64,000 bases of DNA from Cryptosporangium aurantiacum. GTDB taxonomy: Bacteria; Actinomycetota; Actinomycetes; Mycobacteriales; Cryptosporangiaceae. The notes under the pieces are model-generated. The model saw only the letters and a program-made list of their open reading frames with translations, ran no database searches and was not told the origin of the DNA. The position numbers were made by a program, and so were the translations under genes. The DNA is taken from contig NZ_FRCS01000016.1 in assembly GCF_900143005.1 (NCBI RefSeq), positions 62,001 through 126,000 on the forward strand, read 5' to 3'. Below are positions 1 to 64,000 of the stretch, in pieces; within the stretch, counting starts at the first letter, position 1; each line of letters starts with the position of its first letter.

Positions 1-2
1 AT

Positions 3-983
3 ATCGACGCTGATCTGCGCGCCGTCCGCGCGCAGCGAATAGGCACGGGCCAGATCGGCGCTAGTTACCGCGTAGAGCTGGACGGCGCCCCCGGTGCGCC
101 ACCGAGCGTCGTCGTGAAGATCGCCAGCGGAAGCGATCGCAGCATGGTCAGCCAGGGGTTCGCCTGGGAGGTCGGCTTCTACCGGCAGCTGGCCGACCGG
201 GTCCGGGCCCGGATCCCGCGCTGCTGGTACGGCGCGATCAGCCCGGACCACACCCGCTTCACGCTGGTGCTGGAGGACCTCTCCCCGGCCGAGCCCGGCA
301 GCCAGGCCGTCGGCTGCGCGCCGGACCGGGCGCGGGACGCGGTCGTCAACCTCGCCGGCCTGCACGCGCCGTTCTGGAACAGCACGTTCCTGGCCGGTGG
401 GCTGGAATGGCTGTCACCGCCGGACGCCGAGGGCTGCGCGTTCCTCGGCGCGCTGCACCGGGACGCGACCGACGCGTTCGTCAAGCGGTTCGGCACCGAC
501 TTACCCGCGGCCGACGCCGAGACGCTGCGGGCCGCCGCCGACCGCACCGAACGCTGGCTGGCCGGCCACCGGGCGCCGTTCTCGCTCGTCCACGGCGACT
601 ACCGGCTGGACAACCTGATGTTCCACCCGGACCGGCCGGAGGTGGCCGCGCTCGACTGGCAGACGATCTCGGTCGGCCACCCCGGGCGCGACCTCGCGTA
701 CTTCCTCGCGAACTCGCTGTCGATCGACGACCGGCGGGCCCACGAGGACGACCTCGTCGCCGGGTACCACGCGGAGCTGGTGCGACAAGGCGTCAGCGGG
801 TACTCGCTCGAGGACTGCCGCGCCGGGTACCGGGCGGGGATGCTCCACGGGCCGCTGATCACCGTGCTCGGCTGCGTCTACGCGACCGCGCAGCGGAGCG
901 CCACCGCGGACGCGATGTTCCTGTCGATGACCGCGAAGACGTGCCAGGCCATCCGCGACCTCGGAACCCTGGATTCGGTTTGA
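3..983 (+). CDS. Phosphotransferase (APH/choline-kinase-like) family protein, 5' partial
   Basis: The frame is open to the left edge, so the true start lies outside the window. The visible N-terminus carries a glycine-rich nucleotide loop (GTGQIG) and the lysine of VVVKI. The Brenner-type motif HGDYRLDN is encoded at 591-614 and the metal-binding DWQ follows at about 654. These mark an ATP-dependent small-molecule kinase of the aminoglycoside phosphotransferase superfamily. The family covers many substrates; in actinomycetes such genes often sit in CoA catabolic clusters, so antibiotic resistance is not implied. The stop is 26 bp before the LLM oxidoreductase start, so co-transcription is likely. 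Substrate unknown. Confidence 0.85.
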   Translation: MDADLRAVRAQRIGTGQIGASYRVELDGAPGAPPSVVVKIASGSDRSMVSQGFAWEVGFYRQLADRVRARIPRCWYGAISPDHTRFTLVLEDLSPAEPGSQAVGCAPDRARDAVVNLAGLHAPFWNSTFLAGGLEWLSPPDAEGCAFLGALHRDATDAFVKRFGTDLPAADAETLRAAADRTERWLAGHRAPFSLVHGDYRLDNLMFHPDRPEVAALDWQTISVGHPGRDLAYFLANSLSIDDRRAHEDDLVAGYHAELVRQGVSGYSLEDCRAGYRAGMLHGPLITVLGCVYATAQRSATADAMFLSMTAKTCQAIRDLGTLDSV

Positions 984-1009
984 TGTCGCCGGTTTCGAAG
1001 GAGCACCCG

Positions 1010-2203
1010 ATGACGCTGTCCCGCACGATCGCCGATGAGGTCGCGAGTGGACAGCGCTCGCCGCTGCGGTTCGGCATCTTCCTGGCACCGTTCCACCGCG
1101 CCGGGCGCAACCCCACGCTCTTGCTGGAGCAGGACCTCGAGCTCCTGGAGCACCTGGACCGGCTCGGTTTCGACGAGGCGTGGATCGGCGAGCACCACTC
1201 CGGCGGGTGGGAGATCATCGGCTCCCCCGAGGTGTTCCTCGCCGCGGCGGCGGCACGCACCCGCCAGCTCCGGCTCGGCACCGGCGTCGTCTCGCTGCCG
1301 TACCACCACCCGCTGAACGTCGCCGACCGGATGGTGCTGCTCGACCACCTGACCCGCGGGCGGGTCATGCTCGGCGTCGGCCCCGGGCAGCTGGCGTCCG
1401 ACGCGCACATGCTCGGCATCGACACGAACCGGCAGCGGGCGATGATGGAGGAGGCGCTGGAGGCGATCGTCGCGCTGCTCGACGGCCGCGAGCCGGTGAC
1501 CAGGAAGACCGACTGGTTCACGCTCCAGGACGCGGTGCTCCAGCTCCGCCCGTACCGGCGCACCGGTCTCCCGCTGGCCGTGGCCGCCACGTTCTCGCCG
1601 GCCGGTCCGCGGACCGCGGGGCGGTTCGGCGCCGGGCTGCTGTCGATCGCGGCCAGCCAGCCCGGCGGCACCGATCTGCTCGACACGCACTGGCGGACCG
1701 CCAATGAGGTCGCCGCCGAACACGGCCAGGTGATGCGCCGGGACGAGTGGCGGCTGATGGGCATGATGCACCTCGCCGACACCGAGGCCCAGGCTCGGGA
1801 GGACGTCCGGTACGGGCTGGTGGACGTCCAGAACTACCAGGGCAAGGTGCTGCCGATCCCGCTCGATCCGGAGACACCGCTGGAGGCCCGGATCGAGCAG
1901 GGCAACGCGACCGGCTCGTTCATCTGCGGGACGCCGGAGATGGCGATCGCGCAGATCGAACGGCTCTGGGAGCGGTCCGGCGGTTTCGGCGCCTACCTGC
2001 TGATGGCCGCCGACTTCGCCGACCGGGCGGCGACCCGGCGCAGCTACGAGCTGTTCGCGCGGGAGGTGATCCCGCACTTCACCGGGGCGTCCGCCGGGCC
2101 GCTGGGGTCGCAGGACTGGCAGGTCGGGCTGTCCGAGCAGTGGCGCGACCAGACCGCCCGCGCGATCGGCAAGGCGATCGAGGACCACGCCGCCGGGCGG
2201 TGA
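1010..2203 (+). CDS. LLM-class flavin-dependent oxidoreductase
   Basis: A 397-residue luciferase-like monooxygenase. The N-terminus reads FGIFLAPFH, followed by LGFDEAWIGEHHS (the conserved EHH signature of this family) and a GVGPGQ segment near residue 125. The TIM-barrel fold uses FMNH2 or F420; the fold alone does not tell which. ATG at 1010 is chosen because AAGGAG lies seven bases upstream, although the frame stays open further left inside the kinase gene. The length matches limonene- or alkane-monooxygenase-like members. It follows the kinase gene closely and is transcribed with it. The substrate cannot be read from sequence. Confidence 0.88.
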   Translation: MTLSRTIADEVASGQRSPLRFGIFLAPFHRAGRNPTLLLEQDLELLEHLDRLGFDEAWIGEHHSGGWEIIGSPEVFLAAAAARTRQLRLGTGVVSLPYHHPLNVADRMVLLDHLTRGRVMLGVGPGQLASDAHMLGIDTNRQRAMMEEALEAIVALLDGREPVTRKTDWFTLQDAVLQLRPYRRTGLPLAVAATFSPAGPRTAGRFGAGLLSIAASQPGGTDLLDTHWRTANEVAAEHGQVMRRDEWRLMGMMHLADTEAQAREDVRYGLVDVQNYQGKVLPIPLDPETPLEARIEQGNATGSFICGTPEMAIAQIERLWERSGGFGAYLLMAADFADRAATRRSYELFAREVIPHFTGASAGPLGSQDWQVGLSEQWRDQTARAIGKAIEDHAAGR

Positions 2204-2231
2204 CACCCGGGGCGCGGTGCCGGAGCGCGGA

Positions 2232-4352
2232 TCAGCGCTCCGGGGTGTTGTCCCAGCGCCGCCGGTCCAGCGACCGGGAGCCGACCGCCGGGCGTCCGTC
2301 GTCGGGTTCCGGTGCGCGCTCGCCGTTGTCGTCCCACCAGGTGTAGCCGTCCGGCGTCGGCTCGGCGCCCGCGCGCTGCGGCACCGCGGGCCGGTTCAGC
2401 GCATCCGGCCAGGACGCGTCCTGCGGGACCCGCGGTCGCGGGATGTCACCCGCGGGCGCCTCCCGCTGCGGCAGCGGCGGATACGGTGCCTCCGGCTGCC
2501 CGCTCGCCGGATACGGTCCCGCCGCGTTGACCCCCGCCGGGGTCGCGCCCGCCGGGGTCGCGCCCGCCGGGTAGGGGCCGGGCCGGTTCGCGGGCTCCGG
2601 ATGCGCGAGCGCGGCGTACTGATTCGGCGGCCCCGCCGGGTAGGGCACCGGCGAGTGCGGGCCCGGCTGGGCGGCGGCATACGGATCCACGGGCTGCAGA
2701 TTCCCGGGATACGGGCCCTCGGCGTACGGGCCGTCGGCGTAGGGGCCCGACGGGTTCTGGCCGGCGGCGTACGGGCCGGCCGAGGGAGGCGGAGCGGCGG
2801 GGTACGCGGCGTACCGCGTCGCGGCCGCGGCCGGCTGCGGGGCGACCGCGCGCGAGGACGTCGCGAGCTCGTCGGCTTCCGAGTCGCCGTCGGGCAGGCC
2901 GCCCCGGCCGATCTTGGCGTACACCTCGGGACGCGTCTCCCGCATGACCAGCGTCGCGACCACTCCCAGCACGAACGGCAGGAAGATCAGCGCGAGCACG
3001 TACCAGGTCGCGCCGCTCGTATCGCTGGTGTCCAGCGCCGGGATGTGCGTGAGGCCGTAGACGACGATCAGGAACAGCGTCACCGCGGAGAACGCGGCGG
3101 CGACGACCTGGCCTTCCCAGCCGAAGAACCCCGACTCGTCCGCCTCACCACGGAGGAACCAGACCGTCGCGGACAGGGAGGCGAGCGTCAGCATCGCGAA
3201 CAGACCCAGCGTGCAGCCGATCGTCACCCACGACTTCAGCGCGCCGGCCTCGTCGGCGAACAGCAGCGCCACCAGCCCGCTGGCGACCGGGTGCGCGACG
3301 TTCAGCACCAGCGGACGCTTGCCCCGCGCGTTGGGCCGGATCAGCGCCGGGGGCAGCACGCCGTCGCTGGAGAGGCCGGCCAGCTGCCGGACCAGCGCGC
3401 CCTGCAGACCGACGGTCGCGCCGAACACTCCGGTCAGCAGTACCGCCATCAGGATGTTCGTCACCAGCACCGCGTTCTCGACCCCGACGACCTGGGCGAC
3501 CAGGACGGGGAAGAGCGCCGGTCCGGCCTGCTGCGCGATCGCGGTGGCGTTCGTCGGCCCGACGAGCGCGCTCACCGCGAGCGCTCCGCCCACGCCGACG
3601 GCGGTCGTGACCGCGTAGGACAGGTACGTCGCGCGCGGCAGCGAGCGGACCGGGTTGGCCAGCTCCGCGGTGTAGTTGGCGGCGGTCTCGGTGCCGGCCG
3701 ACGCCATCAGCGCCAGCACCAGCGCGACCCCGAACGACCCGGTCAGCAGCCCGCCCGGCTCCAGGCTCTGGTACGACACCGTGCCACCGGCGGGCGAGGA
3801 GAACGCGGCGGCCATCGTCACGACGACCGTGATCAGCTGGATCACGAGGATGACCGAGAACAGCGGGACCAGCCGGCGGGGACGGAGTCGGCTGAGCAGC
3901 ACTCCCCCGACCGCGCAGAACACGACTCCGACCGCGATCGGGATCTCGACGTCGAACAGGCTCAATACGAGGCCTTTGAGGACGCCGGCGAAGAAGCTGT
4001 ACAGCGCGCCCATCAGGCCGACGTAGGCCACCAGCATCACGGCGGCCGCGCCCACCCCGATCGGGCGACCGAGGCCGTGCGCCACCTGGACGTAGACGCC
4101 GCCCGGGTGTCGTAGCCGTTTGGCCAGGCCGCTGTACCCGAACACGAATCCGAGCAAGACGATGCCGGCGAACGCCCAGACCAGCGGCGACGCCTCGACC
4201 TGCCCGCTCCGGTAGCTCTCCGGCACCGCGCCCCAGAGCACCGTCAAGGGTGTGTGGGTCACGAGCAGCAGGATGAGCAGGTGCCCGGTGCGCAGGCGTC
4301 TGAACTGTCTGGAATCGGTGGGCGGCGGCGGCGCTGCCGAGGACGTTGCCAT
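2232..4352 (-). CDS. APC-superfamily amino-acid permease with long PY-rich C-terminal tail
   Basis: A 706-residue integral membrane transporter. About the first 480 residues form roughly a dozen hydrophobic helices of the amino acid-polyamine-organocation type, including the conserved GTETAANYTAELANP helix-loop. From about residue 510 the protein becomes hydrophilic and rich in Pro, Gly, Tyr and Ala, with repeated GPYA, DGPYAEGPY and ATPAG units. This tail is far longer than in usual permeases and is probably disordered and cytoplasmic. ATG at 4352 is preferred because GGAAGG stands just upstream. A KstR-type palindrome at 4604 lies in its 305-bp upstream gap. Substrate unknown. Confidence 0.87.
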   Translation of the reverse strand: MATSSAAPPPPTDSRQFRRLRTGHLLILLLVTHTPLTVLWGAVPESYRSGQVEASPLVWAFAGIVLLGFVFGYSGLAKRLRHPGGVYVQVAHGLGRPIGVGAAAVMLVAYVGLMGALYSFFAGVLKGLVLSLFDVEIPIAVGVVFCAVGGVLLSRLRPRRLVPLFSVILVIQLITVVVTMAAAFSSPAGGTVSYQSLEPGGLLTGSFGVALVLALMASAGTETAANYTAELANPVRSLPRATYLSYAVTTAVGVGGALAVSALVGPTNATAIAQQAGPALFPVLVAQVVGVENAVLVTNILMAVLLTGVFGATVGLQGALVRQLAGLSSDGVLPPALIRPNARGKRPLVLNVAHPVASGLVALLFADEAGALKSWVTIGCTLGLFAMLTLASLSATVWFLRGEADESGFFGWEGQVVAAAFSAVTLFLIVVYGLTHIPALDTSDTSGATWYVLALIFLPFVLGVVATLVMRETRPEVYAKIGRGGLPDGDSEADELATSSRAVAPQPAAAATRYAAYPAAPPPSAGPYAAGQNPSGPYADGPYAEGPYPGNLQPVDPYAAAQPGPHSPVPYPAGPPNQYAALAHPEPANRPGPYPAGATPAGATPAGVNAAGPYPASGQPEAPYPPLPQREAPAGDIPRPRVPQDASWPDALNRPAVPQRAGAEPTPDGYTWWDDNGERAPEPDDGRPAVGSRSLDRRRWDNTPER

Positions 4353-4603
4353 GACGAGCCTTCCGACAGGGTCGAACGGGTCAGGGCTACCGGCAGACGA
4401 CCTCCGCACGGCGAGAACGATCACCCGGTTGGTGGCGGAGGGCACGGGGGAAAGCGCGATGGAGCAGTGGAGCAGCCGGTGGTCCTCGGCGCGAACGCGA
4501 CGAAGGGCCCGGACACGCATCGAACGCGTGGGGATGGATCCCGAACTGGGACCGGACTCTATTTCTCTGCCGTCACACGGTCAACAGTGGACGCGTAAAT
4601 AAC

Positions 4604-4617
4604 TGCAACGCGTTTCA
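4604..4617. promoter_or_regulatory. KstR-type operator box (TnnAACnnGTTnnA)
   Basis: TGCAACGCGTTTCA matches the 14-bp consensus TnnAACnnGTTnnA described for the mycobacterial TetR regulator KstR at every fixed position. It lies in the 305-bp gap (4353-4657) between the permease start and the end of a KstR-like TetR gene, about 250 bp upstream of the permease. The match is seen directly; binding by the neighbouring TetR protein or by a KstR encoded elsewhere is inference. The rest of the gap shows no gene. Confidence 0.55.
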
Positions 4618-4657
4618 CTAGGTGGGAGCAGCTCCGGCGCCTGAACGGTCGCTCACT

Positions 4658-5281
4658 TCACGGCGCGAGCGCGGCCTCGGCGAGTTCGGGGGCCAGCAGG
4701 TCGATGAATCGGTCGGCGATCCGGTAGACCTCGGCCATGCTGCCGCCGTGATAGATCGCCTGGCTGAGCATCGTGTTGATGATCGACCAGAGCATCGTCG
4801 CCGCGTCGTCGGCACGGTCGGCGCCGAGGACGGCGAAGTCCTCGGCGAGCATCGCCTGGGCGGACTCGGCGAACTCCGCCCGCAGCGCCTTGACGTTCGG
4901 GTCGGAGCTGCTCTGCAGCAGCATGTGCACCTTGTAGAACTGCGGCTGACGCTCGAACGCCTTGATCACGCCGTGCATCCGCGCGCGGACCCTGGCCTCG
5001 GCCGAGCGACGCCGCGACCGGGTCGTGCCCGCCCGGCCGAGCGCCGCCCACTCCTGCAGGACGGCGGCGTAGAGGTGCTCCTTGGACGAGAAGTACCGGT
5101 ACAGCGTGCCCAGCGCGACGTCGGCCACCTGCGCGACGTCGCGGATCTGGATCTGCTCGTACTCCTGCCGCTGCAGCGCGGCGAGGGCGGCGTCGACGAT
5201 GCGTTGCCGTCGAGCGCGCTGCCAGGCCGGCATCCCCTCCAGGGGTAGACCCCCGCCCGCACCCTGCGCCTGCGTAACCAT
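4658..5281 (-). CDS. TetR/AcrR-family regulator, KstR-like (copy 1)
   Basis: A 207-residue repressor-type protein. The helix-turn-helix lies at about residues 25-75 with IRDVAQVADVALGTLYRYF followed by SSKEHL, close to the KstR recognition helix (VAVGTLYRYF). The C-terminal ligand domain includes QFYKVHMLLQSSSDPN and DDAATMLWSIINTMLSQAIY. A clear paralogue at 11016-11594 shares these segments almost word for word. KstR-type proteins sense acyl-CoA thioesters of steroid catabolites, so an acyl-CoA ligand is plausible. It follows the methyltransferase gene on the same strand after 54 bp and precedes a KstR-type box. Confidence 0.88.
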   Translation of the reverse strand: MVTQAQGAGGGLPLEGMPAWQRARRQRIVDAALAALQRQEYEQIQIRDVAQVADVALGTLYRYFSSKEHLYAAVLQEWAALGRAGTTRSRRRSAEARVRARMHGVIKAFERQPQFYKVHMLLQSSSDPNVKALRAEFAESAQAMLAEDFAVLGADRADDAATMLWSIINTMLSQAIYHGGSMAEVYRIADRFIDLLAPELAEAALAP

Positions 5282-5335
5282 GGACCGCCCTACCTCGTCA
5301 CCCTAGGTAAGACGGTACTGGATCGTACGGGTCGC

Positions 5336-7082
<1,747 letters not shown>

Positions 7083-7086
<4 letters not shown>

Positions 7087-7802
7087 GAGGCCACCGGCTT
7101 GGTGAAGTAGAGCGCGACGCTCTTGCCGATGAACGGGTCGAGCACCCGCTCGGCGACCCGGGTCGCCGCGGGCTTGCTCATCAGGTCCCAGACCAGCAGC
7201 CGGTGGTACGCGTCCACCGCCGGGTGCTTCGGCCGGTTCGGGCCGACCGCGCACTTGAGCCACCAGTACGGCGAGTGCAGCGCGTGCGCGTGGTGCTTGT
7301 GGGTGGCCACCAGCCCGGCGCCGACCAGCTTGGACTCCAGCTCGTCGGCCCGGTAGATCCGGATGTGGCCGCCCTCGTTCGCGTGGTACTCGTCGGAGAG
7401 CGCCCAGCAGATCCGCTCCGGCAGCCAGCGCGGGACGGTGACCGCGAGCGTCCCTCCGGGGGCCAGGATGCGCACCAGCTCGGCGATCGCGGCGTCGTCC
7501 TCGGGAACGTGTTCCAGGATCTCCGAGGCGAGCACGACGTCGAAGTGGCCGTCCGCGTAGGGCATCGCCAGGACGTCGCCCGCCTGGACCTGGCCGGAGC
7601 CGCCGGGCGGCACCTCGCCGGCCTCCGCCATCGCGTCGAACATCTCCGCGACGCTCTTGAGCTCGACCTCGTCCAGGTCGTAAGCGGTTACCTCGGCGCC
7701 CCGGCGGAGCGCCTCGAACGAGTGCCTCCCGCCGCCGGCGCCGACGTCGATGAATCGGGTCCGGCGGCCCACCCGCAGCCGGTCGAAGTCCACGGTCAGC
7801 AC
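7083..7802 (-). CDS. Class I SAM-dependent methyltransferase (Methyltransf_11 type)
   Basis: A 239-residue methyltransferase. Motif I is FIDVGAGGGRHSFEA at about residue 17, with TAYDLD as the acidic SAM-ribose loop and ASEILEHVPEDD plus LAPGGTLAVTVP further on. This is the UbiE/Methyltransf_11 pattern for small-molecule O-, N- or C-methylation. It begins just before the glycosyltransferase stop and its own stop overlaps the next start, so the four genes are tightly coupled. The C-terminal region (HHAHALHSPYWWLKC) is rich in His and aromatic residues and may form the acceptor pocket. Target unknown. Confidence 0.85.
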
Positions 7803-7803
7803 G

Positions 7804-9078
7804 TCAGGCCTCCTGTCCGGCGGTCGCGAGCAACGCGGGTTCCGGGGCGCGCGCGGCCGCGATCGCGTCCTCGTAGGCCGCCACCGTCGCGCGCGCCACC
7901 GACGTCCAACTGAATCGCTCCTCCGCCCTGGCCCGCCCGGCCGCGCTCAGCCGGGCCCGCTCGGCGGGCGACCGCAGCAGCGCGTCGATCGCGGTGACCA
8001 GCGACCCCGCGTCGCCTGGTTCGACCAGCACGCCGGCATCCCCGACGACCTCGGGTAACGCGCCGGCGCGGCTCGCCACGACCGGGGTGCCGCAGGCCAG
8101 CGCCTCGACGGTCGGCAACGAGAAGCCCTCGTAGAGCGACGGCACGCACATCACCTCGGCGGACGCCAGCAGCGCCGCGAGCTCGGCGTCGGTCAGGCCG
8201 GTGCGGACCGTGACCGCGTCGCGGAGCCCCAGCTCAGCGATCCGGCGCTCGGTGGCGCCGCCGGGCTCCAGCGTGGACACCAGCTGCAGCTCGACGTCGT
8301 GGTCGACGCGCAGCTTGGCCATCGCGTCGAGCAGGTGCGCGACGCCCTTCAGCGGGCGGTCGGCGCTGGCCACCGCGACGATGCGGCCGGGAACACGCCC
8401 GGGGCCCTGCTCGTCGGCGGGCCGGAACACGTCGGTGTCGACGCCGAGCGGCACGACGCGGAACGCCGCCGGATCGATCCGGAAGTCCGCGATGGCATCC
8501 GCGCTCGCCACGTCCGAGACGCCGATCAGCACCGGGAGACGGCGGGCCACCCGGGCTTGCATCCGTACGAAGCCGTACCACCGCAGGACGCCCCACTTCT
8601 TGTGGAGCCGGGCGGCGTCCAGCTCGACGCGGCGGTCGCGGCTGATCGCGTGGTGGATCGTCGCGGCCAGCGGGATCCCGCGGCGGCGCATCGTCAGCAG
8701 CCCGTAACCGAGGCACTGGTTGTCGTGCAGGACGTCGAAGTCGGCCGCCCGCGTCCGCATCAGGTTGGCCATCCGGTAGCTGAACGCCAGCGGCTCGGCG
8801 AACGTGCCGGTCTTGGTCGTCAGGTACTCGAGGACGTCGTAACGGTCGCCGAAGTCGCGTAACCGGACGCGGCGTGGGAAGTCCGGCCCGCCGAACAGGT
8901 CGAGGCTGGGCACCTTCGTCAGTCGGACCCGGGGGTCGAGGTCCTCCGGATAAGGTTGGCCGGAGAACACCTCCACCTCGTGACCCAACTCCACCAGGCC
9001 GCGACTCAAGTACCGGACGTACACCCCCTGGCCGCCGCAGTGCGTCTTGCTACGGTACGAGAGCAAGCCGATTCGCAC
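7804..9078 (-). CDS. GT4-family glycosyltransferase
   Basis: A 424-residue GT-B glycosyltransferase and the first gene of the four-gene operon. The N-terminal domain has the donor/acceptor loop HCGGQGVYVRYLSRGL; the C-terminal domain carries the EX7E motif (EGFSLPTVE) near residues 315-325, followed by ALACGTPVV, typical of retaining GT4 enzymes that use nucleotide sugars. Two in-frame GTG codons exist at 9084 and 9078. The second is preferred because AGGAGG stands five bases before it, whereas it abuts the first. It is likely cytoplasmic or membrane-associated. Sugar and acceptor cannot be named. Confidence 0.87.
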   Translation of the reverse strand: MRIGLLSYRSKTHCGGQGVYVRYLSRGLVELGHEVEVFSGQPYPEDLDPRVRLTKVPSLDLFGGPDFPRRVRLRDFGDRYDVLEYLTTKTGTFAEPLAFSYRMANLMRTRAADFDVLHDNQCLGYGLLTMRRRGIPLAATIHHAISRDRRVELDAARLHKKWGVLRWYGFVRMQARVARRLPVLIGVSDVASADAIADFRIDPAAFRVVPLGVDTDVFRPADEQGPGRVPGRIVAVASADRPLKGVAHLLDAMAKLRVDHDVELQLVSTLEPGGATERRIAELGLRDAVTVRTGLTDAELAALLASAEVMCVPSLYEGFSLPTVEALACGTPVVASRAGALPEVVGDAGVLVEPGDAGSLVTAIDALLRSPAERARLSAAGRARAEERFSWTSVARATVAAYEDAIAAARAPEPALLATAGQEA

Positions 9079-9207
9079 TTCCACCTCCTCTCGCAGCCGC
9101 CCCGCCAGTCACACGACAGGTCAGCGTTACCGAGCTGGCTATTCGACGATTGCCGGTAGGAATCCGGCACTGGCCAGTATAAGTAGAATCCAATTTCTTG
9201 ATGCAGA

Positions 9208-9232
9208 TTCGGCAAAATGTAGCCTTGCCGAA
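9208..9232 (-). terminator. Hairpin downstream of thiolase
   Basis: TTCGGCAA and TTGCCGAA form an 8-bp stem with a 9-base loop, 20 bp after the thiolase stop on the minus strand. No clear T-run follows. It lies in the 173-bp gap between the thiolase and GT4 genes, which also holds a TATACT -10-like hexamer (9176-9181, minus strand) that could start the GT4 operon. Both assignments are tentative. Confidence 0.4.
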
Positions 9233-9251
9233 ATGAAGCGTCCGGTGACTC

Positions 9252-10475
9252 TCAGGTGACCCGCTCGAACAGCGCCGCCAACCCCTGGCCGCCCCCGATG
9301 CACATCGTCTCGAGCGCGTAGCGGTCGCCGCGCCGGTCGAGTTCGTGCAGCATCGTGGCGAGGATCCGGCCACCGGTGGCCCCGACCGGGTGACCCAGTG
9401 AAATGCCGGAGCCGTTGACGTTGAACCGCTCGAAGTCTCCCGCTCCGAAGCCCCACGCCCGCGTGCAGGCGAGCACCTGGCTCGCGAACGCCTCGTTGAG
9501 CTCGATCAGGTCGACGTCGGCCAGTTCCAGCCCGGCCCGCCCGAGCGTCTTCGCCACCGCGGGCACCGGCCCGATCCCCATCGTGGCCGGCGGCACCCCG
9601 GCCACCGCCCAGGACGCCAGCCGGGCCAGCGGCCGCAGGCCCCACCGCTCGGCCTGCTCGCGGGTCATTACCGCACACACCGAGGCGCCGTCGTTCTGAC
9701 CGCTCGCGTTGCCCGCGGTCACGGTCGCGTCCGGGTCCTTGCGGCCGAGCACCGGCCGGAGCCGCGCGAGGCCCTCGAGCGAGCTGTCGGCCCGAGGGTG
9801 CTCGTCGACCTCGACGACGGTCGTGTTCCCCTTCCGGTCGGTCACGGTCACCGGGACGATCTCGTCGGCGAACCGGCCGTCCTTCTGCGCGGCTACCGCC
9901 CGCTCGTGCGACCGCAGCGCGTACTCGTCCTGTTCGAGCCGGGAGATCCCGTACTCGCGGCGTAGGTTCTCCGCGGTCTCCAGCATGCCGTCCGGCACCG
10001 GGAAGCGTTCGCCGCCCGCGGTCACCCTGGCCCGCGCCAGCCGGTCGTGGAACACCAGCTGGTCCCCGGAGGCGCCCCAGCGTGCGGTGGGCGAGTAGAA
10101 CTCGACCTGGCTCATGCTCTCCGCGCCGCCGGCCAGGACGACGTCGGCAGCGCCGGTCTGGACCTGCATCGCCGCCCAGATCACCGCCTGCAGACCCGAG
10201 CCGCAGCGGCGGTCGACCTGCACACCGCCGACCTCGACCGGCAGCCCGGCGTCGAGCGCCGCGACCCGGCCGATCGCGGGCGCCTCCCCGCTCGGGTAAC
10301 ACTGGCCGAAGATCACGTCCTCGACGGCGTCCGGCGGCAGGCCGGTGCGGTCGAGCAGCGCCCGGATCACGGTCGCGCCGAGGGTCGCGGCCGGCACACC
10401 CTTGAGCACCCCGCCGTACCGTCCCACCGGCGTCCGCAGCGGCGCGCAGATCACGGCCTCCCGGAGCGCGCTCAC
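9252..10475 (-). CDS. Acetyl-CoA acetyltransferase (thiolase family)
   Basis: A 407-residue thiolase that cleaves a 3-ketoacyl-CoA with CoA. The nucleophile is Cys91 in VDRRCGSGLQAV; NEAFA, the His of GHPVGATGGR (about 362) and the second Cys of CIGGGQG (about 392) complete the active site. GTG at 10475 is chosen because it overlaps the MaoC stop as GTGA; the frame stays open upstream but only through MaoC antisense-frame sequence. It forms a two-gene operon with the hydratase gene and is the last step of a beta-oxidation round. FadA5/FadA6-like function is possible but not proven. Confidence 0.93.
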   Translation of the reverse strand: MSALREAVICAPLRTPVGRYGGVLKGVPAATLGATVIRALLDRTGLPPDAVEDVIFGQCYPSGEAPAIGRVAALDAGLPVEVGGVQVDRRCGSGLQAVIWAAMQVQTGAADVVLAGGAESMSQVEFYSPTARWGASGDQLVFHDRLARARVTAGGERFPVPDGMLETAENLRREYGISRLEQDEYALRSHERAVAAQKDGRFADEIVPVTVTDRKGNTTVVEVDEHPRADSSLEGLARLRPVLGRKDPDATVTAGNASGQNDGASVCAVMTREQAERWGLRPLARLASWAVAGVPPATMGIGPVPAVAKTLGRAGLELADVDLIELNEAFASQVLACTRAWGFGAGDFERFNVNGSGISLGHPVGATGGRILATMLHELDRRGDRYALETMCIGGGQGLAALFERVT

Positions 10476-10921
10476 AGGTAGAACCGCCCGACGACCTCGG
10501 CGACCACCGCGGGTTTGGTCTCGCCCCGGATCTCCACCGTGGCGGTCGACACGACCTGGACGGCGTCGGCGACCTTCGTGACCTCGACCAGCCGGACCAC
10601 CGCACGCACCGAGGACCCCACCCGCACCGGCGCGGGGAACCGGAGCTTGTTCAGCCCGTAGTTGACCGCCATCCGCGCCTCGACCCGGTAGATCTGCCGC
10701 ATCAGCGCGGGCAGCAGCGCGGCGGTGAGGTAGCCGTGGGCGATCGGGGCACCGAACGGCCCGGCCTTGGCCCGCTCCGGATCGACGTGGATCCACTGGT
10801 GGTCGTCGGTCGCGTCGGCGAACCGGTCGATCCGCTCCTGGGTGATCGGCAGCCAGTCGCTGGCGCCCAGATCGGCGCCGACGGCGTCTTCGAGTTGGTC
10901 AGGGGACGTGAACACCCGCAT
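10472..10921 (-). CDS. MaoC/NodN-type hydratase
   Basis: A 149-residue single hot-dog-fold protein. The (R)-hydratase signature is present: the Asp/His pair of FADATDDHQWIHVDPERA, then GPFGAPIAHGYLTAALLP. It would hydrate a trans-2-enoyl-CoA, giving the 3-hydroxyacyl-CoA before dehydrogenase and thiolase steps. ATG at 10921 fits the family length. Its promoter region is shared with the divergent TetR gene and contains one of the eight AT-rich island motifs (10974-10990). The stop overlaps the thiolase start by four bases. Confidence 0.9.
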   Translation of the reverse strand: MRVFTSPDQLEDAVGADLGASDWLPITQERIDRFADATDDHQWIHVDPERAKAGPFGAPIAHGYLTAALLPALMRQIYRVEARMAVNYGLNKLRFPAPVRVGSSVRAVVRLVEVTKVADAVQVVSTATVEIRGETKPAVVAEVVGRFYL

Positions 10922-10973
10922 CGGGCGACTCCTTCGCCGTCGCCGGTCGGCCCGGTACCGCCCGGCAGCGGAA

Positions 10974-10990
10974 ATAGAATATACAATACG
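10974..10990. promoter_or_regulatory. AT-rich regulon motif, site 1 (MaoC/TetR divergent promoter)
   Basis: ATAGAATATACAATACG lies between the divergent MaoC and TetR starts, in DNA otherwise very GC-rich. It is nearly identical to the site at 48503 (first 11 bases the same). The shared core of all eight sites is TGTATA/TATACA. Role as an operator, a -10 element or both is inferred. Confidence 0.65.
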
Positions 10991-11015
10991 CATCGCTCGT
11001 GACCGGAGGTATGCG

Positions 11016-11594
11016 ATGACGACGACGTGGCAGACGGAGCGGCGAGGCCGCATCCTCGTCGCCGCCCGAGAGGCGCTGGAGGAACAGGAGTACGAGTCCG
11101 TCCAGATGCGGGACGTCGCCCAGCGCGCCGGGGTGGCGCTCGGCACGCTCTACCGGTGCTTCACGTCGAAGGAGCACCTGTACGCCGCGGTGCTCTCCGA
11201 CTGGGCGGCCGGCGCCGCCGCGGTGGCCGGAGCCGACCACGGGACGCCGGAAGCCCGGATGCGGGCCCGCATCCACGGCGTGATCGCCGCCTACGGACGC
11301 CTGCCCCAGTTCTACCGTGCCCACGTGACGCTGCAGAGCAGCGCCGACCCGAACGCCCGCGCGCTGCTGACCGAGTTCGGTCGCACCGCACGGGCGTCGC
11401 TGGCCGCGGAGGTGGCGGTGCTCGGCGCGGCGTCCGCCGAGGACGCGGCGACGATGCTCTGGGCGCTGATCACCTCGCGCCTGAGCCACGCGATCTACCG
11501 CGGCGGCAGCCTGGACGAGATCCACCGGATCGCCGACGAGTTCGTCGACCTGCTCGTCCCGCGGTTGCGAGACGAGCAGGTCGACGCACGATGA
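11016..11594 (+). CDS. TetR/AcrR-family regulator, KstR-like (copy 2)
   Basis: A 192-residue paralogue of the regulator at 4658-5281. The HTH (about residues 15-60) reads MRDVAQRAGVALGTLYRCF then TSKEHLYAAVL, again KstR-like. The ligand domain repeats QFYRAHVTLQSSADPN and EDAATMLWALITSRLSHAIY. ATG at 11016 is supported by GGAGGT six bases upstream. It diverges from the MaoC-thiolase operon, with AT-rich motif site 1 between them, so it is a candidate local repressor of that operon and of itself. A fatty or steroid-like acyl-CoA ligand would fit the family. Confidence 0.9.
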   Translation: MTTTWQTERRGRILVAAREALEEQEYESVQMRDVAQRAGVALGTLYRCFTSKEHLYAAVLSDWAAGAAAVAGADHGTPEARMRARIHGVIAAYGRLPQFYRAHVTLQSSADPNARALLTEFGRTARASLAAEVAVLGAASAEDAATMLWALITSRLSHAIYRGGSLDEIHRIADEFVDLLVPRLRDEQVDAR

Positions 11595-11599
11595 CCGGC

Positions 11600-12667
11600 T
11601 CAGTGGGCCGGCGTACGGCGGCGGCGGATCGGCCGTCCGACCAGCGCGGCGGCCACGAACAGCAGCAGGCCGATCAGGATCAGCACGATCGAGGCGCGAC
11701 CGCGCAGCCACGGAAGGACCAGCGCTGCTCCGCTCGCCTGGTCCAGCCGGTCCTGGGCCGGCTTGCCGCTCTCCAGCTTCGCCTCGAACGCGGTCACCGT
11801 ACGGCCGTTAGCGGTGTACTGCTGGGTGATCTCCTCGCGGATACCGACCACGTCACCGCTGTTCGGCTCGATCCAGTAGGTGCGGGTGCTCGCGTACCAC
11901 GCCTCGGCGTCGACGTTGAGTTCCTTCGAGCCGAACAGGCCGCCGGGCAACTCCCTCGACCCGACCTTCTGCAGCGGCACCGCCTTGCGGAACATGTACA
12001 CGTCGATGCCCTCGCGAGTGGACTCGCCGATGTACTCGGCGGTCGACGAGCGCTGCAGGTTGACGTCCCAGATCTGGTACGACTCCTTCTGGGTGTCGAA
12101 CGGGAACGTGTAGTAGCCCTCGTGGCGCAGGGGCTTCCCGTCCGGCTCCTCCTCGCTCTCGACGAGGCGGTCACCGCAGCAGTTCGTCGACTCGGTGGTG
12201 CTCCGGTCGATCGAGAGCCGCTCGACCCGCGCCTGGAGAAGGCCACGACCGTCGACCTCGATCCGGGTCGCGATGTCCCAGACGGCGTCGTTGTCGCCCT
12301 TGCCGTCGACGCCACGCGCCTCCGACACGAAGTTCGTGGCGGTCACGTCGACGCCGGTGAGCACGCTCGCACCGGCCGGATTACTCGGATCCGCCATCAG
12401 GACCGTGGCGTTCTCCGCTTTCAGGACCTGTTCGGTCTGTGGGTCTTCGGGGAGGACGGCCACTCGTGGGTAGACGTAGAGCGGCAACAGAATGCCGACG
12501 ACGAGCAAGAAGATTCCGAGACCGAGAAGCACGCTGCGGAGCAGCCGGCGAGATCGCGGAGGCTCTCCGGACGCGAGCGACGGGGCCGGCGCGGGCCGCA
12601 CCGGTGGCGGGGCCACCGGAGCCGACTCACGTTCGGACGTCACGCTCGGATCGGGAGCAGCAGTCAT
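11600..12667 (-). CDS. DUF3068 (PorA-family-like) membrane-anchored protein
   Basis: A 355-residue protein with a proline-rich cytoplasmic N-terminus (about 40 residues), a transmembrane helix at about 42-62 (LLGLGIFLLVVGILLPLYV), a large extracytoplasmic domain, and a second helix near the C-terminus ending in RPIRRRR. The pattern and internal motifs (NCCGDRLV, YWIEPNSGDVVGI) match DUF3068, annotated in actinobacteria as a PorA-family porin-like domain. Function is unknown. ATG at 12667 is used because the upstream frame codes for nothing protein-like. It diverges from a CaiB gene, with a perfect KstR-type box between them, suggesting control by the same steroid-type regulator. Confidence 0.75.
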   Translation of the reverse strand: MTAAPDPSVTSERESAPVAPPPVRPAPAPSLASGEPPRSRRLLRSVLLGLGIFLLVVGILLPLYVYPRVAVLPEDPQTEQVLKAENATVLMADPSNPAGASVLTGVDVTATNFVSEARGVDGKGDNDAVWDIATRIEVDGRGLLQARVERLSIDRSTTESTNCCGDRLVESEEEPDGKPLRHEGYYTFPFDTQKESYQIWDVNLQRSSTAEYIGESTREGIDVYMFRKAVPLQKVGSRELPGGLFGSKELNVDAEAWYASTRTYWIEPNSGDVVGIREEITQQYTANGRTVTAFEAKLESGKPAQDRLDQASGAALVLPWLRGRASIVLILIGLLLFVAAALVGRPIRRRRTPAH

Positions 12668-12827
12668 GGGGACACCATCCGATCGCCGTTGATCCAGAAA
12701 CAAACTGCGGAACGGGCGGGAGGAGCTCAGTGCGCGGGGGCCAGTGTCGGATTCTTCGGGCCCCGGCACTCACAACGGATGTCCGGTGTGAATTGGAACG
12801 CGAACACAGAACAACGTGGCGGAAATA

Positions 12828-12843
12828 CTAGAACCGGTTCTAG
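12828..12843. promoter_or_regulatory. KstR-type operator, perfect 16-bp palindrome
   Basis: CTAGAACCGGTTCTAG is perfectly palindromic and contains TAGAACCGGTTCTA, an exact match to TnnAACnnGTTnnA. It sits between the divergent DUF3068 (start 12667) and CaiB (start 12928) genes. A weaker AT-rich element, GATACTGTAGAAGATTC (12877-12893), lies just downstream and resembles the island motif at 12 of 17 positions. The pattern match is direct; regulation of both genes is inferred. Confidence 0.68.
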
Positions 12844-12927
12844 CGCCGGTCAACAGGAAGATCCACTCCCGTAATCGATACTGTAGAAGATTCTGCTTCG
12901 CTTGGTGATCCATTCGTGGAGGACGCA

Positions 12928-14151
12928 GTGACACAAATCCCTCCCCCGCTGGCCGGCCTACGGATTCTGGAGTGCTCGATCCTGGGGCCGGCGGCGGTCA
13001 CGACGCACCTGGCCGACCTCGGCGCCGAGGTGATCAAGGTCGAACCGCCGGGCGGCGACTACGTGCGAGGCATGGCGTGGCCGATCGTCGAGGGCGTCTC
13101 GCTGATGCATCTGCACCTCAACCGCGGAAAGCGCAGCGTCGTCCTGGACCTGCGCACCCCCGAGGGCGCGGCGGCGTTCACCGCGCTGGCCGCGCGGTCG
13201 GACGTCGTCGTGGAAGCGATGCGGCCGGGCGGCCTGGCGCGGCGCGGGCTCGGCTTCGAGACGCTGCGGGCGGTCAACCCCCGGCTCGTGTTCGCCACGA
13301 TCAGCGGCTTCGGCACCAGTGGGCCGCTGCGCGACCTGGCCAGTCACGGGATCGCGTTCGACACCTGGGCCGGGCTCATCACGCCCGAACCGGACGCCGA
13401 TGGCTTTCCGAGCATTCCCGACCACACCTCTATCGGAATCACCGCCGGGCCGCTGTTCGGTGCGCTCGGAATCCTCGCCGCGGTGCTGCGCGCCCGGGAG
13501 ACCGGCGCCGGCAGCCGCGTCGAAGTCGCCCAGTCGGACGCGGCCGCGGCGTTCGACTGGCTTCGGATCGAAGGGTGGCGGGCGTACCGACGGCCGGAGA
13601 ACGAGGTGACCGGCAACGCCGCCGACGGCTTACGACGCCGGGCGCCGGGCACCGGCGGAATGCGAGAAAGCGTCCGATATCAGGTGTACGCGACTCGTGA
13701 CGGGCACGTGCTGCTGATGGCGTCCGAGAACACGTTCTGGCGCAATTTCGCGCATACCGTCGGTCGTCCTGATTTGATCGACGAGAACGACCGGCAGGAG
13801 ATCGCGAACCACGCGGTCGGCAACGTCGCGCTCCGGCGGGAGCTGACGAAACTGTTCGCCGAACGCGACACCTGGGAGTGGGTGGAGCTCGGCGTCACCG
13901 CGAACGTACCGCTGGCGCCGGTGAACACGCCGCAGACCGTGGGCGACGATCCACAGTTCACCGCACGGCTGCCGTGGACGGACGTGGAACGGACCGGCAC
14001 CGAGATGATGCCGAACCCGATCCGGTTTCCGGACGAACCGGCTGTGCAGCCGACCAGGGCACCGACGCTCGGCGCCGACACCGAGGCCGTGCTCCGCGAC
14101 GTCGCCGGCTACACCGAGGCCCAGATCGCGGCGCTGCGCGGGACGCCCTAG
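12928..14151 (+). CDS. CaiB/BaiF-family CoA-transferase (1)
   Basis: A 407-residue class III CoA-transferase or acyl-CoA racemase. It shows LRILECSILGPAAVTTHLADLGAEVIKVEPP at the N-terminus, in pieces typical of the family, then LNRGKRSVVLDLR and the catalytic Asp region near residue 170 (PDHTS). The family moves CoA between acids or epimerises 2-methylacyl-CoAs. GTG at 12928 is preferred because GGAGGA precedes it by four bases; a GTG at 12916 is also in frame. A KstR-type box lies about 90 bp upstream. Its stop overlaps the convergent GntR gene by four bases. Confidence 0.87.
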   Translation: MTQIPPPLAGLRILECSILGPAAVTTHLADLGAEVIKVEPPGGDYVRGMAWPIVEGVSLMHLHLNRGKRSVVLDLRTPEGAAAFTALAARSDVVVEAMRPGGLARRGLGFETLRAVNPRLVFATISGFGTSGPLRDLASHGIAFDTWAGLITPEPDADGFPSIPDHTSIGITAGPLFGALGILAAVLRARETGAGSRVEVAQSDAAAAFDWLRIEGWRAYRRPENEVTGNAADGLRRRAPGTGGMRESVRYQVYATRDGHVLLMASENTFWRNFAHTVGRPDLIDENDRQEIANHAVGNVALRRELTKLFAERDTWEWVELGVTANVPLAPVNTPQTVGDDPQFTARLPWTDVERTGTEMMPNPIRFPDEPAVQPTRAPTLGADTEAVLRDVAGYTEAQIAALRGTP

Positions 14152-14837
14152 GAGAGCAACCCTCGCTCGGCCAGCAGGTCCACGACGCTGTCGGTCTCGG
14201 CGCGGAGCAGGTCGACGAACGCCGCCTCCGCGCCCGGGCCGTCACCGGCGCGCAGCGCCTTGAGCACGGTCCGCATCCCCCGCTTGTGGATCCGGATCAC
14301 GCCGGGCACCTCGGCGAAGAAGTTCCCCGGGACGATGTTCGTGGTGATCACCCTGGCCACCGCGGTGATCCGGCGCGACGACGCCATCAGCAGCAGCTGC
14401 CGCAGGAACGCGGTGTTGAGCGCGGAGAACGTGTCCGCCTCGGTCGCGGCCTGCAGGTCCTTGGCGATGTTCGCCAGCGTCGCGATCCCGTCCTCCGACC
14501 CGCGTTCGACCGCCCGCCGCGCAGCCAGGCCGTACATCAGCCCCAGCAGCTCGTAGTGGTCGCGGACCGAGTTCTCGTCCAGCCCGTTGACGAACGCACC
14601 GAGGTGCGGACGCGACGTGACCCACCCCTCGCGGTCGAGGGCGATCACCGCCTCCCGCACCGGCACCCGGCTCACCCGCAGCTCGGCGGCGATCTCGTCC
14701 TGGGGAACACGTTCCCCGGCCCGCAGCCGCTGGTCGAAGATCATCCGGCGGATGTGCGCGGCCACCTGCTGTGCACTGGTCGGACGGGACAGCCCACCGG
14801 CCTCGTCGGCAACGAAGTCGACCTGCTGGTTACCCAC
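14148..14837 (-). CDS. GntR-family transcriptional regulator, FCD subfamily
   Basis: A 229-residue regulator. The winged HTH (about residues 20-85) has AAHIRRMIFDQRLRAGERV and ELRVSRVPVREAVIAL, the standard GntR signature. The C-terminal all-helical domain is of FCD/FadR type. FCD-GntR proteins sense small acids or CoA esters and often bind AT-rich sites built on TGTATA-like half-sites. The AT-rich island motif lies in its own divergent promoter (14878-14894), so it is a strong candidate reader of the eight-site regulon. Start is GTG; the ribosome-binding site is weak. Confidence 0.9.
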   Translation of the reverse strand: MGNQQVDFVADEAGGLSRPTSAQQVAAHIRRMIFDQRLRAGERVPQDEIAAELRVSRVPVREAVIALDREGWVTSRPHLGAFVNGLDENSVRDHYELLGLMYGLAARRAVERGSEDGIATLANIAKDLQAATEADTFSALNTAFLRQLLLMASSRRITAVARVITTNIVPGNFFAEVPGVIRIHKRGMRTVLKALRAGDGPGAEAAFVDLLRAETDSVVDLLAERGLLS

Positions 14838-14877
14838 CCCTGCTCGCGTGACGATCGCGGACCTCCCTCATCCACCA

Positions 14878-14894
14878 ATGATATATACATTATC
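14878..14894. promoter_or_regulatory. AT-rich regulon motif, site 2 (GntR/enoyl-CoA hydratase)
   Basis: ATGATATATACATTATC lies between the divergent GntR and enoyl-CoA hydratase genes, 32 bp before the hydratase start. On the other strand it reads GATAATGTATATATCAT; the first ten bases equal those of the site at 20568. Position fits autoregulation of GntR. Confidence 0.68.
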
Positions 14895-14925
14895 TCATAC
14901 GGCTCTGACCTGCTCGGAGGTGCCC

Positions 14926-15672
14926 GTGTCGCTGGTCCGCACGCGCTTGCACGACGGTATCGGGCGGCTCACGCTCGCCGACCCCGGCCACCGCAACGCG
15001 CTGAGCCGCGAACTCAGCGACGATCTCGCGGCGGCGGTCCACGCGCTGGTGGCCGACGAGGCCCGGGCGCTGGTCCTAGACGCCGAGCCGCCGGTGTTCT
15101 GCGCCGGTGGTTCGCTCGACGGACTGATCGCGCGCGACTATCCGCTGGCGGCGTCCTACGCGGGGTTCACCGCGCTCGCCGACGCTCCGGTCCCGACGAT
15201 CGCCGCGGTGAGCGGGCCCGCGATCGGCGCCGGCGTCAACCTGCCGCTGGCCTGCGACGTCGTCCTGGCCGGCGAGAGCGCCCGGTTCGACCCGCGCTTC
15301 CTCGACGTCGGCATCCACCCCGGCGGCGGGCACCTGTGGCGGCTCGCCGAACGGATCGGCGAGCAGGGCGCCGCCGCGCTGGTGCTCTGCGGCGACAGCC
15401 TCACCGGCGCGGAAGCCGCAGCCCGCGGCCTGGCCTGGCGCTGCGTCCCGGACGCCGAACTGCCCGCGCTGGCCACCGCGTTCGCCGAGCGGGTGGCGGC
15501 GCGGTCGCCCGAGCTGGTGCGGCTGGCGAAGGCGACGCTCCGGGCGTCCCGGTCGCTGACCGACCCGGCCGACGCCGCCGCGGTGGAGCTCGCCGCCCAG
15601 GAGTGGTCGGTGGCGCAGCCGTACTTCCGGGAAACCGTGACGCGGTTACGGGCGAAGGTCCGGTCTCGCTGA
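14926..15672 (+). CDS. Enoyl-CoA hydratase/isomerase family protein
   Basis: A 248-residue crotonase-fold protein. The oxyanion-hole segments are VFCAGGSLDGL (about residue 60) and AAVSGPAIGAGVNLPLACDV (about 100), followed by GIHPGGGHLWRL. Catalysis could be hydration, isomerisation or another crotonase reaction. GTG at 14926 has GGAGG five bases upstream. It is first in a short operon with CaiB 2, though that gene has its own motif copy. It is shorter than the other hydratases here and diverged from them. Confidence 0.9.
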   Translation: MSLVRTRLHDGIGRLTLADPGHRNALSRELSDDLAAAVHALVADEARALVLDAEPPVFCAGGSLDGLIARDYPLAASYAGFTALADAPVPTIAAVSGPAIGAGVNLPLACDVVLAGESARFDPRFLDVGIHPGGGHLWRLAERIGEQGAAALVLCGDSLTGAEAAARGLAWRCVPDAELPALATAFAERVAARSPELVRLAKATLRASRSLTDPADAAAVELAAQEWSVAQPYFRETVTRLRAKVRSR

Positions 15673-15676
15673 CGCG

Positions 15677-15693
15677 TATCTTGTATATTTTAT
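15677..15693. promoter_or_regulatory. AT-rich regulon motif, site 3 and leaderless promoter of CaiB 2
   Basis: TATCTTGTATATTTTAT ends two bases before ATG 15696. TATATT at 15684-15689 is followed by exactly six bases and the ATG, the spacing expected for a -10 hexamer of a leaderless transcript. No Shine-Dalgarno sequence is present, which agrees. Operator and promoter may coincide. Confidence 0.6.
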
Positions 15694-15695
15694 CT

Positions 15696-16925
15696 ATGAC
15701 GGTGCCGTTACCCCTCGCCGGCGTCCGCGTCCTCGCGCTGGAACAGATGCAGGCCGTCCCGTTCGCGACCCAGCTGCTGGCCCGCCTCGGCGCCGACGTC
15801 GTGAAGGTCGAGCCGCTGGCGGGCGAGTCCGGTCGCGCCGCCCAGCCGGCGATGATCGACGGGTCGGGCCGCCGCGCCGGTGCGACGTTCCTCCGCTACG
15901 GATCCGGTAAGCGCAGCATCGCCGTCGACCTCAAGGACCCCCGGGGGCGCGACCTCGTCCTCGGGCTGGCCGAACGGTTCGACGTGCTCGCGGAGAACCT
16001 CGGCCCCGGGCGCGCCGATCGGCTCGGCTTCGGGTACGAGTCGGTCAGCGAACGGAACCCCAGGCTGGTGTACCTGAGCATCACCGGGTTCGGGCGCGAC
16101 GTCGAGGGGTCGCCGTACGCGCGCTGGCCGGCCTACGCGAGCGTCGCGGAGGCGATGTGCGGCGCCTACGAGTACGCCCGGCATCCGCACCAGCCGCCGG
16201 TGCTCAACCCGATGGGCGGCCTCGGCGACACCGGCACCGGGCTGTTCGGCGTCATCGGGGTCCTCGCCGCTCTCCGGCACCGCGAGCAGACCGGCCGGGG
16301 CCAGCTCGTCGACGTCGCGATGCTGGACGCGATGCTGTCGATCTCGGACGTCGTCACGAACTTCTGGTCGATGGGGCTGCGCCGCGAGCCGGACGTGGAG
16401 ACGCGCGTCCCGTACCTGCTCACGTCGTTCCGCTGCCGGGACGGCTGGTGCGTGCTGCAGGTCAGCAGGCCGCACCAGTTCGAGCGGCTGGCGCGCCTGC
16501 TGGGGCGTCCGGAGTGGGTCGGCGACGAGCGGTTCGCCGACGGCTGGGGCTGGCACGACCGGTGGCCGGACACGATCCGTCCCGCGGTCGAGGACTGGGC
16601 CGCGGGCTACGGCATGCGCGACGCCGCCGGGCGCCTCGCCGACGCCGGTCTGGTCGCCGCGCCGTGTTACCGCGCCGAGGACGTCGTCCACGACCCGCAC
16701 GTCGCGGCCCGCCGCATGCTGGTGGAGATCCCCCGGCCCGACGGCGCGCCGGACCCCGTCCTCGTCGCCGGGAACCCGGTCAAGCTCTCCGCGGTGCCCG
16801 ACACCGGGGAGAAGCGGCCACCGTACGTCGGAGAGCACACCGCCGAGCTGCTGGGCGCCGAGCTAGGCCTCACCGCCGACGCGGTGGCGGCCCTCAACGC
16901 CCAGGGCATCGTCGGGCTCGGCTGA
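15696..16925 (+). CDS. CaiB/BaiF-family CoA-transferase (2)
   Basis: A 409-residue class III CoA-transferase. The N-terminus has PLAGVRVLALEQMQAVPFAT and LGADVVKVEPL; RYGSGKRSIAVDLKDP and NPMGGLGDTGTG follow, the last placing an Asp in the expected active-site region. It starts at an ATG with no ribosome-binding site, directly behind AT-rich motif site 3, implying a leaderless mRNA. Downstream, a long perfect inverted repeat separates it from the convergent amidohydrolase gene. Either CoA transfer or 2-methylacyl-CoA racemisation would fit the pathway. Confidence 0.88.
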   Translation: MTVPLPLAGVRVLALEQMQAVPFATQLLARLGADVVKVEPLAGESGRAAQPAMIDGSGRRAGATFLRYGSGKRSIAVDLKDPRGRDLVLGLAERFDVLAENLGPGRADRLGFGYESVSERNPRLVYLSITGFGRDVEGSPYARWPAYASVAEAMCGAYEYARHPHQPPVLNPMGGLGDTGTGLFGVIGVLAALRHREQTGRGQLVDVAMLDAMLSISDVVTNFWSMGLRREPDVETRVPYLLTSFRCRDGWCVLQVSRPHQFERLARLLGRPEWVGDERFADGWGWHDRWPDTIRPAVEDWAAGYGMRDAAGRLADAGLVAAPCYRAEDVVHDPHVAARRMLVEIPRPDGAPDPVLVAGNPVKLSAVPDTGEKRPPYVGEHTAELLGAELGLTADAVAALNAQGIVGLG

Positions 16926-16932
16926 ACGAGAC

Positions 16933-16984
16933 GAGGCGCTGCACACTTTGTGCCCCTGGAGGGGCACAAAGTGTGCAGCGCCTC
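16933..16984. terminator. Bidirectional terminator: perfect 24-bp inverted repeat
   Basis: Two perfect 24-base arms (16933-16956 and 16961-16984) flank a TGGA loop, starting GAGGCGCTGCACACTTTG. It lies between convergent CaiB 2 and amidohydrolase genes. There is no T-tract on either side, so termination would rely on the stem alone. The arm length is unusual for a terminator. Confidence 0.75.
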
Positions 16985-16999
16985 CGCAGACGTCGCGGG

Positions 17000-18265
17000 T
17001 TACGGGGCGAGCGGCAGGTTGAAGAGGCGGATTGCGTTGCCGCGGGCGATTTTGCGGATCTGGTCGGCCGGCAGGTGGCCGAACTGCTCCTCGGCGGCCT
17101 TGATCGACGCCGGCCACGTCCCGTCCTGGTGCGGGTAGTCGGTCTCGAACAGGATGTTGTCGACGCCGACCTTGTCGATCAGGTCGATGCCCACCCGGTC
17201 CTTGAAGAAGCAGGAGCTGACCTGACGGAAGTAGTACGTCGACGGCAGCTCCGGGCAGTTGGCCTTCGAGTTGCTCCAGCCCTTGTGGGTCTCCCAGACG
17301 TCGTCGATCCGCTCGAGCAGATACGGCACCCACCCGATCTGCGCCTCGGCGTACATCAGCTTCAACGACGGGAACCGGTGCAGGACCCCGGAGAACAGGA
17401 AGTCGGTCAGGCTGGCGATCGAGTTGCCGAAGATGATCGTCGACGCGACCGCGTCCGGCGCGTCGGGACCGGTGTTCGGCGTCTTGGTGCCCGACCCGAT
17501 GTGCATGCTCACGACCGTGCCGGTCTCCGCGCAGGCGGCGAAGAACGGATCCCAGTAGCCGGTGTGAATGCTCGGCAGCCCCAGGTAGGCCGGGATCTCG
17601 CTGAACAGCACCGACCGCACGCCCCGGGCGGCGTTGCGCCGGACCTCCTCGACCGCCAGGTTCACGTCCCAGAGCGGCACCATGCAGAGCGGGATCAGCC
17701 GGCTGTCCGACCCCGCGCACCACTCCTCGACCATCCAGTCGTTGTAGGCGCGCACGCACAGCAGCGCGAGCTCCTTGTCCTTCCCGCGCATGAACAGCTG
17801 CCCGGCGAACCGGGGATAGTTCGGGAAGCACATCTGCGCCTCGACGCCGTTCGCCGCGTTGTCGGCGATCCGCTCCTTCGGGTCCCAGCAGCCCTTGCGC
17901 ATCTGCTCGTAGGTGACGCCGTCCATCGTGATCTCCTCGGGCGGGAAGCCCGCGGCGGCGATCAGCCGCTTGATCGAGTACTGGTGGTCCTCGTAGAACC
18001 ACCAGGCCACGTCCGGTCCCTCGGTGCCCGGCGCCTCGATGTAGTTGCCGCCGTCGAGGATCGGCTTGCCGCTCGGGGCGTAGACGATGTGCGGCCCGAC
18101 GTCCTTGTATTTTTCCGGTAACCGCGATGTCCACAGATCGGCCGGCTCCACGACGTGGGCATCGACGTCGACGATCCCCGGGATGTTCGAGGTTCCGGTG
18201 TCGACAGCCGGGTGGGCGGAGCGCGAAGCACCATCCAAGGGCGGGTGGTGGGGCTGAGTGGTCAC
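17000..18265 (-). CDS. Amidohydrolase-family (TIM-barrel) metal-dependent hydrolase
   Basis: A 421-residue protein of the amidohydrolase-2 group. The metal-binding start DVDAHVVEP (HxH variant with Asp/His), VSMHIGSG in the middle, and the C-terminal ILFETDYPHQDG, with the conserved Asp, are visible. This family includes decarboxylases and C-C hydrolases of aromatic and alicyclic acids such as ACMSD-like enzymes, so hydrolysis of an amide is not implied. GTG at 18265 has GAGGAGG upstream and overlaps the preceding stop as GTGA. It is the third gene of an operon with the ligase and a NIPSNAP-like protein. Confidence 0.87.
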   Translation of the reverse strand: MTTQPHHPPLDGASRSAHPAVDTGTSNIPGIVDVDAHVVEPADLWTSRLPEKYKDVGPHIVYAPSGKPILDGGNYIEAPGTEGPDVAWWFYEDHQYSIKRLIAAAGFPPEEITMDGVTYEQMRKGCWDPKERIADNAANGVEAQMCFPNYPRFAGQLFMRGKDKELALLCVRAYNDWMVEEWCAGSDSRLIPLCMVPLWDVNLAVEEVRRNAARGVRSVLFSEIPAYLGLPSIHTGYWDPFFAACAETGTVVSMHIGSGTKTPNTGPDAPDAVASTIIFGNSIASLTDFLFSGVLHRFPSLKLMYAEAQIGWVPYLLERIDDVWETHKGWSNSKANCPELPSTYYFRQVSSCFFKDRVGIDLIDKVGVDNILFETDYPHQDGTWPASIKAAEEQFGHLPADQIRKIARGNAIRLFNLPLAP

Positions 18266-19008
18266 GATTCCTCCTCGGTCCAAGCGCTGCGGCGGTCAGC
18301 GCGGGTCGGCTGCCGCCCGGTACGGAACGGGCTCAGCTCGGCGTCGACCAGCAGGAACCGGTGCGCCGAGGTCGTGCGCGGATAGAACGACCGCCGCCAG
18401 CGCCCGAGCTTGGTGTCGGCGCGCTCCGCCTTCTCCGCGGACGCCCACTGCTCCCAGGTCGGGATCGCCCAGAGCAGGAAGATCTCGGAGTCGCCGGTCA
18501 TCGCGGTCTCCCACGCGCCGGCGAGTTGCCACCCGTGCTCACTCAGCAACGGTTCGGCGTCGGCGGCGCGCGCGAGCAGCTCCGCCGCACCGCCCGGCGC
18601 GCACGTGAACTGCTCGTGCGCATAGACCTCCCCACGCACACCGTCCGCGCAGAGCTCGGAGATCGTCCGTGTCCACGGCGCCGGGACCAGCAGCCGGTCG
18701 GTGCCGTGCGACCGGAACCTGGCGGCCTCGGCCCACCACTTCGCGAGCTTCGGATCCTGCAGCGTGGTGCTGCCCAGCTCGTGCCGGAACGAGGACGCCA
18801 TCCCGTCGAAGCCGTCCTCCTCCCAGAGGTTCAGCACCGACGGCCAGTCGCGGGTCGTCCCGACGATGCCCCAGACCCCGTAGCAGAGCTGGTTGCGCTC
18901 CTCCTGGGCGATCGGGCTCCAGTTCGCGGTCATGTGGTGCATGTAGTCCGCGCGATGGTGCCCGATGATGTCGATGAACTCGTGGATGTAGACCTTCTCG
19001 TTCGTCAT
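18262..19008 (-). CDS. NIPSNAP-like / dimeric alpha-beta barrel hypothetical protein
   Basis: A 248-residue cytoplasmic protein with no signal peptide. Two similar halves each contain a short beta-strand and a Trp-rich helix (YGVWGIVGTTRDWPSVLNLW; LLWAIPTWEQW), resembling tandem ferredoxin-like dimeric alpha-beta barrels such as NIPSNAP. This relationship is a tentative reading. ATG at 19008 overlaps the ligase stop as ATGA and its own stop overlaps the amidohydrolase start, so it is firmly in that operon. A role handling the CoA-activated substrate is possible, but no catalytic residues are recognised. Confidence 0.55.
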   Translation of the reverse strand: MTNEKVYIHEFIDIIGHHRADYMHHMTANWSPIAQEERNQLCYGVWGIVGTTRDWPSVLNLWEEDGFDGMASSFRHELGSTTLQDPKLAKWWAEAARFRSHGTDRLLVPAPWTRTISELCADGVRGEVYAHEQFTCAPGGAAELLARAADAEPLLSEHGWQLAGAWETAMTGDSEIFLLWAIPTWEQWASAEKAERADTKLGRWRRSFYPRTTSAHRFLLVDAELSPFRTGRQPTRADRRSAWTEEES

Positions 19009-20549
19009 CGCAGGGCCTCCGCGACCCGATCCCGCAGGACCCGCTTCTCGACCTTGCCCGTGCGGTTCAGCGGCAGCTCGTCCACGATCTCCAGGTAGCG
19101 GGGCACCTTGTAGTTGGCCATCCGCCCCCGGCACCACTCGAGGAGGTCACCGGGGTCGGCCCCGGCGCGCGGCACCACGAACGCGTACCCGACTTCCCCG
19201 AGCCGCTCGTCCGGCGCCCCCACCACCGCCACCGCCGCGACTCCCTCGTGCCCGAGCAGCACGTTCTCGATCTCCGCCGGATAGGCGTTGAAGCCGCCGA
19301 CGATGAACATGTCCTTGATCCGGTCGGTGATCCGCAGGTTGCCCGCCGCGTCGAGCACGCCGATGTCGCCGGTCTTCAGCCAGCCGTCGGCGTCGATCGC
19401 CGCCGCGGTCGCGTCCGGGTCGCCGTAGTAGCCGCGCATCACCGCGAACCCCCGCGCGAGCACCTCGCCGGGCTCCCCGGCCTGCACGTCCTTCCCGTCC
19501 CGATCGACGATCCGCACCGCCATGCCCGGGATCGGTCGCCCGCTGGTGTTCGCGATGACCTCGATCGGATCGTCGTGCCGGCACGCGGTGACCGTGCCCG
19601 TCGTCTCGGTCAGCCCGTAGGCGGTGACCACCGACGCGAACCCCAGTTCGTCCCGCATCCGCCGGACCAGCTCCACCGGCACCGCGGCCGCCCCGGTCAC
19701 GGCCAGCCGCAGCGAGGACCGGTCGTAGCCGCTCAGGTCCGCGTTCAGCAGCGACTGGTACAGCGACGGCGGCCCCGGCAGCATCGTCACGCGCTCTTTC
19801 TCGACCAGGCTCATCACCGTGTTCACCGCGAACACCGGGCACGGCACGATCGTCGCGCCGCGCAACGCACACGCCAGCACCGCCGACTTCAGCCCCGCGC
19901 AGTGGAAGAACGGATAGACGACCAGGTACCGGTCCCCGTGGCGCAGCCCCACGGCGTCCGACCACGCCAGATACGTCCGTGTACTCGACCCGTGCGTCAG
20001 CAGCGCACCCTTGGGGCGCCCGGTGGTCCCCGACGTGAAGATCACGTCCGACGGGTCGTCCGCGGTCAGGGCCTCTTCCGCCGGCGTGTGGTCGACGCCC
20101 GCTCCGCGGGCCAGAAAGTCCCGCCACGAATCCGGCTTCCCCGACATGATGACGACGTCGAGCGAACCCAGAAGTTCGGGGTCGACAGACAGCGCCTGGA
20201 CATAGTCGGTGTCCAGAAAATCCGTGACCGTGAACAGCAGCTTCGCGCCGGCGGTGCGTAACGCCTGCGCGGCCTCCGCACCGGTGAAGCGGGTGTTGAC
20301 CGGCGCCAGGATCGCCCCGGCGGCGTAGACGCCCATCGACGCGACGATCCAGCCGGTGGAGTTCGGCGCCCAGAGGCCCACCCGGTCACCGGGGCGGACG
20401 CCGCTGCCGACCAGCGCGCGGGCAACCTCGGTCGCCCGGTCGGCGAGCTCGGCCCAGGTGGTGCGGCGGCCGTCCTCGACCACCGCGGTCTCGTCCGGCC
20501 ATCGGGCGGCCGCACGCCGGAGCGCAGCCGGAATCGTCTCGGGCTCCAT
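19005..20549 (-). CDS. Acyl-CoA synthetase, FadD3-like
   Basis: A 514-residue ANL-superfamily ligase. The P-loop FTSGTTGRPKGALL lies near residue 170, YGLTETTG near 325, TGDIG near 415, and the catalytic lysine in NRTGKVEKR is about residue 499. It activates a carboxylic acid to its CoA ester via an acyl-adenylate. Overall length and order resemble FadD3, which activates the steroid CD-ring acid HIP, but substrate identity is not shown by sequence. Start ATG has AGGAGGT upstream. AT-rich motif site 4 (20568-20584) lies at its promoter; amidohydrolase and NIPSNAP-like genes follow. Confidence 0.9.
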   Translation of the reverse strand: MEPETIPAALRRAAARWPDETAVVEDGRRTTWAELADRATEVARALVGSGVRPGDRVGLWAPNSTGWIVASMGVYAAGAILAPVNTRFTGAEAAQALRTAGAKLLFTVTDFLDTDYVQALSVDPELLGSLDVVIMSGKPDSWRDFLARGAGVDHTPAEEALTADDPSDVIFTSGTTGRPKGALLTHGSSTRTYLAWSDAVGLRHGDRYLVVYPFFHCAGLKSAVLACALRGATIVPCPVFAVNTVMSLVEKERVTMLPGPPSLYQSLLNADLSGYDRSSLRLAVTGAAAVPVELVRRMRDELGFASVVTAYGLTETTGTVTACRHDDPIEVIANTSGRPIPGMAVRIVDRDGKDVQAGEPGEVLARGFAVMRGYYGDPDATAAAIDADGWLKTGDIGVLDAAGNLRITDRIKDMFIVGGFNAYPAEIENVLLGHEGVAAVAVVGAPDERLGEVGYAFVVPRAGADPGDLLEWCRGRMANYKVPRYLEIVDELPLNRTGKVEKRVLRDRVAEALR

Positions 20550-20567
20550 GGCACCTCCTGTTGGCGC

Positions 20568-20584
20568 GTACTTTATACATTATC
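20568..20584. promoter_or_regulatory. AT-rich regulon motif, site 4 (ligase operon)
   Basis: GTACTTTATACATTATC lies 19 bp upstream of the ligase start. On the coding strand it reads GATAATGTATAAAGTAC, close to the consensus of the eight sites. It sits between the ligase start and the terminator of the neighbouring operon. Confidence 0.68.
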
Positions 20585-20612
20585 AGGGCACCACCGCACG
20601 GGGGCGGCCGCC

Positions 20613-20663
20613 GAAGCGGATTGCATTCGGAAGGGTCATAGGCCTTCCAATGCAATCCGCTTC
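20613..20663 (-). terminator. Long stem-loop terminator after the enoyl-CoA hydratase operon
   Basis: Arms at 20613-20634 and 20643-20663 pair over 21 bp with one bulged C (GAAGCGGATTGCATT, then GGAAGG against CCTTCC). It begins four bases after the hydratase stop on the minus strand. No T-run follows. Style resembles the 24-bp repeat at 16933. Confidence 0.7.
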
Positions 20664-20666
20664 CGG

Positions 20667-22265
20667 TCAGTCGCCCAGCGGTGCCCACTTCGCTTCGCGC
20701 TTTTCCGCCCAGGCGGCGGGGCCTTCGGTCTGGTCGGGGTGGCCCCAGACGCTCACCAGGTCTTTGGCCCCGGCGCGGCACGCCTCGGTGAGGCCGGTCT
20801 CCAGCGCACCCCACAGCGCGCGCTTCGTCGCGGCCATCGCGACCGGCGAGTTCCGCGCGATCAGCTCGCCGAGCTCCTGCGCGGCGTCCCGCAGTGCGTC
20901 GGGCTCGACCAGCTGGCTCACCATGCCGAGCTGGTACGCGCGCTCGGCCGACATCCGCTCGTGCCGCCCGGTCAGCGCCATCCGCATCACCGGCTCGAAC
21001 GGCATCTTGCGCAGCAGCCCGATCGCCTCGATCGCCACGACCTGGCCGATCGACACGTGCGGGTCGGTGAACTGGGCGTCGGTGGCCGCGATGACGACGT
21101 CGGCGTCCGCGACAAAATGGAAGCCGCCCCCGGCGCAGACACCGTTCACCGCCGCGATGACCGGCTTGGCGACACGCTGGTGCCAGGCGGTGAAATGGAC
21201 GTCGAAGTTCTCCATCGACTCCCGGTACCGCTCCATACCGACGCCGTCCGACGCGATCTCGGCGACGTCGACACCGGTCTGGAACGCGCGCCCCTCGCCG
21301 GTGTTGACGATCACCCGCACCGCCGGGTCCCGATCCAGCTCGAGCCACGCGACCGCGAGCTCGTCACGCATCTGGTTGGTCATCGCGTTCAGCCGGTCCG
21401 GCCGGTTGAACAGCAGCCACCCGACCGGACCGCGCCGCTCGACCCGCAACGTCTCGAACTCGGTGTAGGTAAAGGTGTCCGACGGCGCGGTCATAACAGT
21501 CCTCTCACTGACGGATCGATAACGCGGCTCGGTCGCCGCCGAGGCAGGCGTACGCGCGGGCGCGGCGGCGCGGAGTGCGGTGGTGCGGGGGGTCTCGAGC
21601 GCCGACCAGAGGGCTCGCTTCGCCGCGCGCAGGACCTCCGGCGGCCGGCTCGCGATCTGCTCGGCGAGCGACTGGGCGGCCCCGGCGAGCGTGTCGTCGG
21701 GCACGACCTGGCTGACAAACCCCAGCGCGTGCGCCCGGGCGGCGTCCAGGCGTTCGTGCCGCCCGGTCAGCCCGAGGCGCGCGACCGGCTCCACCGCGCC
21801 ACGGTGGGCCAGCCCGATCAGCTCGTACACGCTCGCCTGCCCGACCGACACGTGCGGGTCGAGGAACGTCGCCGACTCCGCGGCTAGCACCACGTCGGCG
21901 TCCGCCACGAAGTGCAACCCGCCGCCGGCACAGACCCCGTTGACCGCCGCGATCACCGGCGTGCCCACGTTGTTGTGCCAGGCGGTGAGCCGCAGCTCCG
22001 CGCGTTTGGTGCGCCGCGACTGCTCCCGCAGCGCACCGGGGTCCCGGGCGAGCTGCCGAACGTCCAAACCGGTCTGGAACGCCGATCCGCCCCCAGTGTT
22101 GACGATCACCCGGACCTCGGGGTCGGCGTCCAGCTCCGCCCAGGCAGCGGGCAGATCGTCGAGCATCCCGGCGTCCATCGCGTTCCCGACGTCCGGCCGG
22201 TCGAAGATCAACCATCCCACCGGGCCACGCCGCTCCACCCGGAGCCCACGGTAGGTCGCGCTCAT
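20667..22265 (-). CDS. Tandem enoyl-CoA hydratase fusion (two crotonase domains)
   Basis: A 532-residue reading frame with two complete crotonase folds. Domain 1 (about 1-255) and domain 2 (about 258-532) each have RVERRGPVGWL at the start, VIAAVNGVCAGGG at the oxyanion hole and VADADVV after it, so they are recent duplicates. Domain 1 ends in a frame-shifted-looking Ala/Pro stretch (RAAAPARTPASAATEP) where domain 2 has WAEKREAKW. An internal ATG at 21494 with GAGAGGA upstream could also start domain 2 alone (275 residues). Last gene of a five-gene operon; a duplicated start region precedes it. Confidence 0.85.
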   Translation of the reverse strand: MSATYRGLRVERRGPVGWLIFDRPDVGNAMDAGMLDDLPAAWAELDADPEVRVIVNTGGGSAFQTGLDVRQLARDPGALREQSRRTKRAELRLTAWHNNVGTPVIAAVNGVCAGGGLHFVADADVVLAAESATFLDPHVSVGQASVYELIGLAHRGAVEPVARLGLTGRHERLDAARAHALGFVSQVVPDDTLAGAAQSLAEQIASRPPEVLRAAKRALWSALETPRTTALRAAAPARTPASAATEPRYRSVSERTVMTAPSDTFTYTEFETLRVERRGPVGWLLFNRPDRLNAMTNQMRDELAVAWLELDRDPAVRVIVNTGEGRAFQTGVDVAEIASDGVGMERYRESMENFDVHFTAWHQRVAKPVIAAVNGVCAGGGFHFVADADVVIAATDAQFTDPHVSIGQVVAIEAIGLLRKMPFEPVMRMALTGRHERMSAERAYQLGMVSQLVEPDALRDAAQELGELIARNSPVAMAATKRALWGALETGLTEACRAGAKDLVSVWGHPDQTEGPAAWAEKREAKWAPLGD

Positions 22266-22324
22266 CCGTGCACCCTTCTCTTCGCGCGAGCGCTCATCCG
22301 TGCACCCTTCTCTTCGCGCGAGCG
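22261..22324. repeat. Perfect 32-bp tandem duplication at a gene junction
   Basis: CTCATCCGTGCACCCTTCTC begins both copies, at 22261 and 22293; the 32-bp unit is identical in both. The unit spans the ribosome-binding region and start codon of the hydratase fusion, so the duplication multiplied the translation initiation site. Confidence 0.92.
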
Positions 22325-22329
22325 CTCAT
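22262..22329 (-). other. Two identical 11-codon minicistrons coupled by ATGA overlaps
   Basis: The duplicated unit yields two short frames, 22294-22329 and 22262-22297, each encoding MSARAKRRVHG and stop. Each ATG overlaps the preceding stop as ATGA: the upstream hydratase stop, then minicistron 1, then minicistron 2, then the start of the hydratase fusion. Each carries its own AGAGAAGGG ribosome-binding site. Whether the peptides matter or only ribosome re-initiation does is unknown. Confidence 0.55.
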
Positions 22330-23138
22330 CGGCCGGTGAAATCGGGCGAACGCTTCTCGCGGAACGCGGCGAGGCCCTCGCGGAAGTCCTCGCTGCGCGA
22401 CGAGAGCTCCATGCCGAACGCCTCGTCCCGCAGGTGCGCCTCCAGCGACGCCGACCGTCCGGTGTGCAGCAGGGATTTCGCCAGCCCGAGCGCCACCGTC
22501 GGCCCCGCGGCCAACGCGATCGCGACCTTCTCGGCCTCCGCGTCCACGGCCTCGGACGACACCGCCCGGTCGACCAGCCCCCACTCGGCAGCCGTAACGC
22601 CGTCCACCCGCTCCCCCAGCAGCAACATCCGCCGCGCCCGCACCTCGCCGATGCGGCGGGGCAGCATCCAGGTGACGCCGCCGTCCGGGGTGAAGCCGCG
22701 CGCCGCGTACGGCGCCCAGAGCCGCGCGTCTTCGGCGACGACCGTGACGTCCGCGGCGAGCGCCAGCCCCAGACCGATGCCTGCGGCCCAGCCGCGGACG
22801 CCGCAGACGATCGGCACCTGCGTCTCCAGCAGCACCGGCACCAACCGGTGGGCCTGCCAGGGCAGCCGGCGCTGGATGCTGCCGACCCGCGGGCGGCCGT
22901 CGATACCGGCGTTACGCGCCACGATGTCCGCGCCGGAGCAGAAGTGGTCACCGGCGCCAGTGAGGAGGACGGCCCGCACCGACTCGTCGCTGCCCGCCGC
23001 CACGACAGCCTCGATCAACCCGGCGACCATGACGTCGTCCAGAGCATTACGTTTGTCCGGCCGGTCGAGCCGGAGCCGCAGGACGGCACCGTCCTGCACG
23101 ACCCCCAGCCTGTCGGTCCCCACGTCCCCGGTTCTCAC
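22326..23138 (-). CDS. Enoyl-CoA hydratase/isomerase family protein
   Basis: A 270-residue crotonase. LDRPDKRNALDDVM, the oxyanion-hole pair DHFCSGADI and CGVRGWAAGIGLGLALAADV, and the C-terminal FREKRSPDFTGR (a common hydratase ending) are all present. A likely catalytic acid region is FTPDGGVTWMLPR. GTG at 23138 gives a four-base overlap with the upstream dehydratase stop. Fourth gene of the operon that begins with the acyl-CoA dehydrogenase at 27040. Reaction within the family is undetermined. Confidence 0.9.
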   Translation of the reverse strand: MRTGDVGTDRLGVVQDGAVLRLRLDRPDKRNALDDVMVAGLIEAVVAAGSDESVRAVLLTGAGDHFCSGADIVARNAGIDGRPRVGSIQRRLPWQAHRLVPVLLETQVPIVCGVRGWAAGIGLGLALAADVTVVAEDARLWAPYAARGFTPDGGVTWMLPRRIGEVRARRMLLLGERVDGVTAAEWGLVDRAVSSEAVDAEAEKVAIALAAGPTVALGLAKSLLHTGRSASLEAHLRDEAFGMELSSRSEDFREGLAAFREKRSPDFTGR

Positions 23139-24385
23139 TGTGCGAACCGTTCGACGATCGCGGACATGGCGCTCTCCAGGTCCGTGCCGGGTGGGTCGGG
23201 CAGCCGGACCGGCCCGTACTCGCGGCTGGGCAGCAGGATCGTGGCCGAGCCGGTCGTCGTCTCGACGTTCCGCTGGCTCACGGTGCGCAGCGCGACGTCG
23301 ACCGCCGGGCGTCCGCCGTCGGCGAGGTAGTGCCGGGTCACTTCGCCGCGGACCCACTGGGTGTCGCCGACGTAGTTGAACGCCTCGAAGCGGCAGGCGA
23401 GCTTCCACAGCCAGGCATCGTCGCCCATCCAGTTCGTGCAGGCGTGGATCAGCCAGGTCTCGCGCATCCGGCCGTAGTCGAACGTGGTCGGGTTACCCGA
23501 CCGGCGGGCGAACTCCGGATCCCAGTGGACGCGCTGCATGACGTCCGGGACGTTGAGTTCGTCGCGGTGGTAGAAGCGCGGGATCCGGCGCCGGTTGGCG
23601 ACCGCGAGCTCCAGCGGACGGATCGCGTACAACCCCATGCCCATGCCGACGTGCCAGCAGACCATGTCGGTGACGGTCAGCGGGCCCTTCACCAGCGGGT
23701 CGAGCGGATCGCCGACGGCCACGTCCTCCCAGTACCGGGGTTCCGCACCGCGCCGCCGCCCGGCGACCACCTGCGCCTCGATGTCGTCGATCTCGGCGTC
23801 GGTATAGACGTAGGGCTCGATCTCGGCGTACTTCTTCTTCTCCCGGGCCTTTTGCCGCTCGGTGCGGATCATCAGCTTGTACTGCCCGGCCAGCAGGCGC
23901 CCGTCGGTCGTGCCGAACACCTGCCCGGTCCACTCGTGCACCGCGCGCCCGGCGAAGCCGCTGGTCTTGTCGTGGACGCCGACCAGCGCGTCGCGACGCC
24001 GGATCCGCGCGTACGGCTCGAGCGGCGCCCACCACTCGCGCGCGCTGCTGGCGTAGAACGCGTGGACGCCGCGCAGCGGGTCGCCCTTCATCAGCGCGCG
24101 GTGCTCGTCGGCGACGGCGCTCACCGTGTTCTCGCCGATCAGCGTGTCGCCCCCGACCAGCGGTGGCGGCGCGATCGGCCCGCCCCAGCGGGACTTCGCG
24201 CCGTGGTCGCGGTCGCTCCAGAGCGGGTTGTCGTCGCCGTAGGCCTGCGCGACGATGCGGAACGCGTCCACGCCCGGTTCGCGGTAGTGCGGCGGGGCGG
24301 GGTTGGGGACCGGGATGCCGATCCGGCGGCGCAGGCGCGCGATCGCCTCGTCGGTGATCCGGGGTTCGGTGCGGGTTTCGCTCAC
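23135..24385 (-). CDS. FAS1-like / MaoC double hot-dog acyl dehydratase
   Basis: A 416-residue protein with an N-terminal FAS1-like dehydratase (hot-dog) domain, including AQAYGDDNPLWSDRDHGAKS, and a C-terminal MaoC-like half with DMVCWHVGMGMG and VRGEVTRHYL. Such two-domain enzymes hydrate bulky 2-enoyl-CoAs; steroid catabolism uses related hydratases. A Lys/Arg-rich linker (RQKAREKKKY) lies near residue 195. GTG at 24385 overlaps the upstream stop by four bases. Neighbours are a dehydrogenase and hydratases, placing it at the hydration step. Confidence 0.82.
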   Translation of the reverse strand: MSETRTEPRITDEAIARLRRRIGIPVPNPAPPHYREPGVDAFRIVAQAYGDDNPLWSDRDHGAKSRWGGPIAPPPLVGGDTLIGENTVSAVADEHRALMKGDPLRGVHAFYASSAREWWAPLEPYARIRRRDALVGVHDKTSGFAGRAVHEWTGQVFGTTDGRLLAGQYKLMIRTERQKAREKKKYAEIEPYVYTDAEIDDIEAQVVAGRRRGAEPRYWEDVAVGDPLDPLVKGPLTVTDMVCWHVGMGMGLYAIRPLELAVANRRRIPRFYHRDELNVPDVMQRVHWDPEFARRSGNPTTFDYGRMRETWLIHACTNWMGDDAWLWKLACRFEAFNYVGDTQWVRGEVTRHYLADGGRPAVDVALRTVSQRNVETTTGSATILLPSREYGPVRLPDPPGTDLESAMSAIVERFAQ

Positions 24386-25749
24386 GGGTGAGTGCTCCTG
24401 TCGTTCCACGCGATCACCGGTCCCGCGACGTCGGTCATCCGGGCCAGCCAGCGTGCGTCGGTCCGCAGCGGGAGGACGGCCGGCGCGTCGCCGTAGACGG
24501 CGCCCCGGAGGCGGGCGGCATGCGGTTCCGCGTCCGGCGCCGGGCCGTCGTCCGTCCAGACTTCGACCGGCACCGGCAACCCGAGCGACGCGGCAAGCTC
24601 CAACAGTTCCCCGACCCGCCCAGCCGCGGGGTCGTCGAGGACGGCGAGGACCGGGCGGGCCGGGCTCGGGATGCGCGCAACCAGCGCCGCCGCGACCGCG
24701 AACCCGGGCGGAACACGGTGGCCCGGCACGATCACGGTGTCGAGCAGCGTGGTGCCGACCGTCCGTGCCACCCAGAACCCGGCGGTCCCCGGGTCGGCGG
24801 CCACCAGCCCGCCGCGGGCGGCGATCTCGCCGTACGTCATCGTCACGCGGGACGGGGGCAGCGGTCCGGTCCGGACCGTCCACCCGCTCTGCGTGGCCTC
24901 GGCCAGGCGGTGCCGCAGCGGCGGCATCGGCGGGAGCCCGGCGGCCCGGCGCCACTCGTGCGCCAGCGCGCCCAGCCTGTCCGGCGCGAGCGTCAGCGAC
25001 GGCGCGAGCTGCCAGCGCTCGGCCGGCGATTCGTCCGGATCTAGCCCGACCGCGACGATCAGGTCGGCGTCGGCCAGCCCGGCGAGCCGGAAGTCGTCGC
25101 GCTGCAGGCCGATGGTCGCCCAGTGATGCGGGCTCTGCCACGGGAAAATGCCCTTGGCGCCCCAGGTGTTGAGCACCCCGACCTGCCCCGCGGTGGCGAA
25201 CGCGTGCAGCGCGGGCACCGCACCGGCCGTGATCACACCCGGGCCGGCGAGGACGACCGGCCGCTGCGCCGCGGCCAGCCGGGCGAGGTGGTCTTCCGGC
25301 GGAGCGGTCGGCGGGGCTTCGGCCGGGCCGGGGTCCCGCAGCTCCCCCGCCGGTCCCGCGAGGTCCAGGTCGACGCGGATCGCGAGGTACCGGCCCGCGG
25401 CGGCGGCGTCCACTCCGAGCGCGACGAGGTCCGGAACGCGCTCGGGCTCGTCGAGCAGCACCACCCAGCCCTCGGGCGGACACGCTGGGGGCACCTCCGC
25501 CGCGGCCGGCCCGCCCGCCGGTGCGCCGATCGTCAGCACTCCGTCCACCCACGACGCGGCGAGCTCCCGGTGCACCCGCCGGTGGGCGGCGACCAGCACG
25601 GGGGCGAGCGCCGCCGGTGCCCGCGCGGTCACCGGCAGGCCGCGGTCGGCGTCTCCGTAGACGGCCCGAACCCCGGCCTGCCGCAACACCCGCCACAACC
25701 GCCCGGCCACCGTCTCAGCGGCGACCGGGGGCGACGCCGTCTCAGCCAC
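24382..25749 (-). CDS. Degenerate thiamine-diphosphate-enzyme-like protein
   Basis: A 455-residue protein whose central domain (ARLAAAQRPVVLAGPGVI, then ADLIVAVGLDPDES) matches the TPP-enzyme middle domain of acetolactate-synthase-like proteins. The catalytic Glu of the PYR domain (normally RHE) is not seen, and the cofactor-binding GDG is replaced by VLAVLDDPAAG. It probably cannot bind ThDP normally and may be a structural or regulatory partner, perhaps for the intact ThDP protein at 46894. It overlaps the dehydrogenase stop by 8 bp and the dehydratase start by 4 bp, so it is a genuine operon member. Confidence 0.62.
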   Translation of the reverse strand: MAETASPPVAAETVAGRLWRVLRQAGVRAVYGDADRGLPVTARAPAALAPVLVAAHRRVHRELAASWVDGVLTIGAPAGGPAAAEVPPACPPEGWVVLLDEPERVPDLVALGVDAAAAGRYLAIRVDLDLAGPAGELRDPGPAEAPPTAPPEDHLARLAAAQRPVVLAGPGVITAGAVPALHAFATAGQVGVLNTWGAKGIFPWQSPHHWATIGLQRDDFRLAGLADADLIVAVGLDPDESPAERWQLAPSLTLAPDRLGALAHEWRRAAGLPPMPPLRHRLAEATQSGWTVRTGPLPPSRVTMTYGEIAARGGLVAADPGTAGFWVARTVGTTLLDTVIVPGHRVPPGFAVAAALVARIPSPARPVLAVLDDPAAGRVGELLELAASLGLPVPVEVWTDDGPAPDAEPHAARLRGAVYGDAPAVLPLRTDARWLARMTDVAGPVIAWNDRSTHP

Positions 25750-27040
25750 GGGGCACCTCGCGCCAGGGCTTCCCCTCCCAGGGGTCGGGCTCGCGCGGCA
25801 GCCCGAGAACCCGCTCCGCGATGATGTTCTTGTTCACCTCGGTGGTGCCGCCCTCGATCGTGTTGGCCCGGCTGCGCAGCGCACCCCGGACCTCGGCGGG
25901 CATGCCGTCCGGATAGGCCTCGACCGCGTCGTCCCAGGCGTCCGCCGCGGCCGGCCACGTCGTCCGCGACGGCCCGAGCAGCGCCGCCGCACGGGCCTGG
26001 ATGCGCTGGTTGAGGTCCGATCCGTGCACCTTGCCGATCGAACTCTCCGGTCCGGGCGCACGACCGGCCTTCACGGTGGCTCGCACCCGCTGGTTGGTCC
26101 GGGAGCGCAGCTGCTCCTCGGCCCAGAGGCGGGTGATCTCGGCGCGCACCAGCGGGTCGTCCCAGCCGGTGCCGGGAACCGCGGCGGCGCGCTCCTTGGC
26201 CAGGCGTACCAGCCGCCCGGCGCCCGCGCCGCCGATCCGGTCGACGCCGCCCGACCCGGATCCGGACACCATCTGCCGCTCGCCGGAGAGCGTCGCCCGG
26301 GCGACCCGCCAGCCGTCGTTCACCGTGCCGACCCGCTGTGCGTCCGGGACCACCGCGCCGTCGAGGAAGACCTCGTTGAAGTCGATCTCACCGCCGATGT
26401 GCCGCAGCGGCCGGATCTCGACGCCCGGCTGGTCGAGCGCGATCAGGAAGTACGTGATCCCGGCGCGTTTCGGCGCGTCCGGGTCGGTGCGGGCGAGCAG
26501 GACCGCGTAGTCGGCGAGGTGCGCCCAGGTCGTCCAGACCTTCTGGCCGGTGATGAGCCAGCGGTCGCCGTCGCGTTCGGCGCGGGTCGAGAGCGACGCG
26601 AGATCGCTGCCCGCGCCCGGCTCGCTGAACAGCTGGCACCACACCTCGTCGTTGCGGACGATCGGCGGGAGGTAGCGCAGCCGCTGCTCTTCGGTGCCGT
26701 GTGCGAACAACGCCGGAGCGGCGAGGTTGAGGCCGAGCGGGTTGAGCCGGGGTAAGTGGTACGGACGTAACGCCCGGTCGACCGCGGCGGCCACCGCGGG
26801 CGCCCAGCCCAGTCCGCCGTACGGGACCGGCCAGGCAGGCACCGCGAGCCCGGAGCCGGCGAACGTCGGGTACCAGGCGCGGTATTCGGCGGTGGACCGG
26901 ACCTGCCGCACCGCACCCGCACCACCGCTCTCGGCGGCTCCGACCCAGGTCGGCGGGGTGTTCCGGCGTACCCAGTCCAGTGCGGCGGCGACGGCCTCGT
27001 CCGCAGTGCCTGCGGCCAGGAGTTCCGGCGGCGGAGTCAT
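25742..27040 (-). CDS. Acyl-CoA dehydrogenase, Glu-bearing subunit of a divergent pair
   Basis: A 432-residue flavoprotein. FAD-binding and substrate loops are CQLFSEPGAGSDLASL and WTTWAHLADY; the C-terminal catalytic-loop motif TIEGGTTEVNKNIIAERVLG keeps the acidic residue. Its divergent neighbour at 27082 is shorter and lacks this residue, which is the pattern of alpha2beta2 ChsE-type dehydrogenases. It heads a five-gene leftward operon (ThDP-like protein, dehydratase, hydratase, hydratase fusion). AT-rich motif site 5 lies in the 41-bp gap between the two dehydrogenase genes and could control both. Confidence 0.9.
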   Translation of the reverse strand: MTPPPELLAAGTADEAVAAALDWVRRNTPPTWVGAAESGGAGAVRQVRSTAEYRAWYPTFAGSGLAVPAWPVPYGGLGWAPAVAAAVDRALRPYHLPRLNPLGLNLAAPALFAHGTEEQRLRYLPPIVRNDEVWCQLFSEPGAGSDLASLSTRAERDGDRWLITGQKVWTTWAHLADYAVLLARTDPDAPKRAGITYFLIALDQPGVEIRPLRHIGGEIDFNEVFLDGAVVPDAQRVGTVNDGWRVARATLSGERQMVSGSGSGGVDRIGGAGAGRLVRLAKERAAAVPGTGWDDPLVRAEITRLWAEEQLRSRTNQRVRATVKAGRAPGPESSIGKVHGSDLNQRIQARAAALLGPSRTTWPAAADAWDDAVEAYPDGMPAEVRGALRSRANTIEGGTTEVNKNIIAERVLGLPREPDPWEGKPWREVPRG

Positions 27041-27064
27041 GAACCGGAGGGTAGTCGCATGTTA

Positions 27065-27081
27065 GATTTTATACAAAGTAC
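27065..27081. promoter_or_regulatory. AT-rich regulon motif, site 5 (divergent dehydrogenases)
   Basis: GATTTTATACAAAGTAC fills half of the 41-bp gap between two divergent acyl-CoA dehydrogenase genes. TATACA (27070-27075) is followed by six bases and ATG 27082, the spacing of a leaderless -10 element. A single element may therefore drive or repress both directions. Confidence 0.67.
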
Positions 27082-28194
27082 ATGATGCAACTACCGGGGA
27101 GCCTGTGCATGGACGAGCCGTTCGGTACGGACGTCGGCGACCTCGCCGCCACCGTGTTCGCCGACTCCTGCCCCCCGGCGCGGGTGCGGGAGCTGATGGC
27201 GACCCCGGCCGGGTACGACCCGGATGCCTGGCGCCGCTGGGCGCGGGAGACCGGCCTGCCGGGGCTGGGCATACCCGCCGAGTACGGCGGGCTCGGGTTA
27301 CCGCTCGGCGCGCTCGCCGACGTGTTCGAAGCCGCCGGCCGAACGCTGGTCTGCGCGCCGCTGTTCTCGACCGTCGGGGCGGCGGTGCCGTTGCTGCTCG
27401 CCTCCGGTGATGCGGAGGCCGCAAAACAGTGGCTCCCCCCGATCGCCGCCGGCACGCTCACCGCGACCGTCGCGCTCCCGGATGCCCCGGACGGCGGGCC
27501 GGCGGTGCGTGCCGAGCGCGTCGACGGCCGGTGGCGCCTGACCGGACGCGTCGAGCGGGTCGTGGACGGCGCGACCGCCGGGCTTCTGCTGGTCGTCGCC
27601 GAGGCACCGGACGGCCCGGGGATCTTCGCCGTCGAGGACGTCACGAGCGTCGCCCGGACGCCGCTGATGAGCCTCGACCTGACCCGGCGCCAGGCCCTGG
27701 TCGAGTTCGGCGGGGTCGCGGCGGTCCGCGTCGGCGCCGACGGTTCCGCGATTCCGGCTGCGCTCGACGTCGCCCGCGTTCTGCTCGCCGCGGAGCTCGT
27801 CGGCGTCGCGCAGCAATGCCTGGACCTCACGGTCGCGTATGCGAAGCAACGCGTCCAATTCGGCCGGCCGATCGGGTCGTTCCAGGCGGTCAAGCAGCGC
27901 GCGGCGGAAATGCTGATCAAGGTCGAGCTGGCCCGCTCCGCGGCCCGCCACGCCGCCGAAGCCGAAGCCGACGCCGACGAACGTGCTCTGGTCGCGGCGC
28001 TCGCGAAGGCGTACTGCGCCGAGGCCGCCGCCACGGTCGCCGCCGACGCGATCCAGCTCCACGGCGGCATCGGCTTCACCTGGGAGCACGACGCGCACCT
28101 CTACTACAAGCGCGCGATCACGAACGACGAGATTCTCGGCTCCTCGGCCACACACTGGGCCCGTGTCAGCGATCATCTCGATCGTGTCTTCTGA
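27082..28194 (+). CDS. Acyl-CoA dehydrogenase, non-catalytic-type partner subunit
   Basis: A 370-residue acyl-CoA dehydrogenase-fold protein. It has IPAEYGGLGLPLG, AKQRVQFGRPIGSFQAVKQR and IQLHGGIGFTWEHDAHLYYKRA, the last lacking the catalytic Glu motif found in the 25742 protein. Heteromeric steroid-type dehydrogenases keep FAD-binding in such partners. ATG at 27082 fits a leaderless mRNA from TATACA six bases upstream; ATG 27109, with GGGGAG before it, is an alternative that trims nine residues. CaiB 3 overlaps its 3' end. Confidence 0.87.
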   Translation: MMQLPGSLCMDEPFGTDVGDLAATVFADSCPPARVRELMATPAGYDPDAWRRWARETGLPGLGIPAEYGGLGLPLGALADVFEAAGRTLVCAPLFSTVGAAVPLLLASGDAEAAKQWLPPIAAGTLTATVALPDAPDGGPAVRAERVDGRWRLTGRVERVVDGATAGLLLVVAEAPDGPGIFAVEDVTSVARTPLMSLDLTRRQALVEFGGVAAVRVGADGSAIPAALDVARVLLAAELVGVAQQCLDLTVAYAKQRVQFGRPIGSFQAVKQRAAEMLIKVELARSAARHAAEAEADADERALVAALAKAYCAEAAATVAADAIQLHGGIGFTWEHDAHLYYKRAITNDEILGSSATHWARVSDHLDRVF

Positions 28195-29395
28195 GAACGG
28201 CCCGCTGGCCGGCGTCACGGTCGTCGCGCTCGAGCAGGCGGTGGCCGCGCCGCTCTGCACCCGCACGCTCGGCGACCTCGGCGCCCGCGTCCTCAAGGTG
28301 GAGAACCCGCGCGGCGGCGACTTCACCCGTTCCTACGACGACGTGGTGAACGGCCAGGCAGCGCACTTCGTCTGGCTCAACCGGGGCAAGGAGTCGGTTG
28401 CGCTCGACGTCCGCCACCCGGACGGACGGGCGCTGCTGCACCGGCTGCTCGCCCGCGCGGACGTCCTGGTCTCGAACTTGGCACCCGGCGCCACCGCCCG
28501 GCTCGGCGTCGGCCCGGACGACCTCACCCGCGACCACCCGCACCTCGTCAGCGTCGAGATCTCCGGGTACGGAGACGGCGGGCCCCTGTCCGGCAAACGC
28601 GCGTACGACCTGCTGGTGCAGGCAGAGACCGGCGTCTGCGCGATCACCGGGGTTCCCGGCGCACCGGCGAAGCCGGGGCCGCCGTTCGCGGACGGCACCA
28701 CCGGCCTGTACGCGGCAATCGCCGTGTTGGGCGCGCTGGCCGAACGGACGGCGACCGGCACCGGCGCCCGGATCGCGGTGAGCATGTTCGACGCGATGGC
28801 CGAGCTGATGGGGTACCCGCTGACCTGGACCGCGGCGACCGGCGTCGACCAGTTGCCGGTCGGCATGGGCTCCCCCGCGGTCGCACCGTACGGGGCCTAC
28901 CCGACCGCGGACGGCCGCACGGTCGTGCTCGGTACCACGAACGACGCGGAGTGGCAGCGGCTCGCGTCCGAGTTGCTCGGCCGCCCCGACCTCGCCGCCG
29001 ACGACCGCTACCGCCACAACCCCGATCGGGTCGCCCACCGGGCCGAATTGGACACGATCGTCGGCGACTGGTGCGGGTCCCGAGCCCTGACCGACATTCA
29101 AAAGGCGGCGGACGCCGCCGGGATCGGCAATTCGGTCTATCGGACGCCGAGCGAGGTCGTGGAGCATCCGCACCTGGCCGCCCGCGATCGCTGGCGTCCG
29201 GTCGACACCCCCGCCGGGCCGGTGCGGGCGCTGCTCCCCCCTGCGGTGTTCAGTGGGCGGACGGCGCCGATGGGAGCGGTCCCGGCTCTCGGCGCCCACA
29301 CCGACGCGGTGCTCGCCGAACTCGGGCTCACCGTGCACGACGTCGCCGACCTCCGCGCCGCGGGTGTGGTCGGCGCCCTTCCGACGGAGGACTGA
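28184..29395 (+). CDS. CaiB/BaiF-family CoA-transferase (3)
   Basis: A 403-residue class III CoA-transferase. GPLAGVTVVALEQAVAAPL and LGARVLKVENPRGGDF begin the Rossmann-like core; WLNRGKESVALDVRHPDG and FADGTTGLYAAIAVLG follow, with an Asp in the expected active-site position. The start is set at GTG 28184, inside the end of the dehydrogenase gene; GTG 28163 is also in frame and neither has a clear ribosome-binding site, so coupling to the upstream gene is likely. Third of the family in the island; a formyl-CoA- or methylacyl-CoA-handling role is possible. Confidence 0.87.
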   Translation: MSSENGPLAGVTVVALEQAVAAPLCTRTLGDLGARVLKVENPRGGDFTRSYDDVVNGQAAHFVWLNRGKESVALDVRHPDGRALLHRLLARADVLVSNLAPGATARLGVGPDDLTRDHPHLVSVEISGYGDGGPLSGKRAYDLLVQAETGVCAITGVPGAPAKPGPPFADGTTGLYAAIAVLGALAERTATGTGARIAVSMFDAMAELMGYPLTWTAATGVDQLPVGMGSPAVAPYGAYPTADGRTVVLGTTNDAEWQRLASELLGRPDLAADDRYRHNPDRVAHRAELDTIVGDWCGSRALTDIQKAADAAGIGNSVYRTPSEVVEHPHLAARDRWRPVDTPAGPVRALLPPAVFSGRTAPMGAVPALGAHTDAVLAELGLTVHDVADLRAAGVVGALPTED

Positions 29396-29399
29396 TCTG

Positions 29400-30557
29400 G
29401 TGGATGCTGCCGACCTGGCCGAGATCGTCGCGGCGGTCCGGACGTTCGTGCGGAACGAGGTGGTGCCGCGCGAGGAGGAGATCGACGCCACCGACGCGGT
29501 TCCGGACACGCTCGTCGCCGCGTGCAAGGAGATGGGGCTCTACGGCTTCACGATCCCCACGGCGTACGGGGGCCTGGGGCTGTCGGTCGCGCAGGAGTGC
29601 GAGCTGGTGTTCGAGCTCGGCTGGACCACTCCCGCGCTGCGCTCGCTGTTCGGCACGAACAACGGGATCGCCGGTCACGTGCTGCTGGAAGGCGGCACCG
29701 AGGAGCAGAAGAAGGTCTGGCTCCCCCGGCTGGCGTCCGGCGAGGTCACCGCGTCGTTCGCGCTCACCGAGGCGGACGCCGGCTCGGATCCGTCGGCGCT
29801 GACCACCCGGGCGCGCCGCGAGGGGAACCGCTGGGTGCTCGACGGCGCCAAGCGGTACATCACGAACGCGCCGGTCGCCGACGTGTTCATGGTGTTCGCC
29901 CGCACCGACCCGGATGCTCCGGGCAACCGCGGCATCACCGCGTTCCTCGTCCCGGCAGACACACCCGGCGTCAGCGTGGGTACCCCCGACCGCAAGATGG
30001 GCCAGTTCGGGGCGCACACCGCCGACGTGTACCTCGACGAGGTGATCCTCCCCGGTGACGCGGTCGTCGGCGGGGACCAGGGCGTGAACAACGGCTTCCG
30101 GATCGCGGCGCAGTGCCTCGCCCACGGTCGGATCCACATCGCGGCGCTGTGCGTCGGGATGGCCGGCCGGCTGGTGTCGGAGTCGGTGGAGTTCGCGCAG
30201 TCCCGCCGGGCCGGTGGCAAGCCGATCGCGCGATTCCAGCTCGTCCAGGGGCTGGTCGCCGACTCGGTGACCGACCACTACGCCGGGCGCGCGCTCGTCC
30301 TCGACGTCGCTCGCGCCTACGACGCGGGCACCGACCGGATCACCGGGCCGGCCGCCGCGAAGTACTTCTGCTCGGAGATGGTGGGGCGGGTCGCGGACCG
30401 GGCGGTCCAGATCCACGGCGGCGCCGGGTACATGCGGGGCGTCGCGGTCGAACGCTTCTACCGCGACGCCCGCCTGTTCCGGATCTACGAGGGCACCAGC
30501 CAGATCCAGCAGGTCATCATCGCCCGGCAGACCCTCGGCCCGGCGGCGCGGGACTGA
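29400..30557 (+). CDS. Acyl-CoA dehydrogenase, self-contained type
   Basis: A 385-residue dehydrogenase with all family signatures in one chain: ASFALTEADAGSDPSAL, YITNAPVADVFMVFART, AVQIHGGAGYMRG, and RIYEGTSQIQQVIIARQ with the catalytic Glu. Unlike the other six in the window it has no adjacent partner, so it is probably a homotetramer oxidising a simpler acyl-CoA. GTG at 29400 lies nine bases after GGAGG. It ends the three-gene operon started at 27082 and converges on a secreted-protein gene just 5 bp away. Confidence 0.93.
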   Translation: MDAADLAEIVAAVRTFVRNEVVPREEEIDATDAVPDTLVAACKEMGLYGFTIPTAYGGLGLSVAQECELVFELGWTTPALRSLFGTNNGIAGHVLLEGGTEEQKKVWLPRLASGEVTASFALTEADAGSDPSALTTRARREGNRWVLDGAKRYITNAPVADVFMVFARTDPDAPGNRGITAFLVPADTPGVSVGTPDRKMGQFGAHTADVYLDEVILPGDAVVGGDQGVNNGFRIAAQCLAHGRIHIAALCVGMAGRLVSESVEFAQSRRAGGKPIARFQLVQGLVADSVTDHYAGRALVLDVARAYDAGTDRITGPAAAKYFCSEMVGRVADRAVQIHGGAGYMRGVAVERFYRDARLFRIYEGTSQIQQVIIARQTLGPAARD

Positions 30558-30562
30558 GAAAA

Positions 30563-31726
30563 TCAGCGGGTCACTATCCACACCAGACCACGGTCGGCGC
30601 TGTTGGCCCCGGTGTCCGATCCGGCGATCAGGCCGGCGTTCGTGAGCCACTGGGCGTCGCCGGAGCGGCCCGACGGGATCGACGGGAGCTCGAGCGCGCG
30701 CCGATCGGTACCCCAGAACACCGCCCGGCGCCCCGAGAGGAGGATGTTCGAGGAGCCGACGACCTCACCACGGTCGTTGACGTCGTGCGCAGAGCTGGGG
30801 CCGCCGACCGGCAGCGTGCCGAGGTCGATCGGCTTGCTGGTGGCGCTCGGCCAGAGCGTCGCGCGGCTCTGCCCGTACCAGTTGTCCGACGACCCAGCGA
30901 TCGCACCGGCCTCGTTGATCCCCTGGCCCAGGGAGTACCCGTTACTGGCCAGGTCCGTCAGCCAGCGCACCGTTCCGGCCTGCCAGACCGCGGTCCGGGT
31001 CGGTGACGTGCCGGTGGCGGCGAGGACCTGACCGGCCTCGTTGATGTCGTTGATCAGGCCGTTCGGTCCGACCACCGGCAGCAGGTCGGTGCGGACGCCA
31101 GCGGCCCAGACGAACGGCACGCCGATGCCCTGGGCGAGGCTCCGGCCGTTGACGGCGACCACGCCGCTGTCGGTGAGCATCACGGTCGCATGGCTGCTGG
31201 AGTAGGTGAGTTGCCCAACCGTCACGCCGGCGGCGAGCGGGATGTCGGTGAGCGTGTCCCCGGTGCGCAGCGCCAGGCGGCTCGCACTGGTGCCGATCTC
31301 TCCGGGCAGGGTGTAACCGATCACGGCCTGCCCGCGGTCGTTCAGGGCCAGCGCCCAGCTGTCCTGCGCACCGGCGGGGGCGACGTCGGTCGGAGTTCCG
31401 TTCGCCGACCACAGCGTCGCCCTGGCCTGCTCGCCGACGTAGCGCGTCCCGGCGACGGTGCCCGAGTCGTTGACCGCGGTGGCGCGACCGGACGTGGTGA
31501 TCGTCGTCAGCGTGCCGTCGTGCCAGAGCGTCGGGCTGAAGTGCCCGCTCGTCGTCGGGTAGCCGAGCACGTAGCCGCCCTCGCTCACATCGAAGATGTG
31601 GAACCGTTCGTCGGGCACCGGATTGATCAGCCGCGCGGTGGGTGCCGCGCTCACCGGAGTGGCGGTCCCCGCCACCACCACCAGTACCGCTACGGCGCAC
31701 GTCGTCACTCGCCGGATCCACGTCAT
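30563..31726 (-). CDS. Secreted HAF-repeat (extracellular repeat) protein
   Basis: A 387-residue protein with a Sec signal peptide (RRVTTCAVAVLVVVAG, cleavage probably after VSAAP). The mature part is built of about 45-residue repeats with the HAF-type pattern of W-x-G/x-T plus INEAGAIAGSS, VNDRGEVVGSS and LNDRGQAVIGY. Such proteins are extracellular beta-propeller-like repeats of unknown function. It does not belong functionally to the CoA pathway and interrupts the island together with the next gene. Confidence 0.78.
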   Translation of the reverse strand: MTWIRRVTTCAVAVLVVVAGTATPVSAAPTARLINPVPDERFHIFDVSEGGYVLGYPTTSGHFSPTLWHDGTLTTITTSGRATAVNDSGTVAGTRYVGEQARATLWSANGTPTDVAPAGAQDSWALALNDRGQAVIGYTLPGEIGTSASRLALRTGDTLTDIPLAAGVTVGQLTYSSSHATVMLTDSGVVAVNGRSLAQGIGVPFVWAAGVRTDLLPVVGPNGLINDINEAGQVLAATGTSPTRTAVWQAGTVRWLTDLASNGYSLGQGINEAGAIAGSSDNWYGQSRATLWPSATSKPIDLGTLPVGGPSSAHDVNDRGEVVGSSNILLSGRRAVFWGTDRRALELPSIPSGRSGDAQWLTNAGLIAGSDTGANSADRGLVWIVTR

Positions 31727-31804
31727 GAGCGCGGACGCTAATCGCGTCGTCCGACGCGGCTCAGCGAATTAGCCGGATCTATCAAATACTGGTGGAAAAC
31801 CCTG

Positions 31805-31840
31805 CACGTCCCGGCGCCCGTGCGGGGGCGCCGGGACGTG
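31805..31840 (-). terminator. Stem-loop terminator after the secreted-protein gene
   Basis: CACGTCCCGGCGCCC and its perfect 15-base complement flank a six-base loop, nine bases after the stop of the secreted protein at 31849. It lies between that gene and the HAF-repeat gene, whose promoter must be in the remaining 78 bp. No T-run. Confidence 0.8.
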
Positions 31841-31848
31841 AAGCGGGG

Positions 31849-32385
31849 TCAGCTCACCTGAATGGAGGCTGCCACACCCGGCGGTGACGTCGGCGTGCAC
31901 GGGATCGTGAACGTGCCGAAGATCGTGCTCGCCACCGCCGACGCGGTGCCCGGCGTCAGGTCGACCTGGCCCGGTGCGGTCAGCGTCAGCTGCCCGGTCA
32001 TCGGCGGCAACTGGATCGGCGTCCCCGCCGGGATCGTCTCCGGGTTGGCCGGCCCGGTCACCGTCACGGTGCCGGTCTGGGCGCCCGAGACGACGCCCTC
32101 GGCGGAGGGTGTCACGCTGCCCGCCGCCAGGTCGATCGGTGAGGTGACCGGCGTCGGACCGGTCGTCACCGTGATCTCGACCGTCTCGCCGACCGTCGCC
32201 GTCGCGGGCGCGGTGACCGTGACCTCGACGTCGCCGACGACGGTGCCGGACAGCGGGGTCTCACACGAGTAGTTGACCGTGACCGTGTCGGCGTGGGCTG
32301 GTCCGCCGGTCAGCACGGCGACACCGGTCGCCGCACCGAAGACCGCAACCGCAGCGAGCCGCTTCATGAGGGGTTGAGAAGACAC
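31849..32385 (-). CDS. Secreted beta-sandwich-like hypothetical protein
   Basis: A 178-residue protein with a signal peptide (MKRLAAVAVFGAATGVAVL, cleavage near AHAD). The mature chain begins VTVNYSCETPLSG and continues with V-T-rich strands (VEVTVTAPATATVGETVEIT), and has one distal Cys (TIPCTPT) for a likely disulfide. The pattern is common among actinomycete exported proteins (DUF6801-like), function unknown. GTG at 32385 is chosen because AAGGAG precedes it by six bases. A strong sigma70-like promoter lies upstream. Confidence 0.7.
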   Translation of the reverse strand: MSSQPLMKRLAAVAVFGAATGVAVLTGGPAHADTVTVNYSCETPLSGTVVGDVEVTVTAPATATVGETVEITVTTGPTPVTSPIDLAAGSVTPSAEGVVSGAQTGTVTVTGPANPETIPAGTPIQLPPMTGQLTLTAPGQVDLTPGTASAVASTIFGTFTIPCTPTSPPGVAASIQVS

Positions 32386-32440
32386 GCGTACTCCTTAGAA
32401 AGGGCGCCGAGACACTTTTGTCTCGATGTACGCGTATCCT

Positions 32441-32468
32441 GTTATAGTCCTTTTTGGTCGGAAGTCAA
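32441..32468 (-). promoter_or_regulatory. Sigma70-like promoter for the secreted protein
   Basis: On the minus strand TTGACT (32463-32468) and TATAAC (32441-32446) are separated by 16 bases, close to the housekeeping consensus. It lies in an AT-rich patch (about 32400-32520), unusual for this DNA. A small inverted repeat, CGAGAC/GTCTCG (32408-32425), is in the leader just before the ribosome-binding site. Confidence 0.62.
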
Positions 32469-32508
32469 TTCTTCATGCTTCGCACAAAAACAATTGCTTT
32501 TGTCATAA

Positions 32509-34017
32509 TTATCGGAGCAATTCTTGGCGCCGGAGCTTGCCGACCTCGGTGCGCGGCAGCGCGTCGACCCGGTGGAACGCCACCGGCACCTTGTACGCGA
32601 CAAGATGGTCGCGACACAGCCGCACCAGCTCGTCGTCGGTGGCCGGTACGGCGCCGTGGGCGTCCACGACGAACGCCACCGGCACTTCACCGAGCCGCTC
32701 GTCCGGTGCTCCGGCTACGGCCGCTTCGAACACCGCCGGATGCAACTGCAGCACCTCTTCGACCTGTTCCGGGAACACCTTGTTGCCCCCGCGGTTGATC
32801 AGGTCACCGGCGCGCCCTTCGATCCAGACGAACCCGTCCTCGTCCATCCGGGCCAGGTCGCCGGTGTCGAGGAAACCCTCGGCGTCGATGCGGTCGGCGA
32901 GCAGCTCGCCGGTCGCGTAGCCGGACGCCATCCGCGGCGGCCGGACCCACAGCGGCCCGACCTCGCCGTCCGGGGCCCCGGTTTCGCTGCCGACCCGGAT
33001 CTCGACGCCCGGCAGCGGACGCCCGGCCGCGCCGACCTTCTCCGGATGGGCCTTCGCGTCCGCGGCGGTCCAGCCGATCACCTCGCCGATCTCGGCCTGG
33101 CCGTAGCTGTTGAGGACGAACGCGCCGAACCGCTCGGTGAAACGGCGGGCCTGGAGCGGCGAGAGCGCTGCGGTGATGCTCCGGACGTACCGCAGCGGCG
33201 CGAGCGCCTCGACGTCCGACGCGGTGAGCATCGCGATCGCCGCCGGTGGGAGCACCGTCGACCGGATCCCGAACCGCGCGACGAGGTCGGCGAACTCCCG
33301 CGGCCGGAATCGGTCCATGATCACCAGCGCCGCACCCGCGCGCAGCCCGAACAGCGCGTTGTAAATGCCGCTGTTGAGCGCCAACGAGACCGGGATGAGG
33401 TTCGGCGACGGTGGCCGGGCGGGGGTGGCGGTGGCGCGTGCCCGCAGCGGCCGGAGCACCCGGTCGAGCAGTTCGAGGTAACCGTCGTGAGTGTGGAGGA
33501 TCGCCTTCGGCGTTCCGGTGGTCCCGGAGGTCCAGGTGACGAACGCGGTCCCGACGTCATACACACGCCGGACGCCGCCGCCCGCGACGCCGCTCGGAAC
33601 GGCCGCGCCGCCCGCGCCGCCCGCGCCGCCCGCCACCTCCACGCCCCCCGCGGTGTCCGGGGCCGGGTCGAGGCGGCGCACGCGGACGCCATCGTCCGGG
33701 TCGGTCTCCACCAGGGCGACCGGGTGGGCCGCGGCCAGCGCGTACTCGACCTCCGCGGGCGGCGCCGCGGCGTTGACCGGCACGAAGACCGCCCCGACCG
33801 ACCAGATCGCGGTCATCGCGAGCACCGACTCGGGGCTGTTCGGCAGCCGCACCGCGGCCGCGGTACCCGGCCGCACCCCGGCCGCGCGCAACCGGTCGGC
33901 GAGTTCGGCGGTCCGCGCGCGAGCCTCGCCGGCGGTCAGCGTCCGGTCGGCCGTGTGCAGCAGCGCCTCGTCGTCGGTGAACGGGTGCGCGAGCAGCAGG
34001 TCGGCCAGCGAGGACAT
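32509..34017 (-). CDS. Acyl-CoA synthetase (AMP-forming ligase)
   Basis: A 502-residue ANL ligase. The P-loop WTSGTTGTPKAILHTH is near residue 175, SYGQAEIGE near 305, DTGDLARMDEDG near 395 and the catalytic lysine of EVGKLRRQ near 494. An insertion of Gly/Ala (VAGGAGGAGGAAVP) at about residue 130 is a low-complexity loop. ATG at 34017 has AGGAGAG upstream. It diverges from an SDR gene, with AT-rich motif site 6 between the two promoters. It may activate the incoming acid; substrate not determinable. Confidence 0.9.
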   Translation of the reverse strand: MSSLADLLLAHPFTDDEALLHTADRTLTAGEARARTAELADRLRAAGVRPGTAAAVRLPNSPESVLAMTAIWSVGAVFVPVNAAAPPAEVEYALAAAHPVALVETDPDDGVRVRRLDPAPDTAGGVEVAGGAGGAGGAAVPSGVAGGGVRRVYDVGTAFVTWTSGTTGTPKAILHTHDGYLELLDRVLRPLRARATATPARPPSPNLIPVSLALNSGIYNALFGLRAGAALVIMDRFRPREFADLVARFGIRSTVLPPAAIAMLTASDVEALAPLRYVRSITAALSPLQARRFTERFGAFVLNSYGQAEIGEVIGWTAADAKAHPEKVGAAGRPLPGVEIRVGSETGAPDGEVGPLWVRPPRMASGYATGELLADRIDAEGFLDTGDLARMDEDGFVWIEGRAGDLINRGGNKVFPEQVEEVLQLHPAVFEAAVAGAPDERLGEVPVAFVVDAHGAVPATDDELVRLCRDHLVAYKVPVAFHRVDALPRTEVGKLRRQELLR

Positions 34018-34045
34018 CGGTGCTCTCCTGTCGGATCTGGAAGCA

Positions 34046-34062
34046 GTACATTTTATATAGTA
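34046..34062. promoter_or_regulatory. AT-rich regulon motif, site 6 (ligase/SDR divergent promoter)
   Basis: GTACATTTTATATAGTA lies between the divergent ligase and SDR genes. It is the least conserved of the eight elements (about 11 of 17 positions match the site-4 sequence in the better orientation) but has the same base composition and location. Confidence 0.55.
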
Positions 34063-34094
34063 GGTAGCCCGCCCCTCAGCTTCCGGGAGACCGC

Positions 34095-34859
34095 ATGAGC
34101 ACACCCCCACTCCACCGGGTCGCGATCGTCACCGGCGCCGCGCGCGGCATCGGCGCCGCGACCGCCGTCCGTCTGGCCGCCGACGGCCTCGCGGTCGCCG
34201 CACTCGACCTCGAGGAGTCGGCGGCGAAGGAGACCGCCGATGCCATCGTCGCGGCCGGTGGACGGGCGCTCGCGGTCGGCGCCGACGTCGCCGACGCCAC
34301 CGCGGTGGAGGCCGCCGTCGCCCGGGTGACCGAGACGCTCGGCGCGCCGACCGTGCTCGTCAACAACGCCGGGATCACCCGCGACAACCTGCTGTTCAAG
34401 ATGTCCGAGGCCGACTTCGACGCGGTGATCGCGGTGCACCTGCGCGGCACGTTCCTGATGAGCAAGGCCGTGCAGGGGCACATGGTCGCGGCCCGCTGGG
34501 GACGGATCGTGAACCTGTCCAGCACCTCGGCGCTCGGCAACCGCGGACAGACCAACTACGCCGCGGCCAAGGCGGGCATCCAGGGCTTGACCAAGACGCT
34601 CGCGATCGAGCTGGGCAAGTTCGGCGTCACGGTGAACAGCATCGCGCCAGGGTTCATCCGGACCGAGATGACGAAGGCGACCGCGGAGCGCCTCGGGCAG
34701 GACTGGGACGCCTACGTGACGGCCCGGGCCGCACAGATCCCGGTGGCCCGCGCCGGGGTGCCGGACGACATCGCGAACGCCGTCTCGTTCTTCGTCGGCG
34801 AGGCCGCCGGATTCGTGTCCGGCCAGGTCCTCTACGTCGCCGGCGGCCCCAAGGCCTGA
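34095..34859 (+). CDS. Short-chain dehydrogenase/reductase, FabG-like 3-hydroxyacyl-CoA dehydrogenase
   Basis: A 254-residue classical SDR. The NAD(P)-binding motif is GAARGIG (about residues 14-20), NNAG at 90-93, and the catalytic residues are Ser142, Tyr155 and Lys159 in SSTSALGNRGQTNYAAAK. ADGLAVAALDLE carries an Asp at the cofactor-selecting position, which favours NAD(H). In this setting it most likely oxidises a (3R)-hydroxyacyl-CoA formed by the MaoC-type hydratases. ATG at 34095 has GGGAG upstream; the gene sits behind AT-rich site 6. Confidence 0.92.
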   Translation: MSTPPLHRVAIVTGAARGIGAATAVRLAADGLAVAALDLEESAAKETADAIVAAGGRALAVGADVADATAVEAAVARVTETLGAPTVLVNNAGITRDNLLFKMSEADFDAVIAVHLRGTFLMSKAVQGHMVAARWGRIVNLSSTSALGNRGQTNYAAAKAGIQGLTKTLAIELGKFGVTVNSIAPGFIRTEMTKATAERLGQDWDAYVTARAAQIPVARAGVPDDIANAVSFFVGEAAGFVSGQVLYVAGGPKA

Positions 34860-34865
34860 CCCGCC

Positions 34866-34895
34866 CCGCGCCGGCCCGCCACGGGGCCGGCGCGG
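34866..34895. terminator. Bidirectional stem-loop between SDR and dioxygenase
   Basis: CCGCGCCGGCCC pairs perfectly with GGGCCGGCGCGG across a six-base loop, seven bases after the SDR stop and ten before the convergent dioxygenase stop. Pure GC stem with no T-run. Confidence 0.75.
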
Positions 34896-34904
34896 CCGGC
34901 CTCC

Positions 34905-35705
34905 TCAGACCGGGCGGTCGCCGAACAGCGTCACGCGGTGCAGCACGCGCTCGGCGCCGCCGGTGTCGCCGACCACCGCGTGCTGCGTGCACCGGTTGTC
35001 CCAGATCACCAGGTCGCCGACCCGCCACTTGTGCCGGTACACGTACTCCGCGCGCCCCACCTGGGCGTACAGGTACTCGAGCAGCGGCGCGCTCTCCTCG
35101 GGGGTCCAGCCCTCGATGTGCGTCGTGTAGTCGCCGTTGACGAACAGCGCCTTCCGGCCGGTGATCGGATGCGTCCGCACCACCGGGTGGCTCTGTGTGA
35201 CGGCCTTGCGATCGAGCCCGGCCTGGTCGGCGAGCGTGGTGCCCTGGTGAACCGCGTGCAGCGTATCGAGCGTCGCCCGCAGCCCCGGCGAGAGCTGCTC
35301 GTAGACCAGGGCCGCGTTCGACCACATCGTGTCGCCGCCGACCTCGGGGATCACCCGCGCCAGCAACATGCTCAGCGCCGGTGGCCGCTCAGCGTGCGTG
35401 GTGTCGGCGTGCCACCGCTGGGTGAGCGGCGTGGGCTCGTGGATCTTCATCACGCCGGGATGCCCCTCGATGCTCGGCACGTACGGGTGCACCGACACCT
35501 CCCCCCAGCGGGAGGCGAACGCGAGTTGGTCGTCGGGCGTCATCGCCTGCTGACCCCGGATGCAGATGACCTGGTACTTCAGGAACGCGTCCTGGAGCGC
35601 GGTCAGCGTCGTGTCGTCGACGCCGCCGGCCAGGTCGACGCCGGTGATGAGCGCGCCGAGCGCCGAGGAGCGTCGCTCGATCTCCAGTGCTGTGGCAGTC
35701 GCCAT
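34905..35705 (-). CDS. TauD/TfdA-family Fe(II)/2-oxoglutarate dioxygenase
   Basis: A 266-residue jelly-roll dioxygenase. The facial triad is His99, Asp101 (WHADTTH) and His242 (TQHAVVGD); Arg257 in HRVTLFG would bind 2-oxoglutarate. The family hydroxylates carbons next to acidic groups, for example in taurine, 2,4-D or alkyl sulfates. In this island it could hydroxylate an acid or acyl-CoA ahead of cleavage by the ThDP enzyme. ATG at 35705 has GGAGGAG upstream. Single-gene unit with AT-rich site 7 at its promoter; sulfonate metabolism is an alternative but no sulfur genes are nearby. Confidence 0.92.
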   Translation of the reverse strand: MATATALEIERRSSALGALITGVDLAGGVDDTTLTALQDAFLKYQVICIRGQQAMTPDDQLAFASRWGEVSVHPYVPSIEGHPGVMKIHEPTPLTQRWHADTTHAERPPALSMLLARVIPEVGGDTMWSNAALVYEQLSPGLRATLDTLHAVHQGTTLADQAGLDRKAVTQSHPVVRTHPITGRKALFVNGDYTTHIEGWTPEESAPLLEYLYAQVGRAEYVYRHKWRVGDLVIWDNRCTQHAVVGDTGGAERVLHRVTLFGDRPV

Positions 35706-35728
35706 GTCTCCTCCAGCCAAGGTTTTCT

Positions 35729-35745
35729 ATACTTTATACATGATG
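35729..35745. promoter_or_regulatory. AT-rich regulon motif, site 7 (dioxygenase promoter)
   Basis: ATACTTTATACATGATG lies 24 bp upstream of the dioxygenase start. Its TACTTTATACAT core (12 bases) is identical to that of site 4. The remaining 55 bp to the thiolase stop show only a short GGGC/GCCC hairpin. Confidence 0.67.
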
Positions 35746-35800
35746 AACTCGAACGGGCCGTAGCCCGCCGTTGCCGCCTGCGGCCCCTTACTACTTGGTG

Positions 35801-37003
35801 CTACGCCGCGGCCTTCTCCAAGATGTGGACGCCACACGCGGAACCGAGGCCGATCACGTGCGCCAGCCCGACGCGAGCCCCCTCGATCTGACGATCCCCG
35901 GCCTCACCGCGCAGGTGGGTCGCGATCTCCCACACGTTCGCGATGCCGGTCGCCGCGATCGGATGCCCCTTGGACTGCAGCCCACCGGACACGTTCACCG
36001 GCGTCGAGCCGTCCCGCCACGGCGCTCCGGACTTGAAGAAGTCCACCGCACCGCCCTCCTCGCAGAGCATCAGGTTGTCGTAGTGGACGAGTTCGGCGGT
36101 GGCGAAGCAGTCGTGCAGCTCGACCAGGTCCAGGTCACCGGGCCCGACCCCGGCCTGCTCGTACGCCTGCGCGGCGGCGGCGCGGGTCAGCGTGTTGACG
36201 TCCGGCAACACCTGGCACGCCTCCGTCCACGGGTCGCTGGTCAACACCGACGCGGCGATCTTCACCGCCCGGCGACGCTGCTCGAGCGGCAGCCGCTGCA
36301 GCGCCGAGTCCGCGATCACCACCGCGGCCGCGGCGCCGTCGGTGTTCGCCGAACACATCGGCCGCGTGTTCGGGTACGCGATCATGACGTCGTTCATGAT
36401 CTGCTCCAGGCTCATCCGCTTCTGGTAGGCGGCGAGCGGGTTCAGCGTCGAGTGGGCGTGGTTCTTCTCGCTGATCCGCGCGAACAGCTCAAAATCCGCA
36501 CCACCGTACTTGTGGCCGTACTCCATCCCGACCTGCGCGAACACCCCGGCCATCGTCTCGGTGCCGATCCGGCCGTCGACCGCACCGACCGCCCCGAGCC
36601 GCCCCGACCGGCTCCACGTCCCGCTCTCGTCCTTCCGCGGACGCGCGCCGAGCAAGCCCGCGCCGGACAGCTTCTCGACGCCGACCGCGAGCCCCATCTC
36701 GGCCTCGCCGGCCTTGATCGCCATGCAGACGGTCCGCAGCGCGGTCGCGCCGGTCGCGCACGCGTTCTGGACGTTGTAGACCGGGATACCGGTCTGCCCG
36801 ATCTGCTTCTGCAGCAGCTGTCCGATGCCGCCGACGCCGCCGAGCAGGTTGCCCGCCGCCAGCACGCCGATGTCCTTCATCGACACACCGCCGTCGGCGA
36901 GCGCGCCGAGCGCCGCTTCCGAGGCCAGGTCGACGAGGTCCTCGTCGGGGTGCTTGCCGAACTTCGTCATGTGGATGCCGAGGATCCACAGGGTCTCCGC
37001 CAT
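35801..37003 (-). CDS. SCPx/Ltp-type thiolase (lipid-transfer protein)
   Basis: A 400-residue thiolase-superfamily protein of the lipid-transfer/SCPx type. Cys82 (VQNACATGATAL) is the expected nucleophile, HDC at 297-299 and GHP at 346-348 are the conserved acid/base positions, and Cys390 lies in GLGSACG. Such proteins cleave bulky branched or steroid 3-ketoacyl-CoAs or, as Ltp2, carry out retro-aldol cleavage with a DUF35 partner. A DUF35 gene stops 5 bp upstream, strongly suggesting a complex. Here both Cys positions are kept, which favours a true thiolase over an aldolase. Last gene of the 12-gene operon. Confidence 0.9.
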   Translation of the reverse strand: MAETLWILGIHMTKFGKHPDEDLVDLASEAALGALADGGVSMKDIGVLAAGNLLGGVGGIGQLLQKQIGQTGIPVYNVQNACATGATALRTVCMAIKAGEAEMGLAVGVEKLSGAGLLGARPRKDESGTWSRSGRLGAVGAVDGRIGTETMAGVFAQVGMEYGHKYGGADFELFARISEKNHAHSTLNPLAAYQKRMSLEQIMNDVMIAYPNTRPMCSANTDGAAAAVVIADSALQRLPLEQRRRAVKIAASVLTSDPWTEACQVLPDVNTLTRAAAAQAYEQAGVGPGDLDLVELHDCFATAELVHYDNLMLCEEGGAVDFFKSGAPWRDGSTPVNVSGGLQSKGHPIAATGIANVWEIATHLRGEAGDRQIEGARVGLAHVIGLGSACGVHILEKAAA

Positions 37004-37008
37004 GTTCG

Positions 37009-37410
37009 TTACCCCTCCACCGGCCGGAAGCCGTAGTTGACAGCCTCGACGCCTTCGTCGTCGACGCCGGTGACGTAGGTCGTCAGCGCCACCTTCATGC
37101 CCAGGTGGACGTGGTCCGGGTCGGTGTCCACGTCCACCAGGTTGGCGCGCACGCTGGTGCCGTCGCAGTCCACGACCGCAGCGACGAACGGCACCGGGAC
37201 GCCGGGCGCCGCGAACGTGACGATCGTGAACGCGCGGACCTCGCCGCTCGTCGCGATCGGGACGCGGTGGAACTCCCGGGCGCCGCAGCGCGCACAGGCG
37301 TTGCGGCGGCCGAAGTAGCGCGCCGCGCAGGCGGTGCACTCCTCGGCGACCAGATGTGGATCGTCACCCAGTTCCAGGTAATCCACGAAGGGAATCTGTT
37401 GTGTGCTCAT
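37009..37410 (-). CDS. DUF35 (Zn-ribbon plus OB-fold) acyl-CoA-associated protein
   Basis: A 133-residue protein with an N-terminal rubredoxin-like zinc ribbon (CTAC, ten residues, CARC) and a C-terminal OB-fold (EVRAFTIVTF, VDCDGTSVRANLVDVD). DUF35 proteins bind CoA esters and pair with thiolase-fold partners; ChsH2 uses this domain with Ltp2 in steroid side-chain loss. ATG at 37410 overlaps the upstream dehydrogenase stop as ATGA. It directly precedes the SCPx/Ltp-type thiolase, so partnership with that protein is the most economical reading. Confidence 0.88.
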   Translation of the reverse strand: MSTQQIPFVDYLELGDDPHLVAEECTACAARYFGRRNACARCGAREFHRVPIATSGEVRAFTIVTFAAPGVPVPFVAAVVDCDGTSVRANLVDVDTDPDHVHLGMKVALTTYVTGVDDEGVEAVNYGFRPVEG

Positions 37411-38555
37411 CCGAAGCCTTCCGATCGAGAGGAGTCGAGGAGCGTGGTGGCCACCGTGGCGCGGTGGTGGCGCGGGTCGCCGAGCATCGGTTCGGCGGCC
37501 TTCACCCGGCGGTACCAGAGGTGGAGCGGCCGGTCGGCGTGGATGCCGTCGCCGCCGCAGAGCTGGTGAGCGGACGCGGTGACCCGGCGGCACCGCGTCG
37601 CCGCGGCAGCCTTGGCGATCGCGGCGGCGCGGCGGACGTCGTCCGGTGCAGCGTCCCGGTCTAGGAGGCGCGCCGCACGCTCCACCACACCGGCGACCAG
37701 CGCGACGTCGAGCAGCATGTCCGCACAGCGGTGTTTCACGGCCTGGCGGGTGCCCAGCGGCGTCCCCTGCTGGACGCGGGTCGAGACGCGCTCGACCGCG
37801 TACCGCATCGCCGCCTCCGCGGCGCCGAGCGCGTCCGCCGCGAGCGCGATCGTGCCCCGCGAGAGCGCGGAGTCCGTGGGGTCCGTCGGCTCCGTGGGGT
37901 CCGTCGGGTCCGTGGGGTCCGGTGGCCGGCCGGGACGGCGGAAAGCCCCGAGGCGGCGCGCCGGTGCCGCCCGGAGGCTGATCGCGCACTGGTGGTCGAG
38001 GCCGATCGTCGGGATCGGCTCGATGCGGACGCCCGGCGCGGCGGCATCGACCGCGAACGCGGCCACGACGTCGGGCGCCCTCCGCCCGTCCGCGACGCTG
38101 ACCGGGCCGGGGACTCTCGCGACAACGAGGAGGACGTCGGCGTCGGCGGCGTACGGGACAAAACACTTCGTGCCGTCGAGCCGCCAGCTCTTCCCGGTGG
38201 GCTCGGCGCGGGTCCGGATGCTGCCGGGCCCGTAGCTGCCGTCCGGCTCGGTGACGCAGAACGCGTACCGGCGCTCACCAGCGGTCAGCGCGTTCAGGTG
38301 CTCCCGCTCCCCGAGCGCCGCCAGCAGCGCGCCGCTCTGGACGACGCCGTTGTGGACCGGCGACGGCACCGCCGCTGCGGCGAGCTGCCGGATCGCGTCG
38401 ACCGCGTCGGCGAACCGGCCCCGGCCGCCCGGCAGTCCGCCGGTGAACCTGGGCAGCGCGCCGCGCCACCAATCCGGGTCGTAGCCGGGCGGCGACTCGG
38501 TCAGCGCGAGGATCGCCGCCGCGTCGACGGCCGGAGCTGCCGCGGTGGGGGTCAT
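37407..38555 (-). CDS. Acyl-CoA dehydrogenase, non-catalytic-type partner subunit
   Basis: A 382-residue dehydrogenase-fold protein. It retains ERRYAFCVTEPDGSYGPGS, KCFVPYAADADVLLVV and HQLCGGDGIHADRPLHLWYRRVKA but lacks the Glu-bearing loop, so it resembles the structural subunit of heteromeric dehydrogenases. A tandem TDPTDPTEPTDPTD stretch near residues 228-242 comes from 9-bp repeats (about 37862-37920) and is probably a flexible loop. It overlaps its partner gene by four bases as ATGA, which fits 1:1 translation of a complex. Confidence 0.83.
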   Translation of the reverse strand: MTPTAAAPAVDAAAILALTESPPGYDPDWWRGALPRFTGGLPGGRGRFADAVDAIRQLAAAAVPSPVHNGVVQSGALLAALGEREHLNALTAGERRYAFCVTEPDGSYGPGSIRTRAEPTGKSWRLDGTKCFVPYAADADVLLVVARVPGPVSVADGRRAPDVVAAFAVDAAAPGVRIEPIPTIGLDHQCAISLRAAPARRLGAFRRPGRPPDPTDPTDPTEPTDPTDSALSRGTIALAADALGAAEAAMRYAVERVSTRVQQGTPLGTRQAVKHRCADMLLDVALVAGVVERAARLLDRDAAPDDVRRAAAIAKAAAATRCRRVTASAHQLCGGDGIHADRPLHLWYRRVKAAEPMLGDPRHHRATVATTLLDSSRSEGFG

Positions 38556-39772
38556 CGGGCTTGCCTCGGGAGGCCGAGGCCGAAGTCGGCGATGCCGTCG
38601 CGCAGGACCTCGTTCGCCCCGGCGCCGATCGTGCCGTGGACACGTTCCAGGTACTCCCAGGCGAACCGGCCGCCCGCGGCCCCGTGCGGTGATGCGGCCC
38701 CGTGCGGTGGTGCCGAACTGTGCGGTGGGGCCCAGACGGTTCCGGCGTGTCCGGCGATCTCGGTGGCGGTCTGTGCGAGCCGCTGCAGCAGCTCGGTGCC
38801 GAACACCTTCGCCATCGACGCCAGCGCCGAACCGGGAGCCGCAACCGCACGCGCCGCCAGCACCGACCCCGCCTCCACATCGATCTCCAGCCCGGCGATC
38901 GCGTCCCGGACCAGCGGATCGTCCGCGAGCAGCTGCCCACCGCGCCGGGTCGCGCGCACATAGGTCACCAGCAGGTCCAGCACGTGCCGCGCGAACCCCA
39001 GATAAAACAGCCCCGACCGCTCGGATCGCACCGCCGCCACGAGTTGCCGCCACGCCTGCCCCGGCTGCCCCAGCACGGCGTCCGCCCCGAGCCGGACGTC
39101 GTCGAACTCGATCTCGTCGAGCGTCCAGCCGTTCATCGTCGGGCGGCGGCGCACGGTGACACCCGGCGCCGCGAGGTCGACCAGGAACATCGTCAGCGCG
39201 CCCGGCCGGTCCGGTTCGGGGGTCCTGGCGATCGTCACGCACCAGTCGGCCTTGTGCGCGCCGGTGACCAGCGTCTTCACCCCGGTGAGCCGGTAACCGT
39301 CGCCGTCGCCCGCTGCGGTCGTGGTGATCGCCCGCAGGTCGGTGCCCGCGTCGGGCTCGGTGTACGCGATGCACATCAGGATCTCGCCGCGCAACATCCG
39401 CGGCAGGAAGTACGCCTGCTGCTCGGCGTTCGCGTCGTGTAACAGCGGATGCCCGGCCAGCGTCAGCGCGGTGTCGACCAGCGGGGCGTCGCAGGCCGCG
39501 GCCACGTAGTCGAACGCGGCCTGATGCGCCGCGCCCCGGCCGGGGCCGCCGTGCGCGGCGTCCACCGCGGACCCCAGCAGCCCTTCGGCCCCGGCCCGCC
39601 GCGAGAGCTCGCGCTCGAACTCCTCGGCCAGCCCGGTCAGGTCGGCCGGGTCGGCGTAGCCGGCCGCCCCGGTCAGCTCCCGGTCGAGGAACGCCCGGAC
39701 CCGCTCGCCGAACGCCGCCGCGTCGGCCCCCAACCCGAACGCATCGCCGCCGCCGAACGCCACCTCAGCCAC
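38552..39772 (-). CDS. Acyl-CoA dehydrogenase, presumed larger subunit of pair
   Basis: A 406-residue protein with MCIAYTEPDAGTDLRAIT, the FAD/substrate loop, and a C-terminal ERVHGTIGAGANEVLRDGI motif holding the acid position (Glu in the NEV segment). A His/Pro/Ala low-complexity insert (PPHSSAPPHGAASPHG) lies near residue 355 and is absent from relatives. Paired with the 37407 gene downstream, it would form an alpha2beta2 enzyme. GTG at 39772 overlaps the ligase stop by 8 bp. Confidence 0.85.
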   Translation of the reverse strand: MAEVAFGGGDAFGLGADAAAFGERVRAFLDRELTGAAGYADPADLTGLAEEFERELSRRAGAEGLLGSAVDAAHGGPGRGAAHQAAFDYVAAACDAPLVDTALTLAGHPLLHDANAEQQAYFLPRMLRGEILMCIAYTEPDAGTDLRAITTTAAGDGDGYRLTGVKTLVTGAHKADWCVTIARTPEPDRPGALTMFLVDLAAPGVTVRRRPTMNGWTLDEIEFDDVRLGADAVLGQPGQAWRQLVAAVRSERSGLFYLGFARHVLDLLVTYVRATRRGGQLLADDPLVRDAIAGLEIDVEAGSVLAARAVAAPGSALASMAKVFGTELLQRLAQTATEIAGHAGTVWAPPHSSAPPHGAASPHGAAGGRFAWEYLERVHGTIGAGANEVLRDGIADFGLGLPRQAR

Positions 39773-41378
39773 CGAGCCGATCCCAGCCGCGGTCCTCGGC
39801 CACTAGGGCCCGCAGCTCGTCCTTGCGCACCCGGCCGGTCGTGCTGTTCCGCGGGAAGTCGTCCAGCACCCGGACGTACCGGGGAATCATGAACGACGGC
39901 ATCCGCCCGTCGAGGAACTCGACCAGCGACGCCGGCTCGAACGCCGGATCGTTCACCAGCACGGCCGCCAGCACCTCGTCGTCCCCCAGACCGGACGGAA
40001 CCCCGACGGCGACGCACTCGACAACGGCGGGGTGTTCCCCGACGCCGCGCTCGACCTCGAACGAGGAGATGTTCTCGCCGCGGCGGCGCAGCACGTCCTT
40101 CCGGCGGTCGAAGAACGTGTACCAGCCCTCAGCGTCCCGGCGGAACATGTCGCCGGTGTGGAACCAGCCGTTGCGCCACGCCTCCATCGATTCGGCAGGC
40201 ATCCGGTAGTAGCCCAGGTTCAGCGCCCACGGCTCGGCGCTGCGGACGACCAACTCGCCCACCTCCCCATCCGGCACCGGTTCGTCGTGCGCGTCGACCA
40301 GCCGGATCTCCGGCCACGGATACGAGGTGCGTTCCCGGCCGGTGGCCTCCCACGGCCCGTGGTCCCAGCCGGACGCGATCGGCGCGCCGACCTCGGTCTG
40401 GCCGTAGCAGGTCGCGACCCGGACGCCGAAGCGCTTCTCGAACGCCTCCATCTCCGGGATCATCGGGCCGAGGATGACGTTGCGCAGCGGGTTGTCCGCG
40501 TCGTCGGCGCGCGGTGGAGCGCCGTAGATCAGCGCGGTCATCGGCCCGACGAGCGCCGCGGTCCGGCAGTCGGTGCCCCGGACGTCGTCCCAGAACGACG
40601 TCGCACTGAATTTGTCGCGGATCACGAACCGCGCGCCGTGGGCGAGCGCGTAGGCGAAGCCGGAGCGACCGGAGTTGTGGAACATCGGCAGCGGGTTGAA
40701 CAGGCCCTCCCCCGGGCCGATCGTGTCGTCCGGGACCCAGGACCACATCTGGAGCGCCAGCCCCCAGGGAGTGATCACGGCCTTCGACGGACCGGTCGTG
40801 CCGGAGGTGAACAGCAAGCTGGCGATGTCCCAGACGTGCGGCCCGTCGAACGTGTGCGCGTCCGCCGCGGCGACTGCCCCCGCGAAGTCGGCTGCCCCGA
40901 TCAGCCGGGGCTGGCGCGCCGGGGTCACCTCCTCCCCCACCAGGGGCGCGGGGGCCTCGTCCGGCACGCTGTCCACGAGGACGATCGTCCCGAGCCGCGG
41001 AAGGACGCCCAGGAGCGGGCGGATCCGCTCGAGGAAGGCCTCGGTCGTGAGCAGGAACTCGGCGTCGGACAGGGACAGCGCGTGCCGCAGAATGTCGCCG
41101 ACGTACGCGGTGTTCAGCGGCACCTCCACCGCGCGGAGCCAGCCGAGCGCGAGCAGCGTCCGGTGACCGTAGAAGCCCTGCGGCAGCAGCGTCGCGACGT
41201 GGCTGCCCGCCTCCACGCCCAGCCCGCGCAGCGCACCGGCCCAGGTCAGGGCGTCCGCGTGCAACTGCGCGTAGGTGAGGCCGCGACCGTCCACGTGCGC
41301 CACGGCGACGGCGTCCGGGGTCTGCGCGGCCCAGCGGGCCACCGCGTGCGGCGGGAGTACGGCGCGGTCGAGCATCAT
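39765..41378 (-). CDS. CaiC/FadD-like acyl-CoA ligase with altered A10 lysine
   Basis: A 537-residue ANL ligase. LFTSGTTGPSKAVITPWG (P-loop), CYGQTEVGAP and HTGDMFRRDAEGWYTFFDRRKDV are clear. The final A10 motif, normally P-x4-GK, reads NSTTGRVRKDEL, so the catalytic lysine appears replaced by Arg; a Lys follows two residues later. Activity may therefore be weak or use a shifted Lys. ATG at 41378 gives an ATGA overlap with the dehydrogenase upstream; the second ATG (41375) is better spaced from AAGGAG. Member of the 12-gene operon. Confidence 0.88.
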   Translation of the reverse strand: MMLDRAVLPPHAVARWAAQTPDAVAVAHVDGRGLTYAQLHADALTWAGALRGLGVEAGSHVATLLPQGFYGHRTLLALGWLRAVEVPLNTAYVGDILRHALSLSDAEFLLTTEAFLERIRPLLGVLPRLGTIVLVDSVPDEAPAPLVGEEVTPARQPRLIGAADFAGAVAAADAHTFDGPHVWDIASLLFTSGTTGPSKAVITPWGLALQMWSWVPDDTIGPGEGLFNPLPMFHNSGRSGFAYALAHGARFVIRDKFSATSFWDDVRGTDCRTAALVGPMTALIYGAPPRADDADNPLRNVILGPMIPEMEAFEKRFGVRVATCYGQTEVGAPIASGWDHGPWEATGRERTSYPWPEIRLVDAHDEPVPDGEVGELVVRSAEPWALNLGYYRMPAESMEAWRNGWFHTGDMFRRDAEGWYTFFDRRKDVLRRRGENISSFEVERGVGEHPAVVECVAVGVPSGLGDDEVLAAVLVNDPAFEPASLVEFLDGRMPSFMIPRYVRVLDDFPRNSTTGRVRKDELRALVAEDRGWDRLGG

Positions 41379-42529
41379 CGCTCCTTCGGACGACTGCGGG
41401 GTAAGCCCAGGCGGCCGGCGGCGATGATCTCGCGCATGATCTCGCTCGTGCCGCCGTAGATCGTGTCGACCAGGCTGTTGCGGAACGCGAACTCGACCTC
41501 GCCCGCCAGCGGTGCGTCCGGGGCGCGCTGGTCGAGTACCGCCTCCGCGCCGAGCAGGTCGAGCAGCGCGGCGTGCTGTCGTTGGGCGGCCTCGCTGGTG
41601 AACAGCTTGGCCATCGACCCTTCGACGCCGGGCAGGCCGCCGTCCCTGGTGATCCACTCCGCGCGGGCGGTGAGCAGCCGCGCGACCTCCTCGTCGATGG
41701 CCAGCCGCGCGAGCTGTTCGGCGACGCCCGGGTCGTCCACGACACCCGCGTCCCGGGCCCAGGACGCGGCCCGGTCCAGCAGGCCCGGCCGGTGGTTCCC
41801 GTTGCGCGTTCCGCGCTCGAACACCATCGCGATCCGGACGACGTCCCAGCCGCCGTCCACCGCACCGACGCGCGCGGAGTCCGGCACCCGGACTCCGGTG
41901 TAGAACGTGGCGTTGGTCCGCTGACCGCCGACGGTGTGGACCGGCTGTACCTCCACGCCGGAAGCGTCCAGCGGAACCAGGAAGAACGTCAACCCGCGGT
42001 TCTTCGGCTCGGACGTCCGGGTGAGCAGGAAAACGTGGGTGCCCTGGTCGGCGGTGCTGGTGAACATCTTCGCGCCGTCGATCACCCAGTGGTCGCCGTC
42101 GGGCACGGCCCGGGTCCGCGCGGCGGCCATGTCGGATCCGGAGCCGGGCTCGGTGTAACCGAGGACGATGATCGCCTCGCCCCGCAGCGCGGCCGGGATC
42201 ATCGTCCGCTTCTGCTCCTCGGTGCCGGTGCGCAGCAGCGTGTGCAGCACCATCCAGGTCGTGATCCAGCCGTCCTGGGCGAGGCCGTAGTCGTGGATCT
42301 CCTCGAACACCGCGTCGGCGAAGCCCCGGTCGACGTCCGAACCGCCGTACTCGGCCGGCCAGCCGGCGGCCAGGAGTCCGTGGGCGGCGAGCAGGCGGTG
42401 CAGTTCCGGGTGGTGGTGGGCGCCGCGGAGGCGTTCGTCGTCCACCCACTCGGGTTTCAGGTGCTCGGCCGCCCAGGCCCGGGCCGCCTCGCGGTGCGCG
42501 GCGAACGCGTCGTGCGGGGTGAAGTCCAT
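41375..42529 (-). CDS. Acyl-CoA dehydrogenase, Glu-bearing subunit
   Basis: A 384-residue dehydrogenase. AAGWPAEYGGSD, VLGYTEPGSGSDMAAART, MFTSTADQGTHVFLLT and the terminal DTIYGGTSEIMREIIAAG loop are intact, the last with the acid/turn motif found in catalytic subunits. It directly abuts the partner-type gene at 42530 (no gap) and they probably form one heterotetramer. The order catalytic-partner repeats the arrangement of the 37407/38552 pair in the same operon. Confidence 0.9.
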   Translation of the reverse strand: MDFTPHDAFAAHREAARAWAAEHLKPEWVDDERLRGAHHHPELHRLLAAHGLLAAGWPAEYGGSDVDRGFADAVFEEIHDYGLAQDGWITTWMVLHTLLRTGTEEQKRTMIPAALRGEAIIVLGYTEPGSGSDMAAARTRAVPDGDHWVIDGAKMFTSTADQGTHVFLLTRTSEPKNRGLTFFLVPLDASGVEVQPVHTVGGQRTNATFYTGVRVPDSARVGAVDGGWDVVRIAMVFERGTRNGNHRPGLLDRAASWARDAGVVDDPGVAEQLARLAIDEEVARLLTARAEWITRDGGLPGVEGSMAKLFTSEAAQRQHAALLDLLGAEAVLDQRAPDAPLAGEVEFAFRNSLVDTIYGGTSEIMREIIAAGRLGLPRSRPKER

Positions 42530-43540
42530 TCAGAACACCTCCCGGGCCAGCGCGCGGTAGAGGTCCCGGGGCGCGCCGAGGGCCAGCGGCCAGGCCTTGG
42601 CGCGGCGCAGGTAGAGCTGGATGTCGTACTCGAGCGTGTAGCCGTACCCGCCGTGGAACTGCAGGCAGGCCCGGGTGGTCACGAACGCGACCTCGGCCGC
42701 GTGCAGGAACGCCATCGACGCCAGCGCCGCGCCGCGCGGCCGGTCGCCGTCGAGCGCCCAGGCCGCCTCGTGGACGAGCAGTTCGGCCCCTTCGCCCGCG
42801 GTCACCGCGTCCGCCAGCCGGTGGGCCACGGTCTGGAACCAGCCGATCGGGACGCCGAACGCGTGCCGTTCGGTCACGTACTCGACGCCGATCCGCAACG
42901 CCTCGGCACGCAGTCCGTCCAGCGTGGCGGCGGTGAGCAGCGTCCATTCGGTCACCGCGGCCGCGAACGCCTCCCGGGCCTCCGGGCCCTGCGCGAGCGG
43001 CACGCCCCCGGCGAGTGGTACGTCGGCGAGCGGCTGGCAGCCCAGGTTCGGCGGGACGGGTGCGTACGGCCGAGGTCCGTCCCGCCGGACCAGCAGCAAC
43101 TCGTCCCCGGCGAGGACGACGACGGCGTCCGCGACGGCCCCACCCGGCACCAGCCGCGCCACCGGCGCAGCCGCCGGGCCCGCGACCGGGCGCACCGCCA
43201 GGGTCGGCAGGATCTCGCCGGTTCCGACGCCGCGCAGCAGCGCAACGCCCGCCGGGAACCGCGCCAGCAGCCGCGCAGCCACCCACGCCTCCACCAGCGG
43301 CACCGGCGCCAACCGCCGCCCGGCCTCCCGCGCCACCACGACCAGCTCCGCGAGCGACGCACCGCCCCCGGACGGCACTCCCATCAGCGGGACGTCGGCC
43401 GCGACCAGCGTGCGCCACAGCTCCTCGTCGTACCCGGACGGCTCGGCGGCCCGCACCCGCGCGGGCGTCGACTCCTTGGCGAGCAGGTCGCCGAACGCCT
43501 CCCGGAGCGCCTCCTGGTCCGCGGTGAGCGAAAGGTCCAT
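42530..43540 (-). CDS. Acyl-CoA dehydrogenase, non-catalytic-type partner subunit
   Basis: A 336-residue dehydrogenase-fold protein, shorter than usual. It shows VTERHAFGVPIGWFQTVAHRLADA, RACLQFHGGYGYTLEYDIQLYLRRAKA at the C-terminus, and a Val/Pro/Ala-rich middle in place of the canonical FAD loop. The Glu-bearing C-terminal loop is missing. ATG overlaps the upstream hydratase stop by one base (TGATG), and the partner gene follows at once. Assigning it as the structural half of an alpha2beta2 enzyme is inference from known ChsE-type pairs. Confidence 0.85.
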   Translation of the reverse strand: MDLSLTADQEALREAFGDLLAKESTPARVRAAEPSGYDEELWRTLVAADVPLMGVPSGGGASLAELVVVAREAGRRLAPVPLVEAWVAARLLARFPAGVALLRGVGTGEILPTLAVRPVAGPAAAPVARLVPGGAVADAVVVLAGDELLLVRRDGPRPYAPVPPNLGCQPLADVPLAGGVPLAQGPEAREAFAAAVTEWTLLTAATLDGLRAEALRIGVEYVTERHAFGVPIGWFQTVAHRLADAVTAGEGAELLVHEAAWALDGDRPRGAALASMAFLHAAEVAFVTTRACLQFHGGYGYTLEYDIQLYLRRAKAWPLALGAPRDLYRALAREVF

Positions 43541-44352
43541 CAGACCCCGCCGAACCGCGGTGGCCGCTTCTCCAGGAACGCCCGCACCGCCTCCCGGTGG
43601 TCCGCGGTCTCGAACGTCAGCGCCTCCATCGCCAGCGACGCGTCCAGCACCCGGTTGACCCGGTCCACCAGGTCGGCGTTGGCGAGCCGCTTGTTGAACT
43701 GGATCGCCACCGCGGGCCCGGCCGCGATCCGCTCGGCCAGTTTCGTCGCTTCGGCCTCCAGCGATGCCGCCGGGTAGACGTGGTTGACCAGGCCGAACCC
43801 GTCCGCTTCGGCCGCGGTCATCAGGTCGCCGGTGAACAGGTACTCCTTGCCCCGGTTCAGACCGAGCATCAGCGGCCACAGCACGGTGCCGCCGTCCCCG
43901 GCGACCAGCCCGGCCTTGACATGCGGGTCACCGATCCGGGCGGTGTCGGCCATCAGCGTGATGTCGCAGAACAGCGCCATCGTCGCGCCGAGCCCGAGCG
44001 CGTCACCGTTGATCACCGCGATCATCGGCTGCGGCACCGCGAGCTGCCCGCGCACCACCGCGACCGAGCCCTGCATCAGCGAAGGATGCCCGTCCTCGTA
44101 CGCCGACGAGTCGAGGTTGGACTGCATCCCGCTGAAGTCCGCGCCGACGCAGAACGCCTTATCCCCCGCGCCGGTCAGCACCACGACCCGGACGTCCCGG
44201 TCGGCGGCGATCCGCGCGAACAGCGGCGCGATCTCGTCGTGCATCTCGGGCGTGATCGCGTTGCGGCGCTCCGGCCGGTCGAACGTCACCCACAGGACGC
44301 CGGGCGGCCGCAGCTCGGTCCGGAAGTAGGTGAAGTCGTAACGATCAGACAT
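43540..44352 (-). CDS. Enoyl-CoA hydratase/isomerase family protein
   Basis: A 270-residue crotonase. FDRPERRNAITPEM, DKAFCVGADFSGM and MIAVINGDALGLGATMALFCDITL supply the oxyanion hole; GLVAGDGGTVLWPLMLG replaces the usual catalytic Glu pair, so it may be an isomerase or another crotonase activity rather than a hydratase. The C-terminal FLEKRPPRFGG is a common family ending. ATG at 44352 follows GAGGGG. It is the fifth gene of the 12-gene operon. Confidence 0.9.
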   Translation of the reverse strand: MSDRYDFTYFRTELRPPGVLWVTFDRPERRNAITPEMHDEIAPLFARIAADRDVRVVVLTGAGDKAFCVGADFSGMQSNLDSSAYEDGHPSLMQGSVAVVRGQLAVPQPMIAVINGDALGLGATMALFCDITLMADTARIGDPHVKAGLVAGDGGTVLWPLMLGLNRGKEYLFTGDLMTAAEADGFGLVNHVYPAASLEAEATKLAERIAAGPAVAIQFNKRLANADLVDRVNRVLDASLAMEALTFETADHREAVRAFLEKRPPRFGGV

Positions 44353-44362
44353 GAAAGACCCC

Positions 44363-45412
44363 TCAGACGGAAGCCGTGAGACCGGGAACCCCGACCTCGG
44401 ACGCGTACCGATCGAGTTCCGCGCACAGCGCCTCCGGCAGCGGGATGCCATCGCGGTGACGCTGCTGACGCCGCTCGTGTTCGAGTTCACCGGGCACCAG
44501 CACGCGTTCGACACCGGCGGCGGGCCGGGACGCGTGGACGTCCCGGATCAGCGTGTCCACCCGGGCCCGGAAGTCGGGCACGAACCGAGCGGGGTCGATC
44601 GCCAGGAACAGGAAACCCTTCGCGACCCGCTCGGCGCCGTGCACCGGAGACGCGGTGTGTTCGGTCCGCCCGAAGCTGCTGCCGGTAAGCACACCCGCGA
44701 GCAGTTCGACCAGCAGCGCGAGCCCGTAACCCTTGTGGCCGCCGAACCACTGCAGGTGCCGCACGGACGCCACCGCCGGGTCGGTCGTCGGGACGCCGTC
44801 GGCATCGGTCGCCCACCCGGCCGGGATCGACGCGTCCCCGCGTTTCTGCGCCAGCAGCAGCTTGTTGCCGGCGACGGTCGTCGTCGCGACGTCGAACACG
44901 ATCGTCGGTTCGTCACCGGTCGGGATCGCATACGACAGCGGGTTCGTGGAGAACAGCTGGTCGATGCCGCCGAACGGCGGCACGAACGTCGGGCCGTTCT
45001 GGAAGCACAGGCAGATCCGCCCGGCGCGCGCCACCCGCTCGGTGTACGCGGCGAGCGCGCCGAGGTGGGTGCCCTCGCGGACCGCCACCGCGGCGATCCC
45101 GAACTCCTCGGAGCGGGAGATCGCGTGGTGGACGGCGGCGAGCCCGGCGATCTGCCCGAACCCGAGGCCCGCGTCGAGCACCAGCGTGGAGCCCTCGTCG
45201 GAGACGATTTTCGGCTTGGCGGCCGGGTCGAGGTGCCCGCTGCGGATCCGCTGGGCGTAGAGCGCCATCAGGTGCGCGCCGTGCGAGTCGACGCCACGCA
45301 GGTCGGCCTCCACCAGCAGCGTGGCGACCGTGTCGGCGTACTCGCGGGGCGCGCCGAGCCCCTCCAGGATGTCGGAGAGCAGCGTGTGCAGACGGCCGGC
45401 GGCGACGATCAT
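44363..45412 (-). CDS. Malate/L-lactate (Ldh2/MDH2)-family NAD(P)-dependent dehydrogenase
   Basis: A 349-residue protein of the Ldh2/MDH2/DpkA type, a fold unrelated to classical lactate dehydrogenase. The conserved GVDSHGAHL (with the catalytic His), AVREGTHLGALAAYT and FSTNPLSYAIPTG motifs are present, with QWFGGHKGYGLALLVELLAG later. Substrates in the family are 2-hydroxy or 2-oxo acids and ureidoglycolate. In this operon, a 2-hydroxy acid released from the substrate is plausible. ATG 45412 overlaps the aldehyde dehydrogenase stop as ATGA. Confidence 0.88.
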   Translation of the reverse strand: MIVAAGRLHTLLSDILEGLGAPREYADTVATLLVEADLRGVDSHGAHLMALYAQRIRSGHLDPAAKPKIVSDEGSTLVLDAGLGFGQIAGLAAVHHAISRSEEFGIAAVAVREGTHLGALAAYTERVARAGRICLCFQNGPTFVPPFGGIDQLFSTNPLSYAIPTGDEPTIVFDVATTTVAGNKLLLAQKRGDASIPAGWATDADGVPTTDPAVASVRHLQWFGGHKGYGLALLVELLAGVLTGSSFGRTEHTASPVHGAERVAKGFLFLAIDPARFVPDFRARVDTLIRDVHASRPAAGVERVLVPGELEHERRQQRHRDGIPLPEALCAELDRYASEVGVPGLTASV

Positions 45413-46878
45413 CGGAGCTCCAGCGGCAGGTAGACGTTTTTGGTCCGGACGAACTCGGCCAGGCCCTCGCGGCCGCCCTCCTTGCCGAAGCCGCTGCGGC
45501 CGTAACCGCCGAACGGGGCCGCGGCGGGCAGTGCCGCGAACCCGTTGAGCGAGACGTACCCGGCGTCGAGGGCCGCGGCGACCCGGTGGGCGCGGGACAG
45601 GTCGGTCGTGTGCACGTACCCGGCGAGCCCGTACGGCGTCGCGTTGGCCAGCGCGATCGCCTCGTCCTCGTCGTCGAACGTCAGCACCGCCAGGACCGGG
45701 CCGAACACCTCTTCCTGCGCCAGCGGCGCATCGGCCGCGATCCGGTCGACCACCGTGGGCGCCACGTAGAACCCGGGCTCGTCCAGCCGGTGGCCTCCGG
45801 TCAGGATCTCCCCGTCGGCCGCCGAGACCATGGCCAGGATGCGGTCGGCGTGCCGCGCCGACACCACCGGCCCGAACGCGGTCGCCGGGTCGAGCGGATC
45901 CCCGATCGGCATGGCCGCGATTCCGGCGAGCGCGCGGGAAACGATCTGGTCATGGATCGAGGAGTGGACGATCAACCGGGTCGGCATCACGCAGCCCTGG
46001 CCGGAGTTGCGCATGCAGGCGACGCCGGCGAACGCCCCGGCGGCGTCCAGGTCGGCGTCGGGGAAGACGATGTTCCCGGACTTGCCGCCGAGCTCGAGCA
46101 CCACCGGCGTGATGTGCTGCGCGGCCGCGACCAGGATCTGCCGGGCGGCCTCGATCCCGCCGGTGAAGCTGATCTTGTCGACGCCGGGATGGGCCACCAG
46201 CGCTCGTCCGGCCTCCACCCCGCCCGGCAGCACATTGACGACCCCGGGCGGAAAACCCGCTTCGAGCGCGAGTTCGCCGAAGATCACCGCGCTGAACGGC
46301 GCCAGCTCCATCGCCTTGACGACGACCGTGTTGCCGGCCGCGAGCGCCGCACCGGCCTTCCGGCCCAGCGCGGAGATGCCGCCGTTCCAGGTGGACACGA
46401 CCGCGACGACCCCGTACGGCTCGGGCAGCGTGTAGTCGAACGCCCGCTCCGGGAAGATCGGGATCACGCTGCCCTCGATCTTGTCCGCCAGCCCCGCGTA
46501 GTACTCGAGGTAGTCAGCGGCTCGCGCGGGTAACGCGGTGGCACCGAGTATCGGCGAACCACACTCCAGCGTCAGCACCTGGCCGATCGTGGACGCCCGC
46601 GAACGGATCAGCTCCGCGAGCCGGAGCAGGGCGTTCCGCCGGAGATCCGGCCGCAGTCCGCGCCAGGCCGGAAACGCGTCCCGGGCCGCCGCCACCGCCG
46701 CGTCCACCTCGGCCGCGCCGGCCAGCGGCACGGTGGCCTGCGGACGCCCGGTCGCGGCGTCGACGTGCTGGTACTCCCCGCCGCTGCCCGCGCGCAGCCA
46801 CGCGTCGCCGACCAGCAGGCCGGTCTGCGGCAGCACCTCGGCGGCCAGTTGTTCGTGCCGGTCGAGATCGACGACCAT
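45409..46878 (-). CDS. NAD(P)-dependent aldehyde dehydrogenase
   Basis: A 489-residue ALDH. Catalytic Glu262 (LELGGKSGN) and Cys296 (NSGQGC) are in place, with the cofactor motif SFTGGIEAAR near residue 238 and EEVFGPVLAVL. It would oxidise an aldehyde to an acid. Two starts compete, GTG 46881 and ATG 46878; the latter is better spaced from GGAGGG. It lies between the ThDP enzyme gene and the Ldh2-type gene, consistent with removal of the aldehyde produced by a C-C lyase. Confidence 0.92.
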   Translation of the reverse strand: MVVDLDRHEQLAAEVLPQTGLLVGDAWLRAGSGGEYQHVDAATGRPQATVPLAGAAEVDAAVAAARDAFPAWRGLRPDLRRNALLRLAELIRSRASTIGQVLTLECGSPILGATALPARAADYLEYYAGLADKIEGSVIPIFPERAFDYTLPEPYGVVAVVSTWNGGISALGRKAGAALAAGNTVVVKAMELAPFSAVIFGELALEAGFPPGVVNVLPGGVEAGRALVAHPGVDKISFTGGIEAARQILVAAAQHITPVVLELGGKSGNIVFPDADLDAAGAFAGVACMRNSGQGCVMPTRLIVHSSIHDQIVSRALAGIAAMPIGDPLDPATAFGPVVSARHADRILAMVSAADGEILTGGHRLDEPGFYVAPTVVDRIAADAPLAQEEVFGPVLAVLTFDDEDEAIALANATPYGLAGYVHTTDLSRAHRVAAALDAGYVSLNGFAALPAAAPFGGYGRSGFGKEGGREGLAEFVRTKNVYLPLELR

Positions 46879-46893
46879 CACAATCCCTCCGAC

Positions 46894-48504
46894 TCAGAAC
46901 GGCGACGGCAGGCGGTCCATCGGAACCGCGATCACGGTCGAGCCCTCGGTAGCCAGCGCCTCGGTCAGCGCGGCGGGCAACCTCGCGATGTCGTTCACGA
47001 CCATCCCGTCCGCACCGAACGCCCGGGCCAGCGCGACCCAGTCGGGGTTGCGCAGCGCGGTGCCGTACTCCCGGCCGCCGAACCGGTCGCGCTGGTCGCG
47101 GTTGGAGTTGCCGTACGCCCCGTCGTCGAAGACGACCGTGACCGTGTGAATGCCGTGCTGCACCGCGGTGGCCAGCTCGTTGGACCCGAACAGGAACCCG
47201 CCGTCGCCGGTCACGGTGACGACCGGCGCGTCCGGCGCCGCGACCTTCACACCCAGCGACGCCGGGTAACCGAAGCCGAGCGTGCCCATGTACGACGTGG
47301 AGAGGTAGGTGCGCGGCGCGTACACCGGGTAGCCCATGTGGCACATGTAGGCGACGCTCGTCGTGTCGCAGACCAGGATGCCGTCCTCCGGGATGCCCCG
47401 GCGCAGCGCCCGGACCATCTCCCACTGCGGCCCGACGGCGGCCAGCCGCTCCTCGGCGGTGGCCCGCATCGCGCGGGTCTCCGCGGTCCCGTCCGGTCGC
47501 TGGTCGAGCTGCTCGGCGAGCTTCTCCAGGGTGAGCGCCGCGTCCCCGGCGACCGCCACCGCCGCCGGGTGGTTACGGCCGATCTGCTCGGCGTCGACGT
47601 CCAGGTGGATCAGCCGCTGACCGTCGCGCAGGCCGAGGCCCGCGCCCCGGGTGCCGACCGCCAGCACGACGTCCGCCGCGCCGAGCACCGGCCGCATCCG
47701 CGGGTTCACCCAGGCGGTCCCGACCGAGAGCGGATGGCGATCGTCGATCGCTCCCTTGCCCTCGCGGGTGGTGACGACCGGCGCCTGCAGGAGTTCGGCG
47801 ACCCGCGTGAGCGCGGCCGTCGCGTCCCCGAGAACAACGCCGCCTCCGGCGACCACCACGGGTGCGGACGCTGTGCGCAGCGCCGCCGCGGCGGCGGTGA
47901 GCTGCGCGTCCTCCGCCGCTGCCCGGGGCACCCGTACCGGGTCCACCACACCAGCGGTGGTCTTCTCGGCGAACGTCTCGGGCGGGATCTCCACCTCCAC
48001 CGGCCGCGGCCGCCCGGACGTCATCCGGGTGAACGCCTCGCCGACGCCCGCCGCGACGTCGGCCGGGTCGGTGATCCGCCGGGCCCACTTGGTGATCGGC
48101 CGGACGATCTCCAGCTGGTCGTGGACGTCGTGCAGCAGGCCCAGTTCGCGGCCGATGCCCGCACGGTTCACCTGGCCGGCCAGCAGCAGCACCGGCGACG
48201 AGCAGGCGTATGCGGTCGCGAGCCCGGTGGCCGCGTTGTAGACGCCCACGCCCGGCACGACCATCGCGACGCCGGGGCGCCCTGACGTGCGGGCGTACCC
48301 GTCGGCCATGTACGTGGTCGCCTGCTCGTGGCGGGTGACGATGTAGCGCAGCTCCGGCCGGTCGACGAACGCGTCGAGCGCCGTCATCAGCTGGTCCCCG
48401 GGTAGGCCGAAGATCACCTCGACACCCTCGGCGACGAGCTGCCCGGCCAGCGCCTGGCCGCCGGTCAGCTGATCGGCCCGCGCACCCTCGTTCAGCGATT
48501 GCAT
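46894..48504 (-). CDS. Thiamine-diphosphate-dependent decarboxylase/lyase
   Basis: A 536-residue three-domain ThDP enzyme. Catalytic Glu60 is in TRHEQAT; the middle domain carries ASAPVVVAGGGVVLG; the cofactor-binding GDGGF lies near residue 440, with the expected partner site reading VVFDDGAYGN (Asp where Asn is usual). The family spans acetolactate synthases, benzoylformate decarboxylases and 2-hydroxyacyl-CoA lyases. The adjoining aldehyde dehydrogenase favours an aldehyde product. ATG 48504 has no ribosome-binding site and directly abuts AT-rich site 8, so it is likely leaderless from an internal promoter. Confidence 0.88.
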   Translation of the reverse strand: MQSLNEGARADQLTGGQALAGQLVAEGVEVIFGLPGDQLMTALDAFVDRPELRYIVTRHEQATTYMADGYARTSGRPGVAMVVPGVGVYNAATGLATAYACSSPVLLLAGQVNRAGIGRELGLLHDVHDQLEIVRPITKWARRITDPADVAAGVGEAFTRMTSGRPRPVEVEIPPETFAEKTTAGVVDPVRVPRAAAEDAQLTAAAAALRTASAPVVVAGGGVVLGDATAALTRVAELLQAPVVTTREGKGAIDDRHPLSVGTAWVNPRMRPVLGAADVVLAVGTRGAGLGLRDGQRLIHLDVDAEQIGRNHPAAVAVAGDAALTLEKLAEQLDQRPDGTAETRAMRATAEERLAAVGPQWEMVRALRRGIPEDGILVCDTTSVAYMCHMGYPVYAPRTYLSTSYMGTLGFGYPASLGVKVAAPDAPVVTVTGDGGFLFGSNELATAVQHGIHTVTVVFDDGAYGNSNRDQRDRFGGREYGTALRNPDWVALARAFGADGMVVNDIARLPAALTEALATEGSTVIAVPMDRLPSPF

Positions 48505-48519
48505 AGAATATACATTACA
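48503..48519. promoter_or_regulatory. AT-rich regulon motif, site 8 (internal promoter before the ThDP gene)
   Basis: ATAGAATATACATTACA lies in the 27-bp gap between the LLM and ThDP genes of the long operon. On the coding strand TAATGT ends seven bases before ATG 48504, suitable for a leaderless start. It matches site 1 in the first 11 bases. Confidence 0.68.
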
Positions 48520-48531
48520 TGGTCTACGGGT

Positions 48532-49548
48532 TCACCGCGCAGAGGATGCGTCAGCACCGACCGCGGCGGCGAACGCTTCCAGCTCGTCCGGGATGTCGGG
48601 GCCGGACGCGGTGAAGATCACCTCGCCGATCCCGGTCTCGCCCGCCTCACGCAGGTGGTTCCGGATCGCGGCCGGCTCACCGGTCCAGCCGCCGGTCAGG
48701 ATCCCCTCACCGGCCTCGGCGATCGCGGCCCGGTCCCGGTCGGTCAGCACCATCCCGTGTCCCTCGTGGACGGCGAGGTGCCGCTCGTTCTCCGGCCGGG
48801 CCGCGAGCAGCCCCGCTCGCCAGGTCGCGCCGCCGGGGACGCCGTCCAACGCGTCCGGGAACAGCTCCCAAATGCCGTGGAACATCGTGGCGAACCACGG
48901 GCCGGCCGCGTCGACCAGCCGTGGGCTCGTGTGGTCTTCCCCCGGGCGGACGACCGTGCCGTTGATCAGCAGCGCGCTGGCGGGCCAGCCGCTGACGTCC
49001 TCGCCCGGCGGCATCATCAACGCGATCCCGTCGACACCCAGCTCACGAGCGGTCGCGAACCCCTTCGGCCCGCCGGGCGCCACCCAGAGCGGCGTCCGGA
49101 TCGGCCGCTCCGGTGCCCAGCCGGGCGGGTGGAGCATCTGGCACGGCTGCCCGTCGATCTCGGTGACGCCACCGTCGAGCAGCGTCCGCACCTGCCGGAC
49201 GTAGGTCGCGAGGTCGGCCCAGCGCATGCCCTTCTGGCCGAGCGTCCGACGCGCGGTGAAACCGGTGCCGAACGCGGTCACCAGCCGGCCGGGGGCCAGT
49301 TCCTCGACGGACGCGATCGCGGACGCGGTCACCATCGGATGCCGCAGGCTCGGCACCGCGACACCGGCGCCGAATCCGATCCGCTCGGTGCCCTCGGCGA
49401 TGCGGGCCAGCGCGACCCAGAGATCGCCGTAGAGCGCGGGCGAGTCGAAGACCCAGACGCGGTGGTAGCCCAGCCGTTCGGCGGTGCGGGCGTAGTCGAC
49501 GATGCGGGAACTCGGGGGCAAGCCCACCGAGATCAGCGGTTCGGCCAT
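48532..49548 (-). CDS. LLM-class (F420-dependent-type) oxidoreductase
   Basis: A 338-residue luciferase-fold oxidoreductase. AERLGYHRVWVFDSPALYGD, IGFGAGVAVPSLRHPMVTASAIASVEEL and FGTGFTARRTLG match the F420-dependent glucose-6-phosphate dehydrogenase/LLM subgroup. In mycobacterial KstR-controlled clusters a similar oxidoreductase sits beside DUF35 and Ltp genes, so co-occurrence here is notable. It starts the 12-gene operon. No clear ribosome-binding site precedes ATG 49548. A near-match KstR box lies about 50 bp upstream. Confidence 0.85.
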   Translation of the reverse strand: MAEPLISVGLPPSSRIVDYARTAERLGYHRVWVFDSPALYGDLWVALARIAEGTERIGFGAGVAVPSLRHPMVTASAIASVEELAPGRLVTAFGTGFTARRTLGQKGMRWADLATYVRQVRTLLDGGVTEIDGQPCQMLHPPGWAPERPIRTPLWVAPGGPKGFATARELGVDGIALMMPPGEDVSGWPASALLINGTVVRPGEDHTSPRLVDAAGPWFATMFHGIWELFPDALDGVPGGATWRAGLLAARPENERHLAVHEGHGMVLTDRDRAAIAEAGEGILTGGWTGEPAAIRNHLREAGETGIGEVIFTASGPDIPDELEAFAAAVGADASSAR

Positions 49549-49598
49549 GGGGGGAGCCTAAGTCGCGCACCCGGGCGGCGTCCGGCAGAAGCAGAATC

Positions 49599-49612
49599 TG
49601 AAACCAGTTTTT
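49599..49612. promoter_or_regulatory. Weak KstR-type box (one mismatch)
   Basis: TGAAACCAGTTTTT matches TnnAACnnGTTnnA except for the last base (T for A). It lies 50 bp upstream of the LLM gene that begins the long operon. With one mismatch a chance match is possible. Confidence 0.35.
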
Positions 49613-49669
49613 CCGGGGTGTCAGCCAGGTGACGGTCGCCGTGGGCTCACGGCGGGACACTGGGCGTCG

Positions 49670-52414
49670 ATGTCCACCGCCGCGACGCTCGAGTACCGCG
49701 TCCTCGGCCCGGTCGAGGCCAGGCTCGCGGATACGACGCTGCCGCTCGGCGGTCCCCGGCACCGGCGGTTGCTGGCCGTGCTGCTGCTGCGCGCCGACGA
49801 GGTCGTGCCGGTGGGCGAGCTGACCGAGGCGCTGTGGGGTGACCGCCCGCCGCGCAGCGCTCCCGAGATGGTGCACGTACGGATCAGCGAGCTGCGCGCC
49901 GCGCTGCGCCTCGGCAACCCGGAGCTGGTGACCCACACCGGCGGCTACCGGCTGTGCGTCGCGCCCGGCGCTCTGGACACCCACCGGTTCGAGACGCTCG
50001 TCCGGTCGGCGGCGGGAACGCTGGCGGACGGTGCTCCGGCCCGCGCCCGCGACGAGCTGGACGCGGCGCTCGCGCTCTGGCACGGCCCGGCGGTCGCCGA
50101 GTTCGCCACCGAACCGTTCGCCGAGGCCGAGGTCGTGCGCCTGGAGGCGCTGCGCCTCACGGCGCTGGAGTACCGGTTCACCGCCGACCTCGCGCTCGGC
50201 CGCCACGCTGACGTCGTCGCGGAGCTGACCGCGCTCACCACGAAGCACCCGCTGCACGAGCCGTTCACCGGCCTGCTCATGCGTGCGCTGCAGGGGTCCG
50301 GCCGGTCGGCCGAGGCGCTGGAGGCCTACGCGTCGCTGCGCCGGGTGCTGGCCGAGGAACTCGGCGTCAACCCGTCGCCCGCGCTGCAACGGCTGCACGT
50401 GGAGATGCTCCGCGAACCCGTCCGCGGGAACCTCCCGGCCGCCTACACCAGCTTCGTCGGCCGCCGCGCCGACCTGGCCGCGCTTCCGGACCTGCTGCGG
50501 CGCACCCGCCTCGTGACGCTCACCGGCGTCGGTGGTGCGGGGAAGAGCCGGCTCGCGGTCGAGGTCGCGCTGGCCTGCCGCGACGACGTCCCCGGCGGCG
50601 CCTGGCTCGTCGAGCTGGCGCCGGTCGAGCGGCCCGAACACGTCGCCGGGGCGATCGCCGCCGCGCTCGGCGTCCGGGAGCAGCGGCTGACCACGCACCT
50701 CGGCCGGGCCGCCACGCTGCTGGTGCTGGACAACTGCGAGCACCTCGTCGCGGGGGTCGCGGCGGTCGCCGACCGGCTGCTGCGCGCCTGCCCGGACCTG
50801 CGGATCCTGGCCACCAGCCGGGAGCGGCTCGGGGTGACCGGCGAGCACCTGCACCCGGTTGCCGGTCTGGACGTCACCGGCGACGCGGTGCGGCTCTTCG
50901 TTTCGCGAGTCGCGGCCGTTCGCCCCGGATATCGTGTCACCGCGGCCGACGCTGCGGCCGTCGATCGGATCTGCCGGCAGCTCGACGGGTTGCCGCTCGC
51001 GCTGGAGCTGGCGGCCGCGGTCACCACCGCGATCGACCTGCCGGAGGTCGCGGCCCGGCTCGACGACCGGTTCGCGCTGCTGACCCGGGGCAGCCCGGCG
51101 GCGTCCGCGCGCCACCAGACGCTCCGGGCCACCGTGGACTGGAGCTACCAGCTGCTCGACACGCCACAGCGGACGCTGTTCGAGCAGCTCGCGGTGTTCG
51201 TCGGCGGGTTCACGATCGAGGCGGCCCAGGCCGTGGCCGGCGAACCGTCCACGGTGAGCCTGCTCACCGACCTCGTCGACAAGTCCCTGGTCACGGTCGG
51301 CGACCGCCGCTATCAGCTCCCGGAGACGCTTCGCGTCTTCGGCCTGGAACGGCTCGACGCGAGCGGAATCGCGGATGAGGTCCGCGACCGGCACGCCGCG
51401 TACCTGTTACGGATGGTTCGCTCGATCCGCCGTGCGCTGCACGGCGCCGAGCAGTCCGCGCTGATCCGCCGCCTGGAGACCGAACACGGCAACCTCCGCG
51501 CGGCGCTGGACTGGTCGCTCGCTCGCGGCGACACCGGGACCGCGATCCGGCTCGCCGGCTCGCTCTACCCGCTCTGGGACCAGCACGGCCACTACCGCGA
51601 GGGCCGGGACACGCTCGACCAGGTGCTCACGATGCCCGGCGACGTGCCGCCGATCGTCCGCGCCCGCGCGCTGGACAGCGTCGCCGGTCTGGCCGTTCTC
51701 CAGGGTGACCTGGACCGGGCCGCCGAGGCCGCCGCGGAGGCGGCCTCGCTCAGCCGCGCAGCCGACGACAAGGCCGGCTTGGCGCGGGCGCTGACGACCG
51801 CCGGACTCACCGCGATCTACGCCGACCGGCTCGACAAGGCCGAGGAGGTACTGGAGGACGCGATCGACATCGCCCGCGCGGCCGAGGCGCCGTGGCCGGA
51901 GGGCTTCGCGCAGATCTACCTCGCGTGCGTGGCGATCGCCCACGGGGACATGGCAGCCGCCCGCGCGTGGGGCGAGGCCGCGGAGGCGCCGCTGCGCGTG
52001 ATCGGCGACCCCGAGGGCCTGTCCGGCACGCTGGTCATCCGCGGCTTCACCGCCTGGCGCCTCGGCGAACGGGCGGCCGGCGAAAAAATGCTCGAGGCAG
52101 GCGTCCGCGGATTCACGGAAGTTGATCATCGGTGGGGACGCTCGCTGGGGTTGTTCCTCGTGGCCGTGCTCGCCGCGGACCGCGGCGAGCACGAGCGGGT
52201 GGCGTTCCTGCTCGGCGTCGCCGAGGCGTTGCGCGGGACGATCGGCACCGCGCTGATGCCGTTCGTGCGGCGGGTGCGGGACGTGCTGCTGGCCCGGGCG
52301 CAGGCCGCGCTGACCGCTGACGCGTTCATCCGCGCCTGGGACGCGGGGCGGGCGGAAGCGCTCGATAAGGATCCGGGAAGGGTGTCTTCCTACCGTCCCG
52401 GCCATGCATGGTGA
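49670..52414 (+). CDS. AfsR/SARP-type regulator with NB-ARC and TPR-like domains
   Basis: A 914-residue multidomain regulator. An OmpR-like winged helix (about 5-90) and bacterial transcriptional activator domain (about 95-245) form the SARP part. A Walker A motif, GVGGAGKS, lies near residues 286-293, with ATPase features (LVLDNCEHL, ATSRERLGV) following. The last third is helical and TPR-like. Related regulators activate secondary-metabolism or stress genes by oligomerising on ATP binding. ATG at 49670 is the first sensible start. Its target is unknown; the flanking monooxygenase begins within its 3' end. Confidence 0.93.
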   Translation: MSTAATLEYRVLGPVEARLADTTLPLGGPRHRRLLAVLLLRADEVVPVGELTEALWGDRPPRSAPEMVHVRISELRAALRLGNPELVTHTGGYRLCVAPGALDTHRFETLVRSAAGTLADGAPARARDELDAALALWHGPAVAEFATEPFAEAEVVRLEALRLTALEYRFTADLALGRHADVVAELTALTTKHPLHEPFTGLLMRALQGSGRSAEALEAYASLRRVLAEELGVNPSPALQRLHVEMLREPVRGNLPAAYTSFVGRRADLAALPDLLRRTRLVTLTGVGGAGKSRLAVEVALACRDDVPGGAWLVELAPVERPEHVAGAIAAALGVREQRLTTHLGRAATLLVLDNCEHLVAGVAAVADRLLRACPDLRILATSRERLGVTGEHLHPVAGLDVTGDAVRLFVSRVAAVRPGYRVTAADAAAVDRICRQLDGLPLALELAAAVTTAIDLPEVAARLDDRFALLTRGSPAASARHQTLRATVDWSYQLLDTPQRTLFEQLAVFVGGFTIEAAQAVAGEPSTVSLLTDLVDKSLVTVGDRRYQLPETLRVFGLERLDASGIADEVRDRHAAYLLRMVRSIRRALHGAEQSALIRRLETEHGNLRAALDWSLARGDTGTAIRLAGSLYPLWDQHGHYREGRDTLDQVLTMPGDVPPIVRARALDSVAGLAVLQGDLDRAAEAAAEAASLSRAADDKAGLARALTTAGLTAIYADRLDKAEEVLEDAIDIARAAEAPWPEGFAQIYLACVAIAHGDMAAARAWGEAAEAPLRVIGDPEGLSGTLVIRGFTAWRLGERAAGEKMLEAGVRGFTEVDHRWGRSLGLFLVAVLAADRGEHERVAFLLGVAEALRGTIGTALMPFVRRVRDVLLARAQAALTADAFIRAWDAGRAEALDKDPGRVSSYRPGHAW

Positions 52415-53456
52415 CGGAGTCAAGATACTGATCGTCGGCGCGGGGACCGCGGGGCTGGCCGCCGCACGGACGCTGCACGACTGGGGCGCCGACGTGCGGG
52501 TGGTCGAGCGCGAAGCCAAACCGAGCGTCGACGGCACCGGGATCTTCCTGCCCGGCAACGCGATGCGGGCGCTCGACGACCTCGGGGTCGCACCGCAGGT
52601 GACCGCACGCGGCATCACGGTGGCCCGGCAGCGGATCTCCGACCGGCGTGGCCGGGTGCTGATGGAGATCGACAACGACGACCTCTGGGGCGGCGTCGCG
52701 CCGTGCGTGGCGGTGCACCGGGTCGACCTGCACGAGGTGCTGCTGGCCGCGGCCAAGAACGTGCCGATCGTCTACGACCGCGCGCCGATCTCGCTGGTGG
52801 ACACCGACGACGGGGTGCTGGTCGAGTTCGACGACCGCTCGTCCGATACGTACGACCTGGTGATCGGCGCGGACGGCGTGCACTCGACGGTGCGCCGCCT
52901 GGCGTTCGGCGACGCGGGGCTGCGGCCGCTCGGCCAGATCGCCGTGCGGTTCGTGGCGACGGTGCCGGATCCCGAGCCGGTCTGGTCGCTGACGGTGCAC
53001 GGCCGGGCGGCGTTGCTCACGATCCCGATCGGCGGCGACCGGGTGTACTGCTACAGCGACGGCGTCGTTCCGCTGCCGGCGCCGCTGGTGGCGACCGCGG
53101 GCCCGGCGCACCGGGCGTCGGTGGAGGAGGTCCACCTGGACCGCTGGTCGAACGGCCTGACCGTGCTGATCGGCGACGCCGCGCACGCCACCGGGCCGAA
53201 CATGGCGCAGGGGTCGGCGATGGCGGTCGAGGACGCGCTGGTGCTGGCCGATTCGCTCGCGCGGTCCCGGACGATCGCCGAGGCGCTGGCCCAGCACGAG
53301 CGACGTCGCCGGCCGCGAGTGGACCACGTGCGGAAGACCACGAACCGGCGCGACAGCCTGCGGGCGATCCCGGAGGCGGTGCGCGCGCAGGTCTTCCGCT
53401 CGTTCGGTCCGGCGTTGTGGCGCATGCACTACGGCTCGCTGCGCGGTCGTCCCTGA
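52404..53456 (+). CDS. FAD-dependent monooxygenase (PHBH/UbiH fold)
   Basis: A 350-residue flavoprotein. The N-terminal dinucleotide fold is LIVGAGTAGLAAARTL, VIGADGVHSTVRR (the DG motif) lies near residue 155, and GDAAHATGPNMAQGSAMAVEDA near 258 binds the FAD pyrophosphate. These define group A hydroxylases. The start overlaps the SARP gene end by 11 bp, implying translational coupling and possibly a SARP-linked role. The C-terminal part is short for the family. Substrate unknown. Confidence 0.9.
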   Translation: MHGDGVKILIVGAGTAGLAAARTLHDWGADVRVVEREAKPSVDGTGIFLPGNAMRALDDLGVAPQVTARGITVARQRISDRRGRVLMEIDNDDLWGGVAPCVAVHRVDLHEVLLAAAKNVPIVYDRAPISLVDTDDGVLVEFDDRSSDTYDLVIGADGVHSTVRRLAFGDAGLRPLGQIAVRFVATVPDPEPVWSLTVHGRAALLTIPIGGDRVYCYSDGVVPLPAPLVATAGPAHRASVEEVHLDRWSNGLTVLIGDAAHATGPNMAQGSAMAVEDALVLADSLARSRTIAEALAQHERRRRPRVDHVRKTTNRRDSLRAIPEAVRAQVFRSFGPALWRMHYGSLRGRP

Positions 53457-54412
53457 TCCGGTTCGATCGCCCGGCGGTAGCGGGCGGCCAGCTGCGCCAG
53501 CGCGTCGATCAGTTCGGGGCCGTCGACGACCGTGAAGTCGGCGTCGAGCAGGCCGAGGTAGTGGGCGAGCATCCGCGGGTCGTCCGAGCCCGGCGTGAAC
53601 TCGCACCGGCCGGGACCGATCGGGCGCACGTCGACCGGCACCGGGATGCGTTGGCGGACGTAGTCCGCATCGGCGTGGACGACGACGCGGGCCCGGTAGT
53701 GCCACGGCGCCGCGCCGACGCCCCGGGTCACCCGGGCGGCGATCTCGTCGTCCGGAGGCAACTCGCGCGGCGGAAAGCGCGGGCCGCCGGGGGTGCGTGG
53801 CGTGATCCGGTCGGCCCGGAACGTCCGCCAGTCGGTCCGGTCGGTGTCCCAGGCGAACAGGTACCAGCGACGACGGTCGTGGACGAGGCGATACGGCTCG
53901 ACGTCACGCCGGGATTCGGTGCCGTCGTGGGCCCGGTAGTCGAACCGCAGCCGCTCGTGGTCCCGGCAGGAGCCCGCGATCGTGGTCAGCACACCCGGGT
54001 CGATTGCCGGGCCCACGCCCGGCACCGGTAGTGCGTACTCGCGGAACGCGGCGGCTCGGTGGCGGAGCCGCGGCGGCAGCATCTGCTGCACCTTGGTCAG
54101 CGCCCGCACCGAGATCTCCTCGATCCCGGCCACCGACCCGCCCGCCGCGGTGCGCAGCCCGACGACGACCGCCACGACCTCGTCCTCGTCGAGCAGCAGC
54201 GGTGGCAGGCTGCCCCCGCTGCCCAGCCGGTATCCCCCGGCGACGCCGGGCCGGGCGTCGACCGGGTACCCGAGGGCGCGCAGGCGCTCCACGTCCTTGC
54301 GGATCGTCCGGGTGGTGACGTCCAGCCGGGTCGCGAGGTCGGCGGCGGTCCAGTCGCGGCGGCTCTGGAGCAACGACAGCAACCGCAGCAGGCGTCCGGA
54401 GGTTTCCAGCAT
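53429..54412 (-). CDS. WYL-domain (YafY/DeoR-like) transcriptional regulator 1
   Basis: A 327-residue regulator. The HTH (about 5-60) has LSLLQSRRDWTAADLATRLDVTTRTIRKDVERL; the WYL region begins near 135 and includes YRLVHDRRRWYLFAWDTDRTDWRTFRADRI. WYL proteins bind nucleic acid or nucleotide ligands and often act as local repressors. It diverges from the epoxide hydrolase, with an inverted repeat at 54423 between them. The 3' end overlaps the convergent monooxygenase gene by 28 bp. ATG 54412 was chosen for position of the HTH. Confidence 0.9.
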   Translation of the reverse strand: MLETSGRLLRLLSLLQSRRDWTAADLATRLDVTTRTIRKDVERLRALGYPVDARPGVAGGYRLGSGGSLPPLLLDEDEVVAVVVGLRTAAGGSVAGIEEISVRALTKVQQMLPPRLRHRAAAFREYALPVPGVGPAIDPGVLTTIAGSCRDHERLRFDYRAHDGTESRRDVEPYRLVHDRRRWYLFAWDTDRTDWRTFRADRITPRTPGGPRFPPRELPPDDEIAARVTRGVGAAPWHYRARVVVHADADYVRQRIPVPVDVRPIGPGRCEFTPGSDDPRMLAHYLGLLDADFTVVDGPELIDALAQLAARYRRAIEPDQGRPRSEP

Positions 54413-54422
54413 TCCGCCATTC

Positions 54423-54439
54423 TTCCGCGAATCGCGGAA
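54423..54439. promoter_or_regulatory. Perfect inverted repeat between WYL 1 and epoxide hydrolase
   Basis: TTCCGCGAATCGCGGAA has perfect 8-base arms around one base. It lies 10 bp upstream of the WYL 1 start and 60 bp before the epoxide hydrolase start. The position fits an autoregulatory operator controlling both genes; a WYL-regulator target is inference. Confidence 0.62.
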
Positions 54440-54499
54440 CGAAGCGTGCCGCAATTGTTCCTAGCGTGGGGTCACCAACGTCGGACAAGGGAGGCACTA

Positions 54500-55708
54500 A
54501 TGGGCGAGGACATCCGACCGTTCCGGATCGCGGTTGCGGACTCCGACCTCGAGAACCTGCAGCTGCGGCTGGCCGGCGCGCGCTGGCCGGCGGAGTTCTC
54601 GGCTGGGCCGGCCGAGTTCTCGGCTGGGCCGGCCGCGCTGGCTGGGCCGGCCGAGCTGGCTGGGCCGGCCGAGCTGGCTGGGCCGGCGGGGCCGGGCGAG
54701 CCGGCGGGCGGGGACCGCGGGATCACCGCGGACCGGCTCCGAGAGCTGGCCGAGTACTGGCGGACGAAGTTCGACTGGCGGGCAGCCGAGGCGCGGCTCA
54801 ACCGGTACCCGCAGTTCACGACCGAGATCGACGGTCAGCGCATCCATTTCCTGCACGTCCGGTCCGCGCGCCCGGACGCCACGCCGCTGATCCTGACGCA
54901 CGGCTTCCCGAGCTCCGCGGCGGAGTTCCTCGGCCTGATCGAGGAGCTCTCCCCCGACTTCCACCTGGTCGTGCCCTCGCTGCCGGGGTACGCGTTCTCG
55001 ACACCGCTGTCCGGTCCCGGGTGGACACTGTCCCGGACCGCGGCGGCCTGGATCGAGCTGATGCGCCGCCTGGGTTACCAGCGGTACGGCGTGCACGGCG
55101 GCGACATCGGCGCCGGGGTGTCCGGAGCGGTGGCCGCCGCCGACGGTGAGCACGTGATCGGCGTCCACGTGGTGACCGATCCGCTGACCGCGGCGAACAC
55201 CGCCACGTTCCTGCCCGGGATGGCCGACCGCCTCAACCCGGACGACCCGGTCGACCGGTTGATCCTCGAGCGTATGGACGCCTTCCGCCGGGACGGCTCC
55301 GGTTACCTGGCGATCCAGAACTCCCGGCCGCGGACGATAGGGTACGGTTTGACCGATTCGCCGCTCTTCCAGCTCGCGTGGATCGCGGAGAAGTTCGACG
55401 AGTGGACCCGGCTGCCGATCGACGTCGACCAGTTACTCACTACGGTCAGCCTGTACTGGTTCACCGCGTCCGGCGTCACCGCCGCGCACACCCTCTACGA
55501 CCAGGCACACTCGTCGGACTGGGGTGGGGCGGCGACCGTGCCGCAGGGTTTCGCGGTGTTCGGCGCCGACGAGACCGTGCGCCGGCTGCTCCCGGTGCCC
55601 GAGGGCACGCACTGGACCGAACACGCGCACGGCGGGCACTTCCCGGCGATGGAGGCACCGGCGGACGTGGCAGCGGACCTGCGGGCGTTCTTCGGACCGC
55701 TGGCCTGA
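54500..55708 (+). CDS. Epoxide hydrolase (EHN plus alpha/beta-hydrolase)
   Basis: A 402-residue epoxide hydrolase. The N-terminal EHN domain is followed by HGFPSS (oxyanion hole, about 134-139), nucleophile Asp202 in GVHGGDIGAG, and His380 in HGGHFPAMEAP. An unusual low-complexity insertion occupies residues 31-70 (units GPAEFSA, GPAALA, GPAELA) within the EHN domain; it comes from a short in-frame tandem repeat (54597-54713). ATG at 54500 has GGGAGG upstream. Divergent WYL 1 regulator suggests local control. Substrate unknown. Confidence 0.9.
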   Translation: MGEDIRPFRIAVADSDLENLQLRLAGARWPAEFSAGPAEFSAGPAALAGPAELAGPAELAGPAGPGEPAGGDRGITADRLRELAEYWRTKFDWRAAEARLNRYPQFTTEIDGQRIHFLHVRSARPDATPLILTHGFPSSAAEFLGLIEELSPDFHLVVPSLPGYAFSTPLSGPGWTLSRTAAAWIELMRRLGYQRYGVHGGDIGAGVSGAVAAADGEHVIGVHVVTDPLTAANTATFLPGMADRLNPDDPVDRLILERMDAFRRDGSGYLAIQNSRPRTIGYGLTDSPLFQLAWIAEKFDEWTRLPIDVDQLLTTVSLYWFTASGVTAAHTLYDQAHSSDWGGAATVPQGFAVFGADETVRRLLPVPEGTHWTEHAHGGHFPAMEAPADVAADLRAFFGPLA

Positions 55709-55777
55709 TACCGCGGTGACCGGCACCGGGGCCCGTTCCTGGCCGGGCTCGACCGGCCGGCGCCGGGGCCGGCCGGG

Positions 55778-55985
55778 GCCAGCCAGTACCGGCGCCAGCC
55801 AGTACCGGCGCCAGCCAGTACCGGCGCCAGCCAGTACCGGCGCCAGCCAGTACCGGCGCCAGCCAGTACCGGCGCCAGCCAGTACCGGCGCCAGCCAGTA
55901 CCGGCGCCAGCCAGTACCGGCGCCAGCCAGTACCGGCGCCAGCCAGTACCGGGGCCAGCCAGTACCGGGGCCAGCCAGTACCGGG
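55778..55985. repeat. Thirteen tandem copies of a 16-bp unit
   Basis: GCCAGCCAGTACCGGC repeats 13 times without spacers in the 305-bp gap (55709-56013) between epoxide hydrolase and VOC genes. Most copies are identical; the last two or three read GGGG in place of GGCG. Flanks are GGCCGG-rich. No cas genes or spacer sequences, so it is not a CRISPR array. Any function, such as structure or protein binding, is unknown. Confidence 0.92.
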
Positions 55986-56013
55986 GCCGGCCGGTGCCGG
56001 TCGTGGCGGGTTC

Positions 56014-56424
56014 TCAGGCGAGGACGTCGAGCACCCAGACGACACCGAACCGGTCGGTGAGCATCCCGTAGAGGGAAGCCCATCCGGCCGGACCGAGGTC
56101 CTGGACGATCGTGGCACCCTCGGAGAGCCCCTTCCAATAGCCGCGGATCTCCTCGGTCGACGTGCCGCGGACCGACACGAAGAACGCGTTCCGGCCCGGC
56201 TCCCACGGCATCCGGCCCGGAACGTCGTAGGCCATGACGTGGAAGCCGGCCTCGCCCTGGACCTGGCCCCACATGATCTGGTCGGCTTCGGCGGGGTCCT
56301 GCGCGGCGTGGGCGTCGGCGTAGCTGACCAGCGCGATCTCGCCGCCGAAGACCGACTGGTAGAACTCCAGCGCCGCGCGGGCGTCGCCACGGAAGTTGAG
56401 GTGGGTGGTGGTGGTCACGGCCAT
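56014..56424 (-). CDS. VOC-family (PhnB/glyoxalase-like) protein
   Basis: A 136-residue vicinal-oxygen-chelate protein. THLNFRGDARAALEFYQSVFGGEI is the typical first module, and FHVMAYDVPG and WASLYGMLTDRFGVVWVLDV the second. This PhnB/3-demethylubiquinone methyltransferase-like subgroup has many members without known function; some act on phosphonates or confer resistance. It diverges from the WYL 2 regulator with a 12-bp palindrome (56462) between them. Confidence 0.85.
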   Translation of the reverse strand: MAVTTTTHLNFRGDARAALEFYQSVFGGEIALVSYADAHAAQDPAEADQIMWGQVQGEAGFHVMAYDVPGRMPWEPGRNAFFVSVRGTSTEEIRGYWKGLSEGATIVQDLGPAGWASLYGMLTDRFGVVWVLDVLA

Positions 56425-56461
56425 GGCCGGCTCCTTCGTCGTTGCGGTGTGTCGGTAGCGA

Positions 56462-56473
56462 CTCTCGCGAGAG
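56462..56473. promoter_or_regulatory. 12-bp palindrome between VOC and WYL 2
   Basis: CTCTCGCGAGAG is a perfect palindrome in the 93-bp divergent gap. It is shorter than the 54423 element but has the same layout relative to a WYL regulator gene. Role as an operator is inferred. Confidence 0.5.
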
Positions 56474-56517
56474 AAGAGGCCAGCTTGTGTCCGCTACTGC
56501 AGGCAGAATCTGATGTC

Positions 56518-57579
56518 GTGCATCACACGTCCGCGCGACTGCTCGCGCTGCTCTCGCTCCTGCAGGCCCGGCGCGACTGGCCCGGCCAGCTGCTCGCCGA
56601 GCGGTTGGACGTCAGCCCGCGGACCGTCCGCCGGGACGTCGACCGGCTACGCGAGCTCGGCTACCCGATCCGCGCGATCAAGGGCCCGGACGGCGGTTAC
56701 CGGCTCGACGCGGGGTCGCAACTACCGCCCCTGCTGTTCGACGACGACCAAGCCGTGGCGGTCGCGGTCGCGCTACGTCTCGCCGTGACCGCCGGAGCCG
56801 GCATCGAAGACGACGCCGCCCGGGCGCTGAGCACGATCCGGCAGGTCATGCCTGCTCGGCTCCGGCACCGCATCGACGCGCTCCAGGTCACACCGGTCGC
56901 GTGGAGCGGAGCGCCGCAGGCCGACAGCGGGGTGCTGTTGGCGTTGAGCGCCGCGATCCGCGCGGGCGAGGTACTGCGTTTCGACTACGCGTCCGAGGGG
57001 GCGCCGTCGCAAGCCGCGAACGGGGCGCAGCCCCAGGGCGCACCACCGCGGGCCGCGCTGCGGTCGGGCGCGCAGACGTTGGGTGCCGCAACCGGGGCGC
57101 CGCGCCGGGCGGAGCCGCATCACCTCGTCGCCCGCCGAGGCCGCTGGTACCTCGTCGCCTGGGACCTCGACCGAGCAGACTGGCGCACGTTCCGCGCCGA
57201 CCGCATCACCCCCCGCACGCCCACCGGCCCCCGATTCGCACCGCGGGACGTACCCGGCGGTGACGTGGCCGCGTTCGTGACCGCCCGTTTCCGCGGGTCA
57301 GACGTCCGCGACGGCACCGGCGAACCGAACGGCTGGCCGTGCGTCGGCGAGGTCGTACTCGCCAAACCCGCCGCCGAAGTCTCCCGCTTCGCCGGCGACG
57401 GCGTCGTCGAGGATCTCGGACCGGACCGCTGCCGGCTCGTCCTCGGGTCGTGGTCATGGACCGGCCTGGCCGCGGCCCTCGGGCGGTTCGACGCCGACGT
57501 CGAGGTCGTCGGCCCGCCCGAACTCAGGGCAGCGTTCGCGGACCTGTCGCGCCGCTACGCCGCCGCAGCCGCCCGCTGA
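56518..57579 (+). CDS. WYL-domain transcriptional regulator 2
   Basis: A 353-residue paralogue of WYL 1. The HTH has LSLLQARRDWPGQLLAERLDVSPRTVRRDVDRL and the WYL segment reads GRWYLVAWDLDRADWRTFRADRI. A Gly/Ala/Pro/Gln low-complexity insert (about residues 160-200) separates the domains. GTG at 56518 has no ribosome-binding site and follows CAGAAT by eight bases, so a leaderless transcript is likely. Partial, decayed copies of this gene appear at 58094 and 62141. Confidence 0.88.
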   Translation: MHHTSARLLALLSLLQARRDWPGQLLAERLDVSPRTVRRDVDRLRELGYPIRAIKGPDGGYRLDAGSQLPPLLFDDDQAVAVAVALRLAVTAGAGIEDDAARALSTIRQVMPARLRHRIDALQVTPVAWSGAPQADSGVLLALSAAIRAGEVLRFDYASEGAPSQAANGAQPQGAPPRAALRSGAQTLGAATGAPRRAEPHHLVARRGRWYLVAWDLDRADWRTFRADRITPRTPTGPRFAPRDVPGGDVAAFVTARFRGSDVRDGTGEPNGWPCVGEVVLAKPAAEVSRFAGDGVVEDLGPDRCRLVLGSWSWTGLAAALGRFDADVEVVGPPELRAAFADLSRRYAAAAAR

Positions 57580-57785
57580 GGGGCTGCCCTCAGCTCGGCG
57601 CAGGGTCCGGAGCCTGGACCCGGACGGCGGCATAGGTGCCGTCCACAGGAGACCGCGTTCGATATCGGAGGCGCAGCACCTGGGCGCAGCCGCCGGCCCC
57701 GAAACAGTCAGGTATGGACTCCGATCTGCCCGCAGCGCATCGTCAGAGACGAGCATCAGGGCCGGGCAAGCCGTGAGGGCCGAAC

Positions 57786-58049
57786 ATGGCGAAGCGTGAC
57801 GGCGCGGTCCCCAGGGCAGCGGTCAGCGCGCTTCTCCTCCCGCGACTACCGCGCGTTCTGACCGAGCCGTATCGGTCGTCAGTCATCCCCCGACTCGACA
57901 ACCGCGTCGAAATGGCCTTCACCGGCGATGAGGTCAGGGTGCGGGACTCCCGACAGGCTTCGGACGGAGCGGCGCTCGCCTTCCCGATCGACGCATGGAA
58001 TGACTTCACCGAAGCGATGAAGGCGGGCCAGGTCGACCCGCCAAAGTAG
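57786..58049 (+). CDS. DUF397-like small protein
   Basis: An 87-residue protein whose C-terminal half (VRVRDSRQASDGAALAFPIDAWNDFTEAMKAGQ) matches DUF397, where it normally follows W-R-K-S and N-C-V-E-V. Here NRVEMAF keeps that position but the usual tryptophan and Cys are lost, and the N-terminus looks altered. DUF397 genes usually pair with an XRE-family gene; none is visible nearby, so this may be an orphan or decaying member. The 206-bp gap upstream shows no further gene. Confidence 0.5.
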   Translation: MAKRDGAVPRAAVSALLLPRLPRVLTEPYRSSVIPRLDNRVEMAFTGDEVRVRDSRQASDGAALAFPIDAWNDFTEAMKAGQVDPPK

Positions 58050-58093
58050 ACACCAGCCCTCGGCTGGCACCGTCACCCGAGCACACGCCTATG

Positions 58094-58172
58094 CACCCGG
58101 CGACGACACGGCCTCGCGCGTGGCCAGCAAGGTCATACTCGCCAATCCGCCGGCGGCGGTGCCCGGTCGCGC
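58094..58172 (+). pseudogene. Decayed fragment of a WYL-regulator gene
   Basis: The segment resembles WYL 2 at about 57250-57410 with one internal deletion: ACCCGGCGACGACACGGCC versus the ACCCGGCGGTGACGTGGCC region, and GGTCATACTCGCCAA versus GGTCGTACTCGCCAA. No full frame remains. Similarity was aligned by eye, so the ends are approximate. Confidence 0.5.
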
Positions 58173-58221
58173 AGCCGACACATCCCCTGCGCGCGCCGAT
58201 GCGGCCCCTTAGCGTGCGGCC

Positions 58222-58464
58222 ATGACCGAACCGCACGGCCGCGACGAGCACGAGCCTTCCACCCCCGACCACCAGCAGCCGGGCTTCGGTCCGACACCGC
58301 ACCCCTACCCGTACAAGCCCGGGTCCGACCTCGACGACGGATTCGACGGACGCCGGAACGCGGGACCGACGAAGTACAGCGGCCTCCAGCTCGCTCTCAT
58401 GGTCGGTGGTGCGTTCGTGGCGATGCTCCTCCTCGTCGGCCTCATGACCGTGACGATGGGTTGA
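58222..58464 (+). CDS. Small single-pass membrane protein
   Basis: An 80-residue hypothetical. The first 50 residues are hydrophilic and Pro/Asp-rich (HQQPGFGPTPHPYPYKPG), then one helix, LQLALMVGGAFVAMLLLVGLM, lies at the C-terminus. The topology is probably cytoplasmic N-terminus with a tail anchor. No homologue is recognised. The start is supported only weakly by AGCGTGCGGCC context. Confidence 0.55.
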   Translation: MTEPHGRDEHEPSTPDHQQPGFGPTPHPYPYKPGSDLDDGFDGRRNAGPTKYSGLQLALMVGGAFVAMLLLVGLMTVTMG

Positions 58465-58631
58465 GGCCGAGGTCCTTGTCCGACAGAGAGCGCCCGAACA
58501 GGGCCTGCGTGGTTGCACCGGATCCGCGTGCCGACGATGTGTCGCAGTAGCCGCGCCTCCTCGGCCGAGGACCTACCTGCTCGTTAAGGGTAGATCGACC
58601 GGTTATCGACCGCATCGCGCTGTGGGGGACG

Positions 58632-58781
58632 ATGACCAAAGACCGATGGATTACTCGATGTGTAGTGCTCCCTCTGACGGCGGTAGCGCTGGTAGGTCCC
58701 GCGTCTATCGCGAACGCCGATCCGGGCAGCGGCGGGCCGACAGTCGGCAACGTTGACTCTGGCGCGGTGTGCGGCGACTAA
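58632..58781 (+). CDS. Short secreted peptide (49 residues)
   Basis: A short ATG-to-TAA frame. It has a basic start (MTKDRWITR), a hydrophobic core (CVVLPLTAVALVGPA) and a plausible signal cleavage after IANA, leaving about 20 residues (DPGSGGPTVGNV, ending CGD). GGGGGA precedes the ATG and a strong stem-loop follows 20 bp downstream. No homologue is recognised; a chance frame is possible. Confidence 0.45.
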   Translation: MTKDRWITRCVVLPLTAVALVGPASIANADPGSGGPTVGNVDSGAVCGD

Positions 58782-58800
58782 CCTGGTCGCCATTCGCGGT

Positions 58801-58830
58801 GGAGCCCGCCGTAAGAGTCCGGCGGGCTCC
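58801..58830 (+). terminator. Stem-loop terminator
   Basis: GGAGCCCGCCG and CGGCGGGCTCC form a perfect 11-bp stem with an eight-base loop, 20 bp after the short secreted-peptide gene. The following stretch to 59021 holds no supported gene. Confidence 0.75.
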
Positions 58831-59021
58831 GTCAACTCGTCAGTGACCTGCGAAGATCGCCGGTCTTGTAGCTGCGGGTCTCGCGCGTCGTTATCAGCGC
58901 TCCTCGACTATGCGGCCGGCTGCGCCGACGGCCGGACTCCAGGAGCGCCGACACATCGCTCCCGGGCTGATCGCCTCTGCCCCGCGCTGAGCCACATGCA
59001 ATCCGGCGACGCCAGTGCGGC

Positions 59022-59270
59022 CCCGGCCAGCTCGGCCAACACGGCCCGACCAGCACGGCCAGCTCGGCCCGGCAAACACCGCCCGGCCAGCACCGCCCGG
59101 CCAGCACGGCTCGGCAGCACGGCCAGCACAGCCCGGCCAGCTCGGCCCGGCCAACACCGCCCGGCCAGCACGGCTCGGCAGCACGGCCAGCACAGCCCGG
59201 CCAACACCGCCTGGCCAGCGCGGCTCGGCAGCACGGCCAGCACCACCCGGCCAGCACGGCCCGGCTCGGG
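59022..59270. repeat. GC-rich imperfect direct repeats
   Basis: Overlapping GCCCGGCCAGCAC and CACGGCTCGGCAGCAC-type units fill this region. A 26-base block starting CACGGCTCGGCAGCACGG occurs perfectly at 59105 and 59169, and with one change at about 59219. It lies in the 627-bp gap (58782-59408) between the short-peptide and pRiA4b genes; no coding gene is supported here. Confidence 0.8.
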
Positions 59271-59408
59271 GCTGTCGGTGTATGCCTGGAGGGTGTCCAG
59301 CCGGGACAGTGAACGTGTCCCGCGGGGCGACGCGCGGACCGCCGGACTACGTGACTGACGGTAGGCTGTCGGCCGCCGTCGACGGTTGATCGGAAAGGGC
59401 GAGAGCCG

Positions 59409-59957
59409 GTGGCCCGCACCTGGTTGTCGATCCGCGTGGAGCTGGTCTCCGGCCGCGGGGTAGAGCCGTGGCCGCGTCCCGGCCGGATCTTCGCAGCGGC
59501 CAGGTCGCACACTTTCGAGCAGCTCGCCGATGCGATCGACACCGCGTTCGCCCGCTGGGACCTGGCCCACATGCACATGTTCACCCTCGCCGACAGCACC
59601 GAGATCACCACGCTCGATCTCTGGGACGGCGACGAGCCCGAGGGCAGCCTGGACAGCGCCCGGACGAAGCTGAGCCGACTCACACTCGGCGAACAGTTCG
59701 CCTACCTGTTCGACTTCGGCGACGACTGGGCCCACCTGTGCACCGTCGCCGCCACGAAGATCGACCCACTCGACCACATCGGCGCCGTCCCACCCATTCC
59801 GCTGCCGTACTTCGGCTGGGGCGACCTACCCGATCAGTACGGACGACGCTGGGACGAAGACGACGGCGAATCATCGCCGCCGAAGCGGCCCGCCCAGCCG
59901 CTAGCCGACCTCCCACCGATCCTGCCCTGGTGGGGACCTCGCCAACGCGGCCAGTAA
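59409..59957 (+). CDS. pRiA4b ORF-3-like (IS1096 TnpR-like) protein
   Basis: A 182-residue protein matching the pRiA4b ORF-3 family. The motifs FDFGDDWAHLCTV and PYFGWGDLPDQYGRRWDEDDG are diagnostic, and THTFEQLADAIDTAF-like segments lie near the N-terminus. The family is common as a passenger in transposons and on its own; function is unknown. GC-rich repeats flank it on both sides. No terminal repeats of an element were found. Confidence 0.82.
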   Translation: MARTWLSIRVELVSGRGVEPWPRPGRIFAAARSHTFEQLADAIDTAFARWDLAHMHMFTLADSTEITTLDLWDGDEPEGSLDSARTKLSRLTLGEQFAYLFDFGDDWAHLCTVAATKIDPLDHIGAVPPIPLPYFGWGDLPDQYGRRWDEDDGESSPPKRPAQPLADLPPILPWWGPRQRGQ

Positions 59958-60091
59958 GCACCACCTCTCCCCGCGGTACGGCGAGCTGAGCACGTCCGTG
60001 TGTACCTACCTGGGCACGTCACCAGTACGCCGACAGGGGCGCCCGTGCGACTCGGCCAGCGCGGCCCGGCTGGCTTGAGGACCCCAGTGCA

Positions 60092-60200
60092 GCCCGGCGG
60101 GCTCGGCGTGCGCGGCGGGCTCGGCGCGTCGGCAGCTCGGCGTGCTCGGCGGGCTCGGCGCGTCGGCGGCTCGGTGGGCGCGGCGGCTCGGTGGGCATCC
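60092..60200. repeat. GC-rich direct repeats
   Basis: GGCGGGCTCGGCG occurs at 60096, 60114 and 60148, extended to the 20-base GGCGGGCTCGGCGCGTCGGC at the last two sites, 34 bp apart. It lies in the 318-bp gap (59958-60275) before the HNH gene. No coding gene is seen there. Confidence 0.8.
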
Positions 60201-60275
60201 CGGCATCCGGCGTCCCGGCATGCCTGAGCGCCGGGCGGCGGGGGTGGCGCCCGGCTGTTTTGGCTGTTGGGGTCG

Positions 60276-61832
60276 CTAGTCGGGTGGGTCGAGGATGGTG
60301 CCGTCGGGTCGGCGGATGGTGAGTTCTTGTCCGTCGAGTTGGAGGGTCCAGCCTTCGTCGTGGACGCGGTGGTGATGGAAGCCGCACAGGAGGATGAGGT
60401 TGTTCATGTCGGTTGGTCCGCCGTGGGTCCAGGGGATGATGTGGTGGGCTTGGGTCCAGTGGGGTGGGCGGGTGCAGTAGTGGAATCGGCAGCCTTGGTC
60501 CCTTACGACCAGGCCTCGGCGCATGGTGGGTGGGACGAGGCGGGTGCGGCGTCCGACGGCGATGGGGACGTCGTCGGGTCCGAGGACGATGCGGTTGATC
60601 GCGGCGTCGCAGGCGATGCGGTCGATGGCTTCGAGGGGGAGGGTGTCGCCGAAGTCGGTGCGGCCTCCGTCGCCGGGTCCGGGGACCCACCGGCTACCGG
60701 GAACCCAGACCCGGGGACTACGACCGGAGCCACCACCCGAGCCGCCGGATCCGGTTCCCGGGTCGCCGCCGGAGCCACTGCTGGAGCGGCCGAGGTCACC
60801 GTTACCCGAGCCGCCGGGGCGCGTGTCGAAGCCGCTTGGTCCGTTGTCGGGGTGGTTGCCGGTGGGGCCCGCGGGTTCGGGCTGGTGCTGGGGGTCGGCG
60901 AGCCAGTCGGCGACCACGTCCCAATCCCAGTCGGTGACCCACTCCTGCTCCCCGTCAGCGTCGAGGGGCCACTCGTCGTCCGGCCGGACCAGGATCTCGG
61001 GCAGCGGAGTGTCCGGGGCGGAAACCGGGGTGTCGGCCAGGACGGTGCGGCCGGCCGGGGTGCGGCGCAGGTCGCTCGCGTGGACGAGGACGGTGAGGTG
61101 GGGTTGTTCACCGGCGGTGGTCGGAAGCTCGCCGGTATCCAGGATGTGCCGGATGAGGTCCCGCAGCGCGTCGTGGCGGCGTTCGGCCGCCGACCGCATG
61201 TCTTCGGGATCAGGCTTCGGCAGCGTCGCGAAGTAGGTCTGCAGCATCGCTCCGCATTCGGGCGAGAGGGAGCCTTTGAGGTCCCAGATGTCGTCGTAGG
61301 TCTGACCCAGATACACCGCGCGTTCGGGTTCCGGCGGATGCTCCTTCGCCGGGAGCAGGTGCTCGAGGATGCGTTTGGCGATCTGCCGCAACTCTGAGCA
61401 GCTGAGCCGGTGGGCGTTCTCGAACAACATCTCCTCAGCCGTAGGCACCAAATCCGGATCCACCGCGTCGACCTTCCGGGCCAGCCACGCCGCGACCTTC
61501 ACATGCCCGAACGAGACCACCCCGGCGGACAGGGCGCCGGCGAAACGCGGCAGAACCGGTAACCGGCGCGCGGTATCGACCAGAGCGCTGGCCTCACCCG
61601 AGGTCATTCTCAACGAGCCCTGCAGCCAGGCCTTCGTCGACGGGGCACCGTTGTAGGCCACCGCACCCCGGCGGTGCACCGCACCGACGGCCTCGGCGAG
61701 GCCGGCCTGGGCCACCCGCACGATCTCTTCCCAGCCCTCCACCCGGCCCAGCTGCGCGGAATCGGGGAGCCCGCCGAGGTCTTCCCCGGCCAACTCCCGC
61801 AACACCGCCACACACTCGACCATCGAACTCAT
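60276..61832 (-). CDS. DUF222 HNH-endonuclease-domain protein
   Basis: A 518-residue protein common in actinobacteria, often in many copies. The N-terminal DUF222 helical domain (to about 280) precedes a Gly/Ser/Pro-rich linker (GSGNGDLGRSSSGSGGDPG) and a C-terminal HNH domain with HHIIPWTHGG, NLILLC and FHHHRVH supplying the metal and catalytic His/Asn. The start at ATG 61832 is supported by TAGAAT (61840-61845) seven bases away, which suggests a leaderless mRNA. Function is unproven; it may act in DNA processing or mobile-DNA biology. Confidence 0.9.
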   Translation of the reverse strand: MSSMVECVAVLRELAGEDLGGLPDSAQLGRVEGWEEIVRVAQAGLAEAVGAVHRRGAVAYNGAPSTKAWLQGSLRMTSGEASALVDTARRLPVLPRFAGALSAGVVSFGHVKVAAWLARKVDAVDPDLVPTAEEMLFENAHRLSCSELRQIAKRILEHLLPAKEHPPEPERAVYLGQTYDDIWDLKGSLSPECGAMLQTYFATLPKPDPEDMRSAAERRHDALRDLIRHILDTGELPTTAGEQPHLTVLVHASDLRRTPAGRTVLADTPVSAPDTPLPEILVRPDDEWPLDADGEQEWVTDWDWDVVADWLADPQHQPEPAGPTGNHPDNGPSGFDTRPGGSGNGDLGRSSSGSGGDPGTGSGGSGGGSGRSPRVWVPGSRWVPGPGDGGRTDFGDTLPLEAIDRIACDAAINRIVLGPDDVPIAVGRRTRLVPPTMRRGLVVRDQGCRFHYCTRPPHWTQAHHIIPWTHGGPTDMNNLILLCGFHHHRVHDEGWTLQLDGQELTIRRPDGTILDPPD

Positions 61833-61839
61833 GTGCGAG

Positions 61840-61845
61840 ATTCTA
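61840..61845 (-). promoter_or_regulatory. Leaderless -10 element of the HNH gene
   Basis: TAGAAT on the minus strand is followed by seven bases and ATG 61832. No ribosome-binding site is present and no good -35 is seen, consistent with a leaderless actinobacterial promoter. Confidence 0.5.
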
Positions 61846-62140
61846 TCGGCGCCCACCGACAGAAAACCGCTGTCCACAAGCGGGGATCACTGCTCTGAAC
61901 GTTCCGGCCACTGGCGTGCAGCCGGCCGCGAATTCGAAGACCGCTGACACGGACACGTGGCGAGGCTCGCCGGACCGGGAGCTTCGCGCGTGCGCCAGAA
62001 ACCCGCAACTGCGAATCCTCCGGCCCGGAGTAGGTCCGGGTTGCCCGCGCTGGTGGCTCGCAGCGCTGAGCGATGGCGTCCCCCAATCGGGCGGACGACC
62101 GCGAGTATGGAAGCCGCGCGGGCGCATTCCACGAAGCGGT

Positions 62141-62340
62141 CAGACCGCCGCGGCTCGACCTCCGGTCGGCCAGGGACCGGCCTGGCCCCGGCCCTCTGCC
62201 GATCCGACGCCGAGGTCGATGCCAAGGTCGAGGCCGATGCTAAGGCCGAGGGTTAAGTCGAGGCCGAGGGTCAGATCGAGGTCATCGGCCCGCCCGAATG
62301 GCAGAGGGCGACATTCGTGAACCTCTTCCGGTGCTGCGCC
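62141..62340 (+). pseudogene. Decayed 3' fragment of a WYL-regulator gene with inserted repeats
   Basis: The segment matches the 3' end of WYL 2 (about 57420-57560): ACCGGCCTGGCC and CGACGCCGA regions align, then GGTCATCGGCCCGCCCGAA aligns with GGTCGTCGGCCCGCCCGAA. Between them a run of GAGGCCGA-like repeats is inserted, and stops interrupt any frame. The rest of the 676-bp gap (61833-62508) has no supported gene. Confidence 0.6.
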
Positions 62341-62508
62341 AGCGCGCCCGGCGAGGCGTGTACCTCCATTGATCCACGTCTGCCGCTACTACACCGCGTA
62401 CTTGCAGGCCTGGTGGTCGCCGACCTCGCCGCCGCCCCTGACCGGTGGCGTCCCCCGTGTTCGTCGCACGGCGCGGAGCCCCTGCGGTGCGCGTCAAACC
62501 TTCGAACG

Positions 62509-63189
62509 CTACCCAGAACCCCGCGTCTGACGTAGCCGACCGGCTGACGTCCGCACCGCCCACCACGCCAGGATCAGCACCGTCGCTACCTCGGCGAGCC
62601 CCAGCAGACGCTCCACGCCACCCAGCGGAATCGCACGCCACCATCGCACACCGGTCCAGGGCTCGGACAGTAGCGCCCAGAGAATCGGCGAGAAGCACAG
62701 CAGTGACACCCAACCGCCGAGCGCCACCAGCCGCGCGCCGCGTTCTCGTCGGCGGGGAGCCGCGGCCAGCAGGGCAGCGGTGGGAAGGCTGAGGAACGCG
62801 AGCAGGCTCGCGGCGCGGTGGACGTCGCCGCTGACCGACGGACCCGTCGACCAGTTGTGCTTCTCGAACCAGACGACGCCGACCAACCCGACGACCCAGA
62901 GCAGCAACGCTAGCGTCGCGTTCCGGCCCACCGCCCCGGCCTGACGGAGCGCGACCAGCACCGCGAGCGACCCGGCGGCCAGCAGCAGCGTCGCCAGGTC
63001 GAACAGCCAGCCGTTCGACAACAGCGCGTAGTGGCTGATCGTGCGACGGCTCCAGTCCAATTGTGCTGACGGCGGCAGCAGGTGCAGCGCGCCGTACAGA
63101 CCGAGCGACGCCACCACGCAGACGACACCGAGGCCGGCCCAGCTCAGCACCGTACCCACTCGAGTGTTCATCAGCGACCAGCCTGCCAT
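62509..63189 (-). CDS. DUF998 family integral membrane protein
   Basis: A 226-residue protein with about six hydrophobic helices (for example VLSWAGLGVVCVVASLGLYG and LATLLLAAGSLAVLVALR). A conserved ISHYALLSNGWLFD and a conserved FEKHNWS segment near residue 110 resemble the DUF998 family. Function is unknown. ATG 63189 is used; ATG 63171 in the same frame is an alternative, as neither has a strong ribosome-binding site. It diverges from a DUF3592 gene. Confidence 0.78.
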   Translation of the reverse strand: MAGWSLMNTRVGTVLSWAGLGVVCVVASLGLYGALHLLPPSAQLDWSRRTISHYALLSNGWLFDLATLLLAAGSLAVLVALRQAGAVGRNATLALLLWVVGLVGVVWFEKHNWSTGPSVSGDVHRAASLLAFLSLPTAALLAAAPRRRERGARLVALGGWVSLLCFSPILWALLSEPWTGVRWWRAIPLGGVERLLGLAEVATVLILAWWAVRTSAGRLRQTRGSG

Positions 63190-63258
63190 CCCGACCGGAA
63201 CGTCGAGTATCCGACGTGGACCGGCCCGGTGTCCGATCCGCGCCCTACGGTCCCGGCC

Positions 63259-63675
63259 ATGGCCGTCATCGTCTTCGTCTGCGTCCTCTCGATCCTGTTC
63301 GGTTTGACCATCGTGGGCGTGGCCTGGTTCCAGGCCTCACTGCGGGTCGATGCCGCGACCCAGTTCGAGACGGCGACGGCCGAGGTCCTCGAGAAAGAAT
63401 GGCAGCGCGAGGCCGGATACAACTATCGCATCGAGTTTCGCACCCAGCGGAGGCGGCGCGTCCGCACGGAGGTCAAGCCGACGGTCGCTGCGCCGGACTT
63501 CGAGGTCGGCGACGACATGCCGGTGCGGTACGACCCGGAGCACCCGCAGGACGTCTACCTCGATCACCCGGGCGAGCTGTCCTACGAATCGACCATGGCC
63601 GGTGCGCTGTCCGGCGGCGGTACGTTCATCCTGATCGGCGTCGGCGTCCTGATCTGGGCGTTCACCAGCCGCTAG
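63259..63675 (+). CDS. DUF3592 membrane protein
   Basis: A 138-residue protein. Transmembrane helices lie at the N-terminus (IVFVCVLSILFGLTIVGVAWF) and the C-terminus (GGGTFILIGVGVLIWAF), around a soluble beta-rich domain with YRIEFRTQ and VRYDPEHPQDVYLD. This topology and the DPE-P motif fit DUF3592. Function unknown. The stop overlaps the convergent WD40 gene by four bases. Confidence 0.78.
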   Translation: MAVIVFVCVLSILFGLTIVGVAWFQASLRVDAATQFETATAEVLEKEWQREAGYNYRIEFRTQRRRRVRTEVKPTVAAPDFEVGDDMPVRYDPEHPQDVYLDHPGELSYESTMAGALSGGGTFILIGVGVLIWAFTSR

Positions 63676-64000
63676 CGCGGGCAGGTGTCGACGTAGTCCA
63701 GGTCGGGCACGAAACGTGCCCACTGCTCCCGGTTCAGGCCTCCGGTGAGGTTGCAGGCCGCCCGCGCCGGATCGCGCCGGAGCCGATTCATCGCGGCGAG
63801 GTCCCACAACTCGATCGAGCCGTCTGCGGAAGCAGCGGCGAGGATGTCGCCGTTCGGGCCGAAGACCACGCTGTCCTCGCCGCCGAGAAACTGCTGCCCT
63901 AGCCGGTGCGGCGCTGAGCGGTCGGTCAGGTCCCACAGCGACGTCGTGGAGTCCATCCCAGTGCTGGCCAGTGTCGAGCCGTCCGGCGAAAAGGCCAGGC
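63672..64000 (-). CDS. WD40-repeat protein, 5' partial
   Basis: The frame runs off the right edge of the window, so only the C-terminal part is visible. Two WD40 blades are clear: LAFSPDGSTLASTGMDSTTSLWDL and VVFGPNGDILAAASADGSIELWDL. It ends with a non-repeat tail, REQWARFVPDLDYVDTCPR, often seen in large WD40 proteins fused to Ser/Thr kinases or NTPases. No kinase or other domain is visible within the window, so the architecture upstream is unknown. Confidence 0.85.
   Translation of the reverse strand, partial: LAFSPDGSTLASTGMDSTTSLWDLTDRSAPHRLGQQFLGGEDSVVFGPNGDILAAASADGSIELWDLAAMNRLRRDPARAACNLTGGLNREQWARFVPDLDYVDTCPR

Follow-up and report, generated by a model that had tools for sequence, protein, structure and literature searches.

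The window analysed here, the whole 64-kb stretch of DNA, carries an acyl-CoA catabolic island in which an FCD-type GntR regulator (14148) and two KstR-like TetR regulators (4658 and 11016) lie among genes for CoA-transferases, ligases and acyl-CoA dehydrogenases. A first-pass annotation had placed eight AT-rich elements at promoters of this island, and all eight are found in the sequence, as imperfect 18-bp palindromes of the form ATAnWWTATACAwtAT (Table 1). The promoter positions are also as it had described them: five sites lie at divergent genes (10974, 14878, 27065 and 34046) or before an operon leader (20568), one (35729) lies inside the long operon, within a long minus-strand block, and two (15677 and 48503) abut start codons with the spacing of leaderless -10 elements. 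The last of these adjoins the TPP enzyme gene that heads an 11-gene block. Centred approximately 6–60 bp upstream of start codons, the sites overlie candidate -10 elements. In the matrix scan, PorA and the genes at 30563, 31895 and 48532 are without a good site.

Table 1 Candidate operators and associated regulatory features in the window, with matrix scores here and in the relatives G001, G002 and G003
Feature	Position	Strand	Scores and counterparts
Putative operator, MaoC (-) / TetR (+) intergenic	10973..10990	+	25.2 bits; counterparts in G001, G002, G003
KstR-like TetR regulator, probably a target	11016..11594	+	Pfam TetR_N 1.3e-14; KstR model 57.9 bits
KstR-type palindrome TAGAACCGGTTCTA, distinct from the putative GntR sites	12829..12842	.	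kept in G001, G002
Putative ninth, decayed operator, before CoA-transferase 12916	12870..12887	+	13.1 bits; G001 26.4, G002 19.3, G003 29.6
FCD-type GntR regulator, proposed binder	14148..14837	-	Pfam GntR 2.8e-16, FCD 2e-11
Putative operator, gntR (-) / enoyl-CoA hydratase (+) intergenic	14877..14894	+	28.3 bits; G002 25.0, G001 17.7, G003 half-site ~11-13
Putative operator adjoining ATG of CoA-transferase 15696	15677..15694	-	28.2 bits; G001 25.5, G002 27.4
Putative operator ahead of ligase operon 19005-20549 (-)	20567..20584	+	27.0 bits; GATAATGTATAAAGTA identical in G001, G002
Putative operator, divergent acyl-CoA dehydrogenase operons	27063..27080	+	24.1 bits; GATTTTATACAAAGTAC identical in G001, G002
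Putative operator, ligase 32509 (-) / SDR 34095 (+)	34047..34064	-	24.9 bits; G002 20.6
Putative operator ahead of TauD-family dioxygenase 34905 (-), inside long block	35728..35745	+	28.6 bits; G002 26.5
Putative operator adjoining ATG of TPP enzyme 46894-48504 (-)	48502..48519	+	26.9 bits; same 18-mer in G001, G002

Ten clusters with at least 13 A/T per 17 bases occur in the window, and eight of them are the elements. With a palindromic matrix built from these eight, they are the top eight matches in the window (24.1–28.6 bits), followed by the site at 12870 inside the island and then by a score of 7.9; the best scores in Markov-simulated windows (n = 40) have a mean of 9.6 and a maximum of 13.4. 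Each site scores 18.1–26.9 bits when left out and scanned with the matrix of the other seven, and is outscored only by others of the eight. The palindromic symmetry exceeds that of shuffled sequences (38 of 72 pairs paired; 0 of 5,000 shuffles as symmetric), and every site has A or T at the position that mirrors the conserved C.

A genome-wide scan, which the first-pass annotation had proposed as a check, shows the motif to be nearly restricted to the island. The 9,579,923 bases (9.58 Mb, 44 contigs) were scanned with the degenerate pattern RTRNWWTATAMAWDRY, drawn from the eight sites and used in place of earlier strict patterns that missed several of them. All six exact matches in the genome are among the eight island sites, and these eight make up 8 of the 10 matches with at most one mismatch, against 6 matches for the reversed pattern. 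At two or fewer mismatches there are 48 rows compared with 61 for the reversed control, and therefore no excess beyond the strong sites. Matches outside the island reach 22.0, 20.8 and 20.2 on a 16-base score that gives the weakest island site 21.4. The earlier statement that no element lies outside the island holds within the window, but a conserved site is present approximately 1.2 kb to its left (C16:60770-60795). The count of eight becomes eight plus the decayed ninth within the window, with this one more to its left. A sequence-only covariance model was too insensitive to add to the scan (one genome-wide match at E up to 10). Its 23 input site strings did not include the left-of-window site in three genomes, the sites at 5319 and 6125 of L014 and 3626 of L018, and the G003 half-site.

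Among close relatives, G002 has counterparts of all eight sites and G001 of six, the sites at 34047 and 35728 being absent from G001 together with their intergenic stretches. The decayed site at 12870 has stronger counterparts in three relatives than here, and the gntR-promoter site is weak in G001 and reduced to a half-site in G003. G004, from another genus of the same family, has no such GntR and no one-mismatch match to the motif.

The GntR at 14148 combines an N-terminal winged helix with a C-terminal FCD domain, both above cut-off. In the predicted model (mean pLDDT 84.9) the effector domain consists of six helices (residues 88–224), which by prediction only would place the protein in the VanR subgroup, and the nearest fold is that of Atu1419 (6za3, E 7e-10, TM 0.63). 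The window GntR shares the segment RVSRVPVREAVIALD unchanged with its three orthologues, the Yinghuangia GntR and a 73% paralogue. The gene carries an element in its own promoter, as first annotated, and seven more stand at neighbouring promoters, the arrangement of a local autoregulated catabolic repressor.

The motif also accompanies distant homologues of this GntR (46–54% identity), with 15 of 18 loci containing at least one site of 15 bits or more by a matrix made from the window only. These loci, which are not all independent because several come from one genus, contain 32 sites over 248 kb, whereas 24 control stretches totalling 480 kb contain 2 (Fisher 7e-14). Two strong control matches are located on a contig of G563 where GntR copies are also present. 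Column-shuffled matrices (n = 200) give a mean of 4.2 and a maximum of 19. All 18 loci enter this count, including six that already had a match of at least 13 bits in short loci with a reach of 1.5 kb; the other 12, with nothing within 1.5 kb, still yield 19 sites in 162 kb. Three distant loci (L156, L157 and L161) and the Acidimicrobiia homologue L012 have no site reaching 15 bits, and loci of the 52–53% paralogues have sites of only 15.5–17.3. In Yinghuangia (GntR 62%), 20.6 kb contain two sites, one beside gntR and one before the homologue of 18262, and these are two of the three one-mismatch matches in that genome.

The eight elements and the decayed ninth are thus very probably operators of the GntR at 14148-14837. 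The single regulon that the first-pass annotation had proposed is supported by genome-wide location, conservation in relatives and co-occurrence with the distant homologues and in Yinghuangia. At the level of sequence the case is made by the shared imperfect palindrome, its near-confinement to the island, its conservation at the same promoters in relatives, its presence upstream of gntR itself and its occurrence alongside this GntR lineage in other families. A GntR dimer, or dimer of dimers, would sit over the -10 region and transcription start, repressing gntR itself together with about 31 genes arranged as 11 directional units, until a small pathway ligand, perhaps a CoA thioester or an organic acid, frees it from DNA. 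The ligand pocket would be without the zinc histidines of Atu1419, and TetR 11016 would form a second regulatory tier controlled by GntR, with a KstR-type site of its own.

It is rather unlikely, though a dual role is discussed for the related HypR in the sections of that report cited here (PMC6608401), that GntR binds these sites yet activates transcription, or has opposite effects at different promoters, given that the sites lie close before start codons and over candidate -10 elements, as described for the Atu1419 repressor sites.

We consider it improbable that TetR 11016, which has one of the elements in its own promoter, is the protein for which they serve as operators. TetR and site are neighbours in its own genome, G001, G002 and G003, and on G002:C38 a TetR homologue (72% to TetR 4658) has a 25.6-bit site 4 kb away. 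However, neither island TetR is matched by tblastn (E up to 1e-6) at the 18 distant GntR loci or at L027, L011 has only a 65-residue partial match, the best match in Yinghuangia is partial (E 1e-15), and the matrix scan finds no site upstream of TetR 4658. Both TetRs resemble KstR, the repressor of cholesterol catabolism, below the family cut-off (57.9 bits against 280 for TetR 11016, hence KstR-like only). The KstR operator is TNNAACNNGTTNNA, not the AT-rich island motif, and the sole exact TAGAACNNGTTCTA match in the window is the separate, conserved palindrome at 12829. Because TetR 11016 is KstR-like, is without a match at the 18 distant loci and has this palindrome nearby, it is more likely a target than a binder of the AT-rich sites, and the place as second candidate binder that the first-pass annotation had left open for it is disfavoured.

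Lower still is the probability that the elements serve simply as -10 boxes, whether for the main sigma factor or for an alternative one. They are AT-rich and near start codons, and two would fit leaderless spacing, but they exceed a -10 box in length and specificity, are almost confined to the island, show symmetry beyond that of shuffles and accompany GntR homologues, and the 40 proteins scanned include no sigma factor. AT-rich patches arising by chance were also rejected as an explanation.

For operator binding by GntR, the closest precedent by analogy is Atu1419 of Agrobacterium fabrum, an FCD/VanR-type GntR. In the sections of its description cited here (PMC7797058), ATGTATACAT palindromes overlap -10 boxes at several positions of one catabolic cluster, including its own promoter. 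Domain make-up and site placement are the same here, and the ATGTATACAT core resembles the TATACAT half. In contrast, GntR 14148 is only about 25% identical to Atu1419, one half of its putative operator is weaker where the Atu1419 palindrome is a perfect 10 bp, and about 31 genes stand against three. The three effector-domain histidines of metal-binding FCD proteins (Atu1419, TM0439) are missing: His141, His192 and His214 align with L, M or similar, and L, the equivalents of the latter two being taken from the alignment by eye. FadR-subfamily operators, with the consensus TKGT/ACMA in the parts of Suvorova et al. 2015 cited here (PMC4494728), share the AT-rich palindrome, ACA box, divergons with one central site and autoregulation, but the island sites fit that consensus on one half only, with an ACA box on one side and no GT box opposite. 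HypR of Streptomyces coelicolor is, as predicted for GntR 14148, an actinobacterial FCD-GntR autorepressor of a catabolic operon, with a different motif, CTNTGC(A/C)ATGTCAC, in the cited sections (PMC6608401). Such an arrangement is familiar, but the proposed pairing of this regulator with this site is new, and neither the regulator nor the motif was found described for acyl-CoA islands of actinobacteria in the open-access literature.

Tentatively, an actinobacterial FCD-GntR lineage without the metal site may sense a CoA thioester or a related pathway intermediate and bind asymmetric TATACA operators that are merged with -10 elements, in some cases at leaderless promoters, with one repressor set over a whole 40-kb acyl-CoA island and above a KstR-like second regulator, and the same code might serve comparable islands in several families. 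A usable matrix is now available for a GntR lineage for which we found no description in the open-access literature. About 31 genes of this uncharacterised island of acyl-CoA catabolism, and the comparable islands in other families, now have a predicted regulator and operator, and the inducing substrate could therefore be searched for with a single reporter.

The first-pass annotation described eight AT-rich elements in the promoters of the acyl-CoA catabolic island, and their presence is confirmed, each being located at its coordinate in the window sequence, where they make up eight of the ten clusters with at least 13 A/T per 17 bases in DNA of 72% GC. Unsupervised motif finding in ~60 bp around each element returned the imperfect palindrome ATAnTnTATAnAnTAT, or ATActATATACAttATnc without a symmetry constraint. 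The elements score 24.1-28.6 bits with the palindromic matrix and the next places in the window 13.1 and then 7.9; top scores in simulated windows average 9.6 and reach at most 13.4. When each element is left out in turn, only fellow members of the eight outscore it. Symmetric pairs number 38 of 72 (shuffled mean 23.6; none of 5000 shuffles as high), and TATA is invariant across the sites. The position mirroring the conserved C is A or T in all eight, and each site therefore comprises a strong and a weak half. Another AT-rich element, TATAAGTAGAATCCAAT, is ruled out as a GntR site at 7.9 bits.

Coordinates of features in and beyond the window (window positions unless a contig, C, or genome locus, L, is named)
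Feature	Position	Strand	Remark
Gene of the FCD-type GntR	14148-14837	-	proposed binder
Glycosyltransferase gene	7804-9084	-	
Element TATAAGTAGAATCCAAT	9178-9195		upstream of the glycosyltransferase gene; kept in G001, G002 and G003
Palindrome TAGAACCGGTTCTA	12829-12842		sole exact match in the window; adjoins the decayed GntR site; kept in G001 and G002
Gene pair	30563-32272		no Pfam match, no site; flanked by regulated units
Motif copy left of the window	C16:60770-60795 (L028 18776)		20.5 bits; counterparts in G001 and G002
TAGAACCGGTTCTA-type palindrome cluster	C1:1145674-1173081		7 of 24 genome-wide, within 27 kb
TTGGATCCAA-bearing AT-rich patch	L024 12173-12210		between amidohydrolase-like and CoA-transferase-like genes
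TTGGATCCAA-bearing AT-rich patch	L026 13969-13986		between amidohydrolase-like and CoA-transferase-like genes
Site with no GntR nearby	L091 6719-6736 (G002:C38)		25.6 bits; ligase-type homologues close; TetR 4658 homologue 4 kb away

The proposal of a single regulon held up in a search of the whole genome (9,579,923 bases, 44 contigs, the window being on C16) with RTRNWWTATAMAWDRY, a pattern derived from the eight sites themselves. All six exact matches and eight of the ten at up to one mismatch fall in the island (six for the reversed control); allowing two mismatches yields 48 rows versus 61 for the control. Island sites score 21.4-29.3 with a 16-base matrix, and near-scoring places elsewhere are C6:73727 (22.0), C20:54444 (20.8) and C5:329473 (20.2). 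GntR may have a few targets beyond the island, a possible extra one being the luciferase-like monooxygenase gene (Pfam 8e-39) that follows the motif copy left of the window.

We compared three further genomes of the genus (G001, G002 and G003), whose GntR orthologues are 86-91% identical. The island retains most of its synteny in G001 and G002; in G003 the island itself is reduced. Counterparts exist for all eight sites in G002 and for six in G001, where 34046 and 35729 are gone along with their intergenic stretches; G003 retains the MaoC/TetR site, the 12916-position site and a half-site at gntR. Site cores are kept while flanks vary, for example at the ligase and divergent dehydrogenase promoters. 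Upstream of CoA-transferase 12916, the relatives score 26.4 (G001), 19.3 (G002) and 29.6 bits (G003), but the window's own 12870 only 13.1. The count of eight therefore needs amending, 12870 being a predicted ninth, decaying operator.

That an FCD-GntR stands behind the sites is supported by its distant homologues. Close homologues are rare: hits fall in 8 of 397 genomes at order level (E 1e-55) and in 14 of 394 at class level (E 1e-62), own genome and genus counted. From these lists we took 18 homologues outside the genus (46-54% identical, 17 genomes) and scanned 9-18 kb around each with a matrix built from the window alone. At 15 bits or more it finds 32 places in 248 kb, at 15 of the 18 loci, which represent fewer independent lineages since several share genus and identical sites (e.g. 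L089, L096, L158 and L163). Control DNA (24 stretches, 480 kb) gives two places, which share a single stretch on a G563 contig where GntR copies are present too, and column-shuffled matrices give a mean of 4.2 and at most 19 at the 18 loci. Yinghuangia seranimata (GntR 62%) has one site in the gap separating gntR from the TPP-enzyme gene, plus another directly upstream of the 18262 homologue, two of the three one-mismatch matches in its genome. A GntR paralogue in G002 (73%) has a 23.7-bit site ~40-55 bp upstream. G004, of another genus in the family, lacks both GntR and any one-mismatch match in its genome. Counting against the assignment, nothing scores 15 bits or more at L156, L157, L161 or the Acidimicrobiia locus L012, and loci of 52-53% GntR paralogues reach only 15.5-17.3 bits. 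The AT-rich patch near two of these paralogues is perhaps a diverged operator.

The two island TetRs (11016 and 4658) are KstR-like, with scores well under the family cut-off. With an E threshold of 1e-6, neither matches anything in the 18 distant loci or L027; L011 holds one partial match of 65 residues, and for TetR 11016 Yinghuangia offers at best a partial match (44%, E 1e-15). KstR binds palindromes of the TAGAACCGGTTCTA kind, which at up to one mismatch number 24 genome-wide versus 6 for the control; their cluster on C1 looks like a KstR-type regulon elsewhere in the genome.

Gene coordinates place site centres ~6-60 bp upstream of start codons; two automatic starts are too short, and with ATG at 20549 and 27040 the centres lie ~27 and ~32 bp upstream. 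Sites 15677 and 48503 adjoin the ATG, with TATATT 12-7 and TAATGT 13-8 bases ahead of it, a spacing that would suit leaderless transcripts. Given these short distances and -10-like boxes, GntR on its site would likely cover the core promoter, as reported for Atu1419, an FCD/VanR-type GntR of Agrobacterium fabrum (PMC7797058). Atu1419 is the best structural match by E-value to the predicted GntR model (mean pLDDT 84.9, pTM 0.77), although TM0439 has a higher TM-score (0.73). GntR does not retain the zinc-binding histidine trio of Atu1419, and the ligand therefore probably differs.

By our gene calls the sites head units that total 31 genes (32 including 12916), encoding CoA-transferases, acyl-CoA dehydrogenases, ligases, hydratases and thiolases, together with one TPP enzyme, one dioxygenase and the two regulators. 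The matrix scan of the window found no good site at PorA 11600, genes 30563 and 31895 or monooxygenase 48532. Genes 30563 and 31895, unmatched in the G001 stretches compared, are perhaps an insertion; 31895 has a counterpart in G002. The island is predicted to form a local regulon that is well bounded and of a familiar type, and its predicted regulator-operator pairing is new and recurs in other families.
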